From positions 248,001 to 312,000 of IMG/VR virus record IMGVR_UViG_3300034073_003340: a DNA stretch of 64,000 nucleotides. One strand, written 5' to 3'. Source of the DNA: a virus. A model generated the notes under the pieces. The model was not told the DNA's origin and did not search any database. It saw only the letters and a program-made list of their open reading frames with translations. Shown in pieces: positions 1 through 64,000 of the stretch. The position numbers were made by a program, and so were the translations under genes. Every line of letters begins with the position of its first letter. Within the stretch, counting starts at the first letter, position 1.

Positions 1-922
1 TCCAAAGATCAATGGCTAGATTTTCTTCATTGCGAATCAAGTAAGGAAGATCACCTGTATCCAACTTGTCCCAAGACTTTAGATATTCACTTACCCTAGG
101 ATCCAAATGGTCATGATTACCCTCGCGAGCCAACTTGCTGGAAATATTACTGCGCGGCACACAAATGTGGTTAGAGGGCAGCGCCTTAGCGAACCCCTGG
201 TTGTCTGAGCCAAAAACGTATACGACTTTGATTCCATCCGATATGTGTTTTTGGATCGATTCAGTCAGCCTTGCTACCACATCAGTAAAATTGATTTCAG
301 CTGGCATATAGCGTGAGGCCCAAGGATCACAGGATAACCAGCTGCTATCCTGCGTGGCGAGTTCTACCATAGCACAACGGTGAACCGCAGGGATGGCCGC
401 GGTTCCGTTATACTTTTGGCCCACATAACTATCATGACCTGGTGAGAAGAACCCTGCGATTACCTGTGATTTGCCATCCTGTTCTATGAGCTCACGGGCT
501 GCTTCCATCATGGCAATATGACCGTTATGGATTGGTGCCATGCCACCAGTGGTCACTAGGACCACTCGTCTCTTTCCGCTACTGGTTTTGTAATTTTCGA
601 TCAGCTTGTGGAAAGAAGTGGTCAAAAACATTGGATCATAGGCTTTATGATCCTTGGCTAACTTTTCCAGGCCGTCATCAAAAAAGCCAGCATCATAGAG
701 AACTTGAGTGTTCTGATATTGGCTGTAGAGATAGTGATAACAAGGGTCACTTAGCGCCTTCCAAGCATATCGCTGGTCAGGGGTCATCGCTCCTTTTTCT
801 TGAAGCGTATAACCATACTCAGCAGCTTCTGAGGGTAGAATGGCCGGATCGACCCCGAGAATCTCATATAGATTCTCAAGAGGTCGATACATTGTTATAC
901 CACAGGCGTAAGTATCTGTCAT
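1..922 (-). CDS. NMN/NaMN adenylyltransferase-like protein with J-domain-like N-terminus (C-terminus cut by window edge)
   Basis: Read directly from the reverse strand: open from an ATG at 922 to the window edge (307 codons). Residues about 11-65 resemble a DnaJ J-domain (LYEILGV near the start, ALSDP near the end) but no HPD triad is visible. After residue 120 comes a nucleotidyltransferase fold: a hydrophobic strand, then GGMAPIHNGH, the GxxxPxHxGH nucleotide-binding motif of NMN/NaMN adenylyltransferases, and later SNISSKLAR, which matches the ISSxxxR motif. Such enzymes join NMN or NaMN to AMP in NAD synthesis; NadE lies 9 kb upstream. A TTGACA box at 952-957 lies just before the start, with no good Shine-Dalgarno. 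Substrate and J-domain role are inferred. Confidence 0.75.
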   Translation of the reverse strand, partial: MTDTYACGITMYRPLENLYEILGVDPAILPSEAAEYGYTLQEKGAMTPDQRYAWKALSDPCYHYLYSQYQNTQVLYDAGFFDDGLEKLAKDHKAYDPMFLTTSFHKLIENYKTSSGKRRVVLVTTGGMAPIHNGHIAMMEAARELIEQDGKSQVIAGFFSPGHDSYVGQKYNGTAAIPAVHRCAMVELATQDSSWLSCDPWASRYMPAEINFTDVVARLTESIQKHISDGIKVVYVFGSDNQGFAKALPSNHICVPRSNISSKLAREGNHDHLDPRVSEYLKSWDKLDTGDLPYLIRNEENLAIDLW

Positions 923-961
923 GTAGCCTATCTGCTACCAAACTGGTGACCTGTCAACCAC

Positions 962-1360
962 TCAGTAGCCAAAAAGACCAGCCCCACCCAGACAGTCGAT
1001 TTCTTCCTTGATCGGCTTTTGGCCCACGGCTTCAAGAACTTTGTTTTGGTTGTAGATGAGCATAGCTTTTTCGCTGAGTTCCTGGGCCTTGATATCCAGG
1101 TCGTGAGCTTCTTTAGCGGTCAGCTTTCGATCAGCCAAAGCCTTGGCGAGATCCATCTTCAAAGCGTTACAGTCGCCCCTTGAATAGCCACTGTCGATTA
1201 TTTCGCTGGCTTGGTCATATTCATAGCGGCCCACTTCCTGATCAGGGCGAACCAACCAGTCTGGCAACATATGCCAAACGCCAGCGACCCCAGCACCCAC
1301 ACAAATCAGCATAATCGAGATGCCAAAAATATCTCGACCACCCTGAGAAATTTTAGCCAT
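962..1360 (-). CDS. small membrane-anchored protein, unknown function
   Basis: 132 residues. Residues about 13-30 form one hydrophobic segment; the rest is soluble, charged and probably helical, rich in Ala, Lys and Glu. The start ATG overlaps the stop of the upstream gene by 8 bases, so the two are probably co-transcribed and translationally coupled. I recognise no family. Confidence 0.7.
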   Translation of the reverse strand: MAKISQGGRDIFGISIMLICVGAGVAGVWHMLPDWLVRPDQEVGRYEYDQASEIIDSGYSRGDCNALKMDLAKALADRKLTAKEAHDLDIKAQELSEKAMLIYNQNKVLEAVGQKPIKEEIDCLGGAGLFGY

Positions 1361-1754
1361 TGATTATATCCCATTCACTTGCGATGTATGCGTAGTAGGA
1401 ATTTTCCTCGATACGCATGAAGTTGCTGGTCACGCTGGTCGAGCGTTCCACATAGGCGTTGCCCCGGATAGCCTGGCGCATGATGCTCTCACAGATGAAC
1501 TTGACCACTGCCTCTTCATCCTGAGGCTGGGCCGGGCTCAGCATAACCGCGTCGCGAGCAGATTCCCAAACGGAAATCGATACCAGGTAATGATTGGCGA
1601 CCTGTGCGCGGGCTGCGGTGCGCATTGCGCTCTCTGCCCACGAAAACGCATGAACGGCGTTGGTTTCCAGATCGTTCTTGAACTTCGCCAGTTCGACATC
1701 ATTGGCAGTAACCGCATTGGTGAAGAACCGCTTGATTTCTGCGAGGGTAATCAT
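1353..1754 (-). CDS. hypothetical early protein
   Basis: 133 residues starting MITLAEIKRFF. This start is chosen over an upstream ATG because GGAGATCGGAA lies directly before it and a promoter (1787-1814) lies between. No signal peptide or membrane segment; no recognisable domain. First gene of a two-gene unit with the membrane protein downstream. Confidence 0.75.
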   Translation of the reverse strand: MITLAEIKRFFTNAVTANDVELAKFKNDLETNAVHAFSWAESAMRTAARAQVANHYLVSISVWESARDAVMLSPAQPQDEEAVVKFICESIMRQAIRGNAYVERSTSVTSNFMRIEENSYYAYIASEWDIING

Positions 1755-1786
1755 TTCCGATCTCCTTTGTGACTTGCTATTCACCA

Positions 1787-1814
1787 GTTCTAACAGAAAC
1801 AGGGTAGATGTCAA
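1787..1814 (-). promoter_or_regulatory. early-type promoter
   Basis: TTGACA (1809-1814), 16-bp spacer, TAGAAC (1787-1792) preceded by TGT. Drives the gene starting at 1754. Confidence 0.8.
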
Positions 1815-1827
1815 CCATATTCATGGA

Positions 1828-1852
1828 AAGAGCGGGGAAAACCCCCGCTCTT
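1828..1852 (-). terminator. hairpin terminator after the Hsp20 gene
   Basis: Ten-base-pair stem AAGAGCGGGG/CCCCGCTCTT with a short loop, flanked by A and T tracts, directly behind the Hsp20 stop. It could act in both directions. Confidence 0.75.
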
Positions 1853-1854
1853 TT

Positions 1855-2253
1855 TTAGCCGATGGCAATCTGCCTTGGCTTTGCTTCTTCGGGCATTTCC
1901 CGAATTAGGTCAATTAGGAGCAAACCGTGCTCAAGCTTTGCTTCTTTGACATGGACATAATCACCTAGTTTCCATTCTCTAGCAAAGTCCCTGAACGCGA
2001 TTCCTCGATGGATGACCTCAACTGAATCTTCAACAGGTTCCTTTTTACCCTTGACGAGAAGGTAACCATTATTCTCAACAATTGAAATATCATCCTGGGA
2101 ATAACCAGCAACCGCAATAGTCACGCGGAAGTGATCCTCGGAGATTTTCTCAATGTTGTAATGGGGAAAGGTTGGTTGAGTATGGTCGAAGAAACGGTCC
2201 AGGCTGTCTAGACCAATGCCATAACGAAACAGACGATTAACTGTAGAATCCAT
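1855..2253 (-). CDS. Hsp20/alpha-crystallin small heat-shock protein
   Basis: 132 residues. The order matches IbpA-type small heat-shock proteins: N-terminus with FFD near residues 21-23, then an alpha-crystallin domain (about 30-125) with YNIEKISEDHFRVTIAVAGY, GYLLVKGKK and GIAFRDFAREWKLG. Members bind unfolding proteins and hold them for refolding. Ribosome site AAGGAGGA seven bases before the ATG. The upstream gene ends in a hairpin at 2275-2308 and I see no consensus promoter after it, so expression may depend on read-through. Small heat-shock proteins are known in some large phages; the client is unknown. Confidence 0.93.
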   Translation of the reverse strand: MDSTVNRLFRYGIGLDSLDRFFDHTQPTFPHYNIEKISEDHFRVTIAVAGYSQDDISIVENNGYLLVKGKKEPVEDSVEVIHRGIAFRDFAREWKLGDYVHVKEAKLEHGLLLIDLIREMPEEAKPRQIAIG

Positions 2254-2274
2254 AAATCCTCCTTAAAAAGCGAG

Positions 2275-2308
2275 AAACGTGATCGGCCCAAAGGCACCGA
2301 TCACGTTT
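2275..2308 (-). terminator. hairpin between the membrane-protein gene and hsp20
   Basis: Twelve-base-pair inverted repeat AAACGTGATCGG/CCGATCACGTTT with a 10-nt loop. T-rich on the plus-strand side, so termination on the minus strand may be only partial. Confidence 0.6.
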
Positions 2309-2355
2309 TATTTATTTTGGAGGAATCTGGAAATCAATATTTTAGATGAGGACAA

Positions 2356-2541
2356 TTACTCGTTCATGTGGTCGATTGCCACGTAGTTGGGATTGCTCAG
2401 CATGGCCACACACTGGTAGGACTTGTTACCATCAGCGCGACATTCCTGGTAGAGCATGTAGTTCCAGATCGCACCGGCGACCATGAGAAGCGGAACGAGA
2501 ATGAACATTCCGCCGACGACGATTCTGGGGAAGCGAGACAT
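2356..2541 (-). CDS. small membrane protein
   Basis: 61 residues with one strong hydrophobic segment at about 7-28, then a short soluble tail with two Cys (positions about 34 and 44) that could form a disulphide if exported. Ribosome site AAGGAT. It shares a transcript with the 17-codon ORF just upstream. Confidence 0.65.
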   Translation of the reverse strand: MSRFPRIVVGGMFILVPLLMVAGAIWNYMLYQECRADGNKSYQCVAMLSNPNYVAIDHMNE

Positions 2542-2574
2542 TTTGGAATCCTTTCTTACTTTATTCGCTTATGA

Positions 2575-2628
2575 TCAAACCACCGCTCTGCGTGAGGGTT
2601 GCTTCCCCAACCAGGGTGGTACGGGCAT
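2575..2628 (-). CDS. 17-residue leader-type ORF
   Basis: ATG with a perfect phage-type ribosome site (GGAGATCGAAT) 30 bases after a consensus promoter; reads MPVPPWLGKQPSRRAVV then TGA. Pro- and Arg-rich. It could be a real microprotein or a leader affecting the membrane-protein gene 34 bases downstream. Confidence 0.45.
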   Translation of the reverse strand: MPVPPWLGKQPSRRAVV

Positions 2629-2658
2629 ATTCGATCTCCTGATATTGCCTACGACTCT

Positions 2659-2686
2659 GGTATAGCGTATTCTACACTAGAGTCAA
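2659..2686 (-). promoter_or_regulatory. early-type promoter
   Basis: TTGACT (2681-2686), 16-bp spacer, TATACC (2659-2664). Drives the 17-codon ORF and the membrane protein. Confidence 0.8.
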
Positions 2687-2692
2687 CCACAC

Positions 2693-2890
2693 TCAATCCT
2701 CTTTGGGAAGAAAGCTCACAAACTCACGAGCAGCCCAGATCTCACCCTGTTCCTCACCACGTGAGTAGGCGTCGTCGATATTGCCTCCGCAATATTCGTG
2801 GACCTCGAAATCCGGGTCATCTCCGTCGGCTTCCTGTGCTGCTAGCTTCTTCATGCGAGCAACGTATTCATCTGGGATTTCAATCAACAT
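2693..2890 (-). CDS. hypothetical acidic protein
   Basis: 65 residues, strongly acidic, ribosome site AAGGAG before the ATG. The N-terminus, IEIPDEYVARMKKLA, resembles an amphipathic helix after a short strand. No recognisable family. Last gene of a unit led by the WGR-like gene. Confidence 0.6.
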   Translation of the reverse strand: MLIEIPDEYVARMKKLAAQEADGDDPDFEVHEYCGGNIDDAYSRGEEQGEIWAAREFVSFLPKED

Positions 2891-2921
2891 GATGATTTCA
2901 CTCCTTATGCGTCAATCCAAA

Positions 2922-3074
2922 CTATCCATCCTGGATCGTGACTGATTCGGCATCGCCGGATTGACAACTGTCATTCCAGTTTATGGTAACCGCCTCATCC
3001 AGCTTGTCCTCCGGGATACCGTTGAGGGTATCCCGGAGTTGGCGCACGGTGAGCATTTGCCGGCTGTTTTCCAT
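2922..3074 (-). CDS. hypothetical 50-residue protein
   Basis: Read from the reverse strand: ATG at 3072-3074 one base after the TGA of the upstream gene, stop TAG at 2922-2924. Begins MENSRQMLTVRQLRDTL and has an acidic C-terminus. Spacing suggests translational coupling within the operon. No known family. Confidence 0.6.
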   Translation of the reverse strand: MENSRQMLTVRQLRDTLNGIPEDKLDEAVTINWNDSCQSGDAESVTIQDG

Positions 3075-3075
3075 A

Positions 3076-3405
3076 TCAGTGGCGGGTGTTCAGCTGGCCG
3101 CGCGACATTGCGCTGAAATACTGGCTGGGCATATCGGCCGCGAGACGCGGTGCCAGTATTGCCTGGTAGTTATTGCCCATGACCTCATAGCCCTTGTTGA
3201 GCTTGGCGCGGAGCAGGTCGCGGGGCATGCCGTTGATTTCGGTCTTGAACTTCAGCTTGCCATTGCGGCGACCCCAAAAGCGGACCATCGTGGTGCCGAT
3301 CTTGGCTAGACCCCACACCTTGTCGTTCTGTGCCGCACCGCCGCGGAGACCGCGGTCACCTTCATTGTGGAAGTGGGCCGCCACGAGAATTTCAACCTGT
3401 GCCAT
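3076..3405 (-). CDS. small WGR-like domain protein
   Basis: 109 residues starting MAQVEILV, chosen because GGAGATCGAAT precedes it. The middle reads VWGLAKIGTTMVRFWGRRNG and later KLNKGYEVM, which fits a WGR domain (a nucleic-acid-binding module of PARPs and some stand-alone bacterial proteins): the WGR triplet sits inside a strand-rich stretch and KGY lies near the end. No catalytic domain is attached. First gene after its own promoter (3439-3466). Family assignment is by motif only. Confidence 0.55.
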   Translation of the reverse strand: MAQVEILVAAHFHNEGDRGLRGGAAQNDKVWGLAKIGTTMVRFWGRRNGKLKFKTEINGMPRDLLRAKLNKGYEVMGNNYQAILAPRLAADMPSQYFSAMSRGQLNTRH

Positions 3406-3438
3406 ATTCGATCTCCTGTTTGTGTTTCCGATAAACAA

Positions 3439-3466
3439 GTTCTAGCAGAAACTGGTGAAGTGTCAA
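3439..3466 (-). promoter_or_regulatory. early-type promoter
   Basis: TTGACA (3461-3466), 16-bp spacer, TAGAAC (3439-3444) with TGC before it. Confidence 0.85.
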
Positions 3467-3527
3467 CCAGTTTCTCACCGGGATATTAAAAAGGAATGGT
3501 TTTCGAGGTTGCCCTTACTACTGGTGC

Positions 3528-3842
3528 TTAAGAGCACCAGTAGCTTTCGCTGGCCACGCTACAGGCGTAGGGGGTGTCGATGGGCTCTTCGACCAGCTTG
3601 CCGGTCATCATGTTGACCACCAGCTTGTGACCATCGCGCGGGGTGGGGATCTTCAGCGCCGACTTGATAAACTGGTGAGCAGCCTTTGCCGTGCGGAAAG
3701 TGTTGACGAAATCGCGAGGGGCCTTGGGAACATAATAGCCGTCAGCGAGGGCGATCGAAACCTGCTCGTTGTCCGAGGTGAGGTTGAGCCACTTTACCCG
3801 CTTGTCCAGAGCCAGCTTTGCGAGGACCTTACCGTTCTTCAT
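3528..3842 (-). CDS. hypothetical early protein
   Basis: 104 residues, Lys-rich, ribosome site GGAGATCGAAC, single-gene unit with its own promoter. No membrane segment or familiar motif. Confidence 0.7.
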   Translation of the reverse strand: MKNGKVLAKLALDKRVKWLNLTSDNEQVSIALADGYYVPKAPRDFVNTFRTAKAAHQFIKSALKIPTPRDGHKLVVNMMTGKLVEEPIDTPYACSVASESYWCS

Positions 3843-3875
3843 GTTCGATCTCCTGTTTGCGTTTCCTATGTCACA

Positions 3876-3903
3876 GTTCTACACTCTGGTGAACAGGAGT
3901 CAA
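3876..3903 (-). promoter_or_regulatory. early-type promoter
   Basis: TTGACT (3898-3903), 16-bp spacer, TAGAAC (3876-3881). Confidence 0.82.
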
Positions 3904-3931
3904 CCAGAATCTCACCAGTTTTCAAATTAGA

Positions 3932-4267
3932 TTAGGGCAAGAGACTCCCGAGATCAAAATTGGGATCATCAATCAGGCCGTCCGCACACGTCGGTGATTC
4001 CAGATAGAAGTCGGCATCGAAATCACCAGTGTCATCCAACTGGAATAGTTTGAAACCATGGGCTTCGGAAACCAATAGCGGATCATCTTCCTTGCGCTGG
4101 GTATCCAGGCAGTTGATATCATAGTCCTTGGCCTCAACACTTTTTTCCCAGCGGAGATAAGCTGCGACGCTGGTAAAGGTCTTGGTCCGGTCAATCATGC
4201 GACCAGGGGTGGTATAATGAGCGGTGATCTCGGTGATTGTTTCCGGATTGTCGAACTGCGTTGCCAT
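3932..4267 (-). CDS. hypothetical acidic early protein
   Basis: 111 residues starting MATQFDNP with GGAGATCGACA before it; an upstream ATG is rejected because it lies upstream of the promoter's start point. The C-terminal half is very acidic (many Asp). Unknown function. Confidence 0.7.
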   Translation of the reverse strand: MATQFDNPETITEITAHYTTPGRMIDRTKTFTSVAAYLRWEKSVEAKDYDINCLDTQRKEDDPLLVSEAHGFKLFQLDDTGDFDADFYLESPTCADGLIDDPNFDLGSLLP

Positions 4268-4296
4268 TGTCGATCTCCTTTGTCTGCCTATAACCC

Positions 4297-4324
4297 ACAG
4301 TAGCAGAACTGGTGAGAACGTCAA
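4297..4324 (-). promoter_or_regulatory. early-type promoter
   Basis: TTGACG (4319-4324), 16-bp spacer, TACTGT (4297-4302). The TGA stop of the upstream gene lies inside the -35 box. Confidence 0.75.
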
Positions 4325-4740
4325 CCAGTTTTTGTCAAAAGATTGAAAATTTCATCCCAATCAGTCTCTGGATCAAAACCGGCCTTGTCATCGAGCAGAA
4401 TGCTAAAGTAGAACTTTCGCTCAAAGTTACCCGAAGGCGTGTTGGCAATCTCAGGGTTCTCGTTGAAGTAGTCAACCTTGATCCCATGTTGAGCGAGAAA
4501 GCTGATGATCGCCGGATATTCCTCTGGGTGGCACGATGACCAGATGATCAAACGATAGTCAGGAACACCTGAGATAAGCTTGAGGGTCTCAACGGCTTTT
4601 GGAGTGGTAAAGGCATATGCGCCTTGTTCATAGTTGGATCGGAACACCACTCCATGAAGGTCAACCGCCCAATAGATAAGCGGTTCATTCCGCTCAATCG
4701 AAACTTTCAAGGCTCGATTGATTGCTTTGATGATGCTCAT
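4321..4740 (-). CDS. HAD-superfamily-like hydrolase
   Basis: 139 residues. After an N-terminal helix comes YWAVDLHGVVF, placed like HAD motif I but with DLHG rather than DxD; LIIWSSC at about residue 65 resembles motif II (hydrophobic strand then Ser) and ILLDDKAGF near residue 116 resembles the acidic motif IV. HAD enzymes are often phosphatases. The substitution of the second Asp by His leaves activity uncertain. Ends inside the next promoter's -35 box (K-T-G-stop). Confidence 0.55.
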   Translation of the reverse strand: MSIIKAINRALKVSIERNEPLIYWAVDLHGVVFRSNYEQGAYAFTTPKAVETLKLISGVPDYRLIIWSSCHPEEYPAIISFLAQHGIKVDYFNENPEIANTPSGNFERKFYFSILLDDKAGFDPETDWDEIFNLLTKTG

Positions 4741-4759
4741 GAGATCCTCTTGAATGGTA

Positions 4760-4780
4760 GCAGGGGGCCTGGCCCCCTGC
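4760..4780 (-). terminator. GC-rich intergenic hairpin
   Basis: Nearly perfect inverted repeat GCAGGGGGCC/GGCCCCCTGC around one base, between two genes. No U tract follows, so this may be a processing or RNA-stability hairpin rather than a terminator. Confidence 0.45.
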
Positions 4781-4789
4781 CGTTAGCAA

Positions 4790-5152
4790 TCACTTGCGGA
4801 AGAGAGCATCCAGCCGGTCACTGGCTTCGATGAGATCCAGGATACCCTTCTTGGTCATGTAGCCCACCGTCCGCGACTGCCAGGCATCACCATAGGGCAG
4901 ATGGACGAGGAAAAACTTGACCTTGGCGTTGCTGCCGCGCGGGGCTTCTGCCACCATGTATTGCGCATAACCATCGGCAACACCCTCGCGATAGATGCGT
5001 CCCGTATTCTTGCCAGTATATCCGAGATCGGTGAGATACTTCTTGACCGCTTCCTGGTGGGCTTCTTCGGCGGCAATCGCCTTGGCATGGTCGTAGTTCA
5101 TGTAATCGACCTCAGGTGCCGGGACTTCTGCGGGCAGGGAATAGACCTTCAT
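4790..5152 (-). CDS. hypothetical early protein
   Basis: 120 residues, ribosome site GGAGATAACAG. Alternating strands and helices, with KVKFFLVHLPYGDAW in the second half. Unknown family; single-gene unit behind a consensus promoter. Confidence 0.7.
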   Translation of the reverse strand: MKVYSLPAEVPAPEVDYMNYDHAKAIAAEEAHQEAVKKYLTDLGYTGKNTGRIYREGVADGYAQYMVAEAPRGSNAKVKFFLVHLPYGDAWQSRTVGYMTKKGILDLIEASDRLDALFRK

Positions 5153-5185
5153 CTGTTATCTCCTATGTGTGTCTGCGATAAACCA

Positions 5186-5213
5186 ATCTTAGCAGAATAG
5201 GAGAATTAGTCAA
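5186..5213 (-). promoter_or_regulatory. early-type promoter
   Basis: TTGACT (5208-5213), 16-bp spacer, TAAGAT (5186-5191). Confidence 0.8.
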
Positions 5214-5220
5214 CCAGATT

Positions 5221-5610
5221 TCACCAGGCAATTTCACCTGATTTCTTGGCCCGTTCATATTCGGCCCAGGGATCCTCAAACAAAGCGGCGGGACAGATGT
5301 GATCGTCACCATACTTACATTCATACCGCTCAGTTGGTATTTCATCCCCTATTACGTCATCATAGCTCAACCCATAGCAATGTCTCATGTGAGTCCAATA
5401 AAAGGGATCACTGGGCTTTAGACGTTGATCTCTCGTAACTTCTGCCTGTGCGACTCTGAGTTTGTTGGCAACATCATGTTTGATATCATTTAACTGTGAA
5501 ATGATATCAGTGAGGGCGTCGTGTCGATCAGCAAGTCCCTGGATGCTGTCTTCAATTTTGACGGCGCCAAGGGCTCGCAGGACCTTATGGAAGGTTGCTC
5601 GATCAGTCAA
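5221..5610 (-). CDS. hypothetical protein
   Basis: 129 residues. The first 70 look helical and possibly coiled-coil (heptad-like LTDIISQLNDIKHDVANKL). Overlaps the upstream gene by 8 bases. Last gene of a five-gene unit reaching back to about 7002. Function unknown. Confidence 0.65.
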   Translation of the reverse strand: MTDRATFHKVLRALGAVKIEDSIQGLADRHDALTDIISQLNDIKHDVANKLRVAQAEVTRDQRLKPSDPFYWTHMRHCYGLSYDDVIGDEIPTERYECKYGDDHICPAALFEDPWAEYERAKKSGEIAW

Positions 5611-6121
5611 GCCAGAATCCTAGCGCAGGAGCAGCCTTGGCATAGGCAGCTTGGAAGGTTTCTACCTCCATGATGGGATGGCGGAGGATCACCGTGTCCA
5701 CACATACTGGCTCACTCTCGAAGCCAACCAGACCGCCTATGAACGTGTTGACACCCTGTCCGTTCACAACCCACTTGCGCTGGGTAACGACCACGTAGTT
5801 ACCACGCTTGCGGACGATGTAGTAGGATTGGTCAGCGGAACGATCCCGCTCCACCCAATAGTATTCGCCTCGGCTCGCGAAGTCGCTGAGCAGCTTGCCG
5901 GAGTTGTTTCCCGCGACGTTGTCCATGAGGTATCGAAAAGCCGACTTGGGATCGCGCACTTTATCGAGGCGATTCCAGTAGCTAGTCTTTTGCTTATAGG
6001 ACTTCCTGTAGCCGCCACTGCTCATACCACTTGCGCGCAAGGACCGCTGCCATTTGCGTTCCTGGTGCTTGGCATATTGCTTGGGTGACATCTGCCAAAG
6101 CCGAGTGTTCTTTTTAGCCAC
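5603..6121 (-). CDS. hypothetical basic protein, GTG start
   Basis: 172 residues from a GTG at 6119-6121 with AAGGAGA before it; a longer frame reaches upstream but covers the preceding small gene. The N-terminal 60 residues are very basic (many Lys, Arg, Gln), suggesting nucleic-acid contact; the rest looks strand-rich. No recognised family. Its start overlaps the TAA of the upstream gene. Confidence 0.65.
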   Translation of the reverse strand: MAKKNTRLWQMSPKQYAKHQERKWQRSLRASGMSSGGYRKSYKQKTSYWNRLDKVRDPKSAFRYLMDNVAGNNSGKLLSDFASRGEYYWVERDRSADQSYYIVRKRGNYVVVTQRKWVVNGQGVNTFIGGLVGFESEPVCVDTVILRHPIMEVETFQAAYAKAAPALGFWLD

Positions 6122-6263
6122 GCGAAATCTCCTTGGGCTGAGTGAGGGAAAGGCTGTTGCGAACGAACTGCCGAAACTCGGCATCGCTCAGCTTGTCGTT
6201 GTCCACGTTGGCCCTCAGGGTGGCGCAGAGGCTTACGGCCATTTCGTCGGGGCTGGGCTTCAC
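6114..6263 (-). CDS. hypothetical 49-residue protein, GTG start
   Basis: Read from the reverse strand: GTG at 6261-6263 overlaps the TGA of the upstream gene (GTGA), with GGAG nine bases before it; TAA at 6114-6116 overlaps the GTG of the next gene. Begins VKPSPDEMAVSLCATL. The gene-to-gene overlaps on both sides support it. Confidence 0.6.
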   Translation of the reverse strand: MKPSPDEMAVSLCATLRANVDNDKLSDAEFRQFVRNSLSLTQPKEISRG

Positions 6264-6463
6264 TGTGGTCGAACTCCAATATAGGCGTAATCGTCCGCGA
6301 TCATAACTGAATAGTCCGCGGTCGTCACGCCGTTGATGGTGAAGTGGACGTCAATGACACCATGGCGCGTGACTTCGTGAGCCTCGTATCCCTGGCTTGT
6401 CATGTTTCCGATGAATTGACGAGCCTCCGCAATTGGGGTGCGGATCTGAATCATCAGCTTCAA
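6260..6463 (-). CDS. hypothetical 67-residue protein
   Basis: Small alpha/beta protein starting MKLMIQIRT, overlapping the previous stop (ATGA) and the next GTG start (GTGA). Unknown function. Confidence 0.65.
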   Translation of the reverse strand: MKLMIQIRTPIAEARQFIGNMTSQGYEAHEVTRHGVIDVHFTINGVTTADYSVMIADDYAYIGVRPQ

Positions 6464-7002
6464 CGCAGGCGCTCCTCGCAGAACGCCTTGTAGCGGCGCT
6501 CGAATTCATCCATGTCATCACGATGGATGCGGATACTATGATAGTCTCCGCTGTTGAGCGGGCGCGTTCCACCGTTGTGGCCTTTGCCGTTGTTGAACCG
6601 CAGTCCCTCACCCAGCGCGGGATAACCTTCGATCCGCCCCTCAATATAGCGCGAGCCATACTGACACTGCTGGCCGAGACGCGATCGGCAGAAATCACCA
6701 AAGAGGCTGTATCCACCGTCATTGAATTCAGGATGGATGATATCGCAATAGACTGCGGAGCCCAAAGCGCTCTCGTCGCACTTTTCGTCTTCGACGTTAG
6801 CAACCGGCGTGACAATGCCGGCTTCAACAAACATGGGAAGAAATTCCATCAGCAACCAACAGCGGTTGGGTTCTGCCTCGAGATGACGAGCACAGCAATA
6901 AGCGTCGACCTCCCAGTTGGATTCGAGGGAAAACATATTGCCGAATTCATTGAAGCAGACATCGACTTCCTGACAGTTATCGAGGGTATTCAGGATCTTC
7001 AT
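6460..7002 (-). CDS. hypothetical cysteine-rich protein
   Basis: 180 residues with about eleven Cys (for example YCCARH, YCDI, FCRSR, QCQY, FCEER) and several His and Asp. The spacing could bind metal but matches no family I know. Ribosome site AAGGAGATTGAAGC; leads a five-gene operon from its own promoter. Confidence 0.65.
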   Translation of the reverse strand: MKILNTLDNCQEVDVCFNEFGNMFSLESNWEVDAYCCARHLEAEPNRCWLLMEFLPMFVEAGIVTPVANVEDEKCDESALGSAVYCDIIHPEFNDGGYSLFGDFCRSRLGQQCQYGSRYIEGRIEGYPALGEGLRFNNGKGHNGGTRPLNSGDYHSIRIHRDDMDEFERRYKAFCEERLR

Positions 7003-7031
7003 GCTTCAATCTCCTTGCTGGCTATACAACC

Positions 7032-7059
7032 GTTCTAACAAATTCTGGTTAGGTGTCAA
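7032..7059 (-). promoter_or_regulatory. early-type promoter
   Basis: TTGACA (7054-7059), 16-bp spacer, TAGAAC (7032-7037). Confidence 0.85.
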
Positions 7060-7065
7060 CCAGAA

Positions 7066-7353
7066 TCAGTCAAACATGGATCCATCATAGGGCCGTCGCT
7101 TTGCGACCACTCTACCGTCGCGGATCAGCAGGAAGACCGGATGAATGGTCTCATTACTCATCCCCTTTGGCTCTTCGCCATAGAACGTCACGAAGTCCCC
7201 GTCCCGCGTTTCGCGGAACATACCCAGTCCCGCGCTGCCATCCATCTTGAGATAGCACTCGCTGAGCTTGTAAGGTAGCGAGTTGCCGACCTCGTCGATA
7301 AGGCACTTAGCGTTGTCGGTCTCGAACTCTCGACCCATAACTGTGAACTTCAC
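7066..7353 (-). CDS. hypothetical protein
   Basis: 95 residues, strand-rich, starting MKFTVMGREFE, overlapping the upstream stop by 4 bases. Ribosome site AGGAGATCGCTTC. Third gene of a three-gene unit. Unknown family. Confidence 0.65.
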   Translation of the reverse strand: MKFTVMGREFETDNAKCLIDEVGNSLPYKLSECYLKMDGSAGLGMFRETRDGDFVTFYGEEPKGMSNETIHPVFLLIRDGRVVAKRRPYDGSMFD

Positions 7354-7589
7354 GAAGCGATCTCCTGTTTGCGTTCGTATAGCCAGCCCATGATGAGCTC
7401 AATGTCGCGCTCCATGAAGCCTTCCATACCCAGGCTGCTCTTGAGATAGTCGAGAAAACGAACTTCGTCGTCGAAAATATCCGGGGCCTGCTTGAGCATC
7501 AGAATAATGCTATTGGCCTTCCAAGCCTTGAGAAAGCCAAAGCTAAAGGAGTTGGCATATTCCTGAAATTCCTTTGACAACTGGTTCAT
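7350..7589 (-). CDS. hypothetical protein
   Basis: 79 residues from the ATG preceded by GGAGATCGTAGC; mostly helical by composition. Overlaps both neighbours by 4 bases. Confidence 0.65.
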   Translation of the reverse strand: MNQLSKEFQEYANSFSFGFLKAWKANSIILMLKQAPDIFDDEVRFLDYLKSSLGMEGFMERDIELIMGWLYERKQEIAS

Positions 7590-7891
7590 GCTACGATCTC
7601 CGGGGTTGGGCAAGGGTTAATCCAAATCCCCTTCGCCAGGTGAGTGACTCGATCCATGTCTCCCTGTAGATAACAGGCAATCAATCGGATCATTGCGTGA
7701 TAGTTGGAATGAGAATAGGCCGTGCGATTGAATTCGCTCCAGGCCTGACTACGGTCGCGAACGATTTGAACATTCCAGCGACCATCAGCGCCTTTGCTGA
7801 ATGTGCCGACCTGCTCGCCGTTGCGTTGAATCTCATAATGACGATAGGCGGGGATCGGAGAATCTTTGGTAACCTTGAGCTGGATTTTCAT
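7586..7891 (-). CDS. hypothetical early protein
   Basis: 101 residues, first gene of a three-gene unit, ribosome site AGGAGATCGGAA. Strand-rich N-terminus and helical C-terminus. No recognised domain. Confidence 0.7.
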   Translation of the reverse strand: MKIQLKVTKDSPIPAYRHYEIQRNGEQVGTFSKGADGRWNVQIVRDRSQAWSEFNRTAYSHSNYHAMIRLIACYLQGDMDRVTHLAKGIWINPCPTPEIVA

Positions 7892-7919
7892 TTCCGATCT
7901 CCTTATTGCCTATTCTCTG

Positions 7920-7947
7920 GGTATAACACCAGAGTTGACAAAGTCAA
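7920..7947 (-). promoter_or_regulatory. early-type promoter
   Basis: TTGACT (7942-7947), 16-bp spacer, TATACC (7920-7925), overlapping the end of the upstream gene (S-G-stop in TCTGGTTGA). Confidence 0.83.
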
Positions 7948-8357
7948 CCAGAAATATCTTTCTTGTTGTGGGCCTTTAGCCAGTTTTGTCGCTGCCGGAA
8001 ATCCATGGACCCAAGGCGATGTTCAGGCACATCTACGAATTTCCGCCGATCCAAACTCTTGAGAATAATGTATTTGTTACCATCCCACCGCCCAAGCGAC
8101 CATTTACTGTTATTAGAAACTTTACAGTCTGTTGGGCAATGAATTTTACCTTGGCTACGAAAATTCCAATGGTCGCTTATTCTCAAGCAACCAAGCGGAG
8201 TATGATTCCAATCTTTTTCACCTGGAGCGACACTGTAATAGGAATGTCCATATGGAGATTTGCTCCCAACCTCCCAAGACATGATTTCCAGAATCAACTC
8301 CTCTGGCATATGCCAAGGAATATTATTTTCGTGAATAATTTGCTTGGGGTTGATCAA
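7944..8357 (-). CDS. hypothetical protein, TTG start
   Basis: 137 residues starting with TTG at 8357 (AGGAGAAC before it). Rich in Trp, Ser, Asn and basic residues; SLGRWDGNKYIILKSLDRRKFVDV in the middle. Function unknown. Its TGA lies inside the next promoter's -35 box. Confidence 0.6.
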   Translation of the reverse strand: MINPKQIIHENNIPWHMPEELILEIMSWEVGSKSPYGHSYYSVAPGEKDWNHTPLGCLRISDHWNFRSQGKIHCPTDCKVSNNSKWSLGRWDGNKYIILKSLDRRKFVDVPEHRLGSMDFRQRQNWLKAHNKKDISG

Positions 8358-8378
8358 AGTGTTCTCCTGTTATTGAAA

Positions 8379-8406
8379 TTTCTAACAAAAATTGGCTAGA
8401 AATCAA
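8379..8406 (-). promoter_or_regulatory. early-type promoter
   Basis: TTGATT (8401-8406), 16-bp spacer, TAGAAA (8379-8384). Confidence 0.7.
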
Positions 8407-8413
8407 CCAGAAA

Positions 8414-8779
8414 TCACTCTTCCGCGGCATCACCCCAATAGGTGTCTTCTATGGAAGATTTGGAATCCTTACAGTAGAGCCGTCGCTTCTTGAGGTAGGC
8501 ATGCTCCCACGTCTCGAGGTCCATATTGACTTCCTCAAAGTCACCAAAGGAGTCTTTTATAGTCGTGCTCTTGAGAAAGATGTGCCAAGGCTCTTCACGA
8601 ACCTCAACTACCTTCCAGTCCACATTGGGACCACCCAGGCTTGCTTCGCGCCAGATCTGACCAACCGCAGGCTCAACTTCCTCGGCACGATGCCATTCCC
8701 AGAGGCGGACAGGCACCCGCCAGAACTGCCACACGATACCAACCGCTGTGGCAACAGTTCCGACCGTCATCAATGGCAT
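8414..8779 (-). CDS. hypothetical protein with hydrophobic N-terminus
   Basis: 121 residues. Residues 3-20 are hydrophobic (probable anchor), followed by a soluble acidic domain. Its first base overlaps the upstream stop. Unknown function. Confidence 0.6.
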   Translation of the reverse strand: MPLMTVGTVATAVGIVWQFWRVPVRLWEWHRAEEVEPAVGQIWREASLGGPNVDWKVVEVREEPWHIFLKSTTIKDSFGDFEEVNMDLETWEHAYLKKRRLYCKDSKSSIEDTYWGDAAEE

Positions 8780-8979
8780 TAGTCAAGCATATCCAAAAAT
8801 TCACCACAGGTCCAAATGCCCAGGGCGACAAGAAAACCAACGAGCGCAGGAAGCCAATACCAAAAAGTGGCAGTTGATATCGTTACACTGCTCAAGCCGA
8901 TCACCAATAGGCTCACAGTCAAGCCCAAAGCAATACAGATCAAACCTGAGATGAATTCACCCATATCAAACTCTTTCAA
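8779..8979 (-). CDS. small two-helix membrane protein
   Basis: 66 residues with two hydrophobic segments at about 10-31 and 38-58. Overlaps the oxygenase gene upstream by 14 bases. No characterised relative recognised. Confidence 0.6.
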   Translation of the reverse strand: MKEFDMGEFISGLICIALGLTVSLLVIGLSSVTISTATFWYWLPALVGFLVALGIWTCGEFLDMLD

Positions 8980-9721
8980 ACATAATATCGGTTCTGATGA
9001 TCAGCTTGCCAGGCTGACGGGGACCGATTGGTTCCCCATCATGTAACAACCGATGATCAAAAATCAAGGCAGAACCGGCCTTGGGATAATTGGCGAGAAT
9101 AACTTCGTCATCGTTACCTGAACGGTCCCAGTCACTGAAGTCCATTTCATCCATACGCTTACCAACTTGTGGATCCCTTAGAAATCGAGTTGCTCCTCCC
9201 TGTGGGTTGTTGGTAATATAGATGACCATGCTCATAAGAGACCGTTGTTTGTCATCCTTGATATAAGCGGCATCATAATGACCAACTAGCTGGCCACCGT
9301 GATCATATCGAATAAACCTCATCAAAGGGTTGACACCGATTGGCTTCCAAAGAGGATGGTTGTCGTGGTCAGTTGGGGTGAAGGGATTACATTCCCTTAT
9401 CGTATCCATTGAGGGCTGTAGACACCGCCACAGGGCATCTGCGAACCCTTCGTTATAGTTGCTCAATCGATAGTTGCCAACTTGGTCAAACGCCTTATCC
9501 GCAATACCGTCGAGACCAACTGCCTTCCAAGCCATATTTTTCAGGTTGCGGTAGAATACTTCCCTGATATGCCAGGGGATCAAGTTGTTGACCTTTCCAA
9601 CGAAATGACCTTGATCGTTAAGATGCTCAACAGAAAAGTCTGAAATGGGCATATCCCAATCACCAGCTAGGATCGCGTTATCGGCCTCGCTGAATTCAAA
9701 GGCGTTGACGAAGCCGTTCAC
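8966..9721 (-). CDS. 2-oxoglutarate/Fe(II)-dependent oxygenase (prolyl-4-hydroxylase-like)
   Basis: 251 residues. The C-terminal half carries the double-stranded beta-helix signature: GHYDA supplies the HxD pair, LLHDGEPI the distal His, and PGKLIIRTDIMF the Arg that binds 2-oxoglutarate; GGATRFL lies between, as in P4H-type enzymes. Members hydroxylate protein or small-molecule substrates; the substrate here is unknown. Overlaps the upstream small gene by 4 bases; part of the unit that begins with nadE. Confidence 0.85.
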   Translation of the reverse strand: MNGFVNAFEFSEADNAILAGDWDMPISDFSVEHLNDQGHFVGKVNNLIPWHIREVFYRNLKNMAWKAVGLDGIADKAFDQVGNYRLSNYNEGFADALWRCLQPSMDTIRECNPFTPTDHDNHPLWKPIGVNPLMRFIRYDHGGQLVGHYDAAYIKDDKQRSLMSMVIYITNNPQGGATRFLRDPQVGKRMDEMDFSDWDRSGNDDEVILANYPKAGSALIFDHRLLHDGEPIGPRQPGKLIIRTDIMFERV

Positions 9722-9876
9722 TCGCTCAACCCCCCAATGGGACTAACCGATCCACAAAGGCGCAGCCACGCCCGATGACTCCGGACTTCCTCTTCTTGCT
9801 TGGCTTTGAGCCGCTCGGACTTATAGAGCTTGATTTCTTCAGTCCGCTTTTTAATGCCGTCTGCGTAGCTGCTCAT
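9718..9876 (-). CDS. hypothetical 52-residue basic protein
   Basis: Starts at the ATG in GGAGGCCGGAATGA, which overlaps the TGA of nadE. Rich in Lys, Arg and Glu, probably one long helix (residues 5-30). Unknown function. Confidence 0.6.
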   Translation of the reverse strand: MSSYADGIKKRTEEIKLYKSERLKAKQEEEVRSHRAWLRLCGSVSPIGGLSE

Positions 9877-10907
9877 TCCGGCCTCCATGCTGGATTGTTC
9901 CACCCATTCTTAACACCAGCTGGCATAATGTCAAGGTGAACTGCGGGGCTCCTGCCCAGATATTTGTGGGCATTATAGCGGTGCATCCGCTCCAGATTTT
10001 CCCAGTATTCGTTGAGCTGCGCAACTGCGCTGCCATCGCCAGTGTCGACCTCATGTTCATGAGCCAGCTGTTCCACCATGGTCCGGCAATCTGTAGACCA
10101 AAGCATATGGGTGAACAGTTCCACAAAATCATAGGGAGCACCAAAGACCACTTCGTCTGTAGTCGCATCAAACATATCACCCGTCGGTGCGCGCTCGAGA
10201 ATTTCAGCAGGGACACCGAGAAGACGACCGACTTCATAAACCTCGGACTTGAACAGGTCGCTAATCAGCTGAACGTCGACCATACCATCACTGGCTTTGC
10301 CAAAATATCCCAGGTAACCGCCTTCCGAGAGGTTGGTGGTGCCGATGACCAGTCCAGGCCGCCCTTGTGCGGAGAGAACGCTGGTCGCATAGTAGTAGGT
10401 GGGTGTCCTGGCATAGCTCACGGCCTGGCCTCGTGCCCAGGTGGGCTTGGGATCCGCAGTGCCGATATTTTCAGGCAAGCCAGGGTGACCCAATTCACGT
10501 TCAACGGAGTTGATGATTGACTCCACAATTGGTCCCACATCAATTCGCAGAGTCTCGACATCAAATGCCTCACATACCTGGTAGGCAAGACGAGTAGCGG
10601 TGTCTTGCCCAGTAACCCCTCGGCTCATAATAGCGGGGAGGGTGATAGCAACGATATGTTGGATTGGACTGTTGGGAAGCTGGCTGGCATACTTGACCAC
10701 GCCGAGGACCACTGCGCTGTCGATACCTCCCGATATTGCGATGACCGCGCTGGAAAGACCTGCCTGCTCATAGTAGGAATTCAGAAGGTCGGCCTTTGCC
10801 TGGAGAACCACCTGGGCATCAAATGCTCGTTCCTGTCGAGCATACCCAAGCGCCTCGACTAGCTTGGGATGCATCTGCATGTTGGTGGTGTGGTTGCGAA
10901 TTTCCAT
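9873..10907 (-). CDS. nadE: NAD(+) synthetase
   Basis: 344 residues. Residues 59-64 are SGGIDS, the ATP-pyrophosphatase P-loop; VIGTTNLSEGGYLGYFGKASDG and LFKSEVY follow in the order seen in NadE. The enzyme amidates nicotinic acid adenine dinucleotide to NAD. There is no N-terminal glutaminase domain, so ammonia is the probable donor. The nucleotidyltransferase-like gene at 1-922 would supply its substrate, giving the last two steps of NAD synthesis. It may restore NAD consumed by NAD-depleting defences. Ribosome site AAGGGATCATC. Confidence 0.93.
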   Translation of the reverse strand: MEIRNHTTNMQMHPKLVEALGYARQERAFDAQVVLQAKADLLNSYYEQAGLSSAVIAISGGIDSAVVLGVVKYASQLPNSPIQHIVAITLPAIMSRGVTGQDTATRLAYQVCEAFDVETLRIDVGPIVESIINSVERELGHPGLPENIGTADPKPTWARGQAVSYARTPTYYYATSVLSAQGRPGLVIGTTNLSEGGYLGYFGKASDGMVDVQLISDLFKSEVYEVGRLLGVPAEILERAPTGDMFDATTDEVVFGAPYDFVELFTHMLWSTDCRTMVEQLAHEHEVDTGDGSAVAQLNEYWENLERMHRYNAHKYLGRSPAVHLDIMPAGVKNGWNNPAWRPE

Positions 10908-10916
10908 GATGATCCC

Positions 10917-11120
10917 TTACAGAGCTGCGGTGCTGTGGGTAACCTGTTCGCCGTTCAGCTCGCAGAGAACAACCGATACGTCATAGGACTTGCGGGCCTT
11001 AAAATGGGCGGCCGCTGCCAACTGAGCCTTATAGCTCGAGGGAGCATAAAGGTCGATCGACTTGCCCTTGAAGAAGGCCTTATAGCCGTTGTCGCCGGGA
11101 GCCTGCTGATTGATTGCCAT
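10917..11120 (-). CDS. hypothetical small protein
   Basis: 67 residues, Ala- and Lys-rich, starting MAINQQAPG after AGGAGATTTT. Own promoter; nadE follows 10 bases downstream and is probably co-transcribed. Confidence 0.65.
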   Translation of the reverse strand: MAINQQAPGDNGYKAFFKGKSIDLYAPSSYKAQLAAAAHFKARKSYDVSVVLCELNGEQVTHSTAAL

Positions 11121-11145
11121 AAAATCTCCTATTGTCTATAGGACT

Positions 11146-11173
11146 GGTTTAACACCAGTCCTATATTCGTCAA
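11146..11173 (-). promoter_or_regulatory. early-type promoter
   Basis: TTGACG (11168-11173), 16-bp spacer, TAAACC (11146-11151). The spacer and -10 also hold a GGACTGGT/ACCAGTCC inverted repeat, a possible operator. Confidence 0.75.
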
Positions 11174-11182
11174 CCAAATTTC

Positions 11183-11845
11183 TTACAGCGAAGCCAGCTG
11201 CTTGTTAGCCTCTTCGACCTTCCAAATGGCATGTTTCAGACCTGATTTCAGCCATTCCAAGTTCCTGTTTTCTCCAGTAAAATTGTCGACCTGCCACTGA
11301 AGGTTGTTGCGCTCCTTTGTTGCCTTGTTCAGCCGCTTGGTAAAATATTCCCGACGAGAGCGCTTGCTTTCAAAGGGAACACCCTCGGGCCAGTTCAGCT
11401 CTTTGCGATGACCCGAGCCGTTGCTCCAGCTGTTAATCGACATATAGAGGATGTCTTCATCTTCGTTGCCGTTGCTGAGCAGCACAAACAACTTGATCGG
11501 ATTGAACAGCGTGATGACCTTGGTGACCTTGTAATCACCCTTGCCGCATTCCTGTAGGCTTTCGATCATATTCTGGATAATATTCGTCTGCGTCTTGAGG
11601 CGACGCGAGTTCAAAAGGGTTGTGGAATCCAGTGTATCCGACACCGTGCCGATGCCCGAATAGTGACCGCGCTTTGCCTTGAGACTGATGCGTTCCAGCA
11701 GACCTTCGGGATAAGTCACATTGCTTTCCGAGGCACCATAGTGGTAACCACTATCCAGCCGAGGAAACTGACGAATGCTTTCCTCACGAAGATCTTCCAG
11801 TTCCAGGGTTCCGATGACCTCAGTGGAAAAAGTCAGTAGTGCCAT
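11183..11845 (-). CDS. hypothetical early protein
   Basis: 220 residues starting MALLTFSTEV (GGAGATCGAAA before it). The C-terminal 60 residues are helical and charged, probably a coiled coil. No known family. Single-gene unit. Confidence 0.7.
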   Translation of the reverse strand: MALLTFSTEVIGTLELEDLREESIRQFPRLDSGYHYGASESNVTYPEGLLERISLKAKRGHYSGIGTVSDTLDSTTLLNSRRLKTQTNIIQNMIESLQECGKGDYKVTKVITLFNPIKLFVLLSNGNEDEDILYMSINSWSNGSGHRKELNWPEGVPFESKRSRREYFTKRLNKATKERNNLQWQVDNFTGENRNLEWLKSGLKHAIWKVEEANKQLASL

Positions 11846-11877
11846 TTTCGATCTCCTTGCCGTCTGCCTATGTTCTG

Positions 11878-11905
11878 GTTTTAACAGAAACTGGTGAGGA
11901 GTCAA
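11878..11905 (-). promoter_or_regulatory. early-type promoter
   Basis: TTGACT (11900-11905), 16-bp spacer, TAAAAC (11878-11883); the upstream gene stops inside the -35 box. Confidence 0.88.
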
Positions 11906-12270
11906 CCAGAAAAGTTCAAAAGTCGGCAGATTTGCTGCTTTTTCTGGACCATGATAGATTCGGAACTAAGTCCAAAATATCGCATAGAGGCGGCTTTTCC
12001 GCCCAATGCTCTCTTGAGTGTTGTCATTGGTAGGCAACTAAGAAACCCCTTGCTCTCCTTACAATAAAGAGCAAGGACCTTTTGACCCCGAAGATCAACA
12101 ATCCACCAAGTTTTGGATTTGGATCTTCGTCCCACAAAGTGATTTTTGTGTCCGTTTGATATTTGTGCCCTAAGATTATGCCACTCCTCGGGATCAAGAG
12201 AATCGACACCATATCGCTCCATTAGGCGCTTACTGAAATGATTGAAGGCTCTTGATGATTTACAGGTCAT
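11902..12270 (-). CDS. hypothetical basic protein on a predicted leaderless mRNA
   Basis: 122 residues from an ATG at 12270, chosen because TTGAAT, a 16-bp spacer and TTAAAA end exactly six bases before it, as in nine other genes here; an ATG 30 bases further upstream lacks a ribosome site. Basic and Ser/Lys-rich; KTWWIVDLRGQKVLALYC suggests a strand hairpin. Family unknown. Confidence 0.6.
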   Translation of the reverse strand: MTCKSSRAFNHFSKRLMERYGVDSLDPEEWHNLRAQISNGHKNHFVGRRSKSKTWWIVDLRGQKVLALYCKESKGFLSCLPMTTLKRALGGKAASMRYFGLSSESIMVQKKQQICRLLNFSG

Positions 12271-12276
12271 AGGACA

Positions 12277-12304
12277 TTTTAACAGAAATTCTGAACTCAT
12301 TCAA
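12277..12304 (-). promoter_or_regulatory. promoter for a leaderless mRNA
   Basis: TTGAAT (12299-12304), 16-bp spacer, TTAAAA (12277-12282), six bases to the ATG. Confidence 0.6.
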
Positions 12305-12324
12305 GCTTTTGAATACAACCAAAA

Positions 12325-12354
12325 GTGACACCAGAGTTCTCCTTCTGTTATAGT
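12325..12354 (+). promoter_or_regulatory. promoter for the leaderless exonuclease gene
   Basis: GTGACA (12325-12330), 18-bp spacer, extended -10 TGT-TATAGT (12349-12354), then six bases to the ATG at 12361. Confidence 0.55.
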
Positions 12355-12360
12355 ATACTG

Positions 12361-12921
12361 ATGAACCCTTGGGAATACCTACTTTTTGATCTAGAATGCG
12401 ATGGATTCAAACCCAAGCGGATATGGTGTATCTGCATGGTGGATTTGATATCGCGGGAAAAGGCTAGCTTTTACGGACCAGAAGGAATAGCTGAAGCTAT
12501 TTTCAGGATACAATCAGCAAAGATGGTAGCCGGTCATAACATCAAGACCTTTGATATTAGGGTTATTGAAAAGATCACCGAAGGGGCAGTTCAGATTGAC
12601 CGCGCCAAGGTTCTCGATACCCTGTATCTTAGTAAGGCTCTGACCACCATGGACAGCCACAAGCTAGAGGATTGGGGTGAGATACTTGGTGTGCCCAAAC
12701 TGGATACACCATTCTCATTCTACAGGTTTGACCCTCGAATGATCCCTTACTGTGAGCGCGATGTGGAACTCAACCTACAGGTGTTCTTGGCTCTTTGGTC
12801 CCTGATGGAAAGTCGTCATGGAGAAAAGATTCCGCCCAAGTGGCAGATGCTGAACGAATATCGTTCAGCTCTTCCTATTGTCGGTCAAGGCCCAAACCAC
12901 TTTGGATCCGTCCTTCTTTGA
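12361..12921 (+). CDS. stand-alone 3'-5' exonuclease (T7 DNA polymerase exonuclease-domain type)
   Basis: 186 residues. LLFDLECDGF gives the first D-x-E metal ligands (Exo I), AGHNIKTFDI the Exo II region, SHKLEDWGEILGVPK the conserved helix seen in the T7 polymerase exonuclease domain, and YCERDVELN the Y-x3-D Exo III motif. All DEDDy residues are present. There is no polymerase domain, so it is either a free exonuclease or a remnant. It is one of the few plus-strand genes in this region, lacks a Shine-Dalgarno, and its ATG coincides with the predicted transcription start. Confidence 0.85.
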   Translation: MNPWEYLLFDLECDGFKPKRIWCICMVDLISREKASFYGPEGIAEAIFRIQSAKMVAGHNIKTFDIRVIEKITEGAVQIDRAKVLDTLYLSKALTTMDSHKLEDWGEILGVPKLDTPFSFYRFDPRMIPYCERDVELNLQVFLALWSLMESRHGEKIPPKWQMLNEYRSALPIVGQGPNHFGSVLL

Positions 12922-12954
12922 ACATCGGTTACGAATTTTCTGTGCCGTGGTTCA

Positions 12955-13248
12955 TCAGTCCTCTTCATCCAGATATCCCTCTGGGAGAAACGGATCCTCA
13001 AAGTAGCTGGAACCGCTTTCAGTAAGAGTGATGCTTCCTACGATCGTCTGACCTTCCGGCTTGACCACTGCTTCTCGGCCAAAGTCCTGCATGAGCTCGT
13101 AGGAAACTTCAACATATTGGCGAGGATTCTTGAGAGCAGCCTCGCAGGCCTTTCGATAGGGATCATCCTCGGACAGGAGATCGAGATCCACTGTCACATT
13201 ACAGGGACGCTCATTGAAGTAGTCTTCGGTAACGGTCACGATACGCAT
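12955..13248 (-). CDS. hypothetical acidic protein
   Basis: 97 residues with a very acidic C-terminus; ribosome site GAGGAAAAAC. Converges on the exonuclease gene. Unknown family. Confidence 0.65.
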   Translation of the reverse strand: MRIVTVTEDYFNERPCNVTVDLDLLSEDDPYRKACEAALKNPRQYVEVSYELMQDFGREAVVKPEGQTIVGSITLTESGSSYFEDPFLPEGYLDEED

Positions 13249-13262
13249 AGTTTTTCCTCTTC

Positions 13263-13808
13263 TTAAGGGATGATTTCCACGAATGCTCGCTTTTTCTTGG
13301 GACCCAGCTCATGACGCCCAAGTTCAAGAGGCTTGTCCCAGCCGTTCTTGCGGGCTTGGCCCACACTAGGGAAGAAGCCCAGGTCCACCATTAAGTGAGC
13401 CATGAGGGTTTTATTCTCAGCGGTCATGGCTGATATGCTGATCTGCTGGGCCTTTTGACGAGGGTTACCATCCTCACTAATGTCCCACCAGCCGAGTTCA
13501 GCACCTCGCTCAATACCCTGGCGATTTTTCTCTTTGATTCCTTCGAACCATTCAGCCTTGGTCTGGCCACCCCAGAACTCAAGATCGTCATCCCTGATGA
13601 TAATGAACGCCCGATCAGCAAATAGGAAGGTACAACGGTTCCCCGGACCAGGATCGTTCACAACGACGCCGTGGACTTCTTCAATTTTGTGAACCTTGGT
13701 CTCGATGAGATGACCCATCACCCAAATTTCTTCTTCCTCCTCACGAATCGTGTGGATTTGATGAAAGCCAGGGCTGATAAATTGTCCAGTGGGAAAGGTT
13801 ACTTTCAT
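13263..13808 (-). CDS. hypothetical protein
   Basis: 181 residues, ribosome site GGAGATCACA. A central strand-rich part (TFLFADRAFIIIRDDD) and a C-terminal segment FFPSVGQARKNGWDKPLELG that is reminiscent of S4-like RNA-binding helices, though weakly. Own promoter; probably co-transcribed with the gene downstream. Confidence 0.65.
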   Translation of the reverse strand: MKVTFPTGQFISPGFHQIHTIREEEEEIWVMGHLIETKVHKIEEVHGVVVNDPGPGNRCTFLFADRAFIIIRDDDLEFWGGQTKAEWFEGIKEKNRQGIERGAELGWWDISEDGNPRQKAQQISISAMTAENKTLMAHLMVDLGFFPSVGQARKNGWDKPLELGRHELGPKKKRAFVEIIP

Positions 13809-13829
13809 TGTGATCTCCTGTGACTTCTA

Positions 13830-13857
13830 TCTCTAGTAAGACAGGTCACAAAGTCAA
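13830..13857 (-). promoter_or_regulatory. early-type promoter
   Basis: TTGACT (13852-13857), 16-bp spacer, TAGAGA (13830-13835). Overlaps the end of the 53-residue gene. Confidence 0.78.
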
Positions 13858-14015
13858 CCTATCTCTTCGATGCTTTTGATCTTGGGTAGATCATACTTTG
13901 TGGAGAGCTGGGACATCAGCTTTCGCTTGGCCTGTGGCTTATTGAACGCGGCAATTTCGCGACTTTCACTACCACGGCTGGTGGAAAATGTGATGAGATA
14001 ACGGTTGATCTTCAT
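13854..14015 (-). CDS. hypothetical 53-residue basic protein
   Basis: Read from the reverse strand: ATG at 14013-14015 overlapping the TGA of the upstream gene, with GGAGATCCTG before it; its own TGA lies in the next -35 box. Lys-rich and probably alpha/beta. No family. Confidence 0.65.
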   Translation of the reverse strand: MKINRYLITFSTSRGSESREIAAFNKPQAKRKLMSQLSTKYDLPKIKSIEEIG

Positions 14016-14308
14016 CACAGGATCTCCTCAAGCTGCCGCTGGACCAGGATCTTGCCAGCGCGGCGATACTTGCGAATAGCTTCGCGACCGTTCTTCTTAC
14101 CAGGGCACTCGCTCCAAGTATCCAGCTTGAAGCCGCCCTCAGAATCGATCTGCGCCGTCTGGCACTTGTCAGAATGAATAGCGCCGTCGTTTCCACGAAG
14201 AACACGTCCAGCGAAGCGGAGGAAGCGATCGCCATGCTCGCCTTCGGCCAGAGCGCGAGCGCTCCAGCGAGCGTTACGAGGATCAACCTTGCGAACCGTC
14301 TTGCCCAT
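14015..14308 (-). CDS. hypothetical basic protein
   Basis: 97 residues, highly basic (many Arg, Lys), ribosome site AGGAGAAGACA. Probably binds nucleic acid on charge alone. First gene of a two-gene unit. Confidence 0.65.
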   Translation of the reverse strand: MGKTVRKVDPRNARWSARALAEGEHGDRFLRFAGRVLRGNDGAIHSDKCQTAQIDSEGGFKLDTWSECPGKKNGREAIRKYRRAGKILVQRQLEEIL

Positions 14309-14337
14309 TGTCTTCTCCTGTGTTTGCCTACATCACC

Positions 14338-14365
14338 TGTTTAACAGAAAAGGTGATAATGTCAA
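14338..14365 (-). promoter_or_regulatory. early-type promoter
   Basis: TTGACA (14360-14365), 16-bp spacer, TAAACA (14338-14343); the stop of the GNAT-like gene lies in the -35 box. Confidence 0.83.
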
Positions 14366-14868
14366 CCAGAAAGACGAGCTATCAAATTGCCTACAGCTTT
14401 TAGATCATCTGTAGTAAGATCGGTTTCCTGTCCCGTCGGCTTCAAACAAATTCTGGTTCGAATATGGGTGTCAGTTTCTTGATACAACTCTCGACCTTGC
14501 GAAATCTGCATATTCTGACTTATTAGGTTCTTTTTGTTGAACCCTGATAAGAAGACATCAAAGTCGCCGGATTTCCTCCAGCGATTCAAGCACGTCTTCC
14601 ATATAAACCCATACAGGCCCAGCCTGCGCCAACTTGGACGGGTATATGCTCCGATGCTGTAGATCTCTCGTTGGGCATAAATGGGAGCATAAAAGAGAAC
14701 TGACATCACCTCGTTGTCGTAGAATAGAGCCGCAAAGTAATAGAGGTTGCTGGCGGGCCATGTAGACGGCATTTTTCTCCGCGCCAATTCTCTGTTATAT
14801 CGAGCAAAAACATCAGCCACGTGTGGATAGTCAGCAATTTGACCAATCCTGAAAACAATCTCTGTCAT
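14362..14868 (-). CDS. GNAT-type N-acetyltransferase-like protein
   Basis: 168 residues. YSIGAYTRPSWRRLGLYGFIWK (from about residue 69, spanning just over 20 positions) fits the GNAT motif A strand, an R-x-L-G-x-x-G loop and helix that hold acetyl-CoA pyrophosphate; the following strand and FNKKN also suit the fold. Acceptor unknown. No Shine-Dalgarno: the ATG lies exactly six bases after the -10 box, so the mRNA should be leaderless. Confidence 0.65.
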   Translation of the reverse strand: MTEIVFRIGQIADYPHVADVFARYNRELARRKMPSTWPASNLYYFAALFYDNEVMSVLFYAPIYAQREIYSIGAYTRPSWRRLGLYGFIWKTCLNRWRKSGDFDVFLSGFNKKNLISQNMQISQGRELYQETDTHIRTRICLKPTGQETDLTTDDLKAVGNLIARLSG

Positions 14869-14874
14869 GCCCTA

Positions 14875-14902
14875 TTTCTAACATGATTAAACTGGTTGTC
14901 AA
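14875..14902 (-). promoter_or_regulatory. promoter for a leaderless mRNA
   Basis: TTGACA (14897-14902), 16-bp spacer, TAGAAA (14875-14880), six bases to the ATG at 14868. Confidence 0.75.
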
Positions 14903-14906
14903 ATCT

Positions 14907-15272
14907 TTAGTAACCAAAAAACTCACAAGCTTTGCCAACTTTCATTCTTTGGATCTTTGCTCCAGACGTGTCGGTTAGACGTCGCACGATTGCGGCTTCT
15001 CTAGTCAAAAGAGCGTAGAACCAAATCGAAATTGAACCATAGTCTATCGCGGTTTTTGTTTCGTTGTTATAAATCTTGTAATAACCTATTTCGTTGTGAG
15101 GATTCAATTTCCAGCAAATGCCGTTTATAGAATCCAGATCAATAGCCGTTCCAATAGTCCCAAGTATACCATTTTTGTTTTTGGACAGATGTCGCCATAC
15201 CTTCCTGGTGATCAAATCACCAGGAGACAAAAATATAGTGGTTCTGAAAATGGGGTAGGCTATCAAATCCAT
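14907..15272 (-). CDS. hypothetical protein
   Basis: 121 residues from ATG 15272, which overlaps the PTH2 gene end by 10 bases; no clear ribosome site, so translation is probably coupled. Begins MDLIAYPIFRTTIFLSPGD. Unknown family. Confidence 0.6.
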   Translation of the reverse strand: MDLIAYPIFRTTIFLSPGDLITRKVWRHLSKNKNGILGTIGTAIDLDSINGICWKLNPHNEIGYYKIYNNETKTAIDYGSISIWFYALLTREAAIVRRLTDTSGAKIQRMKVGKACEFFGY

Positions 15273-15631
15273 GGTTTCAAACTCGAAAGAATTTCTTCTC
15301 GATCTTTGACATTGATGGGACCGATGCCAAGGGCAGTGATCATGGGTCGCGGGAACACGGTGAGTCCAGCATCCTTGACCAAAAAGACTCCACATTTTGG
15401 CTTATAAATTCTGCTGAGACTGTGGAGGATTTCCTCATCTGCCTTCAAGCAAACTTTTGCTACCACGTCGGTATCAAGATATGCTTGAGCCATTGAGGGG
15501 AATCTGACTGTTGAATCAACAAAGGCATGGACGAAAGCATGGCCTATCTGCGCTCCCATCTTTCCTCGGTTTCCTTTGCTCTCCGAGATTGCCTCATTAC
15601 TTACAATGGCATAAAGCTTGATATCAGTCAT
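15263..15631 (-). CDS. peptidyl-tRNA hydrolase, PTH2 family
   Basis: 122 residues from the ATG overlapping the ArgRS stop (TGATG). GKMGAQIGHAFVHAF matches the PTH2 K-x-x-x-Q-x-x-H helix, and VKDAGLTVFPRP...TALGIGPI matches the C-terminal D-A-G-x-T and T-x-x-x-I-G-P signature. PTH2 enzymes release amino acids or peptides from peptidyl-tRNA; they are typical of archaea and eukaryotes and less common in bacteria and phages. Coupling to ArgRS fits a role in keeping tRNA usable. Confidence 0.88.
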   Translation of the reverse strand: MTDIKLYAIVSNEAISESKGNRGKMGAQIGHAFVHAFVDSTVRFPSMAQAYLDTDVVAKVCLKADEEILHSLSRIYKPKCGVFLVKDAGLTVFPRPMITALGIGPINVKDREEILSSLKPWI

Positions 15632-17238
15632 CACATCTCTTCAACTGTTTCAATGCCAAGAAGACCAAGACCGGTTTCCAAATAGGCATGTAGATAATAA
15701 ACAAACCCAACACGGCTCGGGTCAGTGGAAATTTGATACTTTCCATAATAAGCTGAGAACTTCTGAGCAATGGTGTAGAGGTATTCGGCTAATAGGTGAG
15801 GACTCAAACTATCCTCCACACGATTCATCACATCAGAAAAAGCCAGCAGGTCCAGGACTATTTGTCGCTCTTCATCGCAAGTAATCTTGATATTACCAAT
15901 ACCTACCGTCTGCTTATCCAAGATGCTCTTCATCCGAACCAGCTGATAAAGAAGATAAGGTCCAGTTTTACCCTCATGAGCGAGAGCACGATCAATGTCA
16001 TATGCGTAGTCGTTTGACCGCTTGTTTTGTAGGTCATTGAATTTGATAGCAGCAATCGCCACCTTACGAGCAATCTCAGGATCAGGATTTTTAGCTAGAG
16101 CCTTTTCGATTGCTTCATCGAGCAAATCGCGCAGCTTGGGAACACCTCCTGCGCGGGTTCGAAAAGGCTTGCCGTCAAACCCTTGAATAGTTCCAAACCC
16201 CGCGTGGGTGAGCTTCATAGTGTGGCCCATTTGCTTGGCAGCATCAAAGACCTGCCGAAAGTGAAGCCCCTGTCGCTGGTCCACCACGTAGATGATCTCT
16301 GTGGGGTTGGCTTGGGCGCGCTCCTGAATAGTCGCAAGATCAGTAGCAGCGTAAAGGTATCCTCCTTCGCTGTTTGTAAACATAAGCGGAGACAACGCAG
16401 GGTCTTTACAATAAATGACCTCGGCGCCTTCACTTGTCTTTAGAATATCCTTTGCCATCAGTTGTGATTCTAAGACCGGCAAAAGAAGAGCGGTATTGCT
16501 TTCACCATTGTATAGATCAAATTTTATATTGAGGATCTCTAGATCAGCCAAAACGCTCTTTTGTGTTGCTTCAACTATCTTACCCCAGATCTCAAGTAAG
16601 TCTGGATCGCCCAGTTGAAGTCGCCGTGTGAACTTCTGAGCTCCTTTCTTGAACCCTTCGTCGTTCTTGGCCCGATCGGCGGCAAGTGGATAGATCTTCT
16701 GTAGATGCTCAATTGTGTAATTGTTACCATCGGATGCCCGGAAGTCCTCATACATCAGAGCAGCAAGAACTAGACCCATCTGGTAGCCCCAGTCACCCCA
16801 GTGAATGTCGGTGATTACATCGTAGCCTTGATAGACCAGAATCTCCCGAAGACTCTTGCCGATCACCAGACTCCGCAGGTGACCAACATGCATCGCCTTA
16901 GCTACATTGGGGCCACCATAGTCGATAATTTTGAGTTGACCTTTGCGGTTAGTCTTTTGTGGAACTCGCAAGGCAATTTCTAAGATCGCGTTATTGGTGC
17001 GAGCATTGATAAAACCGGGTCCAGCAATGGTGAGGTCGAATCGAGGATCGTCAAATGCGTTGATTATCGTCTGAGCTATATCTCGAGGAGACTTACCCAG
17101 TTGCTTGGCTGACACTAGCGCACCGTTACACTGAAAATCGGCCAAGTCGGGACGGTCACTTCGCGTTACGACGGCGAAATGCTCGGGAATACCTGCGGCT
17201 TGGAAAGCCTTTGCGAGAGAATCAGCAAGAATTTTCAT
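15631..17238 (-). CDS. argS: arginyl-tRNA synthetase
   Basis: 535 residues, class I. Residues 109-123 read GPNVAKAMHVGHLRS, the ArgRS HIGH region; VDQRQGLHFRQVF and the RTRAGG segment are also ArgRS-typical. The N-terminal additional domain and the C-terminal anticodon-binding helices (DYAYDIDRAL..., EGKTGPYLLYQ) are present, so the protein looks complete. It charges tRNA-Arg; a phage tRNA-Arg(CCU) lies at 63.7 kb. No Shine-Dalgarno; the ATG sits six bases after TTAAAA, suggesting a leaderless mRNA. PTH2 is translationally coupled behind it. Confidence 0.96.
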   Translation of the reverse strand: MKILADSLAKAFQAAGIPEHFAVVTRSDRPDLADFQCNGALVSAKQLGKSPRDIAQTIINAFDDPRFDLTIAGPGFINARTNNAILEIALRVPQKTNRKGQLKIIDYGGPNVAKAMHVGHLRSLVIGKSLREILVYQGYDVITDIHWGDWGYQMGLVLAALMYEDFRASDGNNYTIEHLQKIYPLAADRAKNDEGFKKGAQKFTRRLQLGDPDLLEIWGKIVEATQKSVLADLEILNIKFDLYNGESNTALLLPVLESQLMAKDILKTSEGAEVIYCKDPALSPLMFTNSEGGYLYAATDLATIQERAQANPTEIIYVVDQRQGLHFRQVFDAAKQMGHTMKLTHAGFGTIQGFDGKPFRTRAGGVPKLRDLLDEAIEKALAKNPDPEIARKVAIAAIKFNDLQNKRSNDYAYDIDRALAHEGKTGPYLLYQLVRMKSILDKQTVGIGNIKITCDEERQIVLDLLAFSDVMNRVEDSLSPHLLAEYLYTIAQKFSAYYGKYQISTDPSRVGFVYYLHAYLETGLGLLGIETVEEM

Positions 17239-17244
17239 ACCACT

Positions 17245-17272
17245 TTTTAACTTGAAAGTGGTAGAAGAGCAA
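17245..17272 (-). promoter_or_regulatory. promoter for leaderless argS mRNA
   Basis: TTGCTC (17267-17272), 16-bp spacer, TTAAAA (17245-17250), six bases to the ATG at 17238. Confidence 0.55.
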
Positions 17273-17276
17273 GTGC

Positions 17277-17558
17277 TTAAAATCGCTGTAGTTTCAGCAG
17301 CATGGCAGACTTCAACCCATGCTCTTTAGCATGATAGTAAATCTCACCCGCGTAGTGGAACTGGACTAGCGCGCTATCCAGGTGATCGTTCAAATCCGCC
17401 CCATCAGCCAACAGATATTTGATGACTTTGGAGTTTTCCTCCCATGCCTGTCGCATATTCAAGCCGCGGAAACGACTTCCTCTGAAACCAATTATGTCAG
17501 CCTGTCGCGCTCGTAGACACGCTTCCTTGGTCTTTTCCCTGAGATCCTCGAGCGTCAT
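17277..17558 (-). CDS. hypothetical protein, tandem paralogue B
   Basis: 93 residues. Shares with the gene directly upstream an initial (D/E)DLRE helix, a central NMRQAWEE-like stretch and a C-terminal YYHAKEHGLKSAMLLKL, so the two are tandem duplicates. Overlaps the upstream stop (ATGA). Mostly helical; function unknown. Confidence 0.7.
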   Translation of the reverse strand: MTLEDLREKTKEACLRARQADIIGFRGSRFRGLNMRQAWEENSKVIKYLLADGADLNDHLDSALVQFHYAGEIYYHAKEHGLKSAMLLKLQRF

Positions 17559-17824
17559 GGAGTCGTCAATTTGAGCATCAAAGCCGATCGCATCCCATGC
17601 TTTTTGGCATGATAGTAAATTCGGCCAACTTCATAGAATTTGTAAACGTCAGCAACTGGTTTAGCGGCTGGAGGAAATTTTTCATGAAGCTCTATTATTT
17701 TCCCAACTTCCACCCAAAACTCTCTCATATTGGCCGTTTGGGAGGATTTATGCTTATAGGCCGCACGAGCAGCGGGTAATGCCGCTTTCATCTGTTCCCT
17801 GAGGTCGTCGATCGTTATAGGCAT
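17555..17824 (-). CDS. hypothetical protein, tandem paralogue A
   Basis: 89 residues, DDLREQMKAALPAAR at the start and YYHAKKHGMRSALMLKL at the end, matching its downstream neighbour. Start ATG overlaps the TAA of the upstream gene. Helical, unknown function. Confidence 0.7.
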   Translation of the reverse strand: MPITIDDLREQMKAALPAARAAYKHKSSQTANMREFWVEVGKIIELHEKFPPAAKPVADVYKFYEVGRIYYHAKKHGMRSALMLKLTTP

Positions 17825-18279
17825 TAGCTGCTAGCCATACCACCCACACACCAAACCGTCTTGGTGGACTTGGCGGCTTGTGCTGCTTCAATAGCCCGCA
17901 CCTTTTCTGTTGCCTTGTCCCGGCGAGCAGTCAGTGTCTTGATAACGCTGGGAGCCTTTTTTTCGCGCTTGGCGTTCCAGAGGTTGTTGGCGGCAATTCG
18001 AGATTTTTCGCGGGCCATGAGGAGCGGCTTCGTTTCCCGGATCACCTTGACCTGTGCCCAGTAGGCGTCGTCCTTGCGCTTGTCGGAAAGGAATTCCTCA
18101 AACTCTTCATAGGTGTTGAAGACATGCGAGGTAACCCGACCACTGTTGAGCATACCGATTGCTCCGCTGTAGGAGTGTCCGTCTTCGTGCCGACTCTGCT
18201 CACAGTCTTTGTCCCAAAGCTTCTGCGCCTGAGCCAGCGTCTTGCCGGGATAGCTGCGTCCTACCAAACATGCGCCCAT
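17824..18279 (-). CDS. hypothetical early protein
   Basis: 151 residues, ribosome site GGAGACCGACA. Lys/Ala-rich helical C-terminal half. First of a three-gene unit with the tandem paralogues. Confidence 0.7.
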   Translation of the reverse strand: MGACLVGRSYPGKTLAQAQKLWDKDCEQSRHEDGHSYSGAIGMLNSGRVTSHVFNTYEEFEEFLSDKRKDDAYWAQVKVIRETKPLLMAREKSRIAANNLWNAKREKKAPSVIKTLTARRDKATEKVRAIEAAQAAKSTKTVWCVGGMASS

Positions 18280-18311
18280 TGTCGGTCTCCTCGTTGACTG
18301 TCTATACCCCT

Positions 18312-18339
18312 ACTCTAGCAAAAACAGGTGAGCAGTCAA
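18312..18339 (-). promoter_or_regulatory. early-type promoter
   Basis: TTGACT (18334-18339), 16-bp spacer, TAGAGT (18312-18317). Confidence 0.85.
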
Positions 18340-18346
18340 CCAGAAA

Positions 18347-18529
18347 TTAGAGCTGGCTTACTGCTTCACACCCGTCGCAATTGCCGTTTGGATAACAGAT
18401 GGGATGGACCCCACAATCTCCACAAAGCCCCTGGGCATTGCGCTCCTTTATGAGAGCCAAACGAGCATCCCAGAGAGCCCGTCTATGGGCCCGCCAATTG
18501 CTCCAACGTGTCAGCAATGCTTTCAACAT
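18347..18529 (-). CDS. small cysteine-cluster (zinc-ribbon-like) protein
   Basis: 60 residues from the ATG behind AAGGAGGAGGTC; a longer reading frame lacks a ribosome site. The basic N-terminus is followed by CGDC, HPIC and CDGC, five Cys and a His that could bind zinc. Function unknown. Confidence 0.65.
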   Translation of the reverse strand: MLKALLTRWSNWRAHRRALWDARLALIKERNAQGLCGDCGVHPICYPNGNCDGCEAVSQL

Positions 18530-18548
18530 AAGACCTCCTCCTTGGACT

Positions 18549-18839
18549 TCAAATCCCATTCTCAGGGTTGATGGAATCCTTAACCGACTGGGCTTCTCTG
18601 TTAGCTTTGACTGTTGCCAGTATAGCATGATAGAGAAACTTCTCCAAGAACTCACGATCCGCGCTACCAAAGGCTTCTTTAATGGCTTCTGAGACTCCCT
18701 TGGCAAGACCAGTATTTCCGAACTCCGCGCCATTCTTGATCCACGCTGCTATGTCCAACTGCGCAATGGCGCAGGTCAACAGGGTTTCATTAGATTGAGC
18801 CTTGAAAGGCTCAAGAAGCGGATGATCGGCATAGTTCAT
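18549..18839 (-). CDS. hypothetical helical protein
   Basis: 96 residues, Ala- and Glu-rich, overlapping the upstream stop by 4 bases. No known family. Confidence 0.65.
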   Translation of the reverse strand: MNYADHPLLEPFKAQSNETLLTCAIAQLDIAAWIKNGAEFGNTGLAKGVSEAIKEAFGSADREFLEKFLYHAILATVKANREAQSVKDSINPENGI

Positions 18840-19018
18840 TGATTTGCCTCGTTTGCCTTTTCGTATTCGCCCTCGAGAGCAAACTCAGCAGCCTGCTCAT
18901 TCTTCCAAGGGCCACTGCCAAGATCACCGGGATTATGAACGGCAAACCAACCCCCAGAGCATTGAAAAAGCTTTGGATATGGACGTTCATCTTCAGGCCA
19001 TTTGATATTCCGAAACAT
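18836..19018 (-). CDS. hypothetical small protein
   Basis: 60 residues, starts MFRNIKWPEDERPYPK, one-base overlap with the upstream stop. Acidic C-terminus. Unknown. Confidence 0.6.
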   Translation of the reverse strand: MFRNIKWPEDERPYPKLFQCSGGWFAVHNPGDLGSGPWKNEQAAEFALEGEYEKANEANQ

Positions 19019-19266
19019 CAGTAACCTGCCGCTTTCATAGTTTTGATCACGTTACACCCACGACGCTTGGTCCACGCAATGGTCTCCTTTACGGATTCCA
19101 AATACCCAGCCAGGATTCCCGGATCTCGCTTGTCCTCAAAATGTCCAAGACGAGGCCAGGGATCCTGTGGATCCAACAGTTCAGCAAGCGACTCAGTGAC
19201 CACGTGGAGATACTCCTCAGGGTCGCGTCCACCGCGGGTGGTATGGATGATTACAACGTTCAGCAT
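19018..19266 (-). CDS. hypothetical protein
   Basis: 82 residues; a first strand (MLNVVIIHTTRGGRDP) then helices, reminiscent of small phage nucleotide-fold proteins but without a diagnostic motif. Confidence 0.6.
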   Translation of the reverse strand: MLNVVIIHTTRGGRDPEEYLHVVTESLAELLDPQDPWPRLGHFEDKRDPGILAGYLESVKETIAWTKRRGCNVIKTMKAAGY

Positions 19267-19269
19267 AAA

Positions 19270-19344
19270 TTAATCCACATAGATCTGGGAATCACAATGG
19301 TAGCACAGGTCTCCATCAGGTTGACCTCTCGCTATCATCGCCAT
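19270..19344 (-). CDS. 24-residue CxxC ORF
   Basis: Read from the reverse strand: overlaps the end of the upstream gene and ends just before the next start; has CYHC and an acidic end. No clear ribosome site, so this is only a candidate. Confidence 0.3.
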   Translation of the reverse strand: MAMIARGQPDGDLCYHCDSQIYVD

Positions 19345-19693
19345 ACTTGATGTTGCGGTGTGCCGAGATACACATGCCCTCCACTACGCCCTCCATTTCA
19401 AGCTGGAGACAATAGTGATCCTCTAGTGTAGGTGTAGTTTCAACTATAGCCAGGCTTCCACCGTCAATCTCTATCAGGTTTTTGACGAGAACGTCCTCGA
19501 GGACAAAGCCGTAGCCATGGAGAAGTTCGTAAGCCTTACTGTCCTCGTTGGGAATGGCAACTATGCGGGGCTCACCATCGGGATGATCTTCCGTTGGTTC
19601 ACCGATGACTACCCGAAGAGTGCTGCTGGGAGTCCATGACTCGTCAAAATCCGGCATGTCTTCGAGACCAATAAAAGGTTTGCGCTTTGCCAT
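19316..19693 (-). CDS. hypothetical acidic protein
   Basis: 125 residues from the ATG overlapping the upstream TAA (TAATG). Acidic and strand-rich; begins MAKRKPFIGLEDMPDFDE. No family known. Confidence 0.65.
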   Translation of the reverse strand: MAKRKPFIGLEDMPDFDESWTPSSTLRVVIGEPTEDHPDGEPRIVAIPNEDSKAYELLHGYGFVLEDVLVKNLIEIDGGSLAIVETTPTLEDHYCLQLEMEGVVEGMCISAHRNIKYGDDSERST

Positions 19694-20328
19694 TAGACCA
19701 AATCCCAATCCGGATCCTTGACCGATTGACGGGCAAAGAACTTTTCGATCATCGCCTTGACATCAGCAAACAGCTTGGGATCGCCCTCGGTCAGGCCAGG
19801 CAGAACATCGGCCTTTTCCTGAACCCACTTGCGAGCGAAGCCAGGATCATGCGCTACGATGCTGGGCAGGTTGCTCTTGATGTCTGCGAGCTTGACTGTC
19901 TTGCGCTCAGGCGTAGCCAGCCAAGCGTGTTCCTTGTCCAAATTGCGACGGAAGGCACGATTGCCATCTTCGGGCTTGCTGACATCGGAGACTTCAGCGA
20001 CACCTGCGACAATCTCTGCCGCGACATCGTTACCAAACTGTTTGCCGAAGAATTCCCGAATGGCACCGAGGCCCTTGGTAGTGTCCTCTTCGCAGTCATG
20101 TAGCAGGGCAACCGCGACATTGATGGCATCATTGTGGATGCTCAGGCTCACCATTTTGGCCACCTGGATGGGGTGGACTTCATAGTGAGCTTTGGAATAT
20201 TTGCGACGCTGCCCGCCCAGGACCGGGTCAGGCTTCAGCGCATGGTTGCGGTGCGCATCGATCATGAATTCCATTGCCGCAACGACAATGGGATCCTGCA
20301 TTACATCATATGTGGTTTCTTGGTTCAT
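19693..20328 (-). CDS. HD phosphohydrolase, SpoT/MESH1-like
   Basis: 211 residues. HYEVHPIQVA supplies the first His, ALLHDCEEDT the HD pair plus the ED pair typical of RelA/SpoT hydrolase domains, and further on KTVKLADIKSNL resembles the K-x-AD-x-x-N motif. MESH1-like enzymes remove pyrophosphate from (p)ppGpp or phosphate from NADPH. A phage copy could blunt the stringent response; the substrate is inferred. No synthetase domain. Leaderless: ATG six bases after TATAAC. Confidence 0.82.
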   Translation of the reverse strand: MNQETTYDVMQDPIVVAAMEFMIDAHRNHALKPDPVLGGQRRKYSKAHYEVHPIQVAKMVSLSIHNDAINVAVALLHDCEEDTTKGLGAIREFFGKQFGNDVAAEIVAGVAEVSDVSKPEDGNRAFRRNLDKEHAWLATPERKTVKLADIKSNLPSIVAHDPGFARKWVQEKADVLPGLTEGDPKLFADVKAMIEKFFARQSVKDPDWDLV

Positions 20329-20334
20329 AACCCT

Positions 20335-20362
20335 GTTATAACACAGGGGTTTAGGTTGTCAA
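20335..20362 (-). promoter_or_regulatory. promoter for a leaderless mRNA
   Basis: TTGACA (20357-20362), 16-bp spacer, TATAAC (20335-20340), six bases to the ATG at 20328. Confidence 0.8.
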
Positions 20363-20640
20363 GCCCAAGTTAATTTGAACATCATAGCGATCTCGGGATC
20401 TTTGAAGAAAAAGGGGGCAGTTTCCCCCTTCCAATCATCCCATACTGACCACTCATCGCTCATAGTATCATCGGGCAATCCGTTGTTGAGTATCCATTCG
20501 ACTACCTCTCGTTTGAGAACGGCCAGGGTGACTCTACCGTTATTGTATTGAATCGAATGAGTATTTTTCAAGGGAGTGTCGTAGACCGGATACATTTCCA
20601 CTCCACGACGGATCTTAACAGCTTTTGCGTTCAACCCCAT
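20359..20640 (-). CDS. hypothetical protein, DP-AM-FKL-W family
   Basis: 93 residues from the ATG overlapping the end of its upstream paralogue. Ends FFFKDPEIAMMFKLTWA, matching FKDPQIAMEFKMLWG of the preceding gene and VDPKDAMLFKLTW of the gene at the right window edge. Function unknown; probably a small alpha/beta fold. Confidence 0.65.
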   Translation of the reverse strand: MGLNAKAVKIRRGVEMYPVYDTPLKNTHSIQYNNGRVTLAVLKREVVEWILNNGLPDDTMSDEWSVWDDWKGETAPFFFKDPEIAMMFKLTWA

Positions 20641-20891
20641 AACATTTTGAACTCCATAGCAATTTGGGGATCTTTGAATAACCATAATCCTGCTACTGGA
20701 ATTAGATAATCGTTACGGGCTTCCTTTGTTCCTCTCTTCAAGCCTCGAGAATCTGCCCACATTCTACGGTCAGCAGCGGCTTCAGAAGTCACTACGCTAC
20801 ATGCCACAGGAATCCAATGTGCGGTTTCCTCATAGATTGGATAAGCGGCAATTATGCGCTCGTGCCAGTTTTCAGCTTTGTTTGACATCAA
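20631..20891 (-). CDS. hypothetical protein, DP-AM-FKL-W family
   Basis: 86 residues, ends LFKDPQIAMEFKMLWG; paralogue of the next gene. Starts by overlapping the upstream HD gene by 4 bases. Confidence 0.65.
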   Translation of the reverse strand: MMSNKAENWHERIIAAYPIYEETAHWIPVACSVVTSEAAADRRMWADSRGLKRGTKEARNDYLIPVAGLWLFKDPQIAMEFKMLWG

Positions 20892-21544
20892 ACATCAACC
20901 AGAATTTCATCTGGGCAGTCTTCAAGAATAACCCGCTCCAACTCCAAGTTGGCTCTGGCAATCTTCATCTTCTTACGAGCCTGATGCGTGTAAAAGATGG
21001 TTCTGTAGTCAATTGATGCCAGGAAGGTTCTTCGACCAGCAAGATACTGATCCCTACCAAACTTGGAATACTCTCGCCAGATGTTGCGCGAATACTCAAG
21101 ATAGTGATGGTCGGGACAGAGGAAAACGTGCATATCAGCATCGTTCATCATCTTGAACTGATAGGGTAGATCGTTATCTACTTTATGATTTGCGGTCATG
21201 CGAATCATATCAGCAACATTGACAATAGACGATGCGCAGGCAATTCGGCGACGCTTGGCGTAATCCAGCCAAGCCTTGGCTGACATCTCTTCATTGTCTT
21301 TTCTATCCACATCATAAACTGAATCGTGGTAAAAAAGGGCTAACACAACTAATGCCTGCCAGCCATAATGAATATGAACGAACTTGACACATTCGTAAAT
21401 GTGTTGCCAAGTATGATAGAAACGACCGGGAGAGCTATAAGCCTTACGGAGTCTGAAATATTCTTTCCAATCAGGCCAAAGGCCCAGTTCCTTGTGAGCA
21501 AAGAACCAGGCCGGGGCCAACACCATGTCAAATTTCAGACTCAT
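20888..21544 (-). CDS. HD-domain metal-dependent phosphohydrolase
   Basis: 218 residues. RFYHTWQHI supplies the first metal-binding His pair, LALFYHDSVYD the HD dyad and MMNDADMHVF the distal Asp, the order seen in the predicted HD phosphohydrolases of the COG4339 type. Substrate unknown, possibly nucleotides. ATG lies six bases after TAGGTT (leaderless). Confidence 0.82.
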   Translation of the reverse strand: MSLKFDMVLAPAWFFAHKELGLWPDWKEYFRLRKAYSSPGRFYHTWQHIYECVKFVHIHYGWQALVVLALFYHDSVYDVDRKDNEEMSAKAWLDYAKRRRIACASSIVNVADMIRMTANHKVDNDLPYQFKMMNDADMHVFLCPDHHYLEYSRNIWREYSKFGRDQYLAGRRTFLASIDYRTIFYTHQARKKMKIARANLELERVILEDCPDEILVDV

Positions 21545-21550
21545 TCGTAT

Positions 21551-21578
21551 AACCTAGCGCAATTTGCCTATGAGTCAA
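21551..21578 (-). promoter_or_regulatory. promoter for a leaderless mRNA
   Basis: TTGACT (21573-21578), 16-bp spacer, TAGGTT (21551-21556), six bases to the ATG; overlaps the LysRS stop codon. Confidence 0.72.
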
Positions 21579-23142
21579 TATCGTATTGACGTAGCAGGGC
21601 AATTGTATTCTTCAGGCCGTAAGCTTGGGTAAAGGCTCCAAACCTCGGACCGTCACTTGACCCCAAGAGACATTCATAGAGGGCCCGGAACCAAGACCGT
21701 AGAGGTTCAAACCCATGCCGCTTGCCTACTTCATAGACCTGATACTGATAATGCTCTGCTGTCATATTTTCCAGCATACCAGAAAATCGCGCAGCAAGTT
21801 CGTTGAACGCTTGTCGTTCCTTACTTGTTGGCTCACGACGCTCACGATCAAATAGGCCCTTGTCAGCGGCATAGGCAATAACCTTGGGAGCCATCTCCTT
21901 GACATATTGAATTGTAGGTCCCGAAAGCTCGCGACCTTGCTCCAAATAAGCCAGCAACTTGTCGGGCTCTCGAGTTTGGCCCACAATAGCTAGATTCAGC
22001 ATGAGGCTATAGGAAATATCCTCTCCGAGCATTTCCGGATCCTTGATCTGAAAATGCCACGTCGCGTCGTCAGGAGTGATTTCAGCCTTCTGACATAACT
22101 TGATAAACTGATCCTCTAGCTGCGGAACCAAGTCTCTGTAGAGCTTCTTAGCAGCTCGTGGGTTTTGGAACATCAATAACATAAGCGACCCATGTGATCC
22201 ATAGGTCAACCATTCCTCAATAGTGAACCCGTTGCCCTTGCTCTTACTGATCTTGGCTCCGTGCTCATCTAGGAACAACTCATAGGTCAGGTTAAGAGGA
22301 GGAGTGCCGCCGAGGACACGACAGATCTCACTGGAAAGATTGACACTATCCATGAGATCCTTGCCAGACATTTCATAGTCCACGTCAAAAAACGTCCAGC
22401 GCATTGCCCAGTCAACATACCATTGAAGCTTGGCATTGCCATCATGTATATTGCGGAGACCCTCATGGCAGATAATGGTTCCTCGCTCCGCGCCTAGCGT
22501 AACACCGCTGTTGATTACTCGGCCTTGCTCACTCAGCGGCATGAACGGACTATATGTGGATCGACGTTCGTTCTTGAACGTGGGTAGTAGAATATTCAGA
22601 ATGGCCTGATAGTTGTCCCACACGCGATCCAGCATGTCGTTGAAGGCACCGGCCCAGTAGTATTCACTTGAACTCACCATCCCATAGCGAGCTCCCTGAT
22701 GAATGTTGCCAAGTGAGCTACCGTCGAATGATTGAAGAAGAGGCTCAACGAACCTGGCAAGCTTTTCATTGTTGGCTTGCCCAAAGCTAGCCTCTGGGAT
22801 ATCTTCATAGGGATATGGATTAGGGACATGCGTCAGCGGCTTGCCCAGATGCTCGTTCATCCACTCAGGCATATCATCGGGAACCTTACGAAGTGCGTCG
22901 TAATCGTCCGAAAACATAATGAGTCGAGTGCGATAGGCATGATTAGTAAGCTTATTGAAAGCTCGCATCACCCACAAAGTGCGGACAACCTCACCAAAGG
23001 TCCCAATATGTGGCGCCCCTGAGGGACCGTAGCCCGTCTCGAACGTCACCAAATCACCGGGCTTCTTTCCCTTCTTCTCGATATGAGCGAGAAGATTTCG
23101 GGCCTCTTGAAAGGGCCAAGCTCGCGCGTTGGTGACGTTCAT
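21568..23142 (-). CDS. lysK: class I lysyl-tRNA synthetase
   Basis: 524 residues from MNVTNARAWPF, preceded by AGAGGAAAAGAAA. GPSGAPHIGTFGEV (39-52) is the class I LysRS HIGH motif and KISKSKGNG the KMSKS loop; the C-terminal alpha-helical anticodon domain is present. This is the archaeal and alphaproteobacterial type, unrelated in fold to the class II LysRS of most bacteria. It charges tRNA-Lys; no tRNA-Lys is seen in this window. Ends in TAG. Confidence 0.95.
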   Translation of the reverse strand: MNVTNARAWPFQEARNLLAHIEKKGKKPGDLVTFETGYGPSGAPHIGTFGEVVRTLWVMRAFNKLTNHAYRTRLIMFSDDYDALRKVPDDMPEWMNEHLGKPLTHVPNPYPYEDIPEASFGQANNEKLARFVEPLLQSFDGSSLGNIHQGARYGMVSSSEYYWAGAFNDMLDRVWDNYQAILNILLPTFKNERRSTYSPFMPLSEQGRVINSGVTLGAERGTIICHEGLRNIHDGNAKLQWYVDWAMRWTFFDVDYEMSGKDLMDSVNLSSEICRVLGGTPPLNLTYELFLDEHGAKISKSKGNGFTIEEWLTYGSHGSLMLLMFQNPRAAKKLYRDLVPQLEDQFIKLCQKAEITPDDATWHFQIKDPEMLGEDISYSLMLNLAIVGQTREPDKLLAYLEQGRELSGPTIQYVKEMAPKVIAYAADKGLFDRERREPTSKERQAFNELAARFSGMLENMTAEHYQYQVYEVGKRHGFEPLRSWFRALYECLLGSSDGPRFGAFTQAYGLKNTIALLRQYDIDS

Positions 23143-23170
23143 TTTCTTTTCCTCTTGACTTCTCGAGAAT

Positions 23171-23198
23171 ACGATACGTGATACCACCGAGAAGTCAA
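23171..23198 (-). promoter_or_regulatory. promoter for the LysRS gene
   Basis: TTGACT (23193-23198), 16-bp spacer, TATCGT (23171-23176), leader of about 20 bases. Confidence 0.75.
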
Positions 23199-23202
23199 TC
23201 AT

Positions 23203-23592
23203 TTAGGCAAGGTGATAAGTCTCGACCACCTTCTTTTCAACCTTGCCCATATCGATCAGTATCGGGAGCCAGTTGCGATCGATTTCAGCAGCAGTTTCCG
23301 GCTTTACCACACTATAATGGCGATAGCGCTCGATCTGAACAGCAACAACCCGATCCAGGAGCTCGTCGATATTGAACACCTGATCCAGAACTGAATATCG
23401 TCCTTCGATCACGATCTGAAGCTTGGGCGCGTCAACAACACGGAGGGTGATATTCCCTTCCTTGTAAAAGCCGTTCAACTTGAGCTGAAAACCCTTGGTT
23501 TCATCATAGGAGACCTCATTGGGGATCCTCGATAGAATGGGCGAGAGGGCAGTGAGAACTTGCGCAAACGCCTGGGCACGAGCTTGAATCAT
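23203..23592 (-). CDS. hypothetical early protein
   Basis: 129 residues starting MIQARAQAF behind GGAGATTTTA. Strand-rich middle (FQLKLNGFYKEGNITLRVV). No recognised family; own promoter. Confidence 0.68.
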   Translation of the reverse strand: MIQARAQAFAQVLTALSPILSRIPNEVSYDETKGFQLKLNGFYKEGNITLRVVDAPKLQIVIEGRYSVLDQVFNIDELLDRVVAVQIERYRHYSVVKPETAAEIDRNWLPILIDMGKVEKKVVETYHLA

Positions 23593-23620
23593 TAAAATCT
23601 CCATCATTGCTGTTGTCCTA

Positions 23621-23648
23621 ATTCTAACACAAGCTGGTGAATTGTCAA
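23621..23648 (-). promoter_or_regulatory. early-type promoter
   Basis: TTGACA (23643-23648), 16-bp spacer, TAGAAT (23621-23626). Confidence 0.82.
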
Positions 23649-24115
23649 TACCAGTATATATTCCTAGACCAATGACGCCGCTTTTGTTTTCCAAGAATCT
23701 TTTTATTCAGCTTATTGTCTGGCTTCTTTCGCAGGGTAGATGGATCAAGGTCCAAATCTGGCCATTTGTCAATTTTGGTTTCCAAACATCTAGCCATCTT
23801 GTTGAGATAAGATCGCATATTCAAAATATTGGCATTGTATTCCTTTGAACGTTTGATATCCATCATAAATCTGGATTGGTCGAATGGTTTGGTAGCTGGA
23901 AGGTCACCTTTTGGGTTTCTAGCAGCTAGCTCACACTGTTCCAATTCAGTTCTAGTTTTGATATATCGCTTCAAATGCTTTTCAACGGACCAATACTCGC
24001 AAAGTCTTAGCATAATGCCCATGACTTTCTCATGCGCAGACTCAACCCCTGCCTCCTTCAAAGCTTCTATAATTTTCAGGGGATCGTTATAAATCTGCTT
24101 CAAACTGGGGCGCAT
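23645..24115 (-). CDS. hypothetical basic protein
   Basis: 156 residues, basic and largely helical; C-terminus is Lys/Arg/Asn-rich. Weak ribosome site (AAGG). Follows the frameshifted gene. Unknown function. Confidence 0.62.
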   Translation of the reverse strand: MRPSLKQIYNDPLKIIEALKEAGVESAHEKVMGIMLRLCEYWSVEKHLKRYIKTRTELEQCELAARNPKGDLPATKPFDQSRFMMDIKRSKEYNANILNMRSYLNKMARCLETKIDKWPDLDLDPSTLRKKPDNKLNKKILGKQKRRHWSRNIYWY

Positions 24116-24176
24116 GGTTTAACCTTGATTGGGTGCTCAATAGCACTACTGACACTCAACTAGATTACATAACAGG

Positions 24177-24657
24177 CTACTCAGAGTCAATTTTGAAAGG
24201 ATTGCTATTTTCGGCAAGAATATTCAAAATTGCCTGTCTGATGTCAGCATTTTGCTTGGCTTCTTTGATAATAGTAACCGAAAGAACGGTAAGCCAGAAC
24301 TCCCGATCATCGCCGTAGCCATATGGTCCACGATTACGTGTCGTTTCTTTTATCAGTCCTACTTTTTTTCAAGAGGTCAAAAGCACTTTCGATCTCTGGT
24401 TTCCGTAGCCAATAGCTGGCATAACTATGTGTTTCTCCGGTTACCGCTTCTCGGATCTCCTGGCCATTTGCCATTGTCGGATCCGATTGACCTGACAGCT
24501 TTTTATAGACACATTGGTCTTTGATTGCCATAAAGATTGATAGAGCCGTCTGATGAGATCCGTAGGTTGATTTACCAAACATCCAACGGTAATCGGAGTG
24601 AATAAACACTCGAGTCTCAATCATACGTTTGACAAAATCTGCGGTCTTTTCGGTCAT
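24177..24657 (-). pseudogene. hypothetical gene with +1 frameshift at a seven-A run
   Basis: From ATG 24657 the frame runs 107 codons to a TAA at 24334, but at a run of seven A on the coding strand (24363-24369) dropping one base joins it to a second frame that continues as VGLIKETTRNRG... through GYGDDREFWLTVLSV to a TAG at 24177 (about 159 residues). The downstream frame has no usable start of its own yet looks fully protein-like. Either a real frameshift, a programmed slip or a homopolymer error. The joined LLKKVGLIKE reads like a winged-helix element. Leaderless-type promoter. Confidence 0.6.
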
Positions 24658-24663
24658 GAGATT

Positions 24664-24691
24664 TTGTTAGCACAGGTTGATTTTTTGTCAT
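24664..24691 (-). promoter_or_regulatory. promoter for a leaderless mRNA
   Basis: ATGACA (24686-24691), 16-bp spacer, TAACAA (24664-24669), six bases to the ATG at 24657. Confidence 0.55.
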
Positions 24692-24764
24692 CCTAATATT
24701 GAAAATAAGGTTAAGTATATCATACAATGAAATTTGGTCGCGCAACTAAGGATAGTTTGAAATA

Positions 24765-25067
24765 ATGTCTGGTCTGAAGATTAAACAAATCAGCAACTCA
24801 GGGTCACCGCCAGACTCCTACATTGCTTTCAACGGCGCAATGAATGTGTGGCAGAAGATCCGCCATGTGGTTGAATTCACTTCTGCTGATTTGGTTAATG
24901 GAGTCCTGACTGTTCAACATGATCTTGGGCGCAAATACGTAGTGGTAACAGTATATGACGAAGATGACGCACAGATAATTGCCGATCAAGTGCGAGTCTT
25001 TGACAATATGGTTGAGATTACCCTGAATAGCTTCAATGTTACCAACTGGGTTGCTATTATTTCATAA
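24765..25067 (+). CDS. tail-fibre-associated protein (C-terminal fibre module)
   Basis: 100 residues on the plus strand. From about residue 33 to the end it matches the last 70 residues of the next gene (NGVLTVQHDLG versus NGVLSVSHQLN; VYDEDD versus IYDENN). This suggests a shared beta-rich module at the distal end of a fibre. Followed by a strong terminator. Virion role is inferred from repeats typical of fibre proteins in the neighbours. Confidence 0.6.
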   Translation: MSGLKIKQISNSGSPPDSYIAFNGAMNVWQKIRHVVEFTSADLVNGVLTVQHDLGRKYVVVTVYDEDDAQIIADQVRVFDNMVEITLNSFNVTNWVAIIS

Positions 25068-25081
25068 CTCCTAGTTTAGCA

Positions 25082-25125
25082 CCTCGGAAAGTCGCTAAAT
25101 ATAGCGACTATTTCCGAGGGGTTTT
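25082..25125 (+). terminator. nested-hairpin terminator
   Basis: Outer stem CCTCGGAAA/TTTCCGAGG enclosing GTCGCTA/TAGCGAC, then GGTTTT, between two plus-strand genes. Confidence 0.75.
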
Positions 25126-25127
25126 GA

Positions 25128-26243
25128 ATGAAAACTGGTCTTATCACCCAGATCGGCGCTATAACAACGGCGTCAGGATCATCCGTTGGTGCATCTGGAA
25201 CCAATCTTAATTTCAATTTGGGATCTGGCAATCCATCCGGTAACTCATCCGGTGGGAGCCTACGAATCAAGCCAGGCGCTTCGTCCGGTAGTGGTTCCGG
25301 GGGTAGTGTTGACATCCTACCCTTCAACACTTCAAATGGATCGACTTCTGCCCTAAAGTTCTTTGGAACAAACTCTACAAATTTTGTTGCGCTAAAGGCT
25401 CCTGATTCTCCAACCAACACCGTTTGGACTCTACCGGATACAGACGGCGGCACCGGACAAGTTCTTCAAACAAACGGATCTGGGACACTGTCATGGATTG
25501 ATGTTCCGCTATCTGCTTCTTTTGCTGCCAATACTGGCTTGATCTTCTTGGATTTCAGTGTTGACACCTTGGCCATAGATGGCGGACCCGGTATTAATAC
25601 CGTTGCCAGTCAGGGCACCAGCAATAAGGTCGAAATAAGCCTAACCCGCAGTAATCTTCCAGCCAAATCAACTCCAGTTTCTGCTGACCAAGTTTTGATC
25701 TTCAATAGCGCCTCAAGTAACGCTCCTTCTTACTCCACGATATCGTCTCTTTTAAGCGGTCTGAATATTGTGACAGCTTCTTCTAACGGTTATCTAGTTA
25801 GAACAGCAGCTAACACCTATACTTCAAGATTGATCATAGCTAGCACTACCGCAGGACAGCAAGGTATTGTAATAACCAATGGAAACGGTGGTGTAGGAGA
25901 CACCTCGATTGGTCTTAGTATCAATAGCCTAACCACTGGTTCAGTCAGTTCAACAACTACAATACCAGCATTCAACGGTACAAATAATGTCAAGATCAGT
26001 CCGGCACAGATCACCGCTTCTCGTATTGTCAGAGCGCAGTTTGAGATTTCAAATATAACTAACGGAGTCCTGTCAGTTTCTCATCAGTTGAATGTGGGCA
26101 GTGTCTTGGTTCAGATATATGATGAAAACAATAGATTGGTTCAACCTGACGAAATAACTCTAGTGAATAACAATACTGTATCAGTTGACTTGAGTTCTTT
26201 TTCTCCCATTAGTGGGGCTTGGTCCTATATAATTTTTGGATAA
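25128..26243 (+). CDS. tail fibre or fibre-like structural protein
   Basis: 371 residues, Ser/Thr/Asn/Gly-rich and nearly Cys-free. Residues 1-60 are low-complexity (GSGNPSGNSSGGSLR); then WTLPDTDGGTGQVLQTNGSG, a motif common in phage fibres. The C-terminal 70 residues are the module shared with the preceding gene. Probably a trimeric host-recognition fibre. Plus-strand placement among minus-strand early genes fits a separate late transcript. Confidence 0.8.
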   Translation: MKTGLITQIGAITTASGSSVGASGTNLNFNLGSGNPSGNSSGGSLRIKPGASSGSGSGGSVDILPFNTSNGSTSALKFFGTNSTNFVALKAPDSPTNTVWTLPDTDGGTGQVLQTNGSGTLSWIDVPLSASFAANTGLIFLDFSVDTLAIDGGPGINTVASQGTSNKVEISLTRSNLPAKSTPVSADQVLIFNSASSNAPSYSTISSLLSGLNIVTASSNGYLVRTAANTYTSRLIIASTTAGQQGIVITNGNGGVGDTSIGLSINSLTTGSVSSTTTIPAFNGTNNVKISPAQITASRIVRAQFEISNITNGVLSVSHQLNVGSVLVQIYDENNRLVQPDEITLVNNNTVSVDLSSFSPISGAWSYIIFG

Positions 26244-26252
26244 GGATAGAAT

Positions 26253-27608
26253 ATGCGTGTAGGAAAAGAAAACGGTCTTCTGTTACCAAACACCAATGGT
26301 GGTGTAGGTCAGGTTCTATTCAGTCAAGGTAACGGGAACGTTTCGTGGGGAACTCCTGATCCTGCGGCTATCGGTGCTGTCACAATCGCCACCACTCAAA
26401 CCGTAACTGGACAGAAAACTTTCTCGGCCTCGCAGACTAATTTTGGTTCATCGGGAGGGGCAATCCTCAACACATCAGGAAACCAGATAGTTTTTCAACA
26501 AACTGGATCTTCTAGCGGAACATCTCGTCTAACCCTGACCAACGACTTTCAGAGGAACGGAGCCGTATTTGAACAGGTTGGCGGCCCAGATCTAGTAGAC
26601 TTTGCCTTCCTGACCCAAACAGGTCAAGGTAACGTTCGTTATGAGAGAAGATCAAGCAATTTCCGGGAAGGTGGTACCACCTTTGAATTCCAGATAGGAA
26701 CACCTGATAGCCCAGAGCTAGTGGTAGCCAACAACAGCGTAACCGTAAAAGCTGGAATGCCTTTGAAAGCAGGTAATGTCAGGTTAGATGAGGAAGTCCC
26801 AAGTGTTTCAGCAGAGAACTCAGTTACTCTGGGAGCTCGCAATCTAGCTGGAAGAATGATGCCAGCTTTTATTGGACCAAGTGGCCTAGATGCCACTCTA
26901 CAGGCTCATATTGGTCGAAACAAAATTAGTATGTTGATGCCAATTGTTGGTGCGTCTGCTCCTAGCCTTTGGGGTTTGGCGGCACAGGCTATAATTGGAA
27001 CTGCGGGATCTAGGACAATAGCAAGCACCAGTCTTCTCGCAAGCTTGAGAAGAATCGGGTATCTAAGCGGAACATCATCCACCTCCGGTGCTGGCTATCG
27101 AAATCCAACCCTTCAGTGGTGGAGAGGCAACTTCCCCAACGCCGGTGGATTTCATTATCATCATACCTTTGGTATAGTGGATTCAACCGTCAATGGAAGC
27201 AAGAGAATGTTTGTAGGAATGCTAGGTTCAACTGCTGCGCCAACCAACGTTCAACCCAACACTATCCTGAATACCCTGGGAGTTTGTAAGATGGCAGGAT
27301 CTAACAATATGCAGATGGTGTGTAACTCAGGTAGCGGTACGGGAACACTTGTTGATCTTGGATCTAATTTTCCAGCAACTGGTAGCAATTTGGTTTATAC
27401 CCTCTCGCTATTCTCACCACCAAACGGCAGCTTTGTGGGATGGAGACTGGATAGACAAGATCAGACATTCACGGCATCTGGAGTTTTCAATTCAAATATT
27501 CCGGCATCAGATCAATTTTTGACTACATCAGCGTGGGCCGTGACCAACGTGACTGGGCCAACAGTGTCTATTGAGTTAATTAACTTTTACGTTGAAACAG
27601 ACAACTGA
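26253..27608 (+). CDS. tail fibre protein
   Basis: 451 residues, same composition. The N-terminus repeats the fibre motif LLPNTNGGVGQVLFSQGNG. The middle has AVTIATTQTVTGQKTFSAS, the TQTVTGxKTF unit frequent in phage fibre shafts. C-terminal 200 residues look like a globular tip (ATGSNLVYTLSLFSPPNG, then an all-beta end). Ends in a bidirectional terminator. Receptor unknown. Confidence 0.85.
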   Translation: MRVGKENGLLLPNTNGGVGQVLFSQGNGNVSWGTPDPAAIGAVTIATTQTVTGQKTFSASQTNFGSSGGAILNTSGNQIVFQQTGSSSGTSRLTLTNDFQRNGAVFEQVGGPDLVDFAFLTQTGQGNVRYERRSSNFREGGTTFEFQIGTPDSPELVVANNSVTVKAGMPLKAGNVRLDEEVPSVSAENSVTLGARNLAGRMMPAFIGPSGLDATLQAHIGRNKISMLMPIVGASAPSLWGLAAQAIIGTAGSRTIASTSLLASLRRIGYLSGTSSTSGAGYRNPTLQWWRGNFPNAGGFHYHHTFGIVDSTVNGSKRMFVGMLGSTAAPTNVQPNTILNTLGVCKMAGSNNMQMVCNSGSGTGTLVDLGSNFPATGSNLVYTLSLFSPPNGSFVGWRLDRQDQTFTASGVFNSNIPASDQFLTTSAWAVTNVTGPTVSIELINFYVETDN

Positions 27609-27637
27609 AGATATGGCGGGCAAAGCCCGCCATATCT
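27609..27637. terminator. bidirectional terminator
   Basis: Thirteen-base-pair perfect stem AGATATGGCGGGC/GCCCGCCATATCT with a 3-nt loop between converging genes. Confidence 0.8.
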
Positions 27638-27661
27638 TCAATAAACGTCTTAGAGAACGAT

Positions 27662-28036
27662 CTAGTCGTCAACCGTCGCTACATACACAACCTTGAGATA
27701 CGGGCTCTCAAGGGATCTCAGAACATCAGCGGCCCCTTCGATATTGTCGATTTTATCAGCTTCATCGACGACCACTATGCCGCATTTTGCGAGAGCCAGT
27801 TCACGAATATGCTCGGCATCAATACAGTGCGGCAGACGGATACAAGTGACGGGAAAATGATACTTGGCTTCATTGCTCATTCGAACGAGCTGGTCCATAA
27901 CGTGGGTAAAGATCCCATACGCCGGTTTCTTGTTGATATGAACGCTATTGGTGGTGCCGTAGATCAGTTCGATCAATGCTGCGTTGACCTGTGAAAGGGA
28001 AATTTTGTCATTTTCAACCGCGTTCACCAAAAGCAT
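27662..28036 (-). CDS. hypothetical early protein
   Basis: 124 residues, ribosome site GGAGATCGAA. GIVVVDEADKID resembles a Walker B strand but no P-loop is present, so an ATPase call is not supported. Own promoter. Confidence 0.68.
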   Translation of the reverse strand: MLLVNAVENDKISLSQVNAALIELIYGTTNSVHINKKPAYGIFTHVMDQLVRMSNEAKYHFPVTCIRLPHCIDAEHIRELALAKCGIVVVDEADKIDNIEGAADVLRSLESPYLKVVYVATVDD

Positions 28037-28067
28037 TTCGATCTCCTGTTCATGTGCCTATGTCTGG

Positions 28068-28095
28068 GTTTTAATGGATTCTGGTTAAATGTCAA
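28068..28095 (-). promoter_or_regulatory. early-type promoter
   Basis: TTGACA (28090-28095), 16-bp spacer, TAAAAC (28068-28073). Confidence 0.86.
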
Positions 28096-28109
28096 CCAGA
28101 ATCCATTAA

Positions 28110-28637
28110 TCAATATTCACGATCAGTGTCGGCATAGACCTTGTTGGTGGTGATTTCAGCCCTATAGATACCGGGCGTACCACCTGAGGCAATAAAGGAG
28201 AACTGATCATCCCTGGTGGTGTGGCGGCCGGCTGGCAAATTCAACGTGATGATATGATCCTCGCGTCGAATATAATCGCAGCTCTGCAGGGGTTGATCAT
28301 ATGAATCACACCGATAAAGGATGCCCGACAATTCGGCCGTTTCTACAAGATATTCCGAATTGTTGACAAACTTCCAATTGATACGAAACATTGGGCTAAT
28401 GTCAGCCGGACGATTTCCGTCCATTTCGTCCAACATGGGAGTGCTCACTGAAAACTCATACTGGTCTTCAGTGAGGACCTTGGAAGTCCACCACGAATCC
28501 CAGAGAAAAGTCGAAAGTGCGATTGACACAATGATCAGGAATAGAATCCTGAATGTCTGGAACGTTGACAGAAATCCTACGAAAAGGCCGGTAGCGATTG
28601 CTGCGCCCCAACCTTCGTTCTTTGACTTTGCCACCAT
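28110..28637 (-). CDS. membrane-anchored protein
   Basis: 175 residues. Hydrophobic segments at about 10-28 and 30-48, then a strand-rich domain with two Cys (RCDSYDQPLQSCDY) that would form a disulphide if outside the cytoplasm. Ribosome site GGAGATC. Unknown function. Confidence 0.7.
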   Translation of the reverse strand: MVAKSKNEGWGAAIATGLFVGFLSTFQTFRILFLIIVSIALSTFLWDSWWTSKVLTEDQYEFSVSTPMLDEMDGNRPADISPMFRINWKFVNNSEYLVETAELSGILYRCDSYDQPLQSCDYIRREDHIITLNLPAGRHTTRDDQFSFIASGGTPGIYRAEITTNKVYADTDREY

Positions 28638-28664
28638 GATCTCCTCGTGTCTGCCTATAAACCA

Positions 28665-28692
28665 GAGTTAGCATAGAATGATCATATGTCAA
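28665..28692 (-). promoter_or_regulatory. early-type promoter
   Basis: TTGACA (28687-28692), 16-bp spacer, TAACTC (28665-28670). Confidence 0.75.
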
Positions 28693-28700
28693 CCAGAAAG

Positions 28701-28729
28701 GAGAACCCTGCCTTTTGGGCAGGGTTCTC
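28701..28729 (-). terminator. terminator of the gene at 28822-29187
   Basis: Twelve-base-pair stem GAGAACCCTGCC/GGCAGGGTTCTC with a TTTT-type loop. The 90 bases between it and the gene hold no ORF. Confidence 0.7.
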
Positions 28730-28821
28730 ATCCTCGGGATGGGTGGGCGAGGATTGGGTTTTGTCAACAAGGAGTATCGACAGATATCTTCTGCTGTCTG
28801 CAGAAGAGTTTGTCAACAGCC

Positions 28822-29187
28822 TTATACGTTGAGGGTGAACTCAACAGTGATATAGAGATCCGCTGATCCTTGAATTTTTAGGTCGGAGCCGATTCTGTTG
28901 GCGGCAAGCGCATTGGCAAATCTGAGAAGGTGCGCCAGTGGCATCCCCGAACCCGTGTCTATCTTCACCTCAACGATGTTTGCTTCGTCAATATGGATAG
29001 GATAGTTGTCTACCAGATCGATACCGATCTTGCGAGCAATGCGCTTGATGTTTTGCTCGACATTCCTCTCCCACACACGAGAATCGGCGTTGGATTCAAC
29101 ATCAGATGATGTGATGTTAACCTGCGAGTCTTCAACCAGGAGGCTCTTTAGCCCAGCAAGTTGTAAAAGTCTATCGTGATCTGACAT
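28822..29187 (-). CDS. hypothetical early protein
   Basis: 121 residues starting MSDHDRLLQLAG behind GGAGATTTTC. The opening (a short helix ending LAGLKSLL) is a common N-terminus of phage-encoded small proteins. Strands alternate to the end. Unknown function. Confidence 0.68.
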   Translation of the reverse strand: MSDHDRLLQLAGLKSLLVEDSQVNITSSDVESNADSRVWERNVEQNIKRIARKIGIDLVDNYPIHIDEANIVEVKIDTGSGMPLAHLLRFANALAANRIGSDLKIQGSADLYITVEFTLNV

Positions 29188-29208
29188 GAAAATCTCCATT
29201 CACCATTT

Positions 29209-29237
29209 TATCTACTTATCTGGTGAAAGGAAATCAA
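29209..29237 (-). promoter_or_regulatory. early-type promoter
   Basis: TTGATT (29232-29237), 17-bp spacer, TAGATA (29209-29214). Confidence 0.65.
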
Positions 29238-29306
29238 CCACTTTCAGAATTTCAGTCAAAAGAAAGGCGGGCTTTGGTGCCCGCCTTTCTTGTAGCCCTG
29301 GAAAGG

Positions 29307-29657
29307 TTACGCGGTGGGTTCCGACACTGCGACTTCGGCGCCTTCGATCACGGACGTGTCACCTTCAGCAGCTTCGCCGGTGGTCATTGCGAACCAGCCA
29401 TACTTGTCGCTGCGCAGACCGAACGTGCTGGCGTCGGCCAGTTCGCCGGCAACGCCCAGCTTTTCCAGCTGCTTGTCGGTGATCTCGATCTTGGCAGTCT
29501 TGCCGCTGGTCACGATCTCGGTCAGAACGTGCGGGCCAGCCTTGCGATCAGTCGGACGCAGCATGAGAGCGCCGTCCTTGACGTCCAGACGAAGCTTGCC
29601 GCCCGTGCGGCCCTGGATAGCAGCGGTTGCCTGAGCGTTGAAATTCAGAATTCGCAT
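29307..29657 (-). CDS. hypothetical protein, RPTDRKA paralogue 1
   Basis: 116 residues starting MRILNFNAQ behind GGAGATCGAA. Shares RPTDRKA and LRSDKYGWFA with the gene at 31466-31759. Higher GC and even codon use suggest strong expression. Strand-rich; function unknown. Confidence 0.75.
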   Translation of the reverse strand: MRILNFNAQATAAIQGRTGGKLRLDVKDGALMLRPTDRKAGPHVLTEIVTSGKTAKIEITDKQLEKLGVAGELADASTFGLRSDKYGWFAMTTGEAAEGDTSVIEGAEVAVSEPTA

Positions 29658-29710
29658 TTCGATCTCCATATTCTTTGTTACACAACAGCAATAGCTTGTT
29701 GTCTGAATTC

Positions 29711-29738
29711 ATATTAGCTGAATTGCCCTAAACGTCAA
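29711..29738 (-). promoter_or_regulatory. early-type promoter
   Basis: TTGACG (29733-29738), 16-bp spacer, TAATAT (29711-29716). Confidence 0.75.
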
Positions 29739-29804
29739 TACCTAGGAGCAGGATTTTTCATTCTTTTTAAGCTAGTTACACCTAGATACCTCAGAAATGC
29801 TTGT

Positions 29805-29834
29805 ATCTCGGAAGATTTTTGAATCTTCCGAGAT
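29805..29834. terminator. strong hairpin
   Basis: Thirteen-base-pair stem ATCTCGGAAGATT/AATCTTCCGAGAT with T-rich loop, at the left edge of a 270-base region without a gene. Confidence 0.6.
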
Positions 29835-29839
29835 TCAAA

Positions 29840-30141
29840 AGATTGAAAAATATTGCGACGATCTTGCCGGTAAGCTATAAAGAGAGCATGGGGTTTAGAA
29901 ATAAATCTCAGACTAGCAGCCCCGCTAAGTGGGAACCGTCTACCGGGTTACGGGGTAGGGCATATGACACGTGCCACACGAGTGTCAGCGATTGTGGACA
30001 TTGCCAAGGTTCCACCTCGGTTGTTGAGTAGAAACGCGGAAGGATGCTGATCCCCCTAAAAATAATCAGCACGGGGAAATCCGTCGAGGTCACCGAAGCC
30101 TCAAGAGCTCAGAATCGGATTAGTCAACCGATTCTGAGCTC
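29840..30141. ncRNA. candidate structured RNA upstream of a tRNA
   Basis: No plausible ORF on either strand. Several inverted repeats: TGCTGAT/ATCAGCA, GACAC/GTGTC, GAGG/CCTC, and a closing 14-bp stem GAGCTCAGAATCGG at 30105-30141. A plus-strand tRNA follows 19 bases later. Strand and identity are undecided. Confidence 0.35.
30105..30141. terminator. long perfect hairpin
   Basis: Fourteen-base-pair stem GAGCTCAGAATCGG/CCGATTCTGAGCTC with a 9-nt loop, just before the plus-strand tRNA. Confidence 0.55.
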
Positions 30142-30159
30142 AATTTAGTAAATATGTTT

Positions 30160-30254
30160 GACGGAGACGCCTAATTGGTATGGGCGCTCACTCACATGGG
30201 CAGGCGTATCCAGAGTGAGAGTGTAGTAGGGTTCAAATCCTTACCCCGTCACCA
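30160..30254 (+). tRNA. tRNA with enlarged anticodon region (identity unassigned)
   Basis: Acceptor GACGGAG/CCCCGTC (6 of 7 pairs), D-arm GCCT...GGGC containing TTGG, T-arm TAGGG-TTCAAAT-CCTTA and an encoded CCA are all present. The anticodon arm forms a 7-bp stem CTCACTC/GAGTGAG closing a 19-nt loop rather than 7 nt, so about 12-16 extra bases sit where the anticodon should be. The only plus-strand tRNA in the window. Confidence 0.6.
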
Positions 30255-30455
30255 ACTGATTTCCACAATAGCACATTCAAGCTCTGATGGGACTAGACCT
30301 TCGCGAGGAACGATCCAGATGACTCGTTCTACTCGATATAAAGATTCGTTACAAAGATCAGTGCTACGGGCAAAATAATGGCCCCTTTCAGGAATTTGTG
30401 GCAGGAAGACAACTTCATCATTCCTGCCTGCCATTCGTAAAATGATTTTGATCAT
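30249..30455 (-). CDS. hypothetical protein
   Basis: 68 residues, basic, strand-rich (IIKIILRMAGRNDEVVFL). Ends inside the tRNA 3' end on the other strand. Weak start context. Confidence 0.5.
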   Translation of the reverse strand: MIKIILRMAGRNDEVVFLPQIPERGHYFARSTDLCNESLYRVERVIWIVPREGLVPSELECAIVEISW

Positions 30456-30494
30456 TTGACTTTAACAGTAGTCCTAAGAGAGACTATATTACAG

Positions 30495-30806
30495 TTAGGA
30501 CCAGCTTCTCGGCGCAGCTGGATTATTCCAGTCCGTACCTGCACCCAAAGTCAACATTACTTCAGGGACAGCGACATTGGACTCCCCGGGTTCAGGTAGA
30601 TATACCGACCACGTGACGTTCTGAATGAGATAGCTTGTTCCGTTGACGAAGATATATTTTCCTTCATCAGGGACTTGTGTCATCAACATTTGCCCCATTG
30701 GGGCAAAGAGGTCTGGGTTTGGATTGCCAGCATCTAAATCCTGTCGATGTTCGTCCATGGTTCTACGTCGACGAAAGTGGACGATAATATGAGGATCAAG
30801 TGTCAT
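30495..30806 (-). CDS. hypothetical protein
   Basis: 103 residues, overlapping the upstream TGA (ATGA). A strand-rich middle (GKYIFVNGTSYLIQNVTW). Unknown. Confidence 0.62.
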   Translation of the reverse strand: MTLDPHIIVHFRRRRTMDEHRQDLDAGNPNPDLFAPMGQMLMTQVPDEGKYIFVNGTSYLIQNVTWSVYLPEPGESNVAVPEVMLTLGAGTDWNNPAAPRSWS

Positions 30807-31003
30807 GAAGCAAAATCCGGATCAATAGCTCTGGGGTTTTCAACCGATGCGTCCCAACCCATACGATAATCCGCTGATCCGTTTTCATAACGACTCAACA
30901 GTTCTAGATGACCGTCTGCTCTATAGCGGGTTCCATCCATAAGTCCAGCCTGATATTCGGCTTGATTAACAGGCTGCGCGGTTTGAGAAATTAACTGTTT
31001 CAT
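30803..31003 (-). CDS. hypothetical protein on a predicted leaderless mRNA
   Basis: 66 residues, Tyr- and Gly-rich with two similar stretches (EYQAGLMDGTRYRADG and ADYRMGWDASV). No Shine-Dalgarno; ATG six bases after TAGCTT. Unknown family. Confidence 0.62.
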   Translation of the reverse strand: MKQLISQTAQPVNQAEYQAGLMDGTRYRADGHLELLSRYENGSADYRMGWDASVENPRAIDPDFAS

Positions 31004-31009
31004 AACGTC

Positions 31010-31037
31010 AAGCTAACGGTAAGGATATTTTAGTCAA
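31010..31037 (-). promoter_or_regulatory. promoter for a leaderless mRNA
   Basis: TTGACT (31032-31037), 16-bp spacer, TAGCTT (31010-31015), six bases to the ATG at 31003. Confidence 0.72.
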
Positions 31038-31338
31038 GACTTTTGTCTACTATCAACTCACCTTTTCTGTTACCCTTCATAATCAACCCATAATAGCTAA
31101 CCTCAAAACGATCCCACAATTTCAGACAAAGATCGTTTGAATGATCAAATCCATTGTATTGGGACTGACGCGTCTTGATATGATCAAAAGCAATCTTAAA
31201 GAGATCGTCTTTCTTCACAAAACGGCTATCAGTGGGAGGGAAGGTAAAGCGACCTACCATTATATTGTTTCTGAAAAGAGAAACAATATGATCGGGCATT
31301 AATATCTTTTGTTTGATTCTGCCATTTCTTAAGAACAT
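31030..31338 (-). CDS. hypothetical basic protein
   Basis: 102 residues, Lys/Arg/Asn-rich, AGGAGGATAAT before the ATG. No recognised motif. Confidence 0.62.
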   Translation of the reverse strand: MFLRNGRIKQKILMPDHIVSLFRNNIMVGRFTFPPTDSRFVKKDDLFKIAFDHIKTRQSQYNGFDHSNDLCLKLWDRFEVSYYGLIMKGNRKGELIVDKSLD

Positions 31339-31465
31339 ATTATCCTCCTGTTATTTTACCCGAGTTTACATATCGGGTGTTAAAAGAACGTTAACAGGTA
31401 GATTTCTGTCACAGACAGAAACGGCGGCCCCCTACAACCGCCGTTCCCGCCGAATGGCTATTCGA

Positions 31466-31759
31466 TTAGTCGGCGATCTTCACCGATGCGCCACGGCCGG
31501 TGTGACCCGGGGTCAGCGCGAACCAGCCATACTTGTCGGCCCGCAGCCCGTAGGCGCCGGCGGTCAGATCCTGGCCTTCGATGGTTGCCTTGCCGCCCGA
31601 CAGGTCGACCAGGAGCTCGTCCTTCTTCAGATTCACACGCGCCTTGCGATCGGTGGGGCGAATGAACATGACGCCGTCACGCACCTGGGTGCGAAGCTTG
31701 GTGGCTGCTGAGAAACGGTCCAGACCGCGAGCAGCGGTATTCAGGGTTAGAGTTGACAT
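31466..31759 (-). CDS. hypothetical protein, RPTDRKA paralogue 2
   Basis: 97 residues starting MSTLTLNTAARG. RPTDRKARV and LRADKYGWFAL align with the gene at 29307-29657. GC-rich, apparently well expressed. Unknown function. Confidence 0.72.
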   Translation of the reverse strand: MSTLTLNTAARGLDRFSAATKLRTQVRDGVMFIRPTDRKARVNLKKDELLVDLSGGKATIEGQDLTAGAYGLRADKYGWFALTPGHTGRGASVKIAD

Positions 31760-31845
31760 TTTCGATCTTTCTGTGTTGCTGTTCACTTCAATGAGTGATA
31801 CTTCACTCAGGGTTGTGAACAGCGGGATTGCCGTCCACAGCCCAG

Positions 31846-31873
31846 AACATACGCATTGATGTCTAAAAGTCAA
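31846..31873 (-). promoter_or_regulatory. early-type promoter
   Basis: TTGACT (31868-31873), 16-bp spacer, TATGTT (31846-31851). Confidence 0.7.
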
Positions 31874-32051
31874 CCGAAGAAATGTTGTTTTTATTGAATT
31901 CTAGGCATCTTTTGAGTGTGTCAAGCATAAAATTCGCTGATTTCTGCGGTTTCTCATACCAAAATAATTCAATTTTTTCTTGCCCTATCTGTCAAATACA
32001 CTACGATACCTGATACAAAATGCTGGTTTGAAGCAAATTATTGGATTTGAA

Positions 32052-32582
32052 ATGACCCAAAAGCCAACTTGCCAAGACGGTTCTAGCCTCCCTGGTTTGA
32101 TGGGAGAATACACCGATGAAGAGCTCAACGAGCATACCATCAAGCACGCCAAATACTTTACGGTGGTTCAAATCACTAGGGGTGGATTTGTTGGCGGTGG
32201 CAAAAACTATGATCGCCATCAAGTTGATTCTCTTGAAAGTGCTAACCAGCTCGCCGCAGATCTCTATCGGGACGATCCCAAGAAAAGAGGCATTATCATA
32301 TATGCGGTGGCCGATTTTGCCGGCGCTAATGGTTTTAGCCGCCCAGTTGGTAACTATCCACCAACTACGTATATGAGCAAAAGTGACAAGGCTCGGCATG
32401 AAAAGAAGCGCAAAGCAGAAGCACGGGAAAAGCTTCGCGCAGCTCGTATGAGCTTGGGCGAGGGAAGACTTGTTTCAGCAACTAAGTTGCCCTCACAGGT
32501 CGTCGCTGACGATCAGCAGACTTCTGAGGAAGCTTGGATGAACGCAGATGTTCCGCTTGCCTTTATATCAGACGACGATTAA
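32052..32582 (+). CDS. hypothetical protein
   Basis: 176 residues on the plus strand from MTQKPTCQDG. A globular N-terminal part (FTVVQITRGG..., GIIIYAVADF) is followed by a basic helical segment (KSDKARHEKKRKAEAREKL) and an acidic tail. Converges with the next minus-strand gene, overlapping by 4 bases. Family unknown. Confidence 0.65.
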   Translation: MTQKPTCQDGSSLPGLMGEYTDEELNEHTIKHAKYFTVVQITRGGFVGGGKNYDRHQVDSLESANQLAADLYRDDPKKRGIIIYAVADFAGANGFSRPVGNYPPTTYMSKSDKARHEKKRKAEAREKLRAARMSLGEGRLVSATKLPSQVVADDQQTSEEAWMNADVPLAFISDDD

Positions 32583-32950
32583 GGCTTTGCCAACTTGGTA
32601 ACAGATTCCCAATCACGACGAAGTTGAAGCATCTTATCCTTGTCGGCCTGGGTTAGCGTCCCAAGTTTGTTGAGATTTCTACAACGTTCCAATTCTTCTC
32701 GGTATCGTTTGAAGAGCGAATACTGTAGAATATCCTCTTCACTTGGTTGGCTTTCCAACTGTAGATCAGAACTTTTGATTACATCATACCAAGGAACTCC
32801 AATGAGTTCAGGCCCGAGAAGTCCTTGATCAAGAATGCTCTGAATGGCTTTGTCAATTCTCATATCAGCAGCAGGGCCAAGATCTTTCAGGGTGAATGCT
32901 TGATCGCCAATAAAGAGAAAGATGCGATCATCTATAGATTTCTTGGCCAT
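32579..32950 (-). CDS. hypothetical helical protein
   Basis: 123 residues; C-terminal half likely a helical hairpin (RCRNLNKLGTLTQADKDKML). Unknown function. Confidence 0.62.
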   Translation of the reverse strand: MAKKSIDDRIFLFIGDQAFTLKDLGPAADMRIDKAIQSILDQGLLGPELIGVPWYDVIKSSDLQLESQPSEEDILQYSLFKRYREELERCRNLNKLGTLTQADKDKMLQLRRDWESVTKLAKP

Positions 32951-33000
32951 TTTTAATACCTAAATTGACTATATGGATATTATGAACATAGGATTATCCT

Positions 33001-33327
33001 ATGTCAAATAGTCGCACGAGTATTTACGTTATTGGCCCCGAGGGTGGGCCTTTTAAAATTGGTTATAGCGCCTGTCCACACAGCCGGTTATCATCGCTCC
33101 AGACTGGATCAACTCAAAAGTTGATTTTACATTATAGCGAAGAAACAGACACCGAAATTGCGAGGGTGATTGAACAATTGATCCATCGCCAGATTGGACA
33201 CAAGAGAATTCGTGGAGAATGGTTTGATGTTGGTTTGGATGAAGCAATTGGAGAGGTAAGGTTCGCCTTTATCCGTTGGGAAGATGAACCTTACCTAGTT
33301 TCCAAATTCAAAAACAAGCTTCTTTAG
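33001..33327 (+). CDS. GIY-YIG nuclease-fold protein (T5orf172-like)
   Basis: 108 residues. IYVIGPEGGPFKIGYSACPHSRLSSLQTGS matches the T5orf172 variant of the GIY-YIG fold: the Y-V-I strand, then K-I-G, R-x-x-x-L-Q-x-G-S, and a later H-R-x-I-x-x-E-W-F. Possibly a DNA-nicking or homing protein. TTGACT, 18 bp, TAGGAT and six bases precede the ATG, again a leaderless layout. Ends in TAG. Confidence 0.75.
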   Translation: MSNSRTSIYVIGPEGGPFKIGYSACPHSRLSSLQTGSTQKLILHYSEETDTEIARVIEQLIHRQIGHKRIRGEWFDVGLDEAIGEVRFAFIRWEDEPYLVSKFKNKLL

Positions 33328-33773
33328 GAAAGAAGCGACTTCACAATGGCACTGGCCTTTGCCTTGTCCAGCGAAGTCCCAAAGGTCTTGGTCAGGCTGG
33401 CCATGATGCCACCCATTGCCTTCATGTTCTTTTCCGACAAGCTAGCAATCAAGCTTTCAGCTTCGCCACGGATCTCATCCTCACTGGCCATCTGCGGCAG
33501 CAAGGACTCGAGGATCTCGAGTTCAGCCAGCGACAGTTCGTGGTCAGGCTTGAGGCTTAGGGTGTCCTTGACCTGCTTGATAGCCTTTTGAATTGCCCGC
33601 AGGGCGTCCTCATCATTGGCCTTGACCGTCGAGAGATCAGCACCGGCCTTGACCGCGCGCTCCTTGGCATTCGCAGTAGCGGTAGCTTGGACGCTCTGGA
33701 AGCTGCCGGCAAGCGGGTCGCGGGCCTTCCGCAGTTCGAGGGTTTTTGCGTTCAATGCGGCGAGCACACTCAC
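33324..33773 (-). CDS. YqeY/GatB-tail-like protein
   Basis: 149 residues, GTG start overlapping the upstream TGA. Helical throughout. AIQKAIKQVKDTL, ELAELEILESLLPQ and AMGGIMASLTKTFG follow the order of the YqeY (Aim41) family, which resembles the tail of the GatB amidotransferase subunit that binds tRNA. A tRNA-related role is inferred. Divergent from the GIY-YIG gene with a 4-base overlap of ends. Confidence 0.75.
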   Translation of the reverse strand: MSVLAALNAKTLELRKARDPLAGSFQSVQATATANAKERAVKAGADLSTVKANDEDALRAIQKAIKQVKDTLSLKPDHELSLAELEILESLLPQMASEDEIRGEAESLIASLSEKNMKAMGGIMASLTKTFGTSLDKAKASAIVKSLLS

Positions 33774-34255
33774 TGTGATTCTCCATTTTCCATCTTGATC
33801 GTCACTTTAACGTCCAAACCCTCATAACATTTTCTGAGTCGTTCGCAAGTGGAATTCACCCTATCTTGTCGCCTAAATTTTTTGGCTTCCTCTATCGTGT
33901 CCACGAGTTTGGGAGATAGCTTGCCAGTGAACTCATTCTTGATTGACTTCTCAATAGGCGGCAAAGGCTTGGAATAAGTGGGCAGGGTTCCCTTTCGGTG
34001 GTCGCGTTCATAGCGGGTGCGATTCGGACCGCGACGAAACGGATAACCAACTCGACTCTCTGCCCATCGTTGCTGTAAAGCTATCGAGGGGTTGCCGTCC
34101 TTTTCAAAGTAACGCACCATGGGTTCTTGATTACTCACCGTGACTTCAATGGTCTCAGCGATCTCCCCACCATAGAAGCGATGCCCCACTTGAATATAAA
34201 AGTAGGAACCTCGGGGTAGTTTCTCATCACTGCGCAGGGTTGGTAAATTAGCCAC
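33770..34255 (-). CDS. hypothetical basic protein, GTG start
   Basis: 161 residues; a strand-rich N-terminal half (GSYFYIQVGHRFYGGEI) and a basic helical C-terminus. GGAGATTT lies before the GTG. Third gene of a four-gene unit. Confidence 0.62.
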   Translation of the reverse strand: MANLPTLRSDEKLPRGSYFYIQVGHRFYGGEIAETIEVTVSNQEPMVRYFEKDGNPSIALQQRWAESRVGYPFRRGPNRTRYERDHRKGTLPTYSKPLPPIEKSIKNEFTGKLSPKLVDTIEEAKKFRRQDRVNSTCERLRKCYEGLDVKVTIKMENGESQ

Positions 34256-34568
34256 GAGGCGTAAATCTCCACGTGTGGCTATTTTCGGGAGTCCAGGATA
34301 GTTTGGCTTTCAACATATCGCGTCCACAGGTTTCCCAACAAGCCAACATACTCATAAAAGGCTCTGAAAGGAATATATCAATCATCTCCTCACCAATTGG
34401 ATTTGGATTGTCATTAGCGGCGATAAACTGTTTCTGGAGATCTTCAAATATCTCATTAAAAGAAGTCCCGTTTAAGCGATTCGCGGCCCTGCTCAACGCC
34501 TCATAACTGAAATTTTGAAATCGGTTGAACGTATCCTTTGATTCGTCGCTGCCACCAAAACCGGACAT
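34248..34568 (-). CDS. hypothetical protein
   Basis: 106 residues, helical; overlaps the previous stop (TGATG) and the next GTG. Resembles small phasin-like helical proteins in composition (FQNFSYEALSRAANRLNG) but length and motif do not settle this. Confidence 0.6.
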   Translation of the reverse strand: MSGFGGSDESKDTFNRFQNFSYEALSRAANRLNGTSFNEIFEDLQKQFIAANDNPNPIGEEMIDIFLSEPFMSMLACWETCGRDMLKAKLSWTPENSHTWRFTPRG

Positions 34569-35125
34569 CAGTCGTTCCTTCTACCATTCCAGGTTTTCAG
34601 CTTGAGGCGATTGTCAGGCACACCTAGCCAATGATCCCTGACCTTACCAATGGTAAGGTGTAGACCAAAGTCATAGGGAAGATCAAACTCCTTGCGAATA
34701 TCCAAGAGCCAAGGACTCTTGACTTCAACAAAGAAGAACTCACCTTTTGCCAATTGGACATTAGGGCTATAGAGGAAGTCAACCTCTCGTCCCTGATACT
34801 TGCCCCACATAGCATCCTTTTGCCACTTGGGAACCTGGCGAAGATCATTCCTGCCACGAATGACACTGACATGAGCATCACCGCTGGGCTGAAGAATTCC
34901 ATGGCCTTCAGCGCCGGTCATGTTCATAAGGTTGCGATCCACGAACCAACGGAACATTCGAGTGATTTCACGATCGACCTCGAGGACCAGCCAATCTTGC
35001 GTATTCTTCTTGTTCTTACGCTTGGGGTCATAGACTAGCACGCCACGGCTTTTATGCCATCCGGCCTCGCCCAGCATCAGCTTGGGCTTTAGGGCTTCGC
35101 GCCTTCCAGGGGTCAACGTGTTCAT
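34568..35125 (-). CDS. 2H-phosphoesterase-like protein
   Basis: 185 residues. Two H-h-(S/T)-h motifs, HVSVIRG near residue 86 and HLTIGKV near residue 160, are spaced as in the 2H superfamily (2'-5' RNA ligase, cyclic phosphodiesterase, and the swiss-army-knife RNA-repair group). These act on 2'-5' or cyclic phosphate ends of RNA or nucleotides. A role in tRNA end repair or in removing cyclic oligonucleotide signals is possible. Leaderless: ATG six bases after TAAAAC. Confidence 0.65.
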   Translation of the reverse strand: MNTLTPGRREALKPKLMLGEAGWHKSRGVLVYDPKRKNKKNTQDWLVLEVDREITRMFRWFVDRNLMNMTGAEGHGILQPSGDAHVSVIRGRNDLRQVPKWQKDAMWGKYQGREVDFLYSPNVQLAKGEFFFVEVKSPWLLDIRKEFDLPYDFGLHLTIGKVRDHWLGVPDNRLKLKTWNGRRND

Positions 35126-35131
35126 GTCTTG

Positions 35132-35159
35132 GTTTTAACACCAGTTCTTATCCTGTCAA
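35132..35159 (-). promoter_or_regulatory. promoter for a leaderless mRNA
   Basis: TTGACA (35154-35159), 16-bp spacer, TAAAAC (35132-35137), six bases to the ATG at 35125. Confidence 0.82.
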
Positions 35160-35160
35160 G

Positions 35161-35187
35161 GAAAAAGGGCAGATTTCTCTGCCCTTT
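35161..35187 (-). terminator. rho-independent terminator
   Basis: Stem AAAGGGCAGA/TCTGCCCTTT with GAAA loop and T tract on the minus strand, 27 bases after the gene at 35214. Confidence 0.82.
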
Positions 35188-35213
35188 TCCAACTTTGGTG
35201 CGACCCAAAGGAT

Positions 35214-35588
35214 TCAAACAGCTTCGACAAATTTCTTCTTGGAGACGTCCCAATCATAGGACTTGCCGGCCATGCGCAGAGCAACCAGAGCGTCGAGGTT
35301 GATGTTTCGGAAGGCACCCTTTTCCATCTCTTCAACGCTTTTGCCCGCGTTGTAGGGAGCCTTGGGGTCCATCTTCTGCATGTCGAAAACCGTCAGGAGG
35401 TTTTTGCTTGCCGGATCATAGGACTGGCCAACTCCCTTGACACCCTTCTTCACGCCGCGACGACAATTCATAGTGCGCAGGGAGGGCTCGCCGGGCTTTG
35501 CCGTGCGCTTGACAAAGTCCACAGTGAACAGTTGTCCACCCTTGGTATTCTCGAGGAACTGTTCCAAAGTCATTTCGGCTCGCGCCAT
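35214..35588 (-). CDS. hypothetical early protein
   Basis: 124 residues starting MARAEMTLEQF behind GGAGATCGCAC. Basic; KGGQLFTVDFVKRT and LRTMNCRRGVKKG suggest an SH3-like or small beta fold seen in phage proteins. Probably highly expressed, with its own promoter and terminator. Confidence 0.7.
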   Translation of the reverse strand: MARAEMTLEQFLENTKGGQLFTVDFVKRTAKPGEPSLRTMNCRRGVKKGVKGVGQSYDPASKNLLTVFDMQKMDPKAPYNAGKSVEEMEKGAFRNINLDALVALRMAGKSYDWDVSKKKFVEAV

Positions 35589-35616
35589 GTGCGATCTCCC
35601 TAAAAGTTGATACATA

Positions 35617-35988
35617 TCAATTAACAGAGAAATCGCACCTTGTCAACCGACCCTTAGACTTTTTTCGTCTTTTTGAACTATTGACGGTTTTCTTCGGTGG
35701 CATCTTAATTCCACCGTAGCCAATACTCTGAACTTGGGCTCCGTTCTTAGCAGTAACCACAAGATCATGATCACATGCGTTGAGCAAAGCTCTTACAGTA
35801 GCAAGCTGTGGAAAGCGCGTTTCCCTGTAAAGCCACTTGCTGATCGTCTGAGGGGTCGGGCCGCCCCTCTCATGAACCCGTTTGAGTGACTGACCACTGT
35901 TGATCATAACAGCAATGCTGTCGTCGCGAAGATCCTCAAGGTCGACAAGAGGCTTTCTCGCGCCCGGTTCATCTAACTTCTTAGCCAT
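35617..35988 (-). CDS. HTH (XRE-like) DNA-binding protein
   Basis: 123 residues. LKRVHERGGPTPQTISKWL is a helix-turn-helix, and FPQLATVRALLNACDHDLVV matches the last helix of Cro/C1-type repressors. C-terminus is basic. Probably a transcriptional regulator; ribosome site GGAGATCGAAAC follows directly behind the ParB-like gene. Confidence 0.75.
   Translation of the reverse strand: MAKKLDEPGARKPLVDLEDLRDDSIAVMINSGQSLKRVHERGGPTPQTISKWLYRETRFPQLATVRALLNACDHDLVVTAKNGAQVQSIGYGGIKMPPKKTVNSSKRRKKSKGRLTRCDFSVN
35619..35646 (-). promoter_or_regulatory. early-type promoter
   Basis: TTGACA (35641-35646), 16-bp spacer, TTAATT (35619-35624); lies within the end of the HTH gene. Confidence 0.65.
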
Positions 35989-36000
35989 GTTTCGATCTCC

Positions 36001-37329
36001 TTAAAGGCTTGGCAATTCCCACTTGATTCGGATACCCCGAATCTTCTTGTTCTTCTGAAAGGCCAAAAATCCTCGGAAGAGAACTTCTACCTTCTGCTCT
36101 CTTACCAAGGAACTGAACGCGATCAGCTTTTCGCGAGTAATATAAGCTGGACTGTCAGCAGAGATATTCACTCCAGTTATGACCTGATCTAGGAACGTTT
36201 GGGCAGCAACAGGATCCGCTTTGCTCATAGCATAGTGACAAAACGCCATAACACTTGGCGGGGCTAGACGTTTGCTCTTATTACCATGCTTGTATGGATA
36301 TTGGCTAGAGATGTCGAGTTGTTTGTCAGAGCGTGCTCGCTCGTAAATCTCACTAGCTGTGATGCGATTCATATAGGCAAAGTTCTGCCCTTGGTTACGC
36401 TCATAGGCTAAAACAAACCGGGCAAGAGCAGCCAGAGTGGTTGGTTGAGTAAATCCGTCAACGCTTAGATGATCATGGGCTCCTCTATTGGCACCAGTAT
36501 CAACTGTTCTGCGAGTGTTGCGCTCAATACCAAATACAAAGAGCACCGGGATGCTCTTACCTGTCTCGATTACAGCAAGGCTACGATGCTGACCATTGTT
36601 GACTAGGCCTTCCTTGCTGATAATGATTGTTTCGCCGTTGAAGTCCCAGCGACCTTCGTTGATGTCCGAGACGTACTGACTCAATTTAGAGGTCCGAACC
36701 GGACGATTTCCGTCGTTATGGTCGATAAGGACCCTAGCTAGAGCTGGGGTCATGTCAACCTTTTGGGTATGAACTTTGGCTTTGCCTTTTTGGACCTGTG
36801 ATTCATACCAAAGAGCTGCTCCTTCATCAGTATCCAAGTCAGCCTGGATAGCATTATCGGCTTCAACCGCCATAATGTCTTCGGAGAAGTGTGTTCCGGG
36901 GAAATGAGTTTCAAAGGAAGTCTCTTCCTTTAGAGCTTCAATATCAAGAAAAGTGCTTGTCACTGCCGTAGGTAGTTCGTCGATAAATTCAATCGACTCA
37001 CGATCTGGATTGAACCTGCCCTGGAGGCGTAGAGCTTTCAACTCCATCCCAGGGGTGGTTAATCCTGTAAGATGATGCTCACCAAGACTATTGGCATAAG
37101 CAAATCTGCCTTTTACACTAGTCGAGAGCTTTACACCTTCAGTCCCAAGATCTAGACTAAGAATGCCGTCTTTATGTGACATCTTAATTCTCTGATGTTC
37201 TTCTGGAACGTTGACCAGAAATTCCTTGCTAACTCCAACTGACCATACCAGTCTTGAATGGGATTTGCTTCCCATTCTAACACTACTGAGTCTCAGGTCG
37301 ATAGGGGCTTGAAACACATTTTTAGTCAT
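36001..37329 (-). CDS. ParB/sulfiredoxin-fold phage protein
   Basis: 442 residues. The N-terminal 190 are strand-rich and unassigned. From about 205: RPVRTSKLSQYVSDINEGRW, then INGxT-like FNGETIIIS, GLVNNGQHRSLAVIETG and FGIERNTRRTVDTG, the pattern of ParB-like (ParB/Srx fold) phage and actinobacterial proteins where NGQHR is the nucleotide-binding GxxR box. ParB-fold proteins may bind CTP, act as nucleases or modify nucleotides; which applies is unknown. The helical C-terminus includes AYERNQGQNFAYMN. Confidence 0.75.
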   Translation of the reverse strand: MTKNVFQAPIDLRLSSVRMGSKSHSRLVWSVGVSKEFLVNVPEEHQRIKMSHKDGILSLDLGTEGVKLSTSVKGRFAYANSLGEHHLTGLTTPGMELKALRLQGRFNPDRESIEFIDELPTAVTSTFLDIEALKEETSFETHFPGTHFSEDIMAVEADNAIQADLDTDEGAALWYESQVQKGKAKVHTQKVDMTPALARVLIDHNDGNRPVRTSKLSQYVSDINEGRWDFNGETIIISKEGLVNNGQHRSLAVIETGKSIPVLFVFGIERNTRRTVDTGANRGAHDHLSVDGFTQPTTLAALARFVLAYERNQGQNFAYMNRITASEIYERARSDKQLDISSQYPYKHGNKSKRLAPPSVMAFCHYAMSKADPVAAQTFLDQVITGVNISADSPAYITREKLIAFSSLVREQKVEVLFRGFLAFQKNKKIRGIRIKWELPSL

Positions 37330-37564
37330 TGGTAGGTTCCGATCTCATAGTTGATATTACGGTTTTAACAAAGGTCTTTTCAGCAGCTTGTTTGTCGCTT
37401 TGGAATTCATCCAAAGCTCGTTGTAGAGCCGGATTAGTCTCAGGGTCAAAGAACAGTTTTATGACAGTACTGGCCAGATATAGCTTACTCATACCAGTCT
37501 GTTTGGCAATAACATCTAGGGCCTGGCTGGCTTCTTTGGTTATGGCAACGCTGGTGTGGCTCAT
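37322..37564 (-). CDS. small ribbon-helix-helix-like protein
   Basis: 80 residues. TSVAITKEASQALDVIAKQTGMSK looks like a strand then two helices of a ribbon-helix-helix DNA-binding unit. Overlaps the start of the ParB-like gene by 8 bases. Possibly autoregulatory. Confidence 0.55.
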   Translation of the reverse strand: MSHTSVAITKEASQALDVIAKQTGMSKLYLASTVIKLFFDPETNPALQRALDEFQSDKQAAEKTFVKTVISTMRSEPTND

Positions 37565-37573
37565 GGACGTCTT

Positions 37574-37984
37574 TCAATAAATTGATATTGCTGGAACAGG
37601 TAGACGCACCGGTGTCATATCATGAACTGTGGAATGTGGTTTGAGGTAAAATACCTTCTTCAATTTTCCAGCCGGTTCCAAAGTATATCGGGTTCGTCGG
37701 TCAAGCCCAAAAGTTTCAAACTCTTGGAGTGGGATACAAAGTTGCCCAATAGTCTTGTGTTGGTAGAAATAAGGCACCATTGTTTTCTCAAGACTGGCAT
37801 TTTTTGAGAAACGGAGGAATGTGTTGTCTTTGACGTTTTCAAAGACAACATAACTACCAAGAGATGTCATAATCCTATGACAATGTATATTGAGATGAAT
37901 CCTGACTCGGTTAGAATCATACAGCGGATCCAGTTGTCTGGCTACTGATTTTCGCCAGTCCCAGTTTCTATAATCGCCGCCCAT
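37574..37984 (-). CDS. hypothetical protein
   Basis: 136 residues, basic, strand-rich. TTGACA (38037-38042 region) and a 16-bp spacer place a promoter about 50 bases upstream. No recognised family. Confidence 0.62.
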   Translation of the reverse strand: MGGDYRNWDWRKSVARQLDPLYDSNRVRIHLNIHCHRIMTSLGSYVVFENVKDNTFLRFSKNASLEKTMVPYFYQHKTIGQLCIPLQEFETFGLDRRTRYTLEPAGKLKKVFYLKPHSTVHDMTPVRLPVPAISIY

Positions 37985-38059
37985 ACTGATCCGATCTATA
38001 AGTTGGCGTTGTCAGCTAACTTATAGATTTGCTATAGATTGTCAAGAACTTGCTTATAG

Positions 38060-38497
38060 CTAGATTATAGCTTTGATTTTAGACTCCAGGATCTCATCTA
38101 CTATAGCAAAAAGCATTGCTTTTTGAACGATCTGTAGAGCCGTGGTGTTTCTATTATGTTGACTATTCAGAGACAGAAAGAGGCCGCATGTCTGATAGCT
38201 GAAAAGATCAAACGATTCGATATTTTCAAAACTAACCTTCATATGAAGGCCGTTGAGCTTGAGTAGATTTACCTCCAAGCTCTTTTTAAAATCTCTTATG
38301 AACCAAGGCCCTCCGGCCATTGCTATCATATTTTTGTCAGCAAAAAATCGGCCTTTGGGCTCACGCTTGTGTAGCTCAAATACGAGGTAAGGGGTTGACA
38401 GGCAAATAGTCTCATTGGAGTCACTGAATTTGCTAGTGAAGCTATCGCCCCTGAAAATTCGGGCAGTGTCTGTTATGTTTCTTGTTAGCTTGCTCAT
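38060..38497 (-). CDS. hypothetical protein
   Basis: 145 residues. Mixed fold, C-terminal helix AMLFAIVDEILESKIK. Lower GC than neighbours. TATAAA lies 7 bases before the ATG, and a long hairpin at 38516-38554 stands just upstream. Ends in TAG. Confidence 0.62.
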   Translation of the reverse strand: MSKLTRNITDTARIFRGDSFTSKFSDSNETICLSTPYLVFELHKREPKGRFFADKNMIAMAGGPWFIRDFKKSLEVNLLKLNGLHMKVSFENIESFDLFSYQTCGLFLSLNSQHNRNTTALQIVQKAMLFAIVDEILESKIKAII

Positions 38498-38515
38498 GTG
38501 TCACTTTATAAGATA

Positions 38516-38554
38516 ATGACGGGGAGAACAAGCCAAAGCCGTTCTCCCCGTCAT
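38516..38554 (-). terminator. strong hairpin upstream of 38497
   Basis: Fourteen-base-pair stem ATGACGGGGAGAAC/GTTCTCCCCGTCAT with an 11-nt loop. Ends the preceding transcript, or sits in the leader of the next gene. Confidence 0.6.
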
Positions 38555-38555
38555 C

Positions 38556-38784
38556 GTTAGCCTGTTTACCCAGCATCTAATCTCATATCGGGTCGCAAGT
38601 CAATACGGAGATCAAACACTATACCACATGCCTATGCCGAGTCCAAGAACCTCCTAAGAGCCCCAGTCTAGCCTATCCCCACTGCTAAGGCAACAACGGG
38701 AACCCCTCAACAGGCCACTTCTTATCATAATCTTTTAGCATCAATAGTGCAAGAAGTTTACCTATGTGAACCCAGTATCTGCGT
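38556..38784 (-). other. 229-base stretch without a confident gene
   Basis: Contains two promoter-like sets on the minus strand (TTGGAC-17 bp-TATAGT and TTGACT-17 bp-TTAGAT). An 18-codon ORF (MLKDYDKKWPVEGFPLLP) is open but lacks a ribosome site. Confidence 0.4.
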
Positions 38785-39276
38785 TCAGCCGTGCTTTTTC
38801 GTCGACGAGTGTGTGAAAAGTGCTACACCAGAAAGTGCTAGTCCCATAATAGGGACAGTGAATAATCCAAATCTAACAATGAGCATCACTGCCGTGCTGA
38901 CTTCGCTATATGTCAGGTAACCTGCAAAATGAATTACCATGGTTATCATAAACAAAGCAAAACATAGAGCAAAAGATGAAGCAACAGCTATAGCCCAACT
39001 TGCTGCGATATCTTCCGCAAGGCTTGCTGGTTTTTCCGGTTCTTGAAAATGCTCGACGACTTTCCATCCCGACTTTTGGGCCAATTCGTCGGCGTAACGA
39101 TCTGCCATAGCCTTGTTGTTGGTGTTGAAGATCACTTTGATATGAACCCCCTCGGGGGTTTCAAAATATGCTTCGTAGGATTCAGGAGCCGATGTGTTGC
39201 CTGAACTGGGTATGAATACGGGGATCAGCTGAGGACCGTTGGGACCAGTAGTCATACCAAAAGTTATCTGTGTCAT
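38785..39276 (-). CDS. two-helix membrane protein on a predicted leaderless mRNA
   Basis: 163 residues. A soluble N-terminal part (ligand-like strands around YEAYFETPEGVHIKV) and two hydrophobic segments at about 90-115 and 125-152. ATG lies six bases after TATCAT. Function unknown. Confidence 0.65.
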   Translation of the reverse strand: MTQITFGMTTGPNGPQLIPVFIPSSGNTSAPESYEAYFETPEGVHIKVIFNTNNKAMADRYADELAQKSGWKVVEHFQEPEKPASLAEDIAASWAIAVASSFALCFALFMITMVIHFAGYLTYSEVSTAVMLIVRFGLFTVPIMGLALSGVALFTHSSTKKHG

Positions 39277-39282
39277 GTGTCA

Positions 39283-39310
39283 ATGATACACTTTGATACA
39301 TGGAAGTCAA
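39283..39310 (-). promoter_or_regulatory. promoter for a leaderless mRNA
   Basis: TTGACT (39305-39310), 16-bp spacer, TATCAT (39283-39288), six bases to the ATG at 39276. Confidence 0.8.
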
Positions 39311-39312
39311 TC

Positions 39313-39612
39313 CTACATAAAGGTGATGCGAAGATAATTAGTTGTCATCGCCATACGGGGACCATCATCTACTATAGGCCCGCTTATACTTTCAATACGA
39401 TCAAATACATAGCCTCCGGCTTTGTCGCAGATTCTCGCGCTCATGATCTTTTTGAGGTCAGCAACGGATAGGTCACTGTCAACTATCATACGAAACATTC
39501 TGATATCGTGATGTTCATTGAACTGTGCCACATGAACATAGATGCCAAACTCTTTGGCCACGACTTCAGTAAAAAGATGATCTTTGGGATATTCACGAAC
39601 ATCGATAATCAT
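39313..39612 (-). CDS. hypothetical protein
   Basis: 99 residues, starts MIIDVREYPKDH, ribosome site GCGAGGT. Small alpha/beta fold; unknown. Confidence 0.6.
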   Translation of the reverse strand: MIIDVREYPKDHLFTEVVAKEFGIYVHVAQFNEHHDIRMFRMIVDSDLSVADLKKIMSARICDKAGGYVFDRIESISGPIVDDGPRMAMTTNYLRITFM

Positions 39613-39639
39613 ACGGACCTCGCAGGTTGCTATCCTACT

Positions 39640-40088
39640 TATCCGTCGATTGGATAAAGAGTTCTTGAGTAGAAAGGCCAGTTTCCCCTATTGATCTGGC
39701 ACCACCCGCAGGGCTCCAAGCAACCTTGATAGTATCTAGGCATTGTTCTACCCAAGCTATGGTGTCTTCTCGAGGAAGAACTCTTCAACCGCGCCGGGGT
39801 TTCCATCCCACCTATCTTTGATAGGATCTATATCATACTATCAACTTACTACTCAAAAATCTCAGTCATACGTCTGGCCTCCACATTACCAGCACCGGCG
39901 TAAAGAGGTATTCAAGACCTCTTGGCCCATCCAGAGCCTCACCTAGAGCACCATGGGTGGCCTCTACGCCCTAAAGAGAATCGAACTCTTTGCCGCTTGA
40001 GGATCTGCCCTTGTTGCCGGCCGAACAACATAACCGCCCATCTACATGGGCTTGGCGTTGAGCAGGGCCACGGCCCCATCATATGACT
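39640..40088 (-). ncRNA. candidate structured RNA with tRNA-like T-loop
   Basis: No plausible ORF. A promoter (TTGACA, 17 bp, TATGAT at 40095-40123) would start a minus-strand RNA near 40088. It folds into GCCCA/TGGGC, TTGTT/AACAA and AAAGAG-TTCGATT-CTCTTT, a 7-nt T-loop as in tRNA; ACGCC upstream can pair with GGCGT after the T-arm. D-arm and anticodon arm are not canonical, so I do not call it a tRNA. Confidence 0.4.
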
Positions 40089-40094
40089 TCCCTT

Positions 40095-40123
40095 ATCATA
40101 AGATAGGTTTTCAAAGTTGTCAA
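40095..40123 (-). promoter_or_regulatory. promoter of the candidate RNA
   Basis: TTGACA (40118-40123), 17-bp spacer, TATGAT (40095-40100). Confidence 0.6.
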
Positions 40124-40155
40124 ACTAAATAGGTCATATGATGAGGTAACCCATT

Positions 40156-40881
40156 ATGTTTGTGAGAATCCTATCCATGGTGTCTATCTTCCTGCTTTTT
40201 ACAGGGGATAGCTTACCAGAGATGGGAAAGCTAGGTCAACCCGAGGGAGTGGTAATAGAAACAGTCCCACAACAAATCTTAAACAAGATCGACCCTCCCC
40301 AGTCAAAAATTCTAACCTGGGAACAATATCAAAAAGCTTTGGATTATGGTAAAGTTGCCCTCGAAGATCAATGTCAGGAGCAACCAGAAGCACTATGGTG
40401 CTCTGATCAACCCTTGAAAGAAAAGACATTAACTCCTTGGCAGATTATGAATATTAGTTTGGAAACCAAGGATAACTTTAGATATGTTTCAGACTTAATT
40501 GATATCTGGCGTATTCACAGCTCTTCAGTTATAGATGGAAAAGTCTGGAGAGGTGATTGTGACGATCTTGTGTCAACTACCAATGATATGATGATCAGAA
40601 ATGGACAACCTCGCAACAAGGTCTGGTTTGCCTTAGTGAACGTTTCTAATCGAAAGATATTGGATCATCTTGTAGGAATTGTCGAGGATGCCGACGGTCG
40701 CTATTGGGTAGTGGGTGATACTTCCCAGCAGAATGCTTATCCAATTGAGCATTTGAAATACAAAGTGGTAGCAATAGCGAGAGCCTCGGATGTAAAGGCT
40801 TGGTTTGATCCTAGAGAGGTCAAATTCTTCCCTGTGAGGGTCTTAGAGAACCAACCCAACATAGAAACAGTTGCGCTATAG
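40156..40881 (+). CDS. secreted transglutaminase-like cysteine proteinase
   Basis: 241 residues with an N-terminal hydrophobic signal or anchor (about 4-17). WRGDCDDLVSTTNDMM carries the Cys, DHLVGIVEDADGRYWVVGDTS the His and the final Asp, the catalytic triad of bacterial transglutaminase-like cysteine proteinases (BTLCP type). It may act on envelope proteins or be carried in the virion. Plus strand, ribosome site GAGGT, followed by a terminator. Ends in TAG. Confidence 0.72.
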   Translation: MFVRILSMVSIFLLFTGDSLPEMGKLGQPEGVVIETVPQQILNKIDPPQSKILTWEQYQKALDYGKVALEDQCQEQPEALWCSDQPLKEKTLTPWQIMNISLETKDNFRYVSDLIDIWRIHSSSVIDGKVWRGDCDDLVSTTNDMMIRNGQPRNKVWFALVNVSNRKILDHLVGIVEDADGRYWVVGDTSQQNAYPIEHLKYKVVAIARASDVKAWFDPREVKFFPVRVLENQPNIETVAL

Positions 40882-40885
40882 AAGG

Positions 40886-40913
40886 AAACGGGGAGGCTCA
40901 GCCTCCCCGTTTT
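40886..40913. terminator. terminator after the proteinase gene
   Basis: Stem AAACGGGGAGGCT/AGCCTCCCCGTTT followed by TTC. Confidence 0.8.
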
Positions 40914-41229
40914 CTACCAACAGACGCCTATTAGACTATCTGCAACCAACCTGCCCAAGAACCTCAAATCCTCAAATTTTCGAAATATACTCTAGACTTC
41001 TATTGGATTTAAAGCTGGTAGACCTTGGAGGCTTCTTTATGGGATCCACAACTTGGTAGCTACTCCTGTGTGAACGGTCGACGGCCAGGCGAATTGGCGA
41101 CTATTAGCAATTTAGTCCAAAGTTTCGCGGCTGGTCCCGTCCCTCCTATATAGAGCTTGTCTTTCTAAGACCCAGCAACAGTCTATTATCGAAAAAGGCT
41201 CATGATATCTAGCTTTGCTTTGCTAGACT
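40914..41229 (-). other. 316-base stretch without a gene
   Basis: No protein-like frame. On the minus strand there are inverted repeats such as TCTAGC/GCTAGA and GTCTT/AAGAC, which could be a structured RNA downstream of the SIMPL-like gene, but evidence is thin. Confidence 0.3.
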
Positions 41230-41820
41230 TTAACCATTTAGTTGTGACCTATCATCGGTGTCAACCTCGATTTTGGCTGAGAGATAGATTTTTTCACTCT
41301 GTCCCAGCCCAGGGCCACCAGCTGATTCAAGGCTATATGAAGCCATTCTTGCTCCATTGGAATACACATCTCGATGTGAACCAGGTTCCTTGAATTCAAT
41401 GGAAGAGATGCTACCGCCAAGCTTACTGGCTTCCGCCTTGGCCTTTTCAATAATAGCAAGGCGGAGATCAGACTCAGCATCGCGCTTTTGGAACAGCGGG
41501 ATGCTTGTATCAGTATCACAAATCTGTAGAGTCAGAATTCCACGCTCATTGAGATCAGTGGCTTTCTGTTCCAGCTGATCATTGAGCGACGCATCGACTC
41601 TTGTTGATGCCTGAACCCGGAAAGTAAACCCATCGGGTTGGAAAGAAAAATTGCTGAATGCCCAGCTAGCCCCAGGGAAGAACTTGTTGGCCAGTTCAAG
41701 AGCTGAACTCTCAAGAGCGGGCCGGTCCTGTCCGTTGATAACGCCGGTGATAGCGACTGTTACCTTTACCGTATTGTTGGTAATGGTAACCTCGTCGGTT
41801 AGGTCAAATTTGATTTTCAT
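41230..41820 (-). CDS. SIMPL (DUF541)-like protein
   Basis: 196 residues. The second half, RDAESDLRLAIIEKAKAEASKLG then SISSIEF, follows the SIMPL pattern (conserved A-x-x-x-A helix before a G-x-I strand). The N-terminal strands repeat a similar unit. No signal peptide. Ribosome site GAGGGAAG. Function of the family is unclear. Confidence 0.5.
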   Translation of the reverse strand: MKIKFDLTDEVTITNNTVKVTVAITGVINGQDRPALESSALELANKFFPGASWAFSNFSFQPDGFTFRVQASTRVDASLNDQLEQKATDLNERGILTLQICDTDTSIPLFQKRDAESDLRLAIIEKAKAEASKLGGSISSIEFKEPGSHRDVYSNGARMASYSLESAGGPGLGQSEKIYLSAKIEVDTDDRSQLNG

Positions 41821-41846
41821 GTTGGCTTCCCTCGTATGGAAGCTAG

Positions 41847-41875
41847 ATTATGTGCGAATGTAGATTTCTTGTCAA
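41847..41875 (-). promoter_or_regulatory. early-type promoter
   Basis: TTGACA (41870-41875), 17-bp spacer, CATAAT (41847-41852). Confidence 0.7.
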
Positions 41876-41876
41876 G

Positions 41877-41904
41877 ATAATGGCGGGATCAATCCCGCCA
41901 TTAT
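41877..41904 (-). terminator. terminator of the spanin unit
   Basis: Thirteen-base-pair stem ATAATGGCGGGAT/ATCCCGCCATTAT with TTTT beside it. Confidence 0.82.
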
Positions 41905-41905
41905 T

Positions 41906-42202
41906 TTACTTCTTGATTTTGCCACCGCAGCCAATAATTCCTGCTTCTAAAGCAATGATATATGACTTCTGTTGAGCAATAGTTTCGCGCATAGCAGCGT
42001 TTTGCTCTTCCAATGGGCGACCTTTTTCCATTGAGTCCAATTTTATTTTAGCTTTTTCCAATTCAACAGTACATAGGACCGGAACAGGAACCTCTTGAGT
42101 TATGACTTCTGAGTTCTTTGGAGGAGGTGGAAGTTTGATGTCATCTTTCCCACCACAAGCGGCCAATACCATTACACTGGCCAGAATAAGATATTTCTTC
42201 AT
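41906..42202 (-). CDS. o-spanin-like lipoprotein (Rz1 type)
   Basis: 98 residues. Signal peptide MKKYLILASVMVLAAC with lipobox LAAC, then a proline-rich stretch (KLPPPPKNSE) and a helical C-terminus. ATG overlaps the TGA of the upstream gene (ATGA). Outer-membrane lipoprotein with Pro-rich segment next to a coiled-coil inner-membrane protein is the usual Rz/Rz1 arrangement for disrupting the outer membrane at lysis. Assignment by architecture. Confidence 0.65.
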   Translation of the reverse strand: MKKYLILASVMVLAACGGKDDIKLPPPPKNSEVITQEVPVPVLCTVELEKAKIKLDSMEKGRPLEEQNAAMRETIAQQKSYIIALEAGIIGCGGKIKK

Positions 42203-42735
42203 TGTGCTGCCTTCTTCCATTCGCCTATGAACTCATCGTTGGTTCGTTCTTCTCTTTCAATCCTTTCTTCAGGTGCGCCCGAAGAAGGGTTGATTCTTCC
42301 AAATTGTTCGGCTAGCTCGTTATAACGTTGCTGATCCTTTTTAGCCGCCACACCAGCAGCTTGCGCTCGGGCTAGGGCATTGTCAGCAACACGCTTTAGG
42401 CGAGCAACTGCTTCGTTGCTTCTGTTGATAGAGGCAACATGGTTTTGCTTTTCAACCTTGAGAGCAGTAACATATTCTTTTAGAACTCGATCTTGCCCTT
42501 TGATGAATAGAACTTTCTCCTCAACGATCTGTTGAGTCTCAACCAGTTCCTTCTTTGTGTTGAATCCATACCATGCGGCGCCGATCAGGGCAAGTGATAG
42601 GACGATTGTTAGAAACTGAAAGGGCTTTGCCATAGCAAAGCTGGCAACACCCTTGATAAAATCCCATACCCAGCCTAGTAACATTTTACCGAAACCAAAG
42701 CCTTTGAGTAGGAAACTTAGAGCCAAACCTAGCAT
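42199..42735 (-). CDS. i-spanin-like membrane protein (Rz type)
   Basis: 178 residues. Hydrophobic region near 40-56 (FLTIVLSLALIGAAW), then a long coiled coil (about 60-140) and a charged C-terminus. An N-terminal hydrophobic stretch (1-30) might be a second membrane segment. It would span the periplasm and contact the lipoprotein encoded directly downstream. Ribosome site GGAGATAGCC. Confidence 0.65.
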   Translation of the reverse strand: MLGLALSFLLKGFGFGKMLLGWVWDFIKGVASFAMAKPFQFLTIVLSLALIGAAWYGFNTKKELVETQQIVEEKVLFIKGQDRVLKEYVTALKVEKQNHVASINRSNEAVARLKRVADNALARAQAAGVAAKKDQQRYNELAEQFGRINPSSGAPEERIEREERTNDEFIGEWKKAAQ

Positions 42736-42825
42736 GGCTATCTCCTAAAAGAAGTTCATTGTGACTTCTTATTTAGCCATGGAAATGGCGGGGATTTCCC
42801 CGCCATTTCTGTAGATGGGAAGTGA

Positions 42826-43248
42826 TTAACGGGCCAGAACCATCATCTGACCGCCGTCCTCCGATGCCCAATAGATCGACTGATTGTTGAAGCTGATGGG
42901 GTTGAGATAGCGGCTAATGAAACCACGCGAAGGGTCTACGACCGTGCCACGCTCACCCAGATTATCAGCCAGCGCAGTCGCATGGGAGATTGCGTCAACG
43001 AGATTTTCGAAAACAAACGACGGATTCTGCCAGGGGGTTTTATTATCAGTCGTCTTATAGAGAAAAGTATCAGCGGCACACATGATATGACCACCGGCAA
43101 TACCCTCAACCAGGATACGCCATCCAACGGCAACTTCATGCTTTCCGGTCTTGATGACCTTGACCGTGCTGCCGAAACGAAGTTCAGTAACATTCGCAGC
43201 ATACTTGGCGATAAAGGCCTGGCTGACTGCGTCGATCTGGTTGGTCAT
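42826..43248 (-). CDS. hypothetical early protein
   Basis: 140 residues starting MTNQIDAVSQAF behind AGGAGACATTTT. A strand-rich middle (VKVIKTGKHEVAVGWRILV). Own promoter. Unknown family. Confidence 0.68.
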   Translation of the reverse strand: MTNQIDAVSQAFIAKYAANVTELRFGSTVKVIKTGKHEVAVGWRILVEGIAGGHIMCAADTFLYKTTDNKTPWQNPSFVFENLVDAISHATALADNLGERGTVVDPSRGFISRYLNPISFNNQSIYWASEDGGQMMVLAR

Positions 43249-43280
43249 AAAATGTCTCCTTGTTTGCTGTCTACTCACCT

Positions 43281-43308
43281 GTTTTAACAGAAATAGGTGA
43301 GTAGTCAA
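43281..43308 (-). promoter_or_regulatory. early-type promoter
   Basis: TTGACT (43303-43308), 16-bp spacer, TAAAAC (43281-43286). Confidence 0.88.
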
Positions 43309-43314
43309 CCAGAA

Positions 43315-43905
43315 TTATCCAAGAAGTGACCTAAAAGTCAAAGAGATTCTCGACTTCGACTGAAAGCCAGCCTTGGGAATCCTGTGCTGATGCGTGGACT
43401 GAAACCCGGCGGGCATCAAGCAAAGCGATCCCTGTTCCAAAGGCTGATCAACAACCGGACCATAGGTCATCTTGCCGTCGACTTCACCTAGTTTTTCGCG
43501 GAACTGAATGCTCCTCGGTTTGCTGGATCCTTCGCCACCATACAGCGTAACAATTGCGATGGGCTTGGTATGATCGATGCCGGGGTCGTCATCTTCATGC
43601 CAACCCAACCAGTCATGAGCACCCTCATATCCGTTGAGGAAACATCCCTCAAAGTCCACAAGCACCGCAGCATGGTTCATGAGAGCCAAGGTACATTCAT
43701 CAATCACATTGTGGGAATCCTGGCTGTGATAGGTCCGGAGACCTGCACCGCGACCATAGGAATAGTCCCGACCAAAGATGTTGGTCCAGTATTCCCTCCG
43801 GGGAGCATCGCTGCGCCGTTCCCAGTTGAGCCCATTCCAGAGCTCATTGAACATCTCGGCCGCTCGTTCGACGCTGACGAAATTAGGAATGTAGATTGCG
43901 CTCAT
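43315..43905 (-). CDS. AlkB-like 2OG-Fe(II) dioxygenase
   Basis: 196 residues. NGYEGAHDWLGWHEDDDP matches the AlkB N-x-Y-x5-D-x-x-x-x-H-x-D iron site; HRIPKA gives the distal His and KSRISLTFR the 2-oxoglutarate Arg. AlkB enzymes remove methyl groups from DNA or RNA bases. Substrate may be damaged phage DNA or tRNA. Ribosome site GGAGATCGAC, own promoter. Confidence 0.88.
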   Translation of the reverse strand: MSAIYIPNFVSVERAAEMFNELWNGLNWERRSDAPRREYWTNIFGRDYSYGRGAGLRTYHSQDSHNVIDECTLALMNHAAVLVDFEGCFLNGYEGAHDWLGWHEDDDPGIDHTKPIAIVTLYGGEGSSKPRSIQFREKLGEVDGKMTYGPVVDQPLEQGSLCLMPAGFQSTHQHRIPKAGFQSKSRISLTFRSLLG

Positions 43906-43925
43906 GTCGATCTCCTTTCAAACTG

Positions 43926-43953
43926 GAGATAACATGAAATAGAATGGTGTCAA
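43926..43953 (-). promoter_or_regulatory. early-type promoter
   Basis: TTGACA (43948-43953), 16-bp spacer, TATCTC (43926-43931). Confidence 0.75.
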
Positions 43954-43965
43954 CCATCAATGTTT

Positions 43966-44006
43966 TGGTAGGCCCACCGGGAATCGAACCCGGACCATCC
44001 GCTGAT
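43966..44006 (-). tRNA. tRNA 3' half (split or remnant)
   Basis: T-arm CCGGG-TTCGATT-CCCGG, acceptor strand TGGGCCT, discriminator A and an encoded CCA, but no 5' half directly before it: the preceding bases are the CCA end of another tRNA. Its acceptor strand can pair at all seven positions (two wobble) with GGGCCTA of the 5' half at 44830-44868. Confidence 0.65.
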
Positions 44007-44099
44007 TGGTGGAAGTGCCCGGACTTGAACCGGGATCGTCGCCTAATCTGGGCTTTCGCGAGGTATAAGCTCACCCGCTCTACCTTGAGCTACACTTCC
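44007..44099 (-). tRNA. tRNA with UAU anticodon and long variable region
   Basis: Acceptor GGAAGTG/CACTTCC, D-arm GCTC/GAGC, anticodon stem GTGAG/CTCGC around CTTATAC (U33 present, anticodon UAU, codon AUA), T-arm CCCGG-TTCAAGT-CCGGG, encoded CCA. The variable region is about 22 nt with a GCC/GGC stem, unusual for tRNA-Ile; identity is therefore tentative. Confidence 0.7.
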
Positions 44100-44102
44100 A
44101 TT

Positions 44103-44810
44103 TTAAAGTATCTTTTGTATTTCAGACCAACAGAGTTGATCTTTTGATAACATCAAAACCTTAATACTATTTTGATTTGAAACTAGTTCAATCTTTCTAC
44201 GGTCTTTTCTCATCAAGTATGGATTTTTAGGATCTAAGTAGATCCTATAGTCCGGTAAAAAGAAGTCTGGTATATACCGTCTAGTTTGACCTTGATCATC
44301 AATGTAAGAGATAGATGAAGGTCGTATCCACTTGATCTGATGCTTATCTAAATCTTTGGCAAGAATAAGTTCGTACGAGCTGTCAAGTAAAATACCGTTG
44401 TATATAGTCCTCTTTGAGTAGAATGGTTTCTTCAATAATCTGTCTACCATCAACTTAGATAATTTGTCTTTAGTCTTTAGACTGTGTGTTTTAGGATCAT
44501 TCTTCTGATAGAATAGGGTCAATGATTCATGTTTAGTTCTAGTCTTTAAACCACTTCTCAGAAGAGTCGCAGTAGTCACGTTCAACTTTTTCGCTACTTC
44601 TCGAATTGTGAAACCGGAATCATATAGTTTTTGGGCTTCTTCTTGATCCAAAATAGAAACACCAATGGGCCAGTATATTGCTCCTCTGGCTTCAGCTTTG
44701 GTAATTGCCATTGGAGAGAATCCAAAGTTCTTTGCTACCTCAACTCTCAGGACTTGAGGATTCGAATCTATAAAATTTTGGATTTTAACCCAATCAATAC
44801 GCTTAGTCAT
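44103..44810 (-). CDS. EDxHD/Vsr-like endonuclease (probable homing endonuclease)
   Basis: 235 residues, AT-rich compared with neighbours. N-terminus holds two helix-turn-helix-like parts (EVAKNFGFSPMAITKAE; TIREVAKKLNVTTATLLRS). From about 140: YNGILLDSSYELILAKDLDK, then IKWIRP, RRYIPDFFLPDYRIYLDPKN, the pattern of EDxHD/Vsr-type nucleases where the E, the PDF Asp and the following strand form the active site. It lies between tRNA genes and separates two tRNA halves, typical of a mobile homing gene. Confidence 0.72.
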   Translation of the reverse strand: MTKRIDWVKIQNFIDSNPQVLRVEVAKNFGFSPMAITKAEARGAIYWPIGVSILDQEEAQKLYDSGFTIREVAKKLNVTTATLLRSGLKTRTKHESLTLFYQKNDPKTHSLKTKDKLSKLMVDRLLKKPFYSKRTIYNGILLDSSYELILAKDLDKHQIKWIRPSSISYIDDQGQTRRYIPDFFLPDYRIYLDPKNPYLMRKDRRKIELVSNQNSIKVLMLSKDQLCWSEIQKIL

Positions 44811-44829
44811 AAATGCTGGTCTTGGTATT

Positions 44830-44868
44830 CATCCCAAGACCCCTGTTCTACCATTAAACTATAGGCCC
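44830..44868 (-). tRNA. tRNA 5' half (split or remnant)
   Basis: GGGCCTA acceptor strand, TA, D-arm GTTT-AATGGTA-GAAC and the start of an anticodon arm, then a GGTCTTGG/CCAAGACC hairpin rather than the rest of a tRNA. The endonuclease gene begins 20 bases on. Confidence 0.6.
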
Positions 44869-44873
44869 ATGTG

Positions 44874-45179
44874 TTAGAATATATACGAAGCCTGGGTGGC
44901 TATCTCATACCAAAGTGGCTTGAGTTCATCAATGATGATATTAACTTGGTATTGGCAAACTTCGTCAGGTATATTCTGCATCATAGCATCTCTTAATTCC
45001 TCGGCCATTAATTCCAAGGCTCTGAATGGATACTTTTTCTCAACCCAAAGCGGCATAACATGACAGACCAAACCGACAACAATAGCGTCGAGAGCTTGAT
45101 CTGGCGTGAGAAGCTCACGCCTTATAGAAGCGGGAGGAGCCTTGGGTTCAGGCAAGCGAAAGTCTAGAATTTTTGCCAC
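44874..45179 (-). CDS. hypothetical protein, GTG start
   Basis: 101 residues, starts VAKILDFRLPEPKAPP. Helical; LTPDQALDAIVVGLVCHVMP. The N-terminus (short strand, then a Pro-rich linker) is common among small phage proteins. Function unknown. Confidence 0.6.
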   Translation of the reverse strand: MAKILDFRLPEPKAPPASIRRELLTPDQALDAIVVGLVCHVMPLWVEKKYPFRALELMAEELRDAMMQNIPDEVCQYQVNIIIDELKPLWYEIATQASYIF

Positions 45180-45257
45180 ACTTTATTTAGCGGGCTATAA
45201 CTCTAGAGAGGACTTTAGCCTCGTATGCTCTCGCGCATTTGACTTCCTTACAAAACT

Positions 45258-45333
45258 TGGTGGCCCATATGGGACTCGAACCCACAACCGACAGATTTTA
45301 GAGATCCCTGCTCTACCATTGAGCTAAAAGGCC
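45258..45333 (-). tRNA. amber-suppressor tRNA (anticodon CUA)
   Basis: 76 nt including encoded CCA. Acceptor GGCCTTT/ATGGGCC (6 of 7 pairs), D-arm GCTC-AATGGTA-GAGC, anticodon arm GGGAT-CTCTAAA-ATCTG with U33 and anticodon CUA, variable region TCGGTT, T-arm GTGGG-TTCGAGT-CCCAT. All positions are canonical, so the anticodon is unambiguous and reads UAG. The amino acid it carries cannot be told from sequence alone. Confidence 0.9.
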
Positions 45334-45378
45334 ATGCTCTCTTTATGGAGTCGCATGGCCCTTTTGTCAACCTAAGAT

Positions 45379-46140
45379 TTATTCCATACCGGCTGGAGTC
45401 TGTGGACGCCAGTCATCCCAACCATCGGGAGTTGTGTAGCCAATTCGCTGTAGATAGGCTTCAGTGTCTGCTACACTCGTGAAGGATTCAATCTCTTCCG
45501 AGGACAGAGCGACGTAAAACTTACCAAGCTCGTAGTGGACCTGGGCAGGCGCATACATGGGATCACCCTGGTAGATTGCCGCATAACCTTGGTCCGCTTC
45601 AACTTCCCAATCGGGGACGACGCTTCCAAACAATTTGATGTTTTCCTCGGACTCATTCACCAGGTCAACGTATTTGGTGCCAGGCTTGGCCTTTAGAAGC
45701 TTCTTGTGCCTTGCCTTGATTGCGTTGAGTGCTGCGGCCATAGTTGGCTGAGTTGGCAGTTGAAACTTGTGATAGTTGCTGGCATACCAAGTTGGAATGA
45801 AGCCACCGTTTTCAGAAGCTCTGACTTCGCCCTTGCAGACGTTATCAAGTTTGTCCTTGTTGGCTAGATAGTAGAGACCAGCAGTCTTGCGTCCAGGATA
45901 GATGCGAGCTTCGTAGTCGCCGGACTTCTTGACTAGAGTCTGCTTGCTTTTGGGAACAGGCTTGGGCGCTGGCTTTGGTGCCTGGTTGGTTTGGGCCGCC
46001 TTCCTTGGCTTAGCCTGCCAACCACACTGTCCACAATATTCATTGTCATTGGCAATGACTTCGCTTTCCTTGCCAAGATAATCGCCACACTCAGGGCAAT
46101 TGTAATCAGTGGCTTCAGTTACGATTTCTTTCCAGCGCAT
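45379..46140 (-). CDS. hypothetical protein with N-terminal zinc ribbon
   Basis: 253 residues. CPECGDYLG and CGQCGW (about residues 15-40) form a zinc ribbon, followed by a Pro/Lys linker (PKPAPKPVPK) and a C-terminal domain of unknown type. Starts MRWKEIVTEA; the gene at 63275-63682 begins MRWNEITNEL. Ribosome site AAGGAGATCTGAT. Confidence 0.7.
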   Translation of the reverse strand: MRWKEIVTEATDYNCPECGDYLGKESEVIANDNEYCGQCGWQAKPRKAAQTNQAPKPAPKPVPKSKQTLVKKSGDYEARIYPGRKTAGLYYLANKDKLDNVCKGEVRASENGGFIPTWYASNYHKFQLPTQPTMAAALNAIKARHKKLLKAKPGTKYVDLVNESEENIKLFGSVVPDWEVEADQGYAAIYQGDPMYAPAQVHYELGKFYVALSSEEIESFTSVADTEAYLQRIGYTTPDGWDDWRPQTPAGME

Positions 46141-46166
46141 ATCAGATCTCCTTGGAGTTCCGATAT

Positions 46167-46691
46167 TTAGCGATTATACCCACCGCGATTGATTTCAACC
46201 AGCTTGGGGAAAAGCATCAGCTTTTCTGTGTAGTAGGTCTTGACAATCTGGAGGAGTTCTCCCCCGAGACCCAAGTAGTCATCCACGTATTCAATCATCA
46301 ACCGATTGGGAAACATCGCAGGACGATGAGCCTTCATCCAGTCAAAGGCAGACTGTGGATCCATACCGTTCTGAATCAGGATACCAATACCCACGGCCGT
46401 ACTGCGGCTCTTACCAGCAGTACAATGAACCAACAGCTTGCCATTCTCAGGAACCATTGCGGCAACTTCTAGTATACTCCTGATATCCCGGCGTGTGGGC
46501 ACGACGTATTCGGTCGCAGCATCGTTTTCCACATCATGAAAGCTGAAGATATAGTGATCGCTATGTTGGCGATCAATTACCGTTGCGCCAAAGTCGCCGC
46601 CTGCCTCGTTGACAATGCTGATAATATGGGTGGGCCAGTCCTCGGCGATGAGGTGCTTGGCTTTGTGAATTCCATCAACTTTAAGTTCCAT
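46167..46691 (-). CDS. dual-specificity/tyrosine phosphatase-like protein
   Basis: 174 residues. LLVHCTAGKSRSTAVG is the C-x5-R phosphate-binding loop with Cys and Arg in place and Ser after it, as in protein tyrosine and dual-specificity phosphatases; HDVENDA upstream supplies the general-acid Asp region. May remove phosphate from host proteins, or act on RNA or lipids. Ribosome site AAGGGTGGG. Confidence 0.85.
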   Translation of the reverse strand: MELKVDGIHKAKHLIAEDWPTHIISIVNEAGGDFGATVIDRQHSDHYIFSFHDVENDAATEYVVPTRRDIRSILEVAAMVPENGKLLVHCTAGKSRSTAVGIGILIQNGMDPQSAFDWMKAHRPAMFPNRLMIEYVDDYLGLGGELLQIVKTYYTEKLMLFPKLVEINRGGYNR

Positions 46692-46708
46692 CTGTCCCAC
46701 CCTTATCC

Positions 46709-47071
46709 TTATTCAACCGGAGTAATCAGACAAACCAGCTTTTCATCAACCAGTGCCTGATAAGCAATGTCCCAATCCTGGCCCGACTTTTCCCAAGCAA
46801 AATCCATGAGATCCTTGCGAATCACAATTGGAGGACTCTTCACTGTTGAAAGAACGTAGAATTCCTGTCCGGTGTTCCAACGAATTTCACATCCAAACAG
46901 TGTTACCCTAACGGTCTGGCGACCAATCGTTAGAGGAGCAATTCTACCATCTAGCTGACCAAGGCTAGCAGAGAAGATTTTTACATGCGAGGGAGGCGTG
47001 ACCTGTGCCATTGCCGGGGTTGCGAAAGTCGCAGTCAGCGCAACCAGAGCGCTGAGAATCATTTTGATCAT
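46709..47071 (-). CDS. secreted periplasmic protein
   Basis: 120 residues. Signal peptide about 1-20 ending AMA; mature part strand-rich with two Cys. Ribosome site GGAGAATTGAAT. Unknown function. Confidence 0.68.
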   Translation of the reverse strand: MIKMILSALVALTATFATPAMAQVTPPSHVKIFSASLGQLDGRIAPLTIGRQTVRVTLFGCEIRWNTGQEFYVLSTVKSPPIVIRKDLMDFAWEKSGQDWDIAYQALVDEKLVCLITPVE

Positions 47072-47161
47072 ATTCAATTCTCCAGGCAGGCGCCCTAATG
47101 CGCTTTGTGCCTGTTATCACTATATAGTAAACAGGTGATCAAATCCTATATTGAAGTCAAA

Positions 47162-47191
47162 GAAAAAGCCGTCACTAAGGACGGCTTTTTG
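47162..47191 (-). terminator. terminator after tRNA-Ser(UGA)
   Basis: Stem AAAAAGCCGTC/GACGGCTTTTT with T tract on the minus strand. Confidence 0.85.
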
Positions 47192-47278
47192 GCGGAGCGT
47201 CTGGGATTCGAACCCAGGGAGGTTTTACCCTCGTCAGTTTTCAAGACTGGTGCAATAATCCATCTCTGCCAACGCTCC
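47190..47278 (-). tRNA. tRNA-Ser(UGA)
   Basis: 89 nt, acceptor GGAGCGT/ACGCTCC, anticodon loop CTTGAAA, long variable arm GAGG-GTAAAA-CCTC, T-arm CTGGG-TTCGAAT-CCCAG, discriminator G and encoded CCA. Canonical class II serine tRNA. Confidence 0.95.
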
Positions 47279-47312
47279 AATACATTCTATTTAGCACTGG
47301 CTATCAACAATG

Positions 47313-47594
47313 TCAATACCCAATGTAGTTAAAATCTTCAATCAGAATCATCTTTTTGGTATCAAGAATACTGATAGCTTCCTTGATAGAATCAGCACGT
47401 TGACCATTGAGTCCGAGATCATGCTTTTCAATGACCTCATTCATGGCTTCACAATAGTCATTGTTTTCCTTATAGAGATCCTCGACCTCATCCATTTGGA
47501 CCTGGTCGAGGATCCAGTAGGTGAGATCTTCGCCACACCCACTGGCCTCCACTGCGATATATCCAGCTTGGTAGCCGGCAGGGATCGTAACCAT
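47313..47594 (-). CDS. hypothetical acidic protein
   Basis: 93 residues from an ATG overlapping the TAA of the 27-residue gene. Begins MVTIPAGYQAGYIAVEASGCG; acidic helical C-terminal half. Unknown. Confidence 0.62.
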   Translation of the reverse strand: MVTIPAGYQAGYIAVEASGCGEDLTYWILDQVQMDEVEDLYKENNDYCEAMNEVIEKHDLGLNGQRADSIKEAISILDTKKMILIEDFNYIGY

Positions 47595-47677
47595 TAGAAA
47601 ATAATGGCTCCAGCGACAAAAGCAATAGCTGCTGTTGCCACTGGGTGCTGCGAAATCCAAAGCTGAACTCGGTCCAT
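47594..47677 (-). CDS. 27-residue membrane microprotein
   Basis: Read from the reverse strand: ATG at 47675-47677 with AAGGAGATTACC before it, TAA at 47594-47596 overlapping the next ATG. One hydrophobic helix (VATAAIAFVAGAIIF). Good ribosome site and promoter support translation. Confidence 0.7.
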   Translation of the reverse strand: MDRVQLWISQHPVATAAIAFVAGAIIF

Positions 47678-47696
47678 GGTAATCTCCTTCCCAACC

Positions 47697-47725
47697 TACA
47701 TAGCTGGGAAGGAGACTAGTGTCAA
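47697..47725 (-). promoter_or_regulatory. early-type promoter with operator-like inverted repeat
   Basis: TTGACA (47720-47725), 17-bp spacer, TATGTA (47697-47702). A ten-base inverted repeat CTCCTTCCCA/TGGGAAGGAG covers the spacer and the ribosome site. Confidence 0.68.
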
Positions 47726-47734
47726 TATTTTGCC

Positions 47735-48157
47735 TTACTTGCGGGCAGCAATAACGGAGTGCTTGACCAAGTCAGTGAAGCTGACTTCCTTGCCGCTGCC
47801 AATTTCGATGAAGCGGTAGGGATACTTTGCGCGCCGGTGAGTGTTGAAGCCGATCAGCTTGTATTGCTTGCCCCTCGAGGTAATGATCGCGCCGAAGTCC
47901 CCGGGTTCCAGATCATAATACTTGGCAAAGTCGTTGAAGCTTTCACGCTGCTTGGCTTCGATGCCTTCCTCACCGCCGACCACAAAGCGGATCTTCAGTT
48001 CCATGGTCTTGCCATCGCGGAACAGTCCCCACTTGCCTTCCTGCTTGACGCCGAGGCCGAGAGTAGCAGCATATTCAGCCAGCTTTTCCAGGGCACCATC
48101 GACCACCTCTGCGCCGTTCTTGAACGTAAGGTGGGTAATATGCGTTTCCTTGGGCAT
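47735..48157 (-). CDS. hypothetical early protein
   Basis: 140 residues, ribosome site GGAGATCGAAAC. Strand-rich C-terminal part (GAIITSRGKQYKLIGFNTHRRAKYP) typical of small SH3-like folds in phage early proteins; no named family. Confidence 0.68.
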   Translation of the reverse strand: MPKETHITHLTFKNGAEVVDGALEKLAEYAATLGLGVKQEGKWGLFRDGKTMELKIRFVVGGEEGIEAKQRESFNDFAKYYDLEPGDFGAIITSRGKQYKLIGFNTHRRAKYPYRFIEIGSGKEVSFTDLVKHSVIAARK

Positions 48158-48191
48158 GTTTCGATCTCCTGTTTGCGTTTCCGATAAACAG

Positions 48192-48219
48192 GTGATAGCA
48201 GATTTTAGGAGTGAGTCAA
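48192..48219 (-). promoter_or_regulatory. early-type promoter
   Basis: TTGACT (48214-48219), 16-bp spacer, TATCAC (48192-48197), within the end of the NUDIX gene. Confidence 0.7.
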
Positions 48220-48729
48220 CCTGTTTTTCCTGATTGTCATCAAAGCCGCCTGATAAATGGTTTGCTTATATACATCAAGGCGATCCTTGATGGCGTCAGG
48301 GCTTATGACTACCGGGTTCAGACATTCATCGTTTTCAACGTATGGCGTACAACGCATTACATCTGCGACATAAAATTGCTGATAGGAAACGGGCCAAGGA
48401 TATGAATACAGTTCCGGGCGGTTACCTTCACAGGTTTGTTCCAAGTAACCCACCGCTCTGATATGACTTACCCAGCAGCCAGTTTCTTCAAAGCATTCAC
48501 GATGCGCTGCGGCACATGACGTCTCCCCTAGATTGATATGACCACCAGGAAACTCCAGTCCGCGCCGACGATTGTTGGCCATTACCAAGCTGCCATCGGC
48601 CAACAAAGGAACCATAAAGGCAGTGCTAGTTGACTCCGCCGGAGATAGATCATCGTCTAGATAAAATATTACCTTGTTGGGCTTTGACAAGTAACTGATG
48701 TCGTCAATCTGATAGGTCTTTTGCTTCAT
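48205..48729 (-). CDS. NUDIX hydrolase
   Basis: 174 residues. GGHINLGETSCAAAHRECFEETG is a complete NUDIX box (G-x5-E-x7-R-E-x-x-E-E-x-G). These enzymes split nucleoside diphosphates linked to another group, such as ADP-ribose, NADH, capped RNA ends or oxidised nucleotides. Since the phage also encodes late NAD-synthesis steps, an ADP-ribose or NAD-related substrate is possible but unproven. Confidence 0.92.
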   Translation of the reverse strand: MKQKTYQIDDISYLSKPNKVIFYLDDDLSPAESTSTAFMVPLLADGSLVMANNRRRGLEFPGGHINLGETSCAAAHRECFEETGCWVSHIRAVGYLEQTCEGNRPELYSYPWPVSYQQFYVADVMRCTPYVENDECLNPVVISPDAIKDRLDVYKQTIYQAALMTIRKNRLTHS

Positions 48730-48739
48730 ACCAGATAGC

Positions 48740-49093
48740 TTACACGTTTTTGGTGTATCCGTCTAGTTCATACTCAATCGCGGTTAGTTTTTCGTTTACG
48801 CGGCGTTGTAGATCCAGAAGGTCACGCTGGGTGGTGCGGATCTCTCGGAGCATCTGGTGTAGCTCAGTAGTATCACGATTTTGGGTATTTTGTAGGAGGA
48901 AAACCATCAGAAAGGTGGCAATGGTGGTGCCTGTATTGACAATAAGCTGCCATGTTTGACTGAAGCCAGCGAATGGGCCCCAGATGGCCCATACTAGAAT
49001 AGCAGAGAAAGCCAGAGTGAATGCTATTGGTTTGCCTAAACTATCTGCAATCCATTCGGAAACGTGATCAAATTTCTTGCTTAGATAGGCCAT
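48740..49093 (-). CDS. low-affinity iron permease-family membrane protein
   Basis: 117 residues. Two hydrophobic segments (about 24-42 and 52-68) with GPFAGFSQTWQLIVNTGTTI and TFLMVFLLQNTQNRDT, the signature of the small low-affinity iron permease (Fet4-like) family, followed by a coiled-coil tail. Transport role in bacteria is uncertain. Ribosome site GGGAGTGAC. Confidence 0.75.
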   Translation of the reverse strand: MAYLSKKFDHVSEWIADSLGKPIAFTLAFSAILVWAIWGPFAGFSQTWQLIVNTGTTIATFLMVFLLQNTQNRDTTELHQMLREIRTTQRDLLDLQRRVNEKLTAIEYELDGYTKNV

Positions 49094-49195
49094 GTTGTCA
49101 CTCCCGCGACTATTCTGGTGTCATAGGACTCCTGATGGTTGATGAAAAAACTAAGGGAAACCCTCGGATTATTTAGTGAAACTACTTGAATTCGT

Positions 49196-49489
49196 TCAGT
49201 AGTGGTGTGGCTCTTCTTCAAGAGCCTGCATCTCTGACATGCGATCAAGCAGAACATTACCTGCGTTATCGACGACCTTGCCAACATGATCACCGTAGAC
49301 GTTGAAAAGGTCCTCGGCAAAGGTTTCCGCTGAGGGAAAAGGTTCACCTGCCTTACGCCAACCACGATCCATGACACTGTCATAGGTGGGAAAGTGCTGC
49401 TCCTCGACCATTCGGGTTTCATGGTTCCAATATGTTACGTGGAAACCATTGAAGGTCAGCTTGGCCAAAACTTCTACCTGTTTAGTCAC
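49196..49489 (-). CDS. hypothetical protein, GTG start
   Basis: 97 residues; GTG overlaps the upstream TGA. Mixed fold. Downstream, a five-codon ORF (M-T-P-E then TAG) with AGGAGTCCT precedes the permease gene. Confidence 0.6.
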   Translation of the reverse strand: MTKQVEVLAKLTFNGFHVTYWNHETRMVEEQHFPTYDSVMDRGWRKAGEPFPSAETFAEDLFNVYGDHVGKVVDNAGNVLLDRMSEMQALEEEPHHY

Positions 49490-49847
49490 GCTCCAGAATC
49501 CTTAGATTCTGTAAGACTTCTACTGATGAACACCTTTCACCGACCGCATTGGGATCGTTTGTGGCAAAAAAGAATCCAGCCCGATCGTTTTCAACAATCG
49601 TTATATTGCCTGTCTTCAAAGCGTTGCTAATGATGTCACCGTCAGCTTCATCACATTTGATGCCAAGACTTACACTTTGGCCGTAAGTCTGTAGATCCCC
49701 ATTATCATGCAGATAGATAAAGCCCGCAGATGCCACATTGTTGGGATTGCCAACAAAGCTTACCAGGACCGAATGCTCAACTCCAGCATACTTACTGATA
49801 AAAGCAAATACCCCGTTGTTGAGCATAACATACTTGGTGTAGCTCAA
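49482..49847 (-). CDS. hypothetical protein, TTG start
   Basis: 121 residues starting at a TTG behind GGGAGAAACG; overlaps the upstream stop (TTGA). Strand-rich, Asn-rich. Unknown. Confidence 0.6.
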   Translation of the reverse strand: MSYTKYVMLNNGVFAFISKYAGVEHSVLVSFVGNPNNVASAGFIYLHDNGDLQTYGQSVSLGIKCDEADGDIISNALKTGNITIVENDRAGFFFATNDPNAVGERCSSVEVLQNLRILERD

Positions 49848-49975
49848 GGACGTTTCTCCCTAATCCATGTTTCACAGGAACGGCACTGACGTTGGTAGTG
49901 CCTGGGTGTTACAGCAAGGCAGTTGGTGTTGTGCCAGCCTAGCCAGCACAACACCTTCTGAACCAGTTTACGCAT
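49844..49975 (-). CDS. 43-residue cysteine-containing basic protein
   Basis: Read from the reverse strand: ATG at 49973-49975 overlaps the stop of the upstream gene by 8 bases, TGA overlaps the next TTG. Contains LCW, NC, QCRSC: four Cys that could bind zinc. Overlaps on both sides support translation. Confidence 0.65.
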   Translation of the reverse strand: MRKLVQKVLCWLGWHNTNCLAVTPRHYQRQCRSCETWIREKRP

Positions 49976-50660
49976 AGTAAAAGCTACCAGCGTAGTTCTG
50001 ACCACCAGTGCGGATTGCGAGGATCGATGCCAGCCCGATCGAGCGCACGATGACCTGGTTCTCGGCCTTCAGACCGCCCTGGATCTGCGCACCTTCCTTG
50101 AGGACCGGCTTTTCATATCCCACGATGTCGGCTTCGTCGATGGGCTGGCCATCCAGGAAAAACTCGGTCTTGCCAGCGCGGAGGAAAATGGTGTCCAGGT
50201 AAAAGTTGGGGTGGACTTCTCCGGCCTTGACGTGCCGGATGATCGGGGTGTTGGGAATACGTTCGCCCCACTTGCGGGCCTGAACTTCAAAGCGCTCTTC
50301 AGCAGCATCCTTGCGCTCGGCTTCACCGGCGACCAGCGCAGCTTCGATCTTCGCCGACAGTTCATCGAGCTCTGCGGGAGTCAGGAGGTCGACCAGCAGA
50401 CCCTTGCCTTCTTCAGCCTTGTTGGCTGCGTCGGCCAGCAGCTCGCCTGCGATGCGGTTGCGAACCATATTCTGGTAGGTGTTGGTGTTCTTGTTCTGTG
50501 CGACCAGCACCGTCGAACCAGTAACCCGCTTGGTCACGCGACCCTGCATTTCGTTCTTCTTGCCGCCCTTGAGCGGAACGACCGTTTCCATATCGAGGCC
50601 GATGAACGAAACGCCGCGGAGTGCGGCCAGGACCGTTGCTACGTTGTGAATCTGTGCCAT
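49968..50660 (-). CDS. hypothetical early protein
   Basis: 230 residues, ribosome site GGAGATCGACAAC. GC-rich, Ala/Glu-rich helical centre and strand-rich ends; LKGGKKNEMQGRVTKRVTG near the start is conserved-looking. Likely abundant. No family recognised. Confidence 0.7.
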   Translation of the reverse strand: MAQIHNVATVLAALRGVSFIGLDMETVVPLKGGKKNEMQGRVTKRVTGSTVLVAQNKNTNTYQNMVRNRIAGELLADAANKAEEGKGLLVDLLTPAELDELSAKIEAALVAGEAERKDAAEERFEVQARKWGERIPNTPIIRHVKAGEVHPNFYLDTIFLRAGKTEFFLDGQPIDEADIVGYEKPVLKEGAQIQGGLKAENQVIVRSIGLASILAIRTGGQNYAGSFYYA

Positions 50661-50693
50661 GTTGTCGATCTCCTTTGTGTTGCCTATGCTCTC

Positions 50694-50721
50694 TTTCTAT
50701 ACAAAATAGGTGAGCAGTCAA
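50694..50721 (-). promoter_or_regulatory. early-type promoter
   Basis: TTGACT (50716-50721), 16-bp spacer, TAGAAA (50694-50699). Confidence 0.85.
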
Positions 50722-50800
50722 CCAGAAATTTGAAAAATTTGAATCAGTGGTTGCGACAAAGTATCACATCATCAAGATGGCGTGTCAACCATTCATGGCG

Positions 50801-50828
50801 GGACCCCGGCCACAAGAGACCAGGGTCC
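50801..50828 (-). terminator. terminator after 50834
   Basis: Stem GGACCC-GG / CC-GGGTCC, GC-rich, right behind the stop; little U tract. Confidence 0.55.
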
Positions 50829-50833
50829 AAAAA

Positions 50834-51553
50834 TTACTTGGTTACGATGAAATCGAAAACGTGATCTTCACCGGCAAAATTAACAGTGACCGAGATATTC
50901 TCAGGATACTTGGTCTTTTTGATCTTGTTGAGAACCACCCGACCGCCGTAGGTTCCATCCGGATCCACGGTGGTGGTTTGGAGGATCTCATCATTGAGAT
51001 TGTCGAGTGTTTGCTGGAGCCGATACTGACTCAGAGCAATACCACCAGCCCCGGCTGCGATAGCTGCTACCTGTCCGCCACTGAGACCGGGATTCTGAAT
51101 CCGTGTGGTATAAATGCCACCGCGAGGGGTTTGAGTAGTGATGATAGTGTTGTTGTTCTGTGCTGCTGCCGCAACCCCTGCCAGCATCGCTATGCCGATC
51201 TGTGACCACATCGCTCGGTTTTTGGCTTTGCTTTCCAGTTCATCCTTGGTAAAGCAAGCGATCCGTTCTGCACCGCGAGTCATGAAAACATTCTCGACGC
51301 CGAAGTTGGTGGACTCAGTTCCTTTGTTGAATGCGACCACCATGAACTGGAGACTGCCATGATCCAGAGAAGGAATGGGCATAATGCGAACAGCGCCGTT
51401 GGTCATGTCATCCTCGATAGTCGGATCGCCCTTCTCATACCGAACGGTCTGTCCTTCACGTGGAACAGGTTTGATGCTGATTGGCTTTGCCAAGGCCGGC
51501 ACTGAAATACACATGGCAGCAGCTAGTGCCACGCTGATAAAGCTCTTGAACAT
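50834..51553 (-). CDS. secreted envelope protein with glycine-rich hydrophobic region
   Basis: 239 residues. Signal peptide about 1-22 (ends ALA). A Gly/Ala-rich hydrophobic part (IAMLAGVAAAAQ, later VAAIAAGAGGIAL) might insert in a membrane. Strand-rich start and end. Ribosome site GGAGATCGAA. Function unknown; might alter the host envelope. Confidence 0.7.
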   Translation of the reverse strand: MFKSFISVALAAAMCISVPALAKPISIKPVPREGQTVRYEKGDPTIEDDMTNGAVRIMPIPSLDHGSLQFMVVAFNKGTESTNFGVENVFMTRGAERIACFTKDELESKAKNRAMWSQIGIAMLAGVAAAAQNNNTIITTQTPRGGIYTTRIQNPGLSGGQVAAIAAGAGGIALSQYRLQQTLDNLNDEILQTTTVDPDGTYGGRVVLNKIKKTKYPENISVTVNFAGEDHVFDFIVTK

Positions 51554-51578
51554 TTCGATCTCCTTTTTAAGATAATCA

Positions 51579-51606
51579 AACGTAACAAAGGCTTAGAGGA
51601 TGTCAA
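51579..51606 (-). promoter_or_regulatory. early-type promoter
   Basis: TTGACA (51601-51606), 16-bp spacer, TACGTT (51579-51584). Confidence 0.72.
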
Positions 51607-51617
51607 GTTCAGATGTG

Positions 51618-52503
51618 GAGAACCCCCAGCCGTTTCCGACCGGGGGTTCATGAAAGGTTGAGAATACACCTTTTACAAAACGTCTTCGAGCATTATCCCT
51701 GGCTTCTGACCAGTTTTCTCTCGATTTCCACTAAGCGTAGCCGAAGCAGTCACTTAGTAACGTTCCAAAGCCGCCAACTTATAGACCGCTGGCATTAGCG
51801 GTGTCCTTACGGGCCTTTCGGTAGTGTCTAGTTACGCCTGGAATCGCTTCCAGTTAAGCGGCCGCTAAGCCACAACATACCCTCTTCTACCAACACTAGT
51901 AGACGTTTGCCCCTACCAGTGTCCCTGTTAGCTTGCGCCCAGGGAATTAGGCTTTTTCAGCCTCGTAAGCGAGTCAGGCTTTCATTTTTTGACAGCTATG
52001 TCTAAAACAGCTATGTTTAACCCATTGCGATGTGCTGACTCAGTAGCTTCAAAGGCTTTTGACCTCCAAAATACTACACACCACGTATCTTTCGCCTTGC
52101 GGGGCTACTTGATCAGTTTTCAAGAACTGTAACACACGGCTGAACCCGTATATTCCAATCCTATCAACTTGCCACTTGCCCTTGGCGCGACCCTCGGACT
52201 GTAGTGACTATCTCTTCCCACTTGGTACTGACCATATTTCGCTGGCGACGTTGGGGTGCGAAACCCATTATCGAGCCATCCGTTGGACCACTCGACGTAT
52301 ACCGCTTTCGCGGAACAGTCATCCTATGGCGTCCTACCTATCTCCGCAACCCGTAAAGGCCCGAAGAGCTATCTTTTGGATAGCAGGGTGAGACTTGCTT
52401 GTTATTGACCTATATTGCTATAGGCGAGACCTATTGGGTTTCAGCCCCTTTCCCTAAGTTGCCCCAGGTTATCTGCTACAAGCAGCAATCTCTAATCTCT
52501 TGA
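51618..52503 (-). ncRNA. large structured non-coding RNA (about 890 nt)
   Basis: No protein-like frame on either strand. A promoter at 52510-52538 would start the RNA near 52503 and a terminator hairpin lies at 51620-51649. On the minus strand at least five GC-closed GNRA tetraloops appear: CCGC-GAAA-GCGG (52302-52313), CC-GCAA-GG (52095-52102), GC-GCAA-GC (51931-51938), CC-GAAA-GG (51814-51821), CC-GTAA-GG (51805-51812). The complementary strand would lack GNRA loops, fixing the strand. Size, phage context and nearby tRNAs recall the GOLLD and ROOL ornate RNAs, but I cannot confirm membership. Confidence 0.75.
51620..51649 (-). terminator. terminator of the large RNA
   Basis: Eight-base-pair stem GAACCCCC/GGGGGTTC with a 14-nt loop. 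Confidence 0.65.
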
Positions 52504-52509
52504 GCCTCT

Positions 52510-52538
52510 AAAGTAACACCAAAGCATCACCTTGTCAA
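52510..52538 (-). promoter_or_regulatory. promoter of the large RNA
   Basis: TTGACA (52533-52538), 17-bp spacer, extended -10 TGT-TACTTT (52510-52515). Confidence 0.75.
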
Positions 52539-52659
52539 CAAAAAAGATTCGATCGTTACCAACATTTTGCTTTGCGTAGCTCTGCGCCGTGTTGGTCTCA
52601 CTCTTATATGTAGATTCAACAAAGGCGTCAACAACAAAAATGTGCTCTATGACATTTTC

Positions 52660-53790
52660 TTACGCGGCTATTCTTTCTTCAATTCTTTCAGAGAGTTCCA
52701 GAATGGCAGAACGCGCTTCCTCAACTGACATCTGAAACCATTCACCGTTTGGTCCACGCTTTTTAGCAAAAAACTTATGGATCACCTTTTCTGCAAGAGC
52801 TCGATCTAGAAAACCATGATAGAACGCGAATGAGAAGTCACTGTGAGGATTGTGGGTATTGAAAGCCACCAACCGTTGCTGCAGATCCATGGTCTGTCCG
52901 ATCTTCACCCATCCAGGAAACGTAGGTGACGTCACTACATATACAAAGCCACGCTTGTCACTGGATCTACTCTGCACCGTTCGCAGTTTGGGTTGAGCAT
53001 TGCGAAGAGCCTGTTGGAAGGCTTCCTGCTCGGCGACACGCACAGATTCCACTTGTTCTGTATTAGCGTCTTCGTGGGCTAATGAAGCTTTAAGGAAGGG
53101 CCCTACTTTATCCAACAGCGCGGCGCGTATATCAGCATCTGACGTTTTACCACTCTGATATAGTTTGACTATAAATTCTCGTCTGGCTTGGTTGCCTCCT
53201 AACGCTGAATTCAGTCGCTGTATGCTTCTACGACGACGCAGGTTATGTTCTATAACAAGGTTTCGCCAAGTTGCTTGAAAACGCCTCTGGAAACGTATGT
53301 AGGAAACATCCTCTATCTTTTCTTCTTTGTATTCTTGAGAACGAGCTTGGATTACCTTTTCAATCCATTCGGGAACTGACCTCCCGTAAGAAGCAAATAG
53401 ATCTCGAAACCGTTGCTGGCGATTGATCGCCCGTTCGTCGCGCACCTCTCTAGATAGGGGAACAATAGCAGTAGGACGTGATGCTAGAATCTGTCCTACT
53501 TCTAATATGAATTCTTTTCGAACGGCATCCAACACCGTCGGCGCTAGTAATTCACGCTCCCATAATAGAGGTTCACCTAGAAAACCATGATCAACGATCT
53601 TTGAGAACTGATACTTAGTTCCATAGTACATAAGGATATGATCATCAGCATCAGCTCGAGAAATTGTGCCCAGACCAAGATTCTTTCTGATACTGTTGTA
53701 AGTGTTGAAGCAAGAACGAAACTGTTTTTCACATATTGTCCAGCCACCGAATGGCACTACGGCTAACTCAGACTTGTTCTTTTTGCCCAC
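52660..53790 (-). CDS. GIY-YIG (T5orf172) protein with long helical N-terminal region, GTG start
   Basis: 376 residues. C-terminal 90: GFVYVVTSPTFPGWVKIGQT, then QQRLVAFNTHNP, AEKVIHKFFAKKR and GEWFQM, the T5orf172 form of the GIY-YIG fold. The N-terminal 280 are basic and helical (RRRRSIQRLNS), probably DNA or RNA binding. Its ribosome site is buried in a hairpin (53792-53818). Lies next to two structured-RNA regions and may be a homing-type nuclease. Exact activity unknown. Confidence 0.8.
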   Translation of the reverse strand: MGKKNKSELAVVPFGGWTICEKQFRSCFNTYNSIRKNLGLGTISRADADDHILMYYGTKYQFSKIVDHGFLGEPLLWERELLAPTVLDAVRKEFILEVGQILASRPTAIVPLSREVRDERAINRQQRFRDLFASYGRSVPEWIEKVIQARSQEYKEEKIEDVSYIRFQRRFQATWRNLVIEHNLRRRRSIQRLNSALGGNQARREFIVKLYQSGKTSDADIRAALLDKVGPFLKASLAHEDANTEQVESVRVAEQEAFQQALRNAQPKLRTVQSRSSDKRGFVYVVTSPTFPGWVKIGQTMDLQQRLVAFNTHNPHSDFSFAFYHGFLDRALAEKVIHKFFAKKRGPNGEWFQMSVEEARSAILELSERIEERIAA

Positions 53791-53791
53791 G

Positions 53792-53818
53792 GCTAAACTC
53801 CTTTGTTAGGAGTTTAGC
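53792..53818 (-). promoter_or_regulatory. hairpin hiding the ribosome site
   Basis: Ten-base-pair stem GCTAAACTCC/GGAGTTTAGC with a 7-nt loop; the GGAG is in the 3' arm and the GTG follows one base later, so folding would block translation. Confidence 0.7.
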
Positions 53819-53839
53819 ATCAACTAAAAAGACATCAAT

Positions 53840-54325
53840 CAGGAAGAACTAAGGGCCCTACTAGCTGTTAGCAGATAGTAACCTAGAGGAATTTCGTCGT
53901 GAGCAGTGGTAAAAGAGAGTCGACCCGTGGGGATTGACCATCGATTTGAAACTCAACCTGCCGTGATTTCTCTCACTGCCACACAGATAGGTTTAGGGCT
54001 CCAAACGCCCTAAAGCCTTTGGAGCCCAACCAATAACAAAGACCTAAATCTTTGTTATGGTTTCCTTGCTGGGTTCTAGAGCCGACCCGAAGGCTAAGCT
54101 CAATAGTCCATACTTGGAATCGGTTTAGGGATCCTGATCTGTTTGACCATTTCAGGATCCCAACCAACACAGACATTTCTATCTGTGTGGTTTTTGTGAA
54201 GTGTTCTACTGTTTCTTTGAAATTAACCGAAGTCAACTCCAGGGAGTTCAATAGCTCTTTCACAAAACTCGGGTTTAGACCAGCTGGGTATTAGTCGAAA
54301 CTAATGGCACCAGCTGGTCAACCAA
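53840..54325. ncRNA. candidate structured RNA
   Basis: No credible ORF. Many paired segments: GGGCTCCAAA/TTTGGAGCCC, GGGATCCTGA/TCAGGATCCC, ACAAAGA/TCTTTGT, ACACAGA/TCTGTGT, and CCAGCTGG at both ends of a motif holding ATTAGT/ACTAAT. Two TTCG loops (one C-TTCG-G) occur on the minus strand, favouring it. No clear promoter seen. Confidence 0.5.
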
Positions 54326-54512
54326 CATGAACCGAAATCCATATGGTATCAGGAGTGTTCTGCGTCTTTACAATCTACTATCTACCAAAGCATCTAGTAA
54401 ATTGTTAAGTGCGTCTGCGCTTCCGATATCTCTTATCTATGCGCAATCGATCGTCCACGCAAGAATTTTTACAGGAATGTTACGGTTTTGTGTGGATAAG
54501 ACTGTGGATAAC
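54326..54512. other. stretch without a convincing gene
   Basis: Open frames here lack starts or ribosome sites; AT-rich with two TTATCCACA-like boxes (54483-54512 region) resembling DnaA-type sites, too few to call an origin. Confidence 0.3.
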
Positions 54513-54848
54513 TCAGGCAGTCGCAAAAACCCAGCCGGTCTTGCTGGCGTTTTCAACCAAAGTATCCATGAACCGCGCTGCCACCACGATATCGTCTCCA
54601 AAACATGGCCAATCTGCCTGGCAATAGTTGTTGGCAACAGCATCCATGAGATAGTCGCGTTCATAAGTGTCAAGCGTTCCATCGCTCACATCACCCGGAT
54701 AGTAGGCTTTGAGACATCTTACCAACGTGGGCGATGTCATGACAATGGCTGCTAGGATTGCTTTGTTGGGAGCAATCATACCGCGTTCACGGAGAGTATT
54801 GTCGCAGATATCAATCTGCGCCGCAGTAAGGGTGGCCAGCCTGGGCAT
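54513..54848 (-). CDS. hypothetical protein
   Basis: 111 residues, helical, overlapping the upstream TGA. LATLTAAQIDICDNTLRERG at the start. Unknown function. Confidence 0.62.
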   Translation of the reverse strand: MPRLATLTAAQIDICDNTLRERGMIAPNKAILAAIVMTSPTLVRCLKAYYPGDVSDGTLDTYERDYLMDAVANNYCQADWPCFGDDIVVAARFMDTLVENASKTGWVFATA

Positions 54849-55222
54849 CAGAGGGCTCCTTCCTTGGGAACCCTGAATGTGATTTCCAGTCTCGAGCTAG
54901 GCTCCCGGTCATAGGGCTCGTGGTAGGCCTCGCTGTCGATGTAATCGATTACCGCGGTTCCTCCCTCGAGGAGAAACTCAATATCTACTAGCTGCCGAAT
55001 AGCCTCGCCGTTGAGATTACCAGTAAAAATTACCAGCGACCGTTCGGAAACCTTCACACCACTGATGTAGAAATCCAGCGTTTCAGAAACATAACGGAAC
55101 TGCGCAGTCGCAATATCACGAGGCGTCCGTTCAGAGAAATAAAGAGTAGCAGGGTTTTCTGCCATTCTGGCCAACCAAGCATCGAGCCATTCAATGGTAG
55201 CCAACTTCATATCGATCTGCAT
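54848..55222 (-). CDS. hypothetical early protein
   Basis: 124 residues, ribosome site AGGAGGTGCTCA. Strand-rich second half. First of a two-gene unit. Confidence 0.65.
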   Translation of the reverse strand: MQIDMKLATIEWLDAWLARMAENPATLYFSERTPRDIATAQFRYVSETLDFYISGVKVSERSLVIFTGNLNGEAIRQLVDIEFLLEGGTAVIDYIDSEAYHEPYDREPSSRLEITFRVPKEGAL

Positions 55223-55246
55223 TGAGCACCTCCTATCTTGCCACCA

Positions 55247-55274
55247 GATATAGCACCAGGTTTTTAGGCGTCAA
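55247..55274 (-). promoter_or_regulatory. early-type promoter
   Basis: TTGACG (55269-55274), 16-bp spacer, TATATC (55247-55252). Confidence 0.72.
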
Positions 55275-55295
55275 CCGTTTAGGTGAATAAATTCA

Positions 55296-56324
55296 TTACC
55301 ACTTACATGCGGTCTTCCATCTTGGATCTGAGTAAATCCCCAGAAGGTCATCTTTGAAAGCTGTGAACTCTCTTAGAGACACCAATTGGATTCCTTGGTC
55401 CTTGGAAGGAAAGAGGCGACGGTATACGAGATTTTCGGATATCTTTAGGACATGATGATGCTTTTTGGCAAAGCTTTGGATCTGATTATATGCCCATTGC
55501 TGGTCTGGTCGAAAAAGTTCTTCGGGGATCCATGTCGCCATTTGAAGGGTAACATGACCTTCAACCCCGTCCATGACGTCAGAAAGAGAACTCTTATGGG
55601 GTATGGATTGGATGCCGCCGTGTGTGATCGAATTGAAAAAGCGAATAGATTGTTGATTCCAACCTTCTTCAGAGATACAATATTTGGTAAACCCTATCTT
55701 GCCAAGGATTGCGCCTCCGCTAAACGGTATGATAACGTTCGAGCCTTTGAACTTGGAAAAATACTTTCCGCTTATCATGAATAGAGTTGCGTATTTCCCC
55801 CAGTCTGAAATGCTGTTAGTCAGTAGAGCAATGGGGTCCCTGCCGACTGCGCCTCTTTGAAGCATCCTGTAAAGGGTATGCTGATTGACGATGATATGAG
55901 AGGAGATCACGTCAACATAAAGCTTGCGCTTGCCGATCGCATAATTGATATTGTGTAGCTCAAGAAACTTTTCAAAACGTTCTTCTTGGGATGCCAGTTT
56001 GTCAATACAAGCCATCTCCTTGAAGTCCCAGACAAACTGACTGCTAACATCTAGCACTGGGCCGTTGTCTTCCATGCGACTACGATTTAAAATATGGTTG
56101 AAGGATCCTAGTCTAGACTTGATCTGATTGCTTACCTGGTTTTTGACCTTCTTGAGCTTGACATCTGAGAGGCTAGTATGCCCAGAATAGAAATTCTTGT
56201 CACCGGCCCAGAATATATCCAAGATAGTATCTATCAAGGCCCCTTCTGTTCTCGGTTTCACTAGGCGGCGGATCTCGTCTTTTACAAGACCCCAAGCCAG
56301 CTTGTCATAGTCTTGATCCAACAT
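55296..56324 (-). CDS. hypothetical protein
   Basis: 342 residues, ribosome site GGAGATCGATCA. Basic, mixed fold; several His clusters (AKKHHHVLKIS; SSHIIVNQHTLYRMLQRG). No catalytic motif I can name. One of the largest unknown genes here. Confidence 0.68.
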   Translation of the reverse strand: MLDQDYDKLAWGLVKDEIRRLVKPRTEGALIDTILDIFWAGDKNFYSGHTSLSDVKLKKVKNQVSNQIKSRLGSFNHILNRSRMEDNGPVLDVSSQFVWDFKEMACIDKLASQEERFEKFLELHNINYAIGKRKLYVDVISSHIIVNQHTLYRMLQRGAVGRDPIALLTNSISDWGKYATLFMISGKYFSKFKGSNVIIPFSGGAILGKIGFTKYCISEEGWNQQSIRFFNSITHGGIQSIPHKSSLSDVMDGVEGHVTLQMATWIPEELFRPDQQWAYNQIQSFAKKHHHVLKISENLVYRRLFPSKDQGIQLVSLREFTAFKDDLLGIYSDPRWKTACKW

Positions 56325-56345
56325 TGATCGATCTCCTCAATCTGA

Positions 56346-56373
56346 TCAATAACATGGACTATGTCTTTGTCAA
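56346..56373 (-). promoter_or_regulatory. early-type promoter
   Basis: TTGACA (56368-56373), 16-bp spacer, TATTGA (56346-56351). Confidence 0.75.
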
Positions 56374-56390
56374 TCAGAACAAATAGACAA

Positions 56391-56687
56391 CTAAGGAACC
56401 TTCCCAAGCTGGATATCAATCCATGCCAATTTGGCCAACATTGCTGATTGTTCGTTTGGGAGGAGGGCCTGTAGCTTTGTTTTCTTTTCTCCAAACCCCC
56501 TATCTGAAACCATATGCGAAGCCAACCATGATAGATTTCGCGCTATAATTTCTCTGGATTGTTCAGGGGTAAGCCCAGTCTCGGCATCATTGCCTACCAA
56601 AACCCAACCAGACGCATGATTATTAAGCCATTCATAAAGAAAAGGCAACTCCTTGCGGGCTACGGTGATTTTGGCCGGTATTTTCAT
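56391..56687 (-). CDS. hypothetical protein, near-leaderless
   Basis: 98 residues from MKIPAKITVARKELPF. TTGATT, 16-bp spacer and TAACCT end seven bases before the ATG, and no ribosome site is visible. Helical. Unknown function. Confidence 0.6.
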   Translation of the reverse strand: MKIPAKITVARKELPFLYEWLNNHASGWVLVGNDAETGLTPEQSREIIARNLSWLASHMVSDRGFGEKKTKLQALLPNEQSAMLAKLAWIDIQLGKVP

Positions 56688-56733
56688 ATGATTCAGGTTA
56701 CTGGATTTTGAAGAAAAATCAACCAGAAACAAC

Positions 56734-56760
56734 AAGACCCGGTGGAAACCACCGGGTCTT
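56734..56760 (-). terminator. terminator of the tRNA transcript
   Basis: Twelve-base-pair stem AAGACCCGGTGG/CCACCGGGTCTT with a 3-nt loop. Confidence 0.75.
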
Positions 56761-56761
56761 G

Positions 56762-56912
56762 TCTAGGGACTTTCACCCCATGCGCTCGACCGTCTGTGCT
56801 CTGAGCCGGCGAACCGGTTATCCAAGGGATGGAAGAGCACATCTCATTCCCTTTTATCTACCGAGGTCAACCTATGTCGAGAGGTTGATTTAACTCGATA
56901 GCGACTTCTAAG
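56762..56912 (-). other. non-coding stretch with stem-loops
   Basis: TGTGCTCT/AGAGCACA encloses a CCGG-TTCG-CCGG hairpin. Between a tRNA and a terminator, so probably transcribed; no gene seen. Confidence 0.4.
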
Positions 56913-56987
56913 CATCGGGGGATGGGCTCGAACCACCGCCGACCGCAGCTTCACGCCGCAGCGCTCTACCAACTGAGCTACCCCGAT
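56913..56987 (-). tRNA. tRNA, anticodon uncertain
   Basis: Acceptor ATCGGGG/CCCCGAT, D-arm GCTC-AGTTGGTA-GAGC and T-arm GGTGG-TTCGAGC-CCATC are sound; no CCA encoded. The anticodon arm can only form with an odd loop (CGTGAAG), giving no conventional U33 anticodon; GUG (His) would need mispairs. A direct repeat GCTGCGG flanks the loop. Confidence 0.7.
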
Positions 56988-57096
56988 ATAAGGGGTGGAG
57001 ACTTGCCGGTCTCCACCCCTAGGAGGTGCGTCGCTAGGCTTGCACCGCCTCTGTCACAATGGCTACAATAACTCATAGCCAATGTCAACAGATATT

Positions 57097-57786
57097 TTAG
57101 TCGTCCGACTTGATTCCCACAAAACGTAGGATAAAGAGGAACATATTCAGGAAGTCGAGGTAGAGGTTCAAGGCCCCCATGACCACGATGCGACCCTGTG
57201 TGTCACCGCTCATGCTGGGATCGTAGGCGTCCTTGAGACTCTGCGTATCCCAGGCAGTCAGACCAGCGAAGATCAAAATACCCGCAATACCAATGAACAG
57301 ATTCAAGCCGCTGCTGGGAATGAAAATATTCAAGATCATGAGAGCAATCAGACCAAACAAAGCAAATACCAGAAATGCTCCAATTGGTCCTAGATCACGC
57401 TTGGTGGTGTAGCCGTAGAGGCTACACCCTGCAAAGCCAACCGCACTAGCAAGAAAAGCCATGAGGATAGATCCTCCTGTGTATCGGCTCAAAATCACCG
57501 AAAGTCCCAACCCTTCGAGGACCACAAAGGTCCAATACAAAGTGTGGAGAGTTGTCAGCTTCATGCGCTCAACACCCAGACTCATCGCCAGCACAAGACC
57601 CAACGGGGACAATGCCACCAGCCAGAACAGGAGACCACCCTGCTTTAAAATCTCCAACATGCCACTCGCAGTAGCAAACCATGCTGCGCCTGCGCTGACC
57701 AAGAGACCCATAAGCATCATGTTATAGATGCCCGTCATATAGTTGCGAAGTCCCTGGTCATAGGACACGCTTCGTGAAATTTCCAT
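57097..57786 (-). CDS. Bax inhibitor-1/YccA-type membrane protein
   Basis: 229 residues with seven hydrophobic segments. Order and motifs fit BI-1/UPF0005: an N-terminal NYMTGIYNMMLMGLLVSA, GCSLYGYTTKRDLGPIGAFL, GLTAWDTQSLKD and the C-terminal ALNLYLDFLNMFLFILRF. Family members are channels or protease modulators in the inner membrane (YccA inhibits FtsH). Ribosome site GGGAGAATGATC. Confidence 0.93.
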   Translation of the reverse strand: MEISRSVSYDQGLRNYMTGIYNMMLMGLLVSAGAAWFATASGMLEILKQGGLLFWLVALSPLGLVLAMSLGVERMKLTTLHTLYWTFVVLEGLGLSVILSRYTGGSILMAFLASAVGFAGCSLYGYTTKRDLGPIGAFLVFALFGLIALMILNIFIPSSGLNLFIGIAGILIFAGLTAWDTQSLKDAYDPSMSGDTQGRIVVMGALNLYLDFLNMFLFILRFVGIKSDD

Positions 57787-57816
57787 GTGATCATTCTCCC
57801 TAGGGTTCACAGATCC

Positions 57817-57845
57817 AGTATAATGGAGGAATACCCAAAGGTCAA
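57817..57845 (-). promoter_or_regulatory. early-type promoter
   Basis: TTGACC (57840-57845), 17-bp spacer, TATACT (57817-57822). Confidence 0.75.
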
Positions 57846-57846
57846 C

Positions 57847-59043
57847 TTACTTGATGAGACTCTGAATCTCCATGAGCAGGAGAGCTGGCGTAATCTCTTC
57901 AGCATGTTGTTTTCCTAGGCGTCGTAATGAAACCACGCCTTTTTCAACATCACGTTGACCAATCACTACGATCCAGTTGCGCTTCATCTCACTATGTTCT
58001 TTTATCTTTTGTTTTAGATTCTCATCTCGGTCGTCGTAAATCACGCGAGCACCTTGGACCTGTGCCAAATCTCTAAAGGCCTCTGATGCTTTTTCTCCGC
58101 CTGGTAACGGTATCACCACTACATTCTCAGGTGAAAGCCAGAACGGCAGATTGCCTTCATAGTTTTCAAGCAATATACCAATAAAGCGTTCAAAAGAGCC
58201 GAGAATAGCGCGATGTAACATAACAGGTCGCTGACGACTACCATCTGCGGCCACATATTCAGCCTCTAGGCGTTCTGGTAATACCATATCCAATTGGATC
58301 GTGCCGCATTGCCATTGACGTCCTTTGAGATCCTTGAGAGCAAATTCTAGTTTGGGACCGTAGAATGCCCCTTCGCCTTTCTGAATGACAAAGTCCAGGC
58401 CAGCAGCTTTGACAGCTTCTGAAAGATCGTGCTCTGCTTTGTTCCAGTCTTCTTCGGAACCAGCTCGCACCGCTGGGCGGGTCGATAGGCCGACCACAAC
58501 ATCAGAGAACCCAAAGTCATTATACACCTCCTTTAGCAAGAGGATGAAAGACTTTACCTCATCAACTACCTGCTCAGGCGCGCAAAATATATGCGCATCG
58601 TCTTGCGTAAACTGTCGAACTCTCATGATTCCATGTAGAGCGCCACTTGGTTCACTGCGATGACAACAGCCAAACTCTGCCAAGCGAATTGGAAGTTGTC
58701 TATATGAAACTACACCACTGTTGAATATCTGGACATGACCAGGACAGTTCATTGGCTTAATCGCAAACTGCCTTTGGTCATCATCTAGAACATACATATG
58801 ATCTTGGAACTTCTCCCAATGACCAGACTTCTCCCATAGGGATTTATCAACCAGCTGCGGCGTCTTGACCTCTTGGTAGCCATCACGTCTGAGTTTTGAT
58901 CGTATATACTCTTCAATAATCCTGAAGAGTTCATAGCCCCGAGGATGCCAAAATACTGACCCCGCGGCATCATCCTGGAGATGAAAAAGTTTGAGGTCAC
59001 GACCAAGACGACGATGGTCGGAATTAGAAAGTTGAATATCCAT
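57847..59043 (-). CDS. thrS: threonyl-tRNA synthetase lacking editing domain
   Basis: 398 residues, class II. It starts at the catalytic core (HRRLGRDLKLFHLQDDAAGS) so the TGS and editing domains of cellular ThrRS are absent. Motif 1 (YQEVKTPQL), motif 2 (FGCCHRSEPSGAL...RQFTQDDAH), and motif 3 (LHRAILGSFERFIGILLE) are intact, as is the C-terminal anticodon-binding domain. It charges tRNA-Thr. No ribosome site is obvious. Absence of editing may raise misacylation or suit a modified partner. Confidence 0.96.
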   Translation of the reverse strand: MDIQLSNSDHRRLGRDLKLFHLQDDAAGSVFWHPRGYELFRIIEEYIRSKLRRDGYQEVKTPQLVDKSLWEKSGHWEKFQDHMYVLDDDQRQFAIKPMNCPGHVQIFNSGVVSYRQLPIRLAEFGCCHRSEPSGALHGIMRVRQFTQDDAHIFCAPEQVVDEVKSFILLLKEVYNDFGFSDVVVGLSTRPAVRAGSEEDWNKAEHDLSEAVKAAGLDFVIQKGEGAFYGPKLEFALKDLKGRQWQCGTIQLDMVLPERLEAEYVAADGSRQRPVMLHRAILGSFERFIGILLENYEGNLPFWLSPENVVVIPLPGGEKASEAFRDLAQVQGARVIYDDRDENLKQKIKEHSEMKRNWIVVIGQRDVEKGVVSLRRLGKQHAEEITPALLLMEIQSLIK

Positions 59044-59095
59044 AAAACACCACTAGAATTTGAAACAAGGAAATAATCACAAAAGCCAAGGGTTA

Positions 59096-59284
59096 TCAGT
59101 CCTTGGCGGTGGTAGTCGATGTTTCTGTGGTGATTGGATTAGCTTGAACTAGCTTTTTGAGATGGTTGATGATAACACCGTCCATACTACCAATGCGGCC
59201 CAAAGCGCGATATTCGTCGAACTTGCTATCAAGCCACGACTGAACTTCGGCATCAGTAAGAGGAAAGGCGAGGGTGTTACGCAT
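59096..59284 (-). CDS. hypothetical small protein
   Basis: 62 residues; TTGTCC-16 bp-TATAAA lies upstream. Helical with a Thr-rich tail (ITTETSTTTAKD). Unknown; lies just upstream of thrS. Confidence 0.55.
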   Translation of the reverse strand: MRNTLAFPLTDAEVQSWLDSKFDEYRALGRIGSMDGVIINHLKKLVQANPITTETSTTTAKD

Positions 59285-59294
59285 CGTGACCTAT

Positions 59295-59675
59295 TTATAA
59301 CTTATTAAGGCCAAGGACAAGAATAAAAATCCAACTAGCATAGATCCAGTTGTTCCATTTGATTCTCTGTTGGATTTTGTGCCAATCTCTTAGAGAGTTT
59401 TGACATCGAGTAGCATGGTCTGGATTAGGCCCAGTGACCACATTTAGCTTACCGTTTTTGTCCACCCAGCAACGGAAACTTGGTCTTCCAAAATGTTTAC
59501 GAGAATTCCAGATACGTGCGTTTTGGGCGTCTCTATCCGTCACTATGTTGGCTATAATTCGCAAAGTAAAATAGGCTATCAACCAGATGGCACTACATTG
59601 CCACATCACTTCTATGGTGGCATTCTCAAACCACAAAATCCCCCAGATCAGAGGAAGAAAGAGTATACCGCCCAT
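59295..59675 (-). CDS. three-helix membrane protein
   Basis: 126 residues; hydrophobic segments at about 3-17, 24-44 and 110-124, with a basic loop between. Start overlaps the TAA of the upstream lipoprotein gene. Unknown function. Confidence 0.62.
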   Translation of the reverse strand: MGGILFLPLIWGILWFENATIEVMWQCSAIWLIAYFTLRIIANIVTDRDAQNARIWNSRKHFGRPSFRCWVDKNGKLNVVTGPNPDHATRCQNSLRDWHKIQQRIKWNNWIYASWIFILVLGLNKL

Positions 59676-59884
59676 TAGTTCAGACGCCGCGCGGCTGTTT
59701 CACAGGCAGAAACCACCTCATCGTTATTGTAACCTGGACGGTTGCTTGCTCGTTCCAAACAAGCCAGGAATAACTCTCGACGCGCAACATCTTTTCTAGC
59801 CCGTTGAACAGCGGTTTCAGGGCTAACAGGGCTACAGGCCGAAATCAAGCCAATACAGCAAGCGATGTGAATAGCAGTTTTCAT
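59675..59884 (-). CDS. small lipoprotein
   Basis: 69 residues. Signal peptide with lipobox LISAC (Cys about 17); mature part helical with two Cys. TAGGTA lies six bases before the ATG and TTGTAA 17 bp further, again a leaderless layout. Confidence 0.65.
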   Translation of the reverse strand: MKTAIHIACCIGLISACSPVSPETAVQRARKDVARRELFLACLERASNRPGYNNDEVVSACETAARRLN

Positions 59885-59930
59885 TGCCTATACCTACATG
59901 ATAGAGGCAAACTTTACAATAATGAAAGTT

Positions 59931-60064
59931 GCGACGGGCAAAGTGGCGTCTATGGGGGTTGCCTGTTGCTCTACCAACTGAGCTATTTTGCCGTTTTAGC
60001 AGCAAAAGTAGGATTCGAACCTACGGCCTTCTGGTTTGATAATCCACAAACTACGGCCCGTCGC
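59931..60064 (-). tRNA. circularly permuted tRNA-like gene 1
   Basis: On the minus strand: GCGACGGGC (outer helix), hairpin part, T-arm GTAGG-TTCGAAT-CCTAC, acceptor strand TTTTGCT, 8-nt linker, acceptor strand GGCAAAA, D-arm GCTC-AGTTGGTA-GAGC, then trailer and GCCCGTCGC. The acceptor strands pair at all seven positions and the outer helix at nine, but the 3' half precedes the 5' half. No CCA. Anticodon not identified. Confidence 0.7.
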
Positions 60065-60072
60065 ATCTTCGT

Positions 60073-60092
60073 TATGGCGTAATTACGCCATA
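60073..60092. repeat. 20-bp perfect palindrome
   Basis: TATGGCGTAA followed by its inverse complement, between a membrane-protein gene and the permuted tRNA; may be a hairpin terminator or processing site. Confidence 0.6.
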
Positions 60093-60102
60093 GGATCAAG
60101 TA

Positions 60103-60282
60103 TCAAATACCTGCGCTTCTTAGAAGACCAGAATGCTGTAGAAAATATAGCAAAGCTACCAATGCCACAATCACCTTGAGAATCTGATTAAGAGGTCTCG
60201 GAAGCGTCATCATGTCAATTACTAGGATGATGACATAGACGATGAGAGCTAGGAATAGCAGACTGATTAGAGCTGATACCAT
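60103..60282 (-). CDS. small two-helix membrane protein
   Basis: 59 residues starting MVSALISLLF behind AAGGAGAATACTC. Two hydrophobic helices (1-24, 32-50) joined by a short polar turn. A GTGACT-17 bp-TATAAT promoter lies upstream. Could be holin-like by size, but nothing else supports that. Confidence 0.62.
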   Translation of the reverse strand: MVSALISLLFLALIVYVIILVIDMMTLPRPLNQILKVIVALVALLYFLQHSGLLRSAGI

Positions 60283-60344
60283 GAGTATTCTCCTTAGTTG
60301 GTATGAAACCATTATACTAAGGGGAATACTCAGAGTCACTAACT

Positions 60345-60421
60345 TGGTGGGCATAGTGGGATTCGAACCCACACTGTGAGGATTTTAAGTCCCCTGACTC
60401 TACCGATTGGCCTATATGCCC
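60345..60421 (-). tRNA. tRNA-Leu(UAA), short variable region
   Basis: Acceptor GGGCATA/TATGCCC, anticodon arm GGGGA-CTTAAAA-TCCTC (UAA), T-arm GTGGG-TTCGAAT-CCCAC, encoded CCA. The variable region is short (class I-like), unlike normal class II tRNA-Leu, and the D-stem has a mispair. Confidence 0.85.
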
Positions 60422-60466
60422 AACGCCAAACTCTCTTATAGCGTAAAAGAGCTTGGATCAACTATT

Positions 60467-60979
60467 TTAGTTATCAGATTCAGATTCGTCCACAGCTTTC
60501 TGGATAATGTCACACAAGAGCTGATTGAATGTGATATCACGTTCATGCGCCAACTTAAACAAAACCAAGAGCTGATCATCGTCCAAATCCAGAGGGATAA
60601 TAACCCTTGGATCGAATTTTTCGTTTGCCAGCATCGCGACACCTTTTTCCAAGATGTCATCGACTACTTCTAGATCAATGTAGTCAAGACCCTCATATGC
60701 TTCACTGCGATTGACTCCACGCTTGGTAGCTTCTGCCATAATGGCATCGCGGTAATCAGGATTGATCCAACGATAAGCTGCCTGCTCGTTCGCATCCAGA
60801 CCACTAGCAACTGTGATCTCGATCACGGTCTGGTCTTCGCGCTTGAACGCAACACTCATTGTGGCGAATTCGTTATCACATCCAAGGACCTGTGCGCCTT
60901 CATATGAAGACCACTGGTGCTCCCATGCGTCGTTGATACGATACTGGATTGCGTCTAAAAACTGTTGGAGAATGTTCAT
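60467..60979 (-). CDS. hypothetical acidic protein
   Basis: 170 residues starting MNILQQFLDAI. Acidic, helical; C-terminal third (LANEKFDPRVIIPLDLDDDQLLVLFKLAHERDITFNQ, here split by a turn) resembles ribbon-helix-helix-like segments in phage proteins. Unknown function. Confidence 0.62.
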   Translation of the reverse strand: MNILQQFLDAIQYRINDAWEHQWSSYEGAQVLGCDNEFATMSVAFKREDQTVIEITVASGLDANEQAAYRWINPDYRDAIMAEATKRGVNRSEAYEGLDYIDLEVVDDILEKGVAMLANEKFDPRVIIPLDLDDDQLLVLFKLAHERDITFNQLLCDIIQKAVDESESDN

Positions 60980-61017
60980 GTTAGATCTCACATCTGGGGG
61001 TTCCGATCTAATCATCT

Positions 61018-61938
61018 CTAGATAGTAGGATCATCACCTGGTGTCAATCTACTTTCTGCATAAGCTATATACTGTGGATCAATATCAAATCCCACCCACT
61101 TCAAGCCCATTTCTTTGGCGGCAACCGCACTTGTGCCAGTGCCCATAAAGGGATCAAGTAAGGTTCCAGATGCGCCACTGAACTTGATAGCTCGTCTCGC
61201 TAGTTCAATAGGAAAGGTAGCAGGATGAGTGCCCCTTTGTATGTTGCGATCCACAATCGTGTCATAAGGTATATACCAAGTATTTCCAGGGCAATGGACG
61301 TCCTCTACGGGTCCATGACTAGAGATCTTTAGTGCGAGCGCGTCTTCGAGTTGTTGGCGCTCTATAGGGCTCGCTGAAGCATCAAAGGCCTTTTTGTTGG
61401 CGTAGCCCATCTTCTTAATCAATTTACCACGCCAACGACTTGTCTTGTCCAAGTTACCTTTGTCGGCATACGGCACACCAATGGCATTCTTGTCACAGGG
61501 AACTGTACCAGTCTTGGTAAAATGGAAAAGATGTTCCCAAGTGGGGTTGGCAAATCTTTTGCTGTTGATTGGCTTATAGTGACCAATTTGCTGATCATCT
61601 ATCGCAATACTCTTGACCCAGGTGAAATTGTTCTGGAGGATCATGTATTGACGAGCTACATTGGCGACATCCATTCCAACCCAAGGATCTACATTGCTAT
61701 AACCCATATTGAGAAAGAAGTGACCATTGGGTTTTAAGACTCGATTGATTTGGTCAAACACATCAGACAACCAGTTGAGATATTCATCTCTGGGCTTACT
61801 GTCCTTGTATTCTCCATATTTGATATCAAGATTGTAAGGCGGACTAGTGATACAGATATCAATGCTCTCACATTCCAGAGCTTTCATTCCATCAACGCAA
61901 TCTTGTAATTTGATAGTCATATCGTACTTATTAGGCAC
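61018..61938 (-). CDS. DNA methyltransferase (N4-cytosine/N6-adenine, beta class)
   Basis: 306 residues. CITSPPYNLDI is catalytic motif IV (S/T-P-P-Y) and comes first; LLDPFMGTGTSAVAAKEMG near residue 265 is SAM-binding motif I, so the order is that of beta-class enzymes. The TSPPY form is usual in N4-cytosine enzymes but also occurs in some N6-adenine ones. Probably protects phage DNA. GTG start; an internal ATG six codons on is an alternative. Ends in TAG. Confidence 0.92.
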   Translation of the reverse strand: MPNKYDMTIKLQDCVDGMKALECESIDICITSPPYNLDIKYGEYKDSKPRDEYLNWLSDVFDQINRVLKPNGHFFLNMGYSNVDPWVGMDVANVARQYMILQNNFTWVKSIAIDDQQIGHYKPINSKRFANPTWEHLFHFTKTGTVPCDKNAIGVPYADKGNLDKTSRWRGKLIKKMGYANKKAFDASASPIERQQLEDALALKISSHGPVEDVHCPGNTWYIPYDTIVDRNIQRGTHPATFPIELARRAIKFSGASGTLLDPFMGTGTSAVAAKEMGLKWVGFDIDPQYIAYAESRLTPGDDPTI

Positions 61939-61965
61939 GATATATCTTTTCTATCACCCAAGACG

Positions 61966-61995
61966 AATCCCCGGCTAGTTGCCTAGCCGGGGATT
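61966..61995 (-). terminator. terminator
   Basis: Thirteen-base-pair stem AATCCCCGGCTAG/CTAGCCGGGGATT with a 4-nt loop. Confidence 0.8.
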
Positions 61996-61999
61996 GATG

Positions 62000-62272
62000 T
62001 CAAATGCTAGACTTGTCTCGATTTGCTTCCATGGCAATTCGTTCAGCTTCGGCCTGCGCTTTGCGCTCTGCCTTTGTTGGAACAGCCGTCATAGCTTTGA
62101 TGTAACCGGCCTGTTCCTCGGCACCCATACGAGATAACACATCTTCTCGAATGAATTCAAACCGACTAATTTCTGTGCTTTCTGCGTTATGACCCCGGAG
62201 ACTTCGTAGTCGCATATCAATCAACTGGAGATACTTCTGGTTTTCCGTGAGGATGATCTTATCGTCGGCCAT
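62000..62272 (-). CDS. hypothetical helical protein
   Basis: 90 residues from MADDKIILTENQ behind AAGGAACAAGC. C-terminal third is Ala/Glu/Arg-rich helix. Directly upstream of a terminator. Unknown. Confidence 0.62.
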   Translation of the reverse strand: MADDKIILTENQKYLQLIDMRLRSLRGHNAESTEISRFEFIREDVLSRMGAEEQAGYIKAMTAVPTKAERKAQAEAERIAMEANRDKSSI

Positions 62273-62348
62273 GCTTGTTCCTTTTGCTCTAGTGAGAACA
62301 CCAGTAGAGCAAGGCAACGCAGGTAACAATATCTTTTTTGCTCAAAAG

Positions 62349-62379
62349 AAAACCCCCGGCCTTTGAGACCGGGGGTTTT
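62349..62379 (-). terminator. terminator of the tRNA-Ser cluster
   Basis: Stem AAAACCCCCGG/CCGGGGGTTTT followed by CTTTT on the minus strand. Confidence 0.9.
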
Positions 62380-62464
62380 GGCGGAAAGCTAGAGACTCGA
62401 ACTCTACCCCTTGCGGAGCACATTCCTTAGCAGGGAAGTCCAGACCCTGTCTGGTTAACTTTCC
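62379..62464 (-). tRNA. tRNA-Ser(GCU)
   Basis: 86 nt, acceptor GGAAAGT/GCTTTCC, anticodon loop CTGCTAA, long variable arm around CTCC-GCAA-GGGG, T-loop TTCGAGT, discriminator G, encoded CCA. Confidence 0.92.
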
Positions 62465-62483
62465 GTAATGCTGACTAACAGCT

Positions 62484-62569
62484 TGGCGGATAGCGAGGGA
62501 CTCGAACTCTACCCCTTGCGGAGCCAATCGCTTTCCAGGCGATGCCACACCCTGTGTGGTTCACTATCC
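62484..62569 (-). tRNA. tRNA-Ser(GGA)
   Basis: 86 nt, acceptor GGATAGT/GCTATCC, anticodon arm ATCGC-CTGGAAA-GCGAT, long variable arm, discriminator G, encoded CCA. The T-stem TAGAG/CCCTC has two mispairs, and its 5' strand equals that of the next tRNA. Confidence 0.9.
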
Positions 62570-62570
62570 G

Positions 62571-62659
62571 TGGAGGAAGACTAGGGACTTGAACCCTACA
62601 CCCATAAGGGTGCCCACTGGTTTCGAATCAGGTCCGGGGCCCTCCCCGGTTAATCTTCC
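62571..62659 (-). tRNA. tRNA-Ser(CGA)
   Basis: 89 nt, acceptor GGAAGAT/GTCTTCC, anticodon loop TTCGAAA, variable arm ACCC-TTAT-GGGT, T-arm TAGGG-TTCAAGT-CCCTA, encoded CCA. Confidence 0.88.
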
Positions 62660-62669
62660 ATGGTATTTA

Positions 62670-62815
62670 GTTGAGGGCAAGTATCCGTATGGCATCTTTC
62701 CGTTGCGTTTGCCAATTCCGCCACTTCCCGTCACAGAGTCGGGAAGCCAGGACTCGAACCTGGAAGACTAAAAGTCCACAGTTTTCTTTGATAAGCCAAA
62801 CAATCGGCCCTCAAC
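62670..62815 (-). tRNA. circularly permuted tRNA-Leu-like gene 2
   Basis: On the minus strand: GTTGAGGGC (outer helix), hairpin part, variable arm GAC-TTTTA-GTC, T-arm CCAGG-TTCGAGT-CCTGG, acceptor strand CTTCCCG, A, 8-nt linker, acceptor strand CGGGAAG, leucine-type D-arm TGGCGGAATTGGCAAACGC, trailer, GCCCTCAAC. Acceptor strands pair at 7 of 7 and the outer helix at 9 of 9 positions. Long variable arm and D-arm say Leu. Anticodon not located. Confidence 0.78.
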
Positions 62816-62819
62816 TTTG

Positions 62820-62892
62820 CGACCTATAGGGGAATCGAACCCCTCAAATTCCGCTAGACAGGCGGTTCTCTTTCCCAGCTGAGTCATAGGCC
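62820..62892 (-). tRNA. tRNA-Asp(GUC)
   Basis: 73 nt without CCA. Acceptor GGCCTAT/ATAGGTC, anticodon arm CCGC-CTGTCTA-GCGG, T-arm AGGGG-TTCGATT-CCCCT, discriminator G. Confidence 0.9.
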
Positions 62893-62904
62893 ATATGACA
62901 CATT

Positions 62905-63084
62905 TTATGATGTGTAGCTATCAACAATCTTAGCAATTGCTCGATGTCTTTGTCTATATTCTTTTGCCGAAGCATTGGCTTCAAAATCCGTTGAATGGTA
63001 GGTTCCCATAACCAAGGTCCTACAATCCTCGCTGATCATAAACCATCGGAAGCGCCCACAAGGCTGAAGCAACACTTCGATCAT
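62905..63084 (-). CDS. hypothetical basic 59-residue protein
   Basis: Read from the reverse strand: ATG 63082-63084, TAA 62905-62907. Starts MIEVLLQPCGRFRWFMIS; C-terminal helix with KEYRQRHRAIAKIV. Lies between two tRNA genes; weak ribosome site (GGTGA). Confidence 0.58.
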   Translation of the reverse strand: MIEVLLQPCGRFRWFMISEDCRTLVMGTYHSTDFEANASAKEYRQRHRAIAKIVDSYTS

Positions 63085-63135
63085 TTTTCACCAATAATAT
63101 GAGTGGATTATGCTCATATTTACCTGGTGTTAGTT

Positions 63136-63274
63136 TCAACGGGCAAGTTGCGAAAAGGATGTTTTTCGGTGTCCTAACCACTAGACGAACCCCGCATAAT
63201 ATAGAGCGGGGTATGGGATTCGAACCCATGTAACCGGCGTGATAAGCGATAACCCTTATCAGTCGGCCCGTTGA
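63136..63274 (-). tRNA. circularly permuted tRNA-Glu-like gene 3
   Basis: On the minus strand: TCAACGGGC (outer helix), hairpin part, T-arm ATGGG-TTCGAAT-CCCAT, acceptor strand ACCCCGC, 10-nt linker, acceptor strand GCGGGGT, D-arm TCGTCTAGTGGTTAGGACACCG as in tRNA-Glu (22 nt, quoted in part: TCGTCTAGTGG), trailer with CTTTTCG, GCCCGTTGA. Acceptor pairs 7 of 7, outer helix 9 of 9. UUC in the trailer would suit glutamate. Confidence 0.78.
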
Positions 63275-63682
63275 TTATTTTGGATTGCGCATCATATCCA
63301 CTGCGCCGTCAACCTCATCTAAAACCTCGAAGCCATGCTTTTTATACCAAGCCACCAAAGCTTCAGTCGAGGTATCAGCATAACCATCGGCACTGAGTTT
63401 GATAGTCACGCCATGCTTGTCGGCGAGATCGCATATGGCGCGCAAAGCTTGGGTTCCGGAACCGGAGCCTGAGCCCTGTATATCACTTAAACGAATAGAG
63501 CTATTTCCTTGACCTCGGACTTCCACCTTGGCTGATCCAATAAGTCTCTGACGATGATTGAATGGACTCTCTTGTGAGATGCTATCAAGTTCATCAAGCA
63601 ACCTCTGAGTGGGAGAATCAGGATCAGGAGTGGTCTTCCCCAATTTTATGGTTAGCTCATTTGTGATTTCATTCCAGCGCAT
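63275..63682 (-). CDS. GNAT-like C-terminal domain protein
   Basis: 135 residues starting MRWNEITNELTIKLG. From about 75: GTQALRAICDLADKHGVTIKLSADGY then ALVAWYKKHGFEVLDEVDGAVDMMRNP (split in two blocks), which fits the last part of a GNAT acetyltransferase (W-Y-x-x-x-G-F). The usual acetyl-CoA loop is represented by GSGSGTQAL. Begins just after tRNA-Arg. Confidence 0.62.
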   Translation of the reverse strand: MRWNEITNELTIKLGKTTPDPDSPTQRLLDELDSISQESPFNHRQRLIGSAKVEVRGQGNSSIRLSDIQGSGSGSGTQALRAICDLADKHGVTIKLSADGYADTSTEALVAWYKKHGFEVLDEVDGAVDMMRNPK

Positions 63683-63693
63683 GTTGTATTTAT

Positions 63694-63764
63694 TGGCGCT
63701 CCGAGTAGGATTCGAACCTACAATAGCAGTCTTAGGAGGACCGCTCCCATCCATTGGCCGGAGC
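63694..63764 (-). tRNA. tRNA-Arg(CCU)
   Basis: 71 nt with encoded CCA. Acceptor GCTCCGG/TCGGAGC, anticodon arm GCGGTC-CTCCTAA-GACTGC (CCU), T-arm GTAGG-TTCGAAT-CCTAC. The D-arm is reduced. Its 5' part overlaps the end of the upstream protein gene. Confidence 0.85.
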
Positions 63765-64000
63765 ATCTTTCCAAGTCAACTTAAACAACATAGCGTCTTT
63801 GGGATCCACAAAGCTGAAGCCTCGACGATGATCATCTGTGTAAAGCTTATAGGTAAAATACTTGATCTTGCGCTCTTCCAGCCAGTTGATCAATATCATC
63901 CATATGGGAGGATCCGCATATGTGTCCAACACATCTATTTCCAACATAAAGGTGACCTGTAGTTTTTCCGCAAGATCACCTAGATTGGCACGATTGCGAT
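63732..64000 (-). CDS. hypothetical protein, DP-AM-FKL-W family (N-terminus beyond window)
   Basis: The frame is open to the right edge; an ATG at 63947 is possible (AGGTC before it). VDPKDAMLFKLTW matches the ends of the genes at 20359 and 20631. Unlike them it continues 16 residues, running 33 bases into tRNA-Arg. Confidence 0.6.
   Translation of the reverse strand, partial: RNRANLGDLAEKLQVTFMLEIDVLDTYADPPIWMILINWLEERKIKYFTYKLYTDDHRRGFSFVDPKDAMLFKLTWKDAPANGWERSS

Follow-up and report, generated by a model that had tools for sequence, protein, structure and literature searches.

Sigma-70-type promoters abutting start codons point to leaderless mRNAs beside Shine-Dalgarno mRNAs in a giant phage

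Ten ATGs in the 64,000-nt stretch of DNA analysed here (the window, part of the 436-kb genome of phage A) lie directly downstream of promoter-like sequences, raising the question of whether one promoter type can serve both mRNAs that begin at the start codon and mRNAs with a Shine-Dalgarno (SD) leader. A sequence-only reading had proposed a class of leaderless early genes with fixed promoter-to-ATG spacing, located between 12 and 39 kb. All ten ATGs were found where it had placed them. Six sites (14868, 20328, 21544, 31003, 35125, and 39276) are each an exact fit to TTGAC-N17-TA-N10-ATG, but the boxes at the other four (12270, 12361, 17238, and 24657) are weaker or shifted. The class proved to be genome-wide, and a well-supported gene at 922 (minus strand) had been overlooked. 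As developed below, host sigma-70-type promoters very probably make leaderless mRNAs beside SD mRNAs in this giant phage.

For six window genes (12361, 14868, 20328, 21544, 31003, and 35125), the layout recurs in the orthologue from one or more relatives, mainly B and C, two relatives of phage A with 56–61% protein identity. Except at 12361, all sites discussed here are on the minus strand, and, except at 12270, the −10 element lies 6 nt from the ATG. Promoter TTGACA-N16-TAGAAA (14875–14902) precedes a predicted leaderless ORF of 168 aa (14362–14868), an arrangement shared with B, C, and Q; TTGACA-N16-TATAAC (20335–20362) precedes a gene for an HD-domain phosphohydrolase (211 aa; 19693–20328) that has an identical layout in its leaderless orthologues in B and C; and TTGACA-N16-TAAAAC (35132–35159) precedes a 185-aa gene (34568–35125; PHROG 12204) that is also of the leaderless type in B and C. 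The 218-aa gene at 20888–21544, behind TTGACT-N16-TAGGTT (21551–21578), has a leaderless orthologue in C and one without the leaderless layout in B, and the 66-aa ORF at 30803–31003, behind TTGACT-N16-TAGCTT (31010–31037), has a leaderless orthologue in C (offset 7). On the plus strand, GTGACA-N18-TATAGT (12325–12354) precedes a 186-aa ORF (12361–12921) with a weak RNase H-superfamily/exonuclease match, and its layout is kept in B and C. The gene at 922, behind TTGACA-N17-CAGATA (929–957), is represented by its 5′ part (1–922), continues left of the window, and encodes a 579-aa protein with a cytidylyltransferase-like domain; it is leaderless in C (offset 6) and Q (offset 7). Because orthologues were scored as leaderless within a window of 5–7 nt, which imposes equality, equal distances in orthologues were not counted as evidence.

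Comparative support was absent for four of the ten sites. The candidate ORF at 38785–39276 (163 aa), behind TTGACT-N16-TATCAT (39283–39310), has a sole orthologue, in C, which is SD-leadered. At 12270, the better −10 (TAAAAT) gives the promoter-like TTGAAT-N17-TAAAAT (12276–12304), with a spacer of 17 and 5 nt, not 6, to the ATG; the layout is not conserved in orthologues, and the 122-aa ORF (11902–12270) is a weak candidate. No orthologue was found in the relatives compared for the possible leaderless gene encoding arginyl-tRNA synthetase (535 aa; 15631–17238; Pfam PF00750, 3e-71), preceded by a weak promoter-like TTGCTC-N16-TTAAAA (17245–17272), nor for the candidate 107-aa ORF at 24334–24657, preceded by ATGACA-N16-TAACAA (24664–24691).

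Genome-wide, promoters were modelled as TTGACA, 16/17 bp, and TGnTAnnnT, with the start codon left out of the model, and ATGs were counted by their offset from the −10 element against the mean count at offsets 8–17. ATG was in excess at offset 6 in phage A (22 versus 3.3 expected; Poisson p about 1e-11), B (31 versus 2.8; p = 6e-22), C (27 versus 2.4; p = 2e-19), and the cultured Sinorhizobium phage Phosso (14 versus 2.6; p = 7e-7), where two of four inspected sites are starts annotated by the depositor (6673 and 72331). Agrobacterium phage Atu_ph07, with the same TTGAC-N16-TA promoters, presented no ATG excess at offset 6 (2 versus 3.3). When six related records were pooled, ATG occurred 138 times at offset 6, as compared to about 20–45 at offsets 8–24; GTG occurred 22 times there without a spike, and none was seen for TTG, so that the spike is specific to ATG. 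With genes called by a simple hexamer model, 82 of the 138 pooled offset-6 ATGs start a predicted gene in frame, versus 1–8 at offsets 8 to 17; in phage A alone, 17 do so versus 0.8 expected. There are 18 exact matches to TTGAC-N17-TA-N10-ATG in the 436-kb genome and 21 and 13 in two relatives, whereas the reversed control gave 1, 0, and 0. A chance origin of the adjacency is ruled out by the spike statistics together with the reversed-pattern and GTG controls.

The promoters are of the sigma-70 type, combining TTGACA, a spacer of 16–18 bp, and a TATAAT-like element with extended TG; in phage A, 117 intergenic TTGAC-N17-TA sites have a spacer of 16 and 42 a spacer of 17, against 18–32 at other spacings. 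No sigma-70 region 2 was found in a search for a phage-encoded sigma factor. In leadered promoters, the position matching the A of an offset-6 ATG is A in 52–60% and a purine in 68–76%, with T at +2 in about one third. Because leadered promoters have their A peak at that same position, the A of the ATG is likely to be the +1 of leaderless-type genes. A T4-type late promoter (TATAAATA) was considered as a separator of the two classes and rejected as too rare (7–8 per genome in A–C).

That these genes lack a ribosome site, as had been claimed, holds in general. A core SD 4-mer at −15 to −4 precedes 9 of 71 leaderless-type genes versus 295 of 313 leadered genes (94%). Leaders carrying GGAGATCGA, previously noticed on other genes, were confirmed, with the sequence found 14 times in the window; across three phages, 147 of the 313 leadered starts have AGGAGA in front of them. 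Judged by sequence, the two arrangements do appear to coexist on the same promoter type. When 70 pairs of leaderless orthologues were compared, the mismatches per codon in codons 2–6 were 0.31, 0.22, and 0.55 at positions 1, 2, and 3, as compared to 0.54, 0.52, and 0.54 upstream of the ATG: purifying selection acts from codon 2 onward and not upstream. An in-frame stop lies within 60 nt upstream of 66 of the 71 ATGs, and SD-preceded alternative starts are found upstream of 1 and downstream of 2 of the 71 (background 10/178). Leaderless-type genes have an AUG start, no SD in use, and coding that begins at that AUG; mis-called starts are ruled out by the codon-position analysis and the lack of SD-preceded alternatives. 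Low 5′ structure is common to both classes (mean −4.4 versus −4.9 kcal/mol) and so is not specific.

The leaderless layout class comprises about 20–35 genes and is conserved between distant relatives. Among ortholog pairs with a promoter on both sides, the state was leaderless in both members for 18 pairs and leadered in both for 37 between A and C (1 and 2 discordant; p = 8e-12), for 18 and 33 between A and B (2 and 3 discordant; p = 1e-9), and for 12 and 44 between B and C (2 and 2 discordant; p = 5e-9). The CysRS gene is leaderless in all six related records. Switching also occurs; a gene at 13263–13808 (minus strand) has a 15-nt leader with AGGAGATC, whereas B and C have its orthologue in the leaderless form. 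Gene by gene, essentially no conservation was seen between phage A and Phosso (1 of 12 leaderless phage A genes with a Phosso orthologue). Near-identity DNA searches against named phages and a viral-contig search with the protein of the gene at 35125 gave no match. Because the hosts of the nearest named phages are Sinorhizobium and Agrobacterium, the host of this giant-phage family is probably an alphaproteobacterium.

In the reading we favour, one host-type promoter architecture (sigma-70, extended −10) would be combined with two leader arrangements. For most promoter-bearing genes, RNA would start about 15–30 nt before the start codon, which AGGAGA(TCGA) precedes; for about 20–35 genes, the ATG would lie exactly at the polymerase's predicted start point, giving mRNAs that begin 5′-AUG and would be translated by leaderless initiation, routine in the probable alphaproteobacterial host. 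We infer the actual +1, translation from 5′-AUG, and host identity from sequence. The simplest reason for such genes may be intergenic compaction on a host accepting leaderless mRNAs; the median intergenic gap is 40 nt (leaderless) versus 67 nt. Compaction could also mean that the promoters are real but secondary, squeezed into short gaps, with translation mostly from longer read-through mRNAs. In favour of this account, 36 of the 71 offset-6 genes follow a gene on the same strand by less than 60 nt. Short gaps by themselves, however, would not lead one to expect a spike one base wide at offset 6, its restriction to ATG, or the loss of the SD; starts on a long mRNA would be without an SD, though 94% of leadered genes have one, and for 9 of the 71 the gene next upstream is divergent, so that no same-strand read-through can come from it. 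We consider this account improbable. Hardly credible is the proposal that ATGs at +1 arise only from a polymerase preference for A (or AT), with true starts elsewhere: leadered promoters do share the A and, less often, the T, but Atu_ph07 has the same preference (A at +1 in 60%, T at +2 in 57%) and no ATG excess, the in-frame gene starts concentrate at offset 6, and codon-position constraint begins at that very ATG.

A further proposal would add regulation to the favoured reading rather than replace it: leaderless genes would be translated early, before phage IF3, IF1, and bS21 accumulate, after which IF3 would shift ribosomes to SD-led mRNAs. IF3 and bS21 genes are present in all five phages examined and IF1 in four; IF3 tends to be inhibitory to leaderless translation, which IF1/IF2 and initiator tRNA tend to favour (PMC9031893); and the leaderless genes identified are non-structural. 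However, Atu_ph07 has IF3 and bS21 without the leaderless class, membership differs between phage A and Phosso, and leadered genes with the same promoter are functionally similar, also encoding non-structural enzymes, so that nothing sets the leaderless genes apart as a temporal class, and the label "early" is unsupported. We regard early regulation as unlikely, and are equally doubtful of its extension to a two-channel programme in which phage IF3, IF1, and bS21 (in some members, an initiator-like tRNA) would shift ribosomes during infection between leaderless and SD-led mRNAs from one promoter type, leader length rather than promoter type setting when a gene is translated; a phage-controlled switch between translation modes is possible. 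No IF2 gene was found in the phages. IF1 fits as a correlate of the class, since of the five phages only Atu_ph07 lacks it, but a set of five related genomes is too small to prove a link. The complete phages of the family carry about 55–60 tRNAs each; among tRNAs read by eye, an initiator-like type (C1 x A72, A11:U24) occurs in A and C, a similar one in Atu_ph07, none was found in B, and the reading for Phosso was ambiguous, which gives no correlation.

To our knowledge, leaderless mRNAs in phages are mostly isolated oddities, and the sole class known is that of Thermus phages. Lambda cI mRNA from PRM, a phage leaderless mRNA beginning at AUG, represents a single regulatory gene, whereas the giant phages present a genome-wide class. 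The cI transcript is named as leaderless in PMC9031893. Thermus thermophilus phage phiYS40 has leaderless middle and late transcripts (Sevostyanova et al. 2007, as related in PMC3594737). As far as that account goes, phiYS40 similarly combines many leaderless with leadered mRNAs and implicates initiation factors (host IF2 up, IF3 down), but its leaderless transcripts form a temporal class and the initiation factors belong to the host; in the giant phages both classes share a single promoter type, the phages carry their own IF3/bS21/IF1, the host is probably an alphaproteobacterium, and conservation is gene by gene. The "−10 region adjacent to ORF" genes of Deinococcus-Thermus (PMC12340547) likewise have a −10 abutting the ORF, yielding leaderless mRNA, but belong to another phylum, and the phage promoters are full −35/extended −10 promoters at 16/17 bp. 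Sinorhizobium meliloti has 171 leaderless transcription start sites, all AUG (PMC3616915), and Caulobacter crescentus 375 leaderless mRNAs translated with an efficiency similar to leadered ones (PMC4117421). These sizeable gene classes transcribed from the A of AUG are a likely host background; they are cellular, with mapped 5′ ends, whereas the phage 5′ ends are predicted.

The giant phages present a conserved, single-base-precise class of predicted leaderless genes and have their own IF3, bS21, and usually IF1. Start-site annotation that relies on SD sequences may mis-start such genes. One of the phages with this class, Phosso, is in culture, and the leaderless transcriptome of its host, a laboratory model, is known. 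Huge phages encode IF1, IF3, S21, tRNAs, and tRNA synthetases (Al-Shayeb et al. 2020, PMC7162821), a report that considers SD usage only and in whose text the word "leaderless" is absent; the question of why they encode initiation factors would gain a concrete pair of mRNA substrates.

All ten ATGs that the sequence-only reading had assigned, between window positions 12268 and 39310, to a leaderless class (ATG 6 nt after the −10, with the predicted +1 on the A of ATG) were present, six with an exact TTGAC-N17-TA-N10-ATG arrangement and four with a weaker one; however, the layout is not confined to this region but occurs genome-wide in the source phage (phage A; the window represents bases 248001–312000 of a 435,856-bp virus record). 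Relatives used for comparison were IMGVR_UViG_3300034072_000926 (B), IMGVR_UViG_3300031088_000008 (C), Sinorhizobium phage Phosso (D), Agrobacterium phage Atu_ph07 (E), and three partial relatives (P, Q, and T). The C-terminal part of the A large terminase best matched Phosso (61.8%), followed by Atu_ph07 (57.2%) and, third, PA5oct and related Pseudomonas jumbo phages (47%); from these neighbours and the promoter style, we infer that the host of A is likely an alphaproteobacterium. The terminase gene (L002:1642–4221 (−), i.e., G000 1642–4221 in genome coordinates) carries an apparent intein-like insertion, and RaK2-like terminases align over its full length, insertion included.

Whole-genome counts of TTGAC-N17-TA-N10-ATG were 18, 21, and 13 in A, B, and C; when reversed, the pattern occurred 1, 0, and 0 times, respectively. 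A two-block promoter model (consensus about TGGTTGACA, 16/17 bp, TGCTAnAAT), blind to the start codon because only −35 and −10 blocks of non-coding DNA served as training data, yielded −10-to-ATG distances with two features: 6 nt stood out as a single-base spike, and a broad hump covered ~20–36 nt. ATG counts at offset 6 versus the mean of offsets 8–17 were 22 vs. 3.3 (A), 31 vs. 2.8 (B), 27 vs. 2.4 (C), and 14 vs. 2.6 (D). E presented no such excess (2 vs. 3.3), despite 103 intergenic TTGAC-N17-TA sites spaced as in A–D, and no spike was found in the first 220 kb of RaK2. Leadered starts in Atu_ph07 (NC_042013) cluster tightly 30–33 nt past the −10; in the other phages, leader length is less fixed. 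Upstream of leadered genes, GGAGATCGA is found, for example, at window 2631, 3408, 3845, 11848, and 28038 (−); the leader motif AGGAGATCGA, common to A–C, is longer than a plain Shine-Dalgarno (SD) and includes an ATCGA part, and AGGAGA and GATCGA were found at 147 and 78 of 313 leadered starts, respectively. The leaderless GluRS promoter (A 214915 (−), B 349709 (−), C 286349 (−)) has TAGACA as −35 and a spacer CACTTTG conserved in all three phages, which suggests a regulated variant promoter.

Several observations bear on whether these ATGs are read without a leader. In leadered promoters of all five phages, the offset-6 base is A in 52–60%, well above flanking positions, as expected of a +1. 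Pooled over six related records, offset 6 held 138 ATG, 22 GTG, and 16 TTG, with GTG and TTG not above background; this ATG-only spike agrees with the AUG requirement of leaderless initiation (171/171 leaderless TSSs in S. meliloti; PMC3616915). Among 70 leaderless ortholog pairs, mismatches from codon 2 onward were 0.31/0.22 at positions 1/2 versus 0.55 at position 3, a sign of constraint on the first two positions, while periodicity was absent upstream of the ATG (0.54/0.52/0.54). An in-frame stop lay within 60 nt upstream in 66/71 genes; alternative SD-preceded starts were found upstream in 1/71 and downstream in 2/71 (background 10/178). The claimed lack of a ribosome site was borne out in general, with a core SD at 9/71 leaderless-type versus 295/313 leadered genes. 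Two of four inspected Phosso offset-6 sites are depositor-annotated starts; at the remaining two, no annotated gene begins. Together, these lines of evidence argue for the leaderless reading, and sequence comparison indicates that a conserved, ATG-specific leaderless layout in this giant-phage clade is real.

Among orthologues with a recognised promoter on both sides, and with the caveat that these related genomes are not independent samples, the leaderless state was largely retained: pairs leaderless in both versus mixed numbered 18 vs. 5 (A-B), 18 vs. 3 (A-C), and 12 vs. 4 (B-C); 33, 37, and 44 pairs, respectively, were leadered in both. Cysteinyl-tRNA synthetase (CysRS) presented the leaderless layout in 6/6 records. 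Switches include A 28030, leadered like its C orthologue but leaderless in B, and window gene 13808 (13263..13808 (−)), leadered in A and leaderless in B and C. A and Phosso share hardly any gene in the same state; the class thus endures while its gene membership turns over.

Leaderless-layout products include CysRS, GluRS, RNase H, an R2K ATP-grasp enzyme, a UvdE-like nuclease, a cytidylyltransferase-like protein, an HD phosphohydrolase, an AAA_33 kinase, many unknowns, and possibly ArgRS; leadered products include a gyrase B-like protein, NAPRTase, a MoxR-like AAA protein, RNA ligase, and a Bax1-I protein. As no virion genes were recognised in either sampled set, "early" is neither established nor excluded for either; the spike, SD lack, and conservation uphold the proposed leaderless class, but not, as yet, its "early" label. 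The median upstream gap was 40 nt for leaderless versus 67 nt for leadered genes, a difference of about one leader. Caulobacter translates leaderless mRNAs about as efficiently as leadered ones (PMC4117421), and the shorter gaps fit compaction where host ribosomes are good at translating such mRNAs.

The A genome carries ~59 tRNA genes (G000 about 304.9–326 kb; window 44007–62892 (−)). A C1 × A72 mismatch and an A11:U24 pair mark bacterial initiator tRNAs; two of four CAT-anticodon tRNAs in A have the mismatch, and one tRNA (315494–315570) combines it with the A11:U24 pair (by eye), making it close to a bacterial initiator. Two tRNAs have CTA (amber) anticodons (window 45258–45333 (−) and L006:19130–19204 (−)), and TAG represents ~6% of predicted stops; amber suppression or recoding is therefore possible. 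A GOLLD RNA, one of the large and ornate non-coding RNAs, lies at window 51655–52084 (−) (Rfam RF02032, 164 bits).

Phage transcripts have been remarked to be often leaderless (PMC5312081). No description of such a class in jumbo or huge phages was found in open-access literature, an absence that is weak evidence, and the word "leaderless" does not occur in the text of the huge-phage paper on IF1, IF3, and S21. Genes for IF3 (A copy, G000 361983–362234) and bS21 (A copy, 358984–359121) are present in five of five phages and IF1 in A–D, but not E; IF2 was found in none of the five. Phosso (PV764938) also encodes an annotated ribosome recycling factor (401193–401765), a further phage translation factor, close to threonyl-tRNA synthetase. 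Since E has IF3 and bS21 without a leaderless class, these two genes alone are not predictive. IF3 tends to inhibit leaderless translation, which IF1, IF2, and initiator tRNA favour (PMC9031893), and in phage phiYS40 leaderless translation is tied to increased IF2 and decreased IF3 (PMC3594737). Given these reported effects, the phage IF3, bS21, and IF1 genes, and the initiator-like tRNA, it is possible that these phages themselves run a switch between leaderless and leadered translation.
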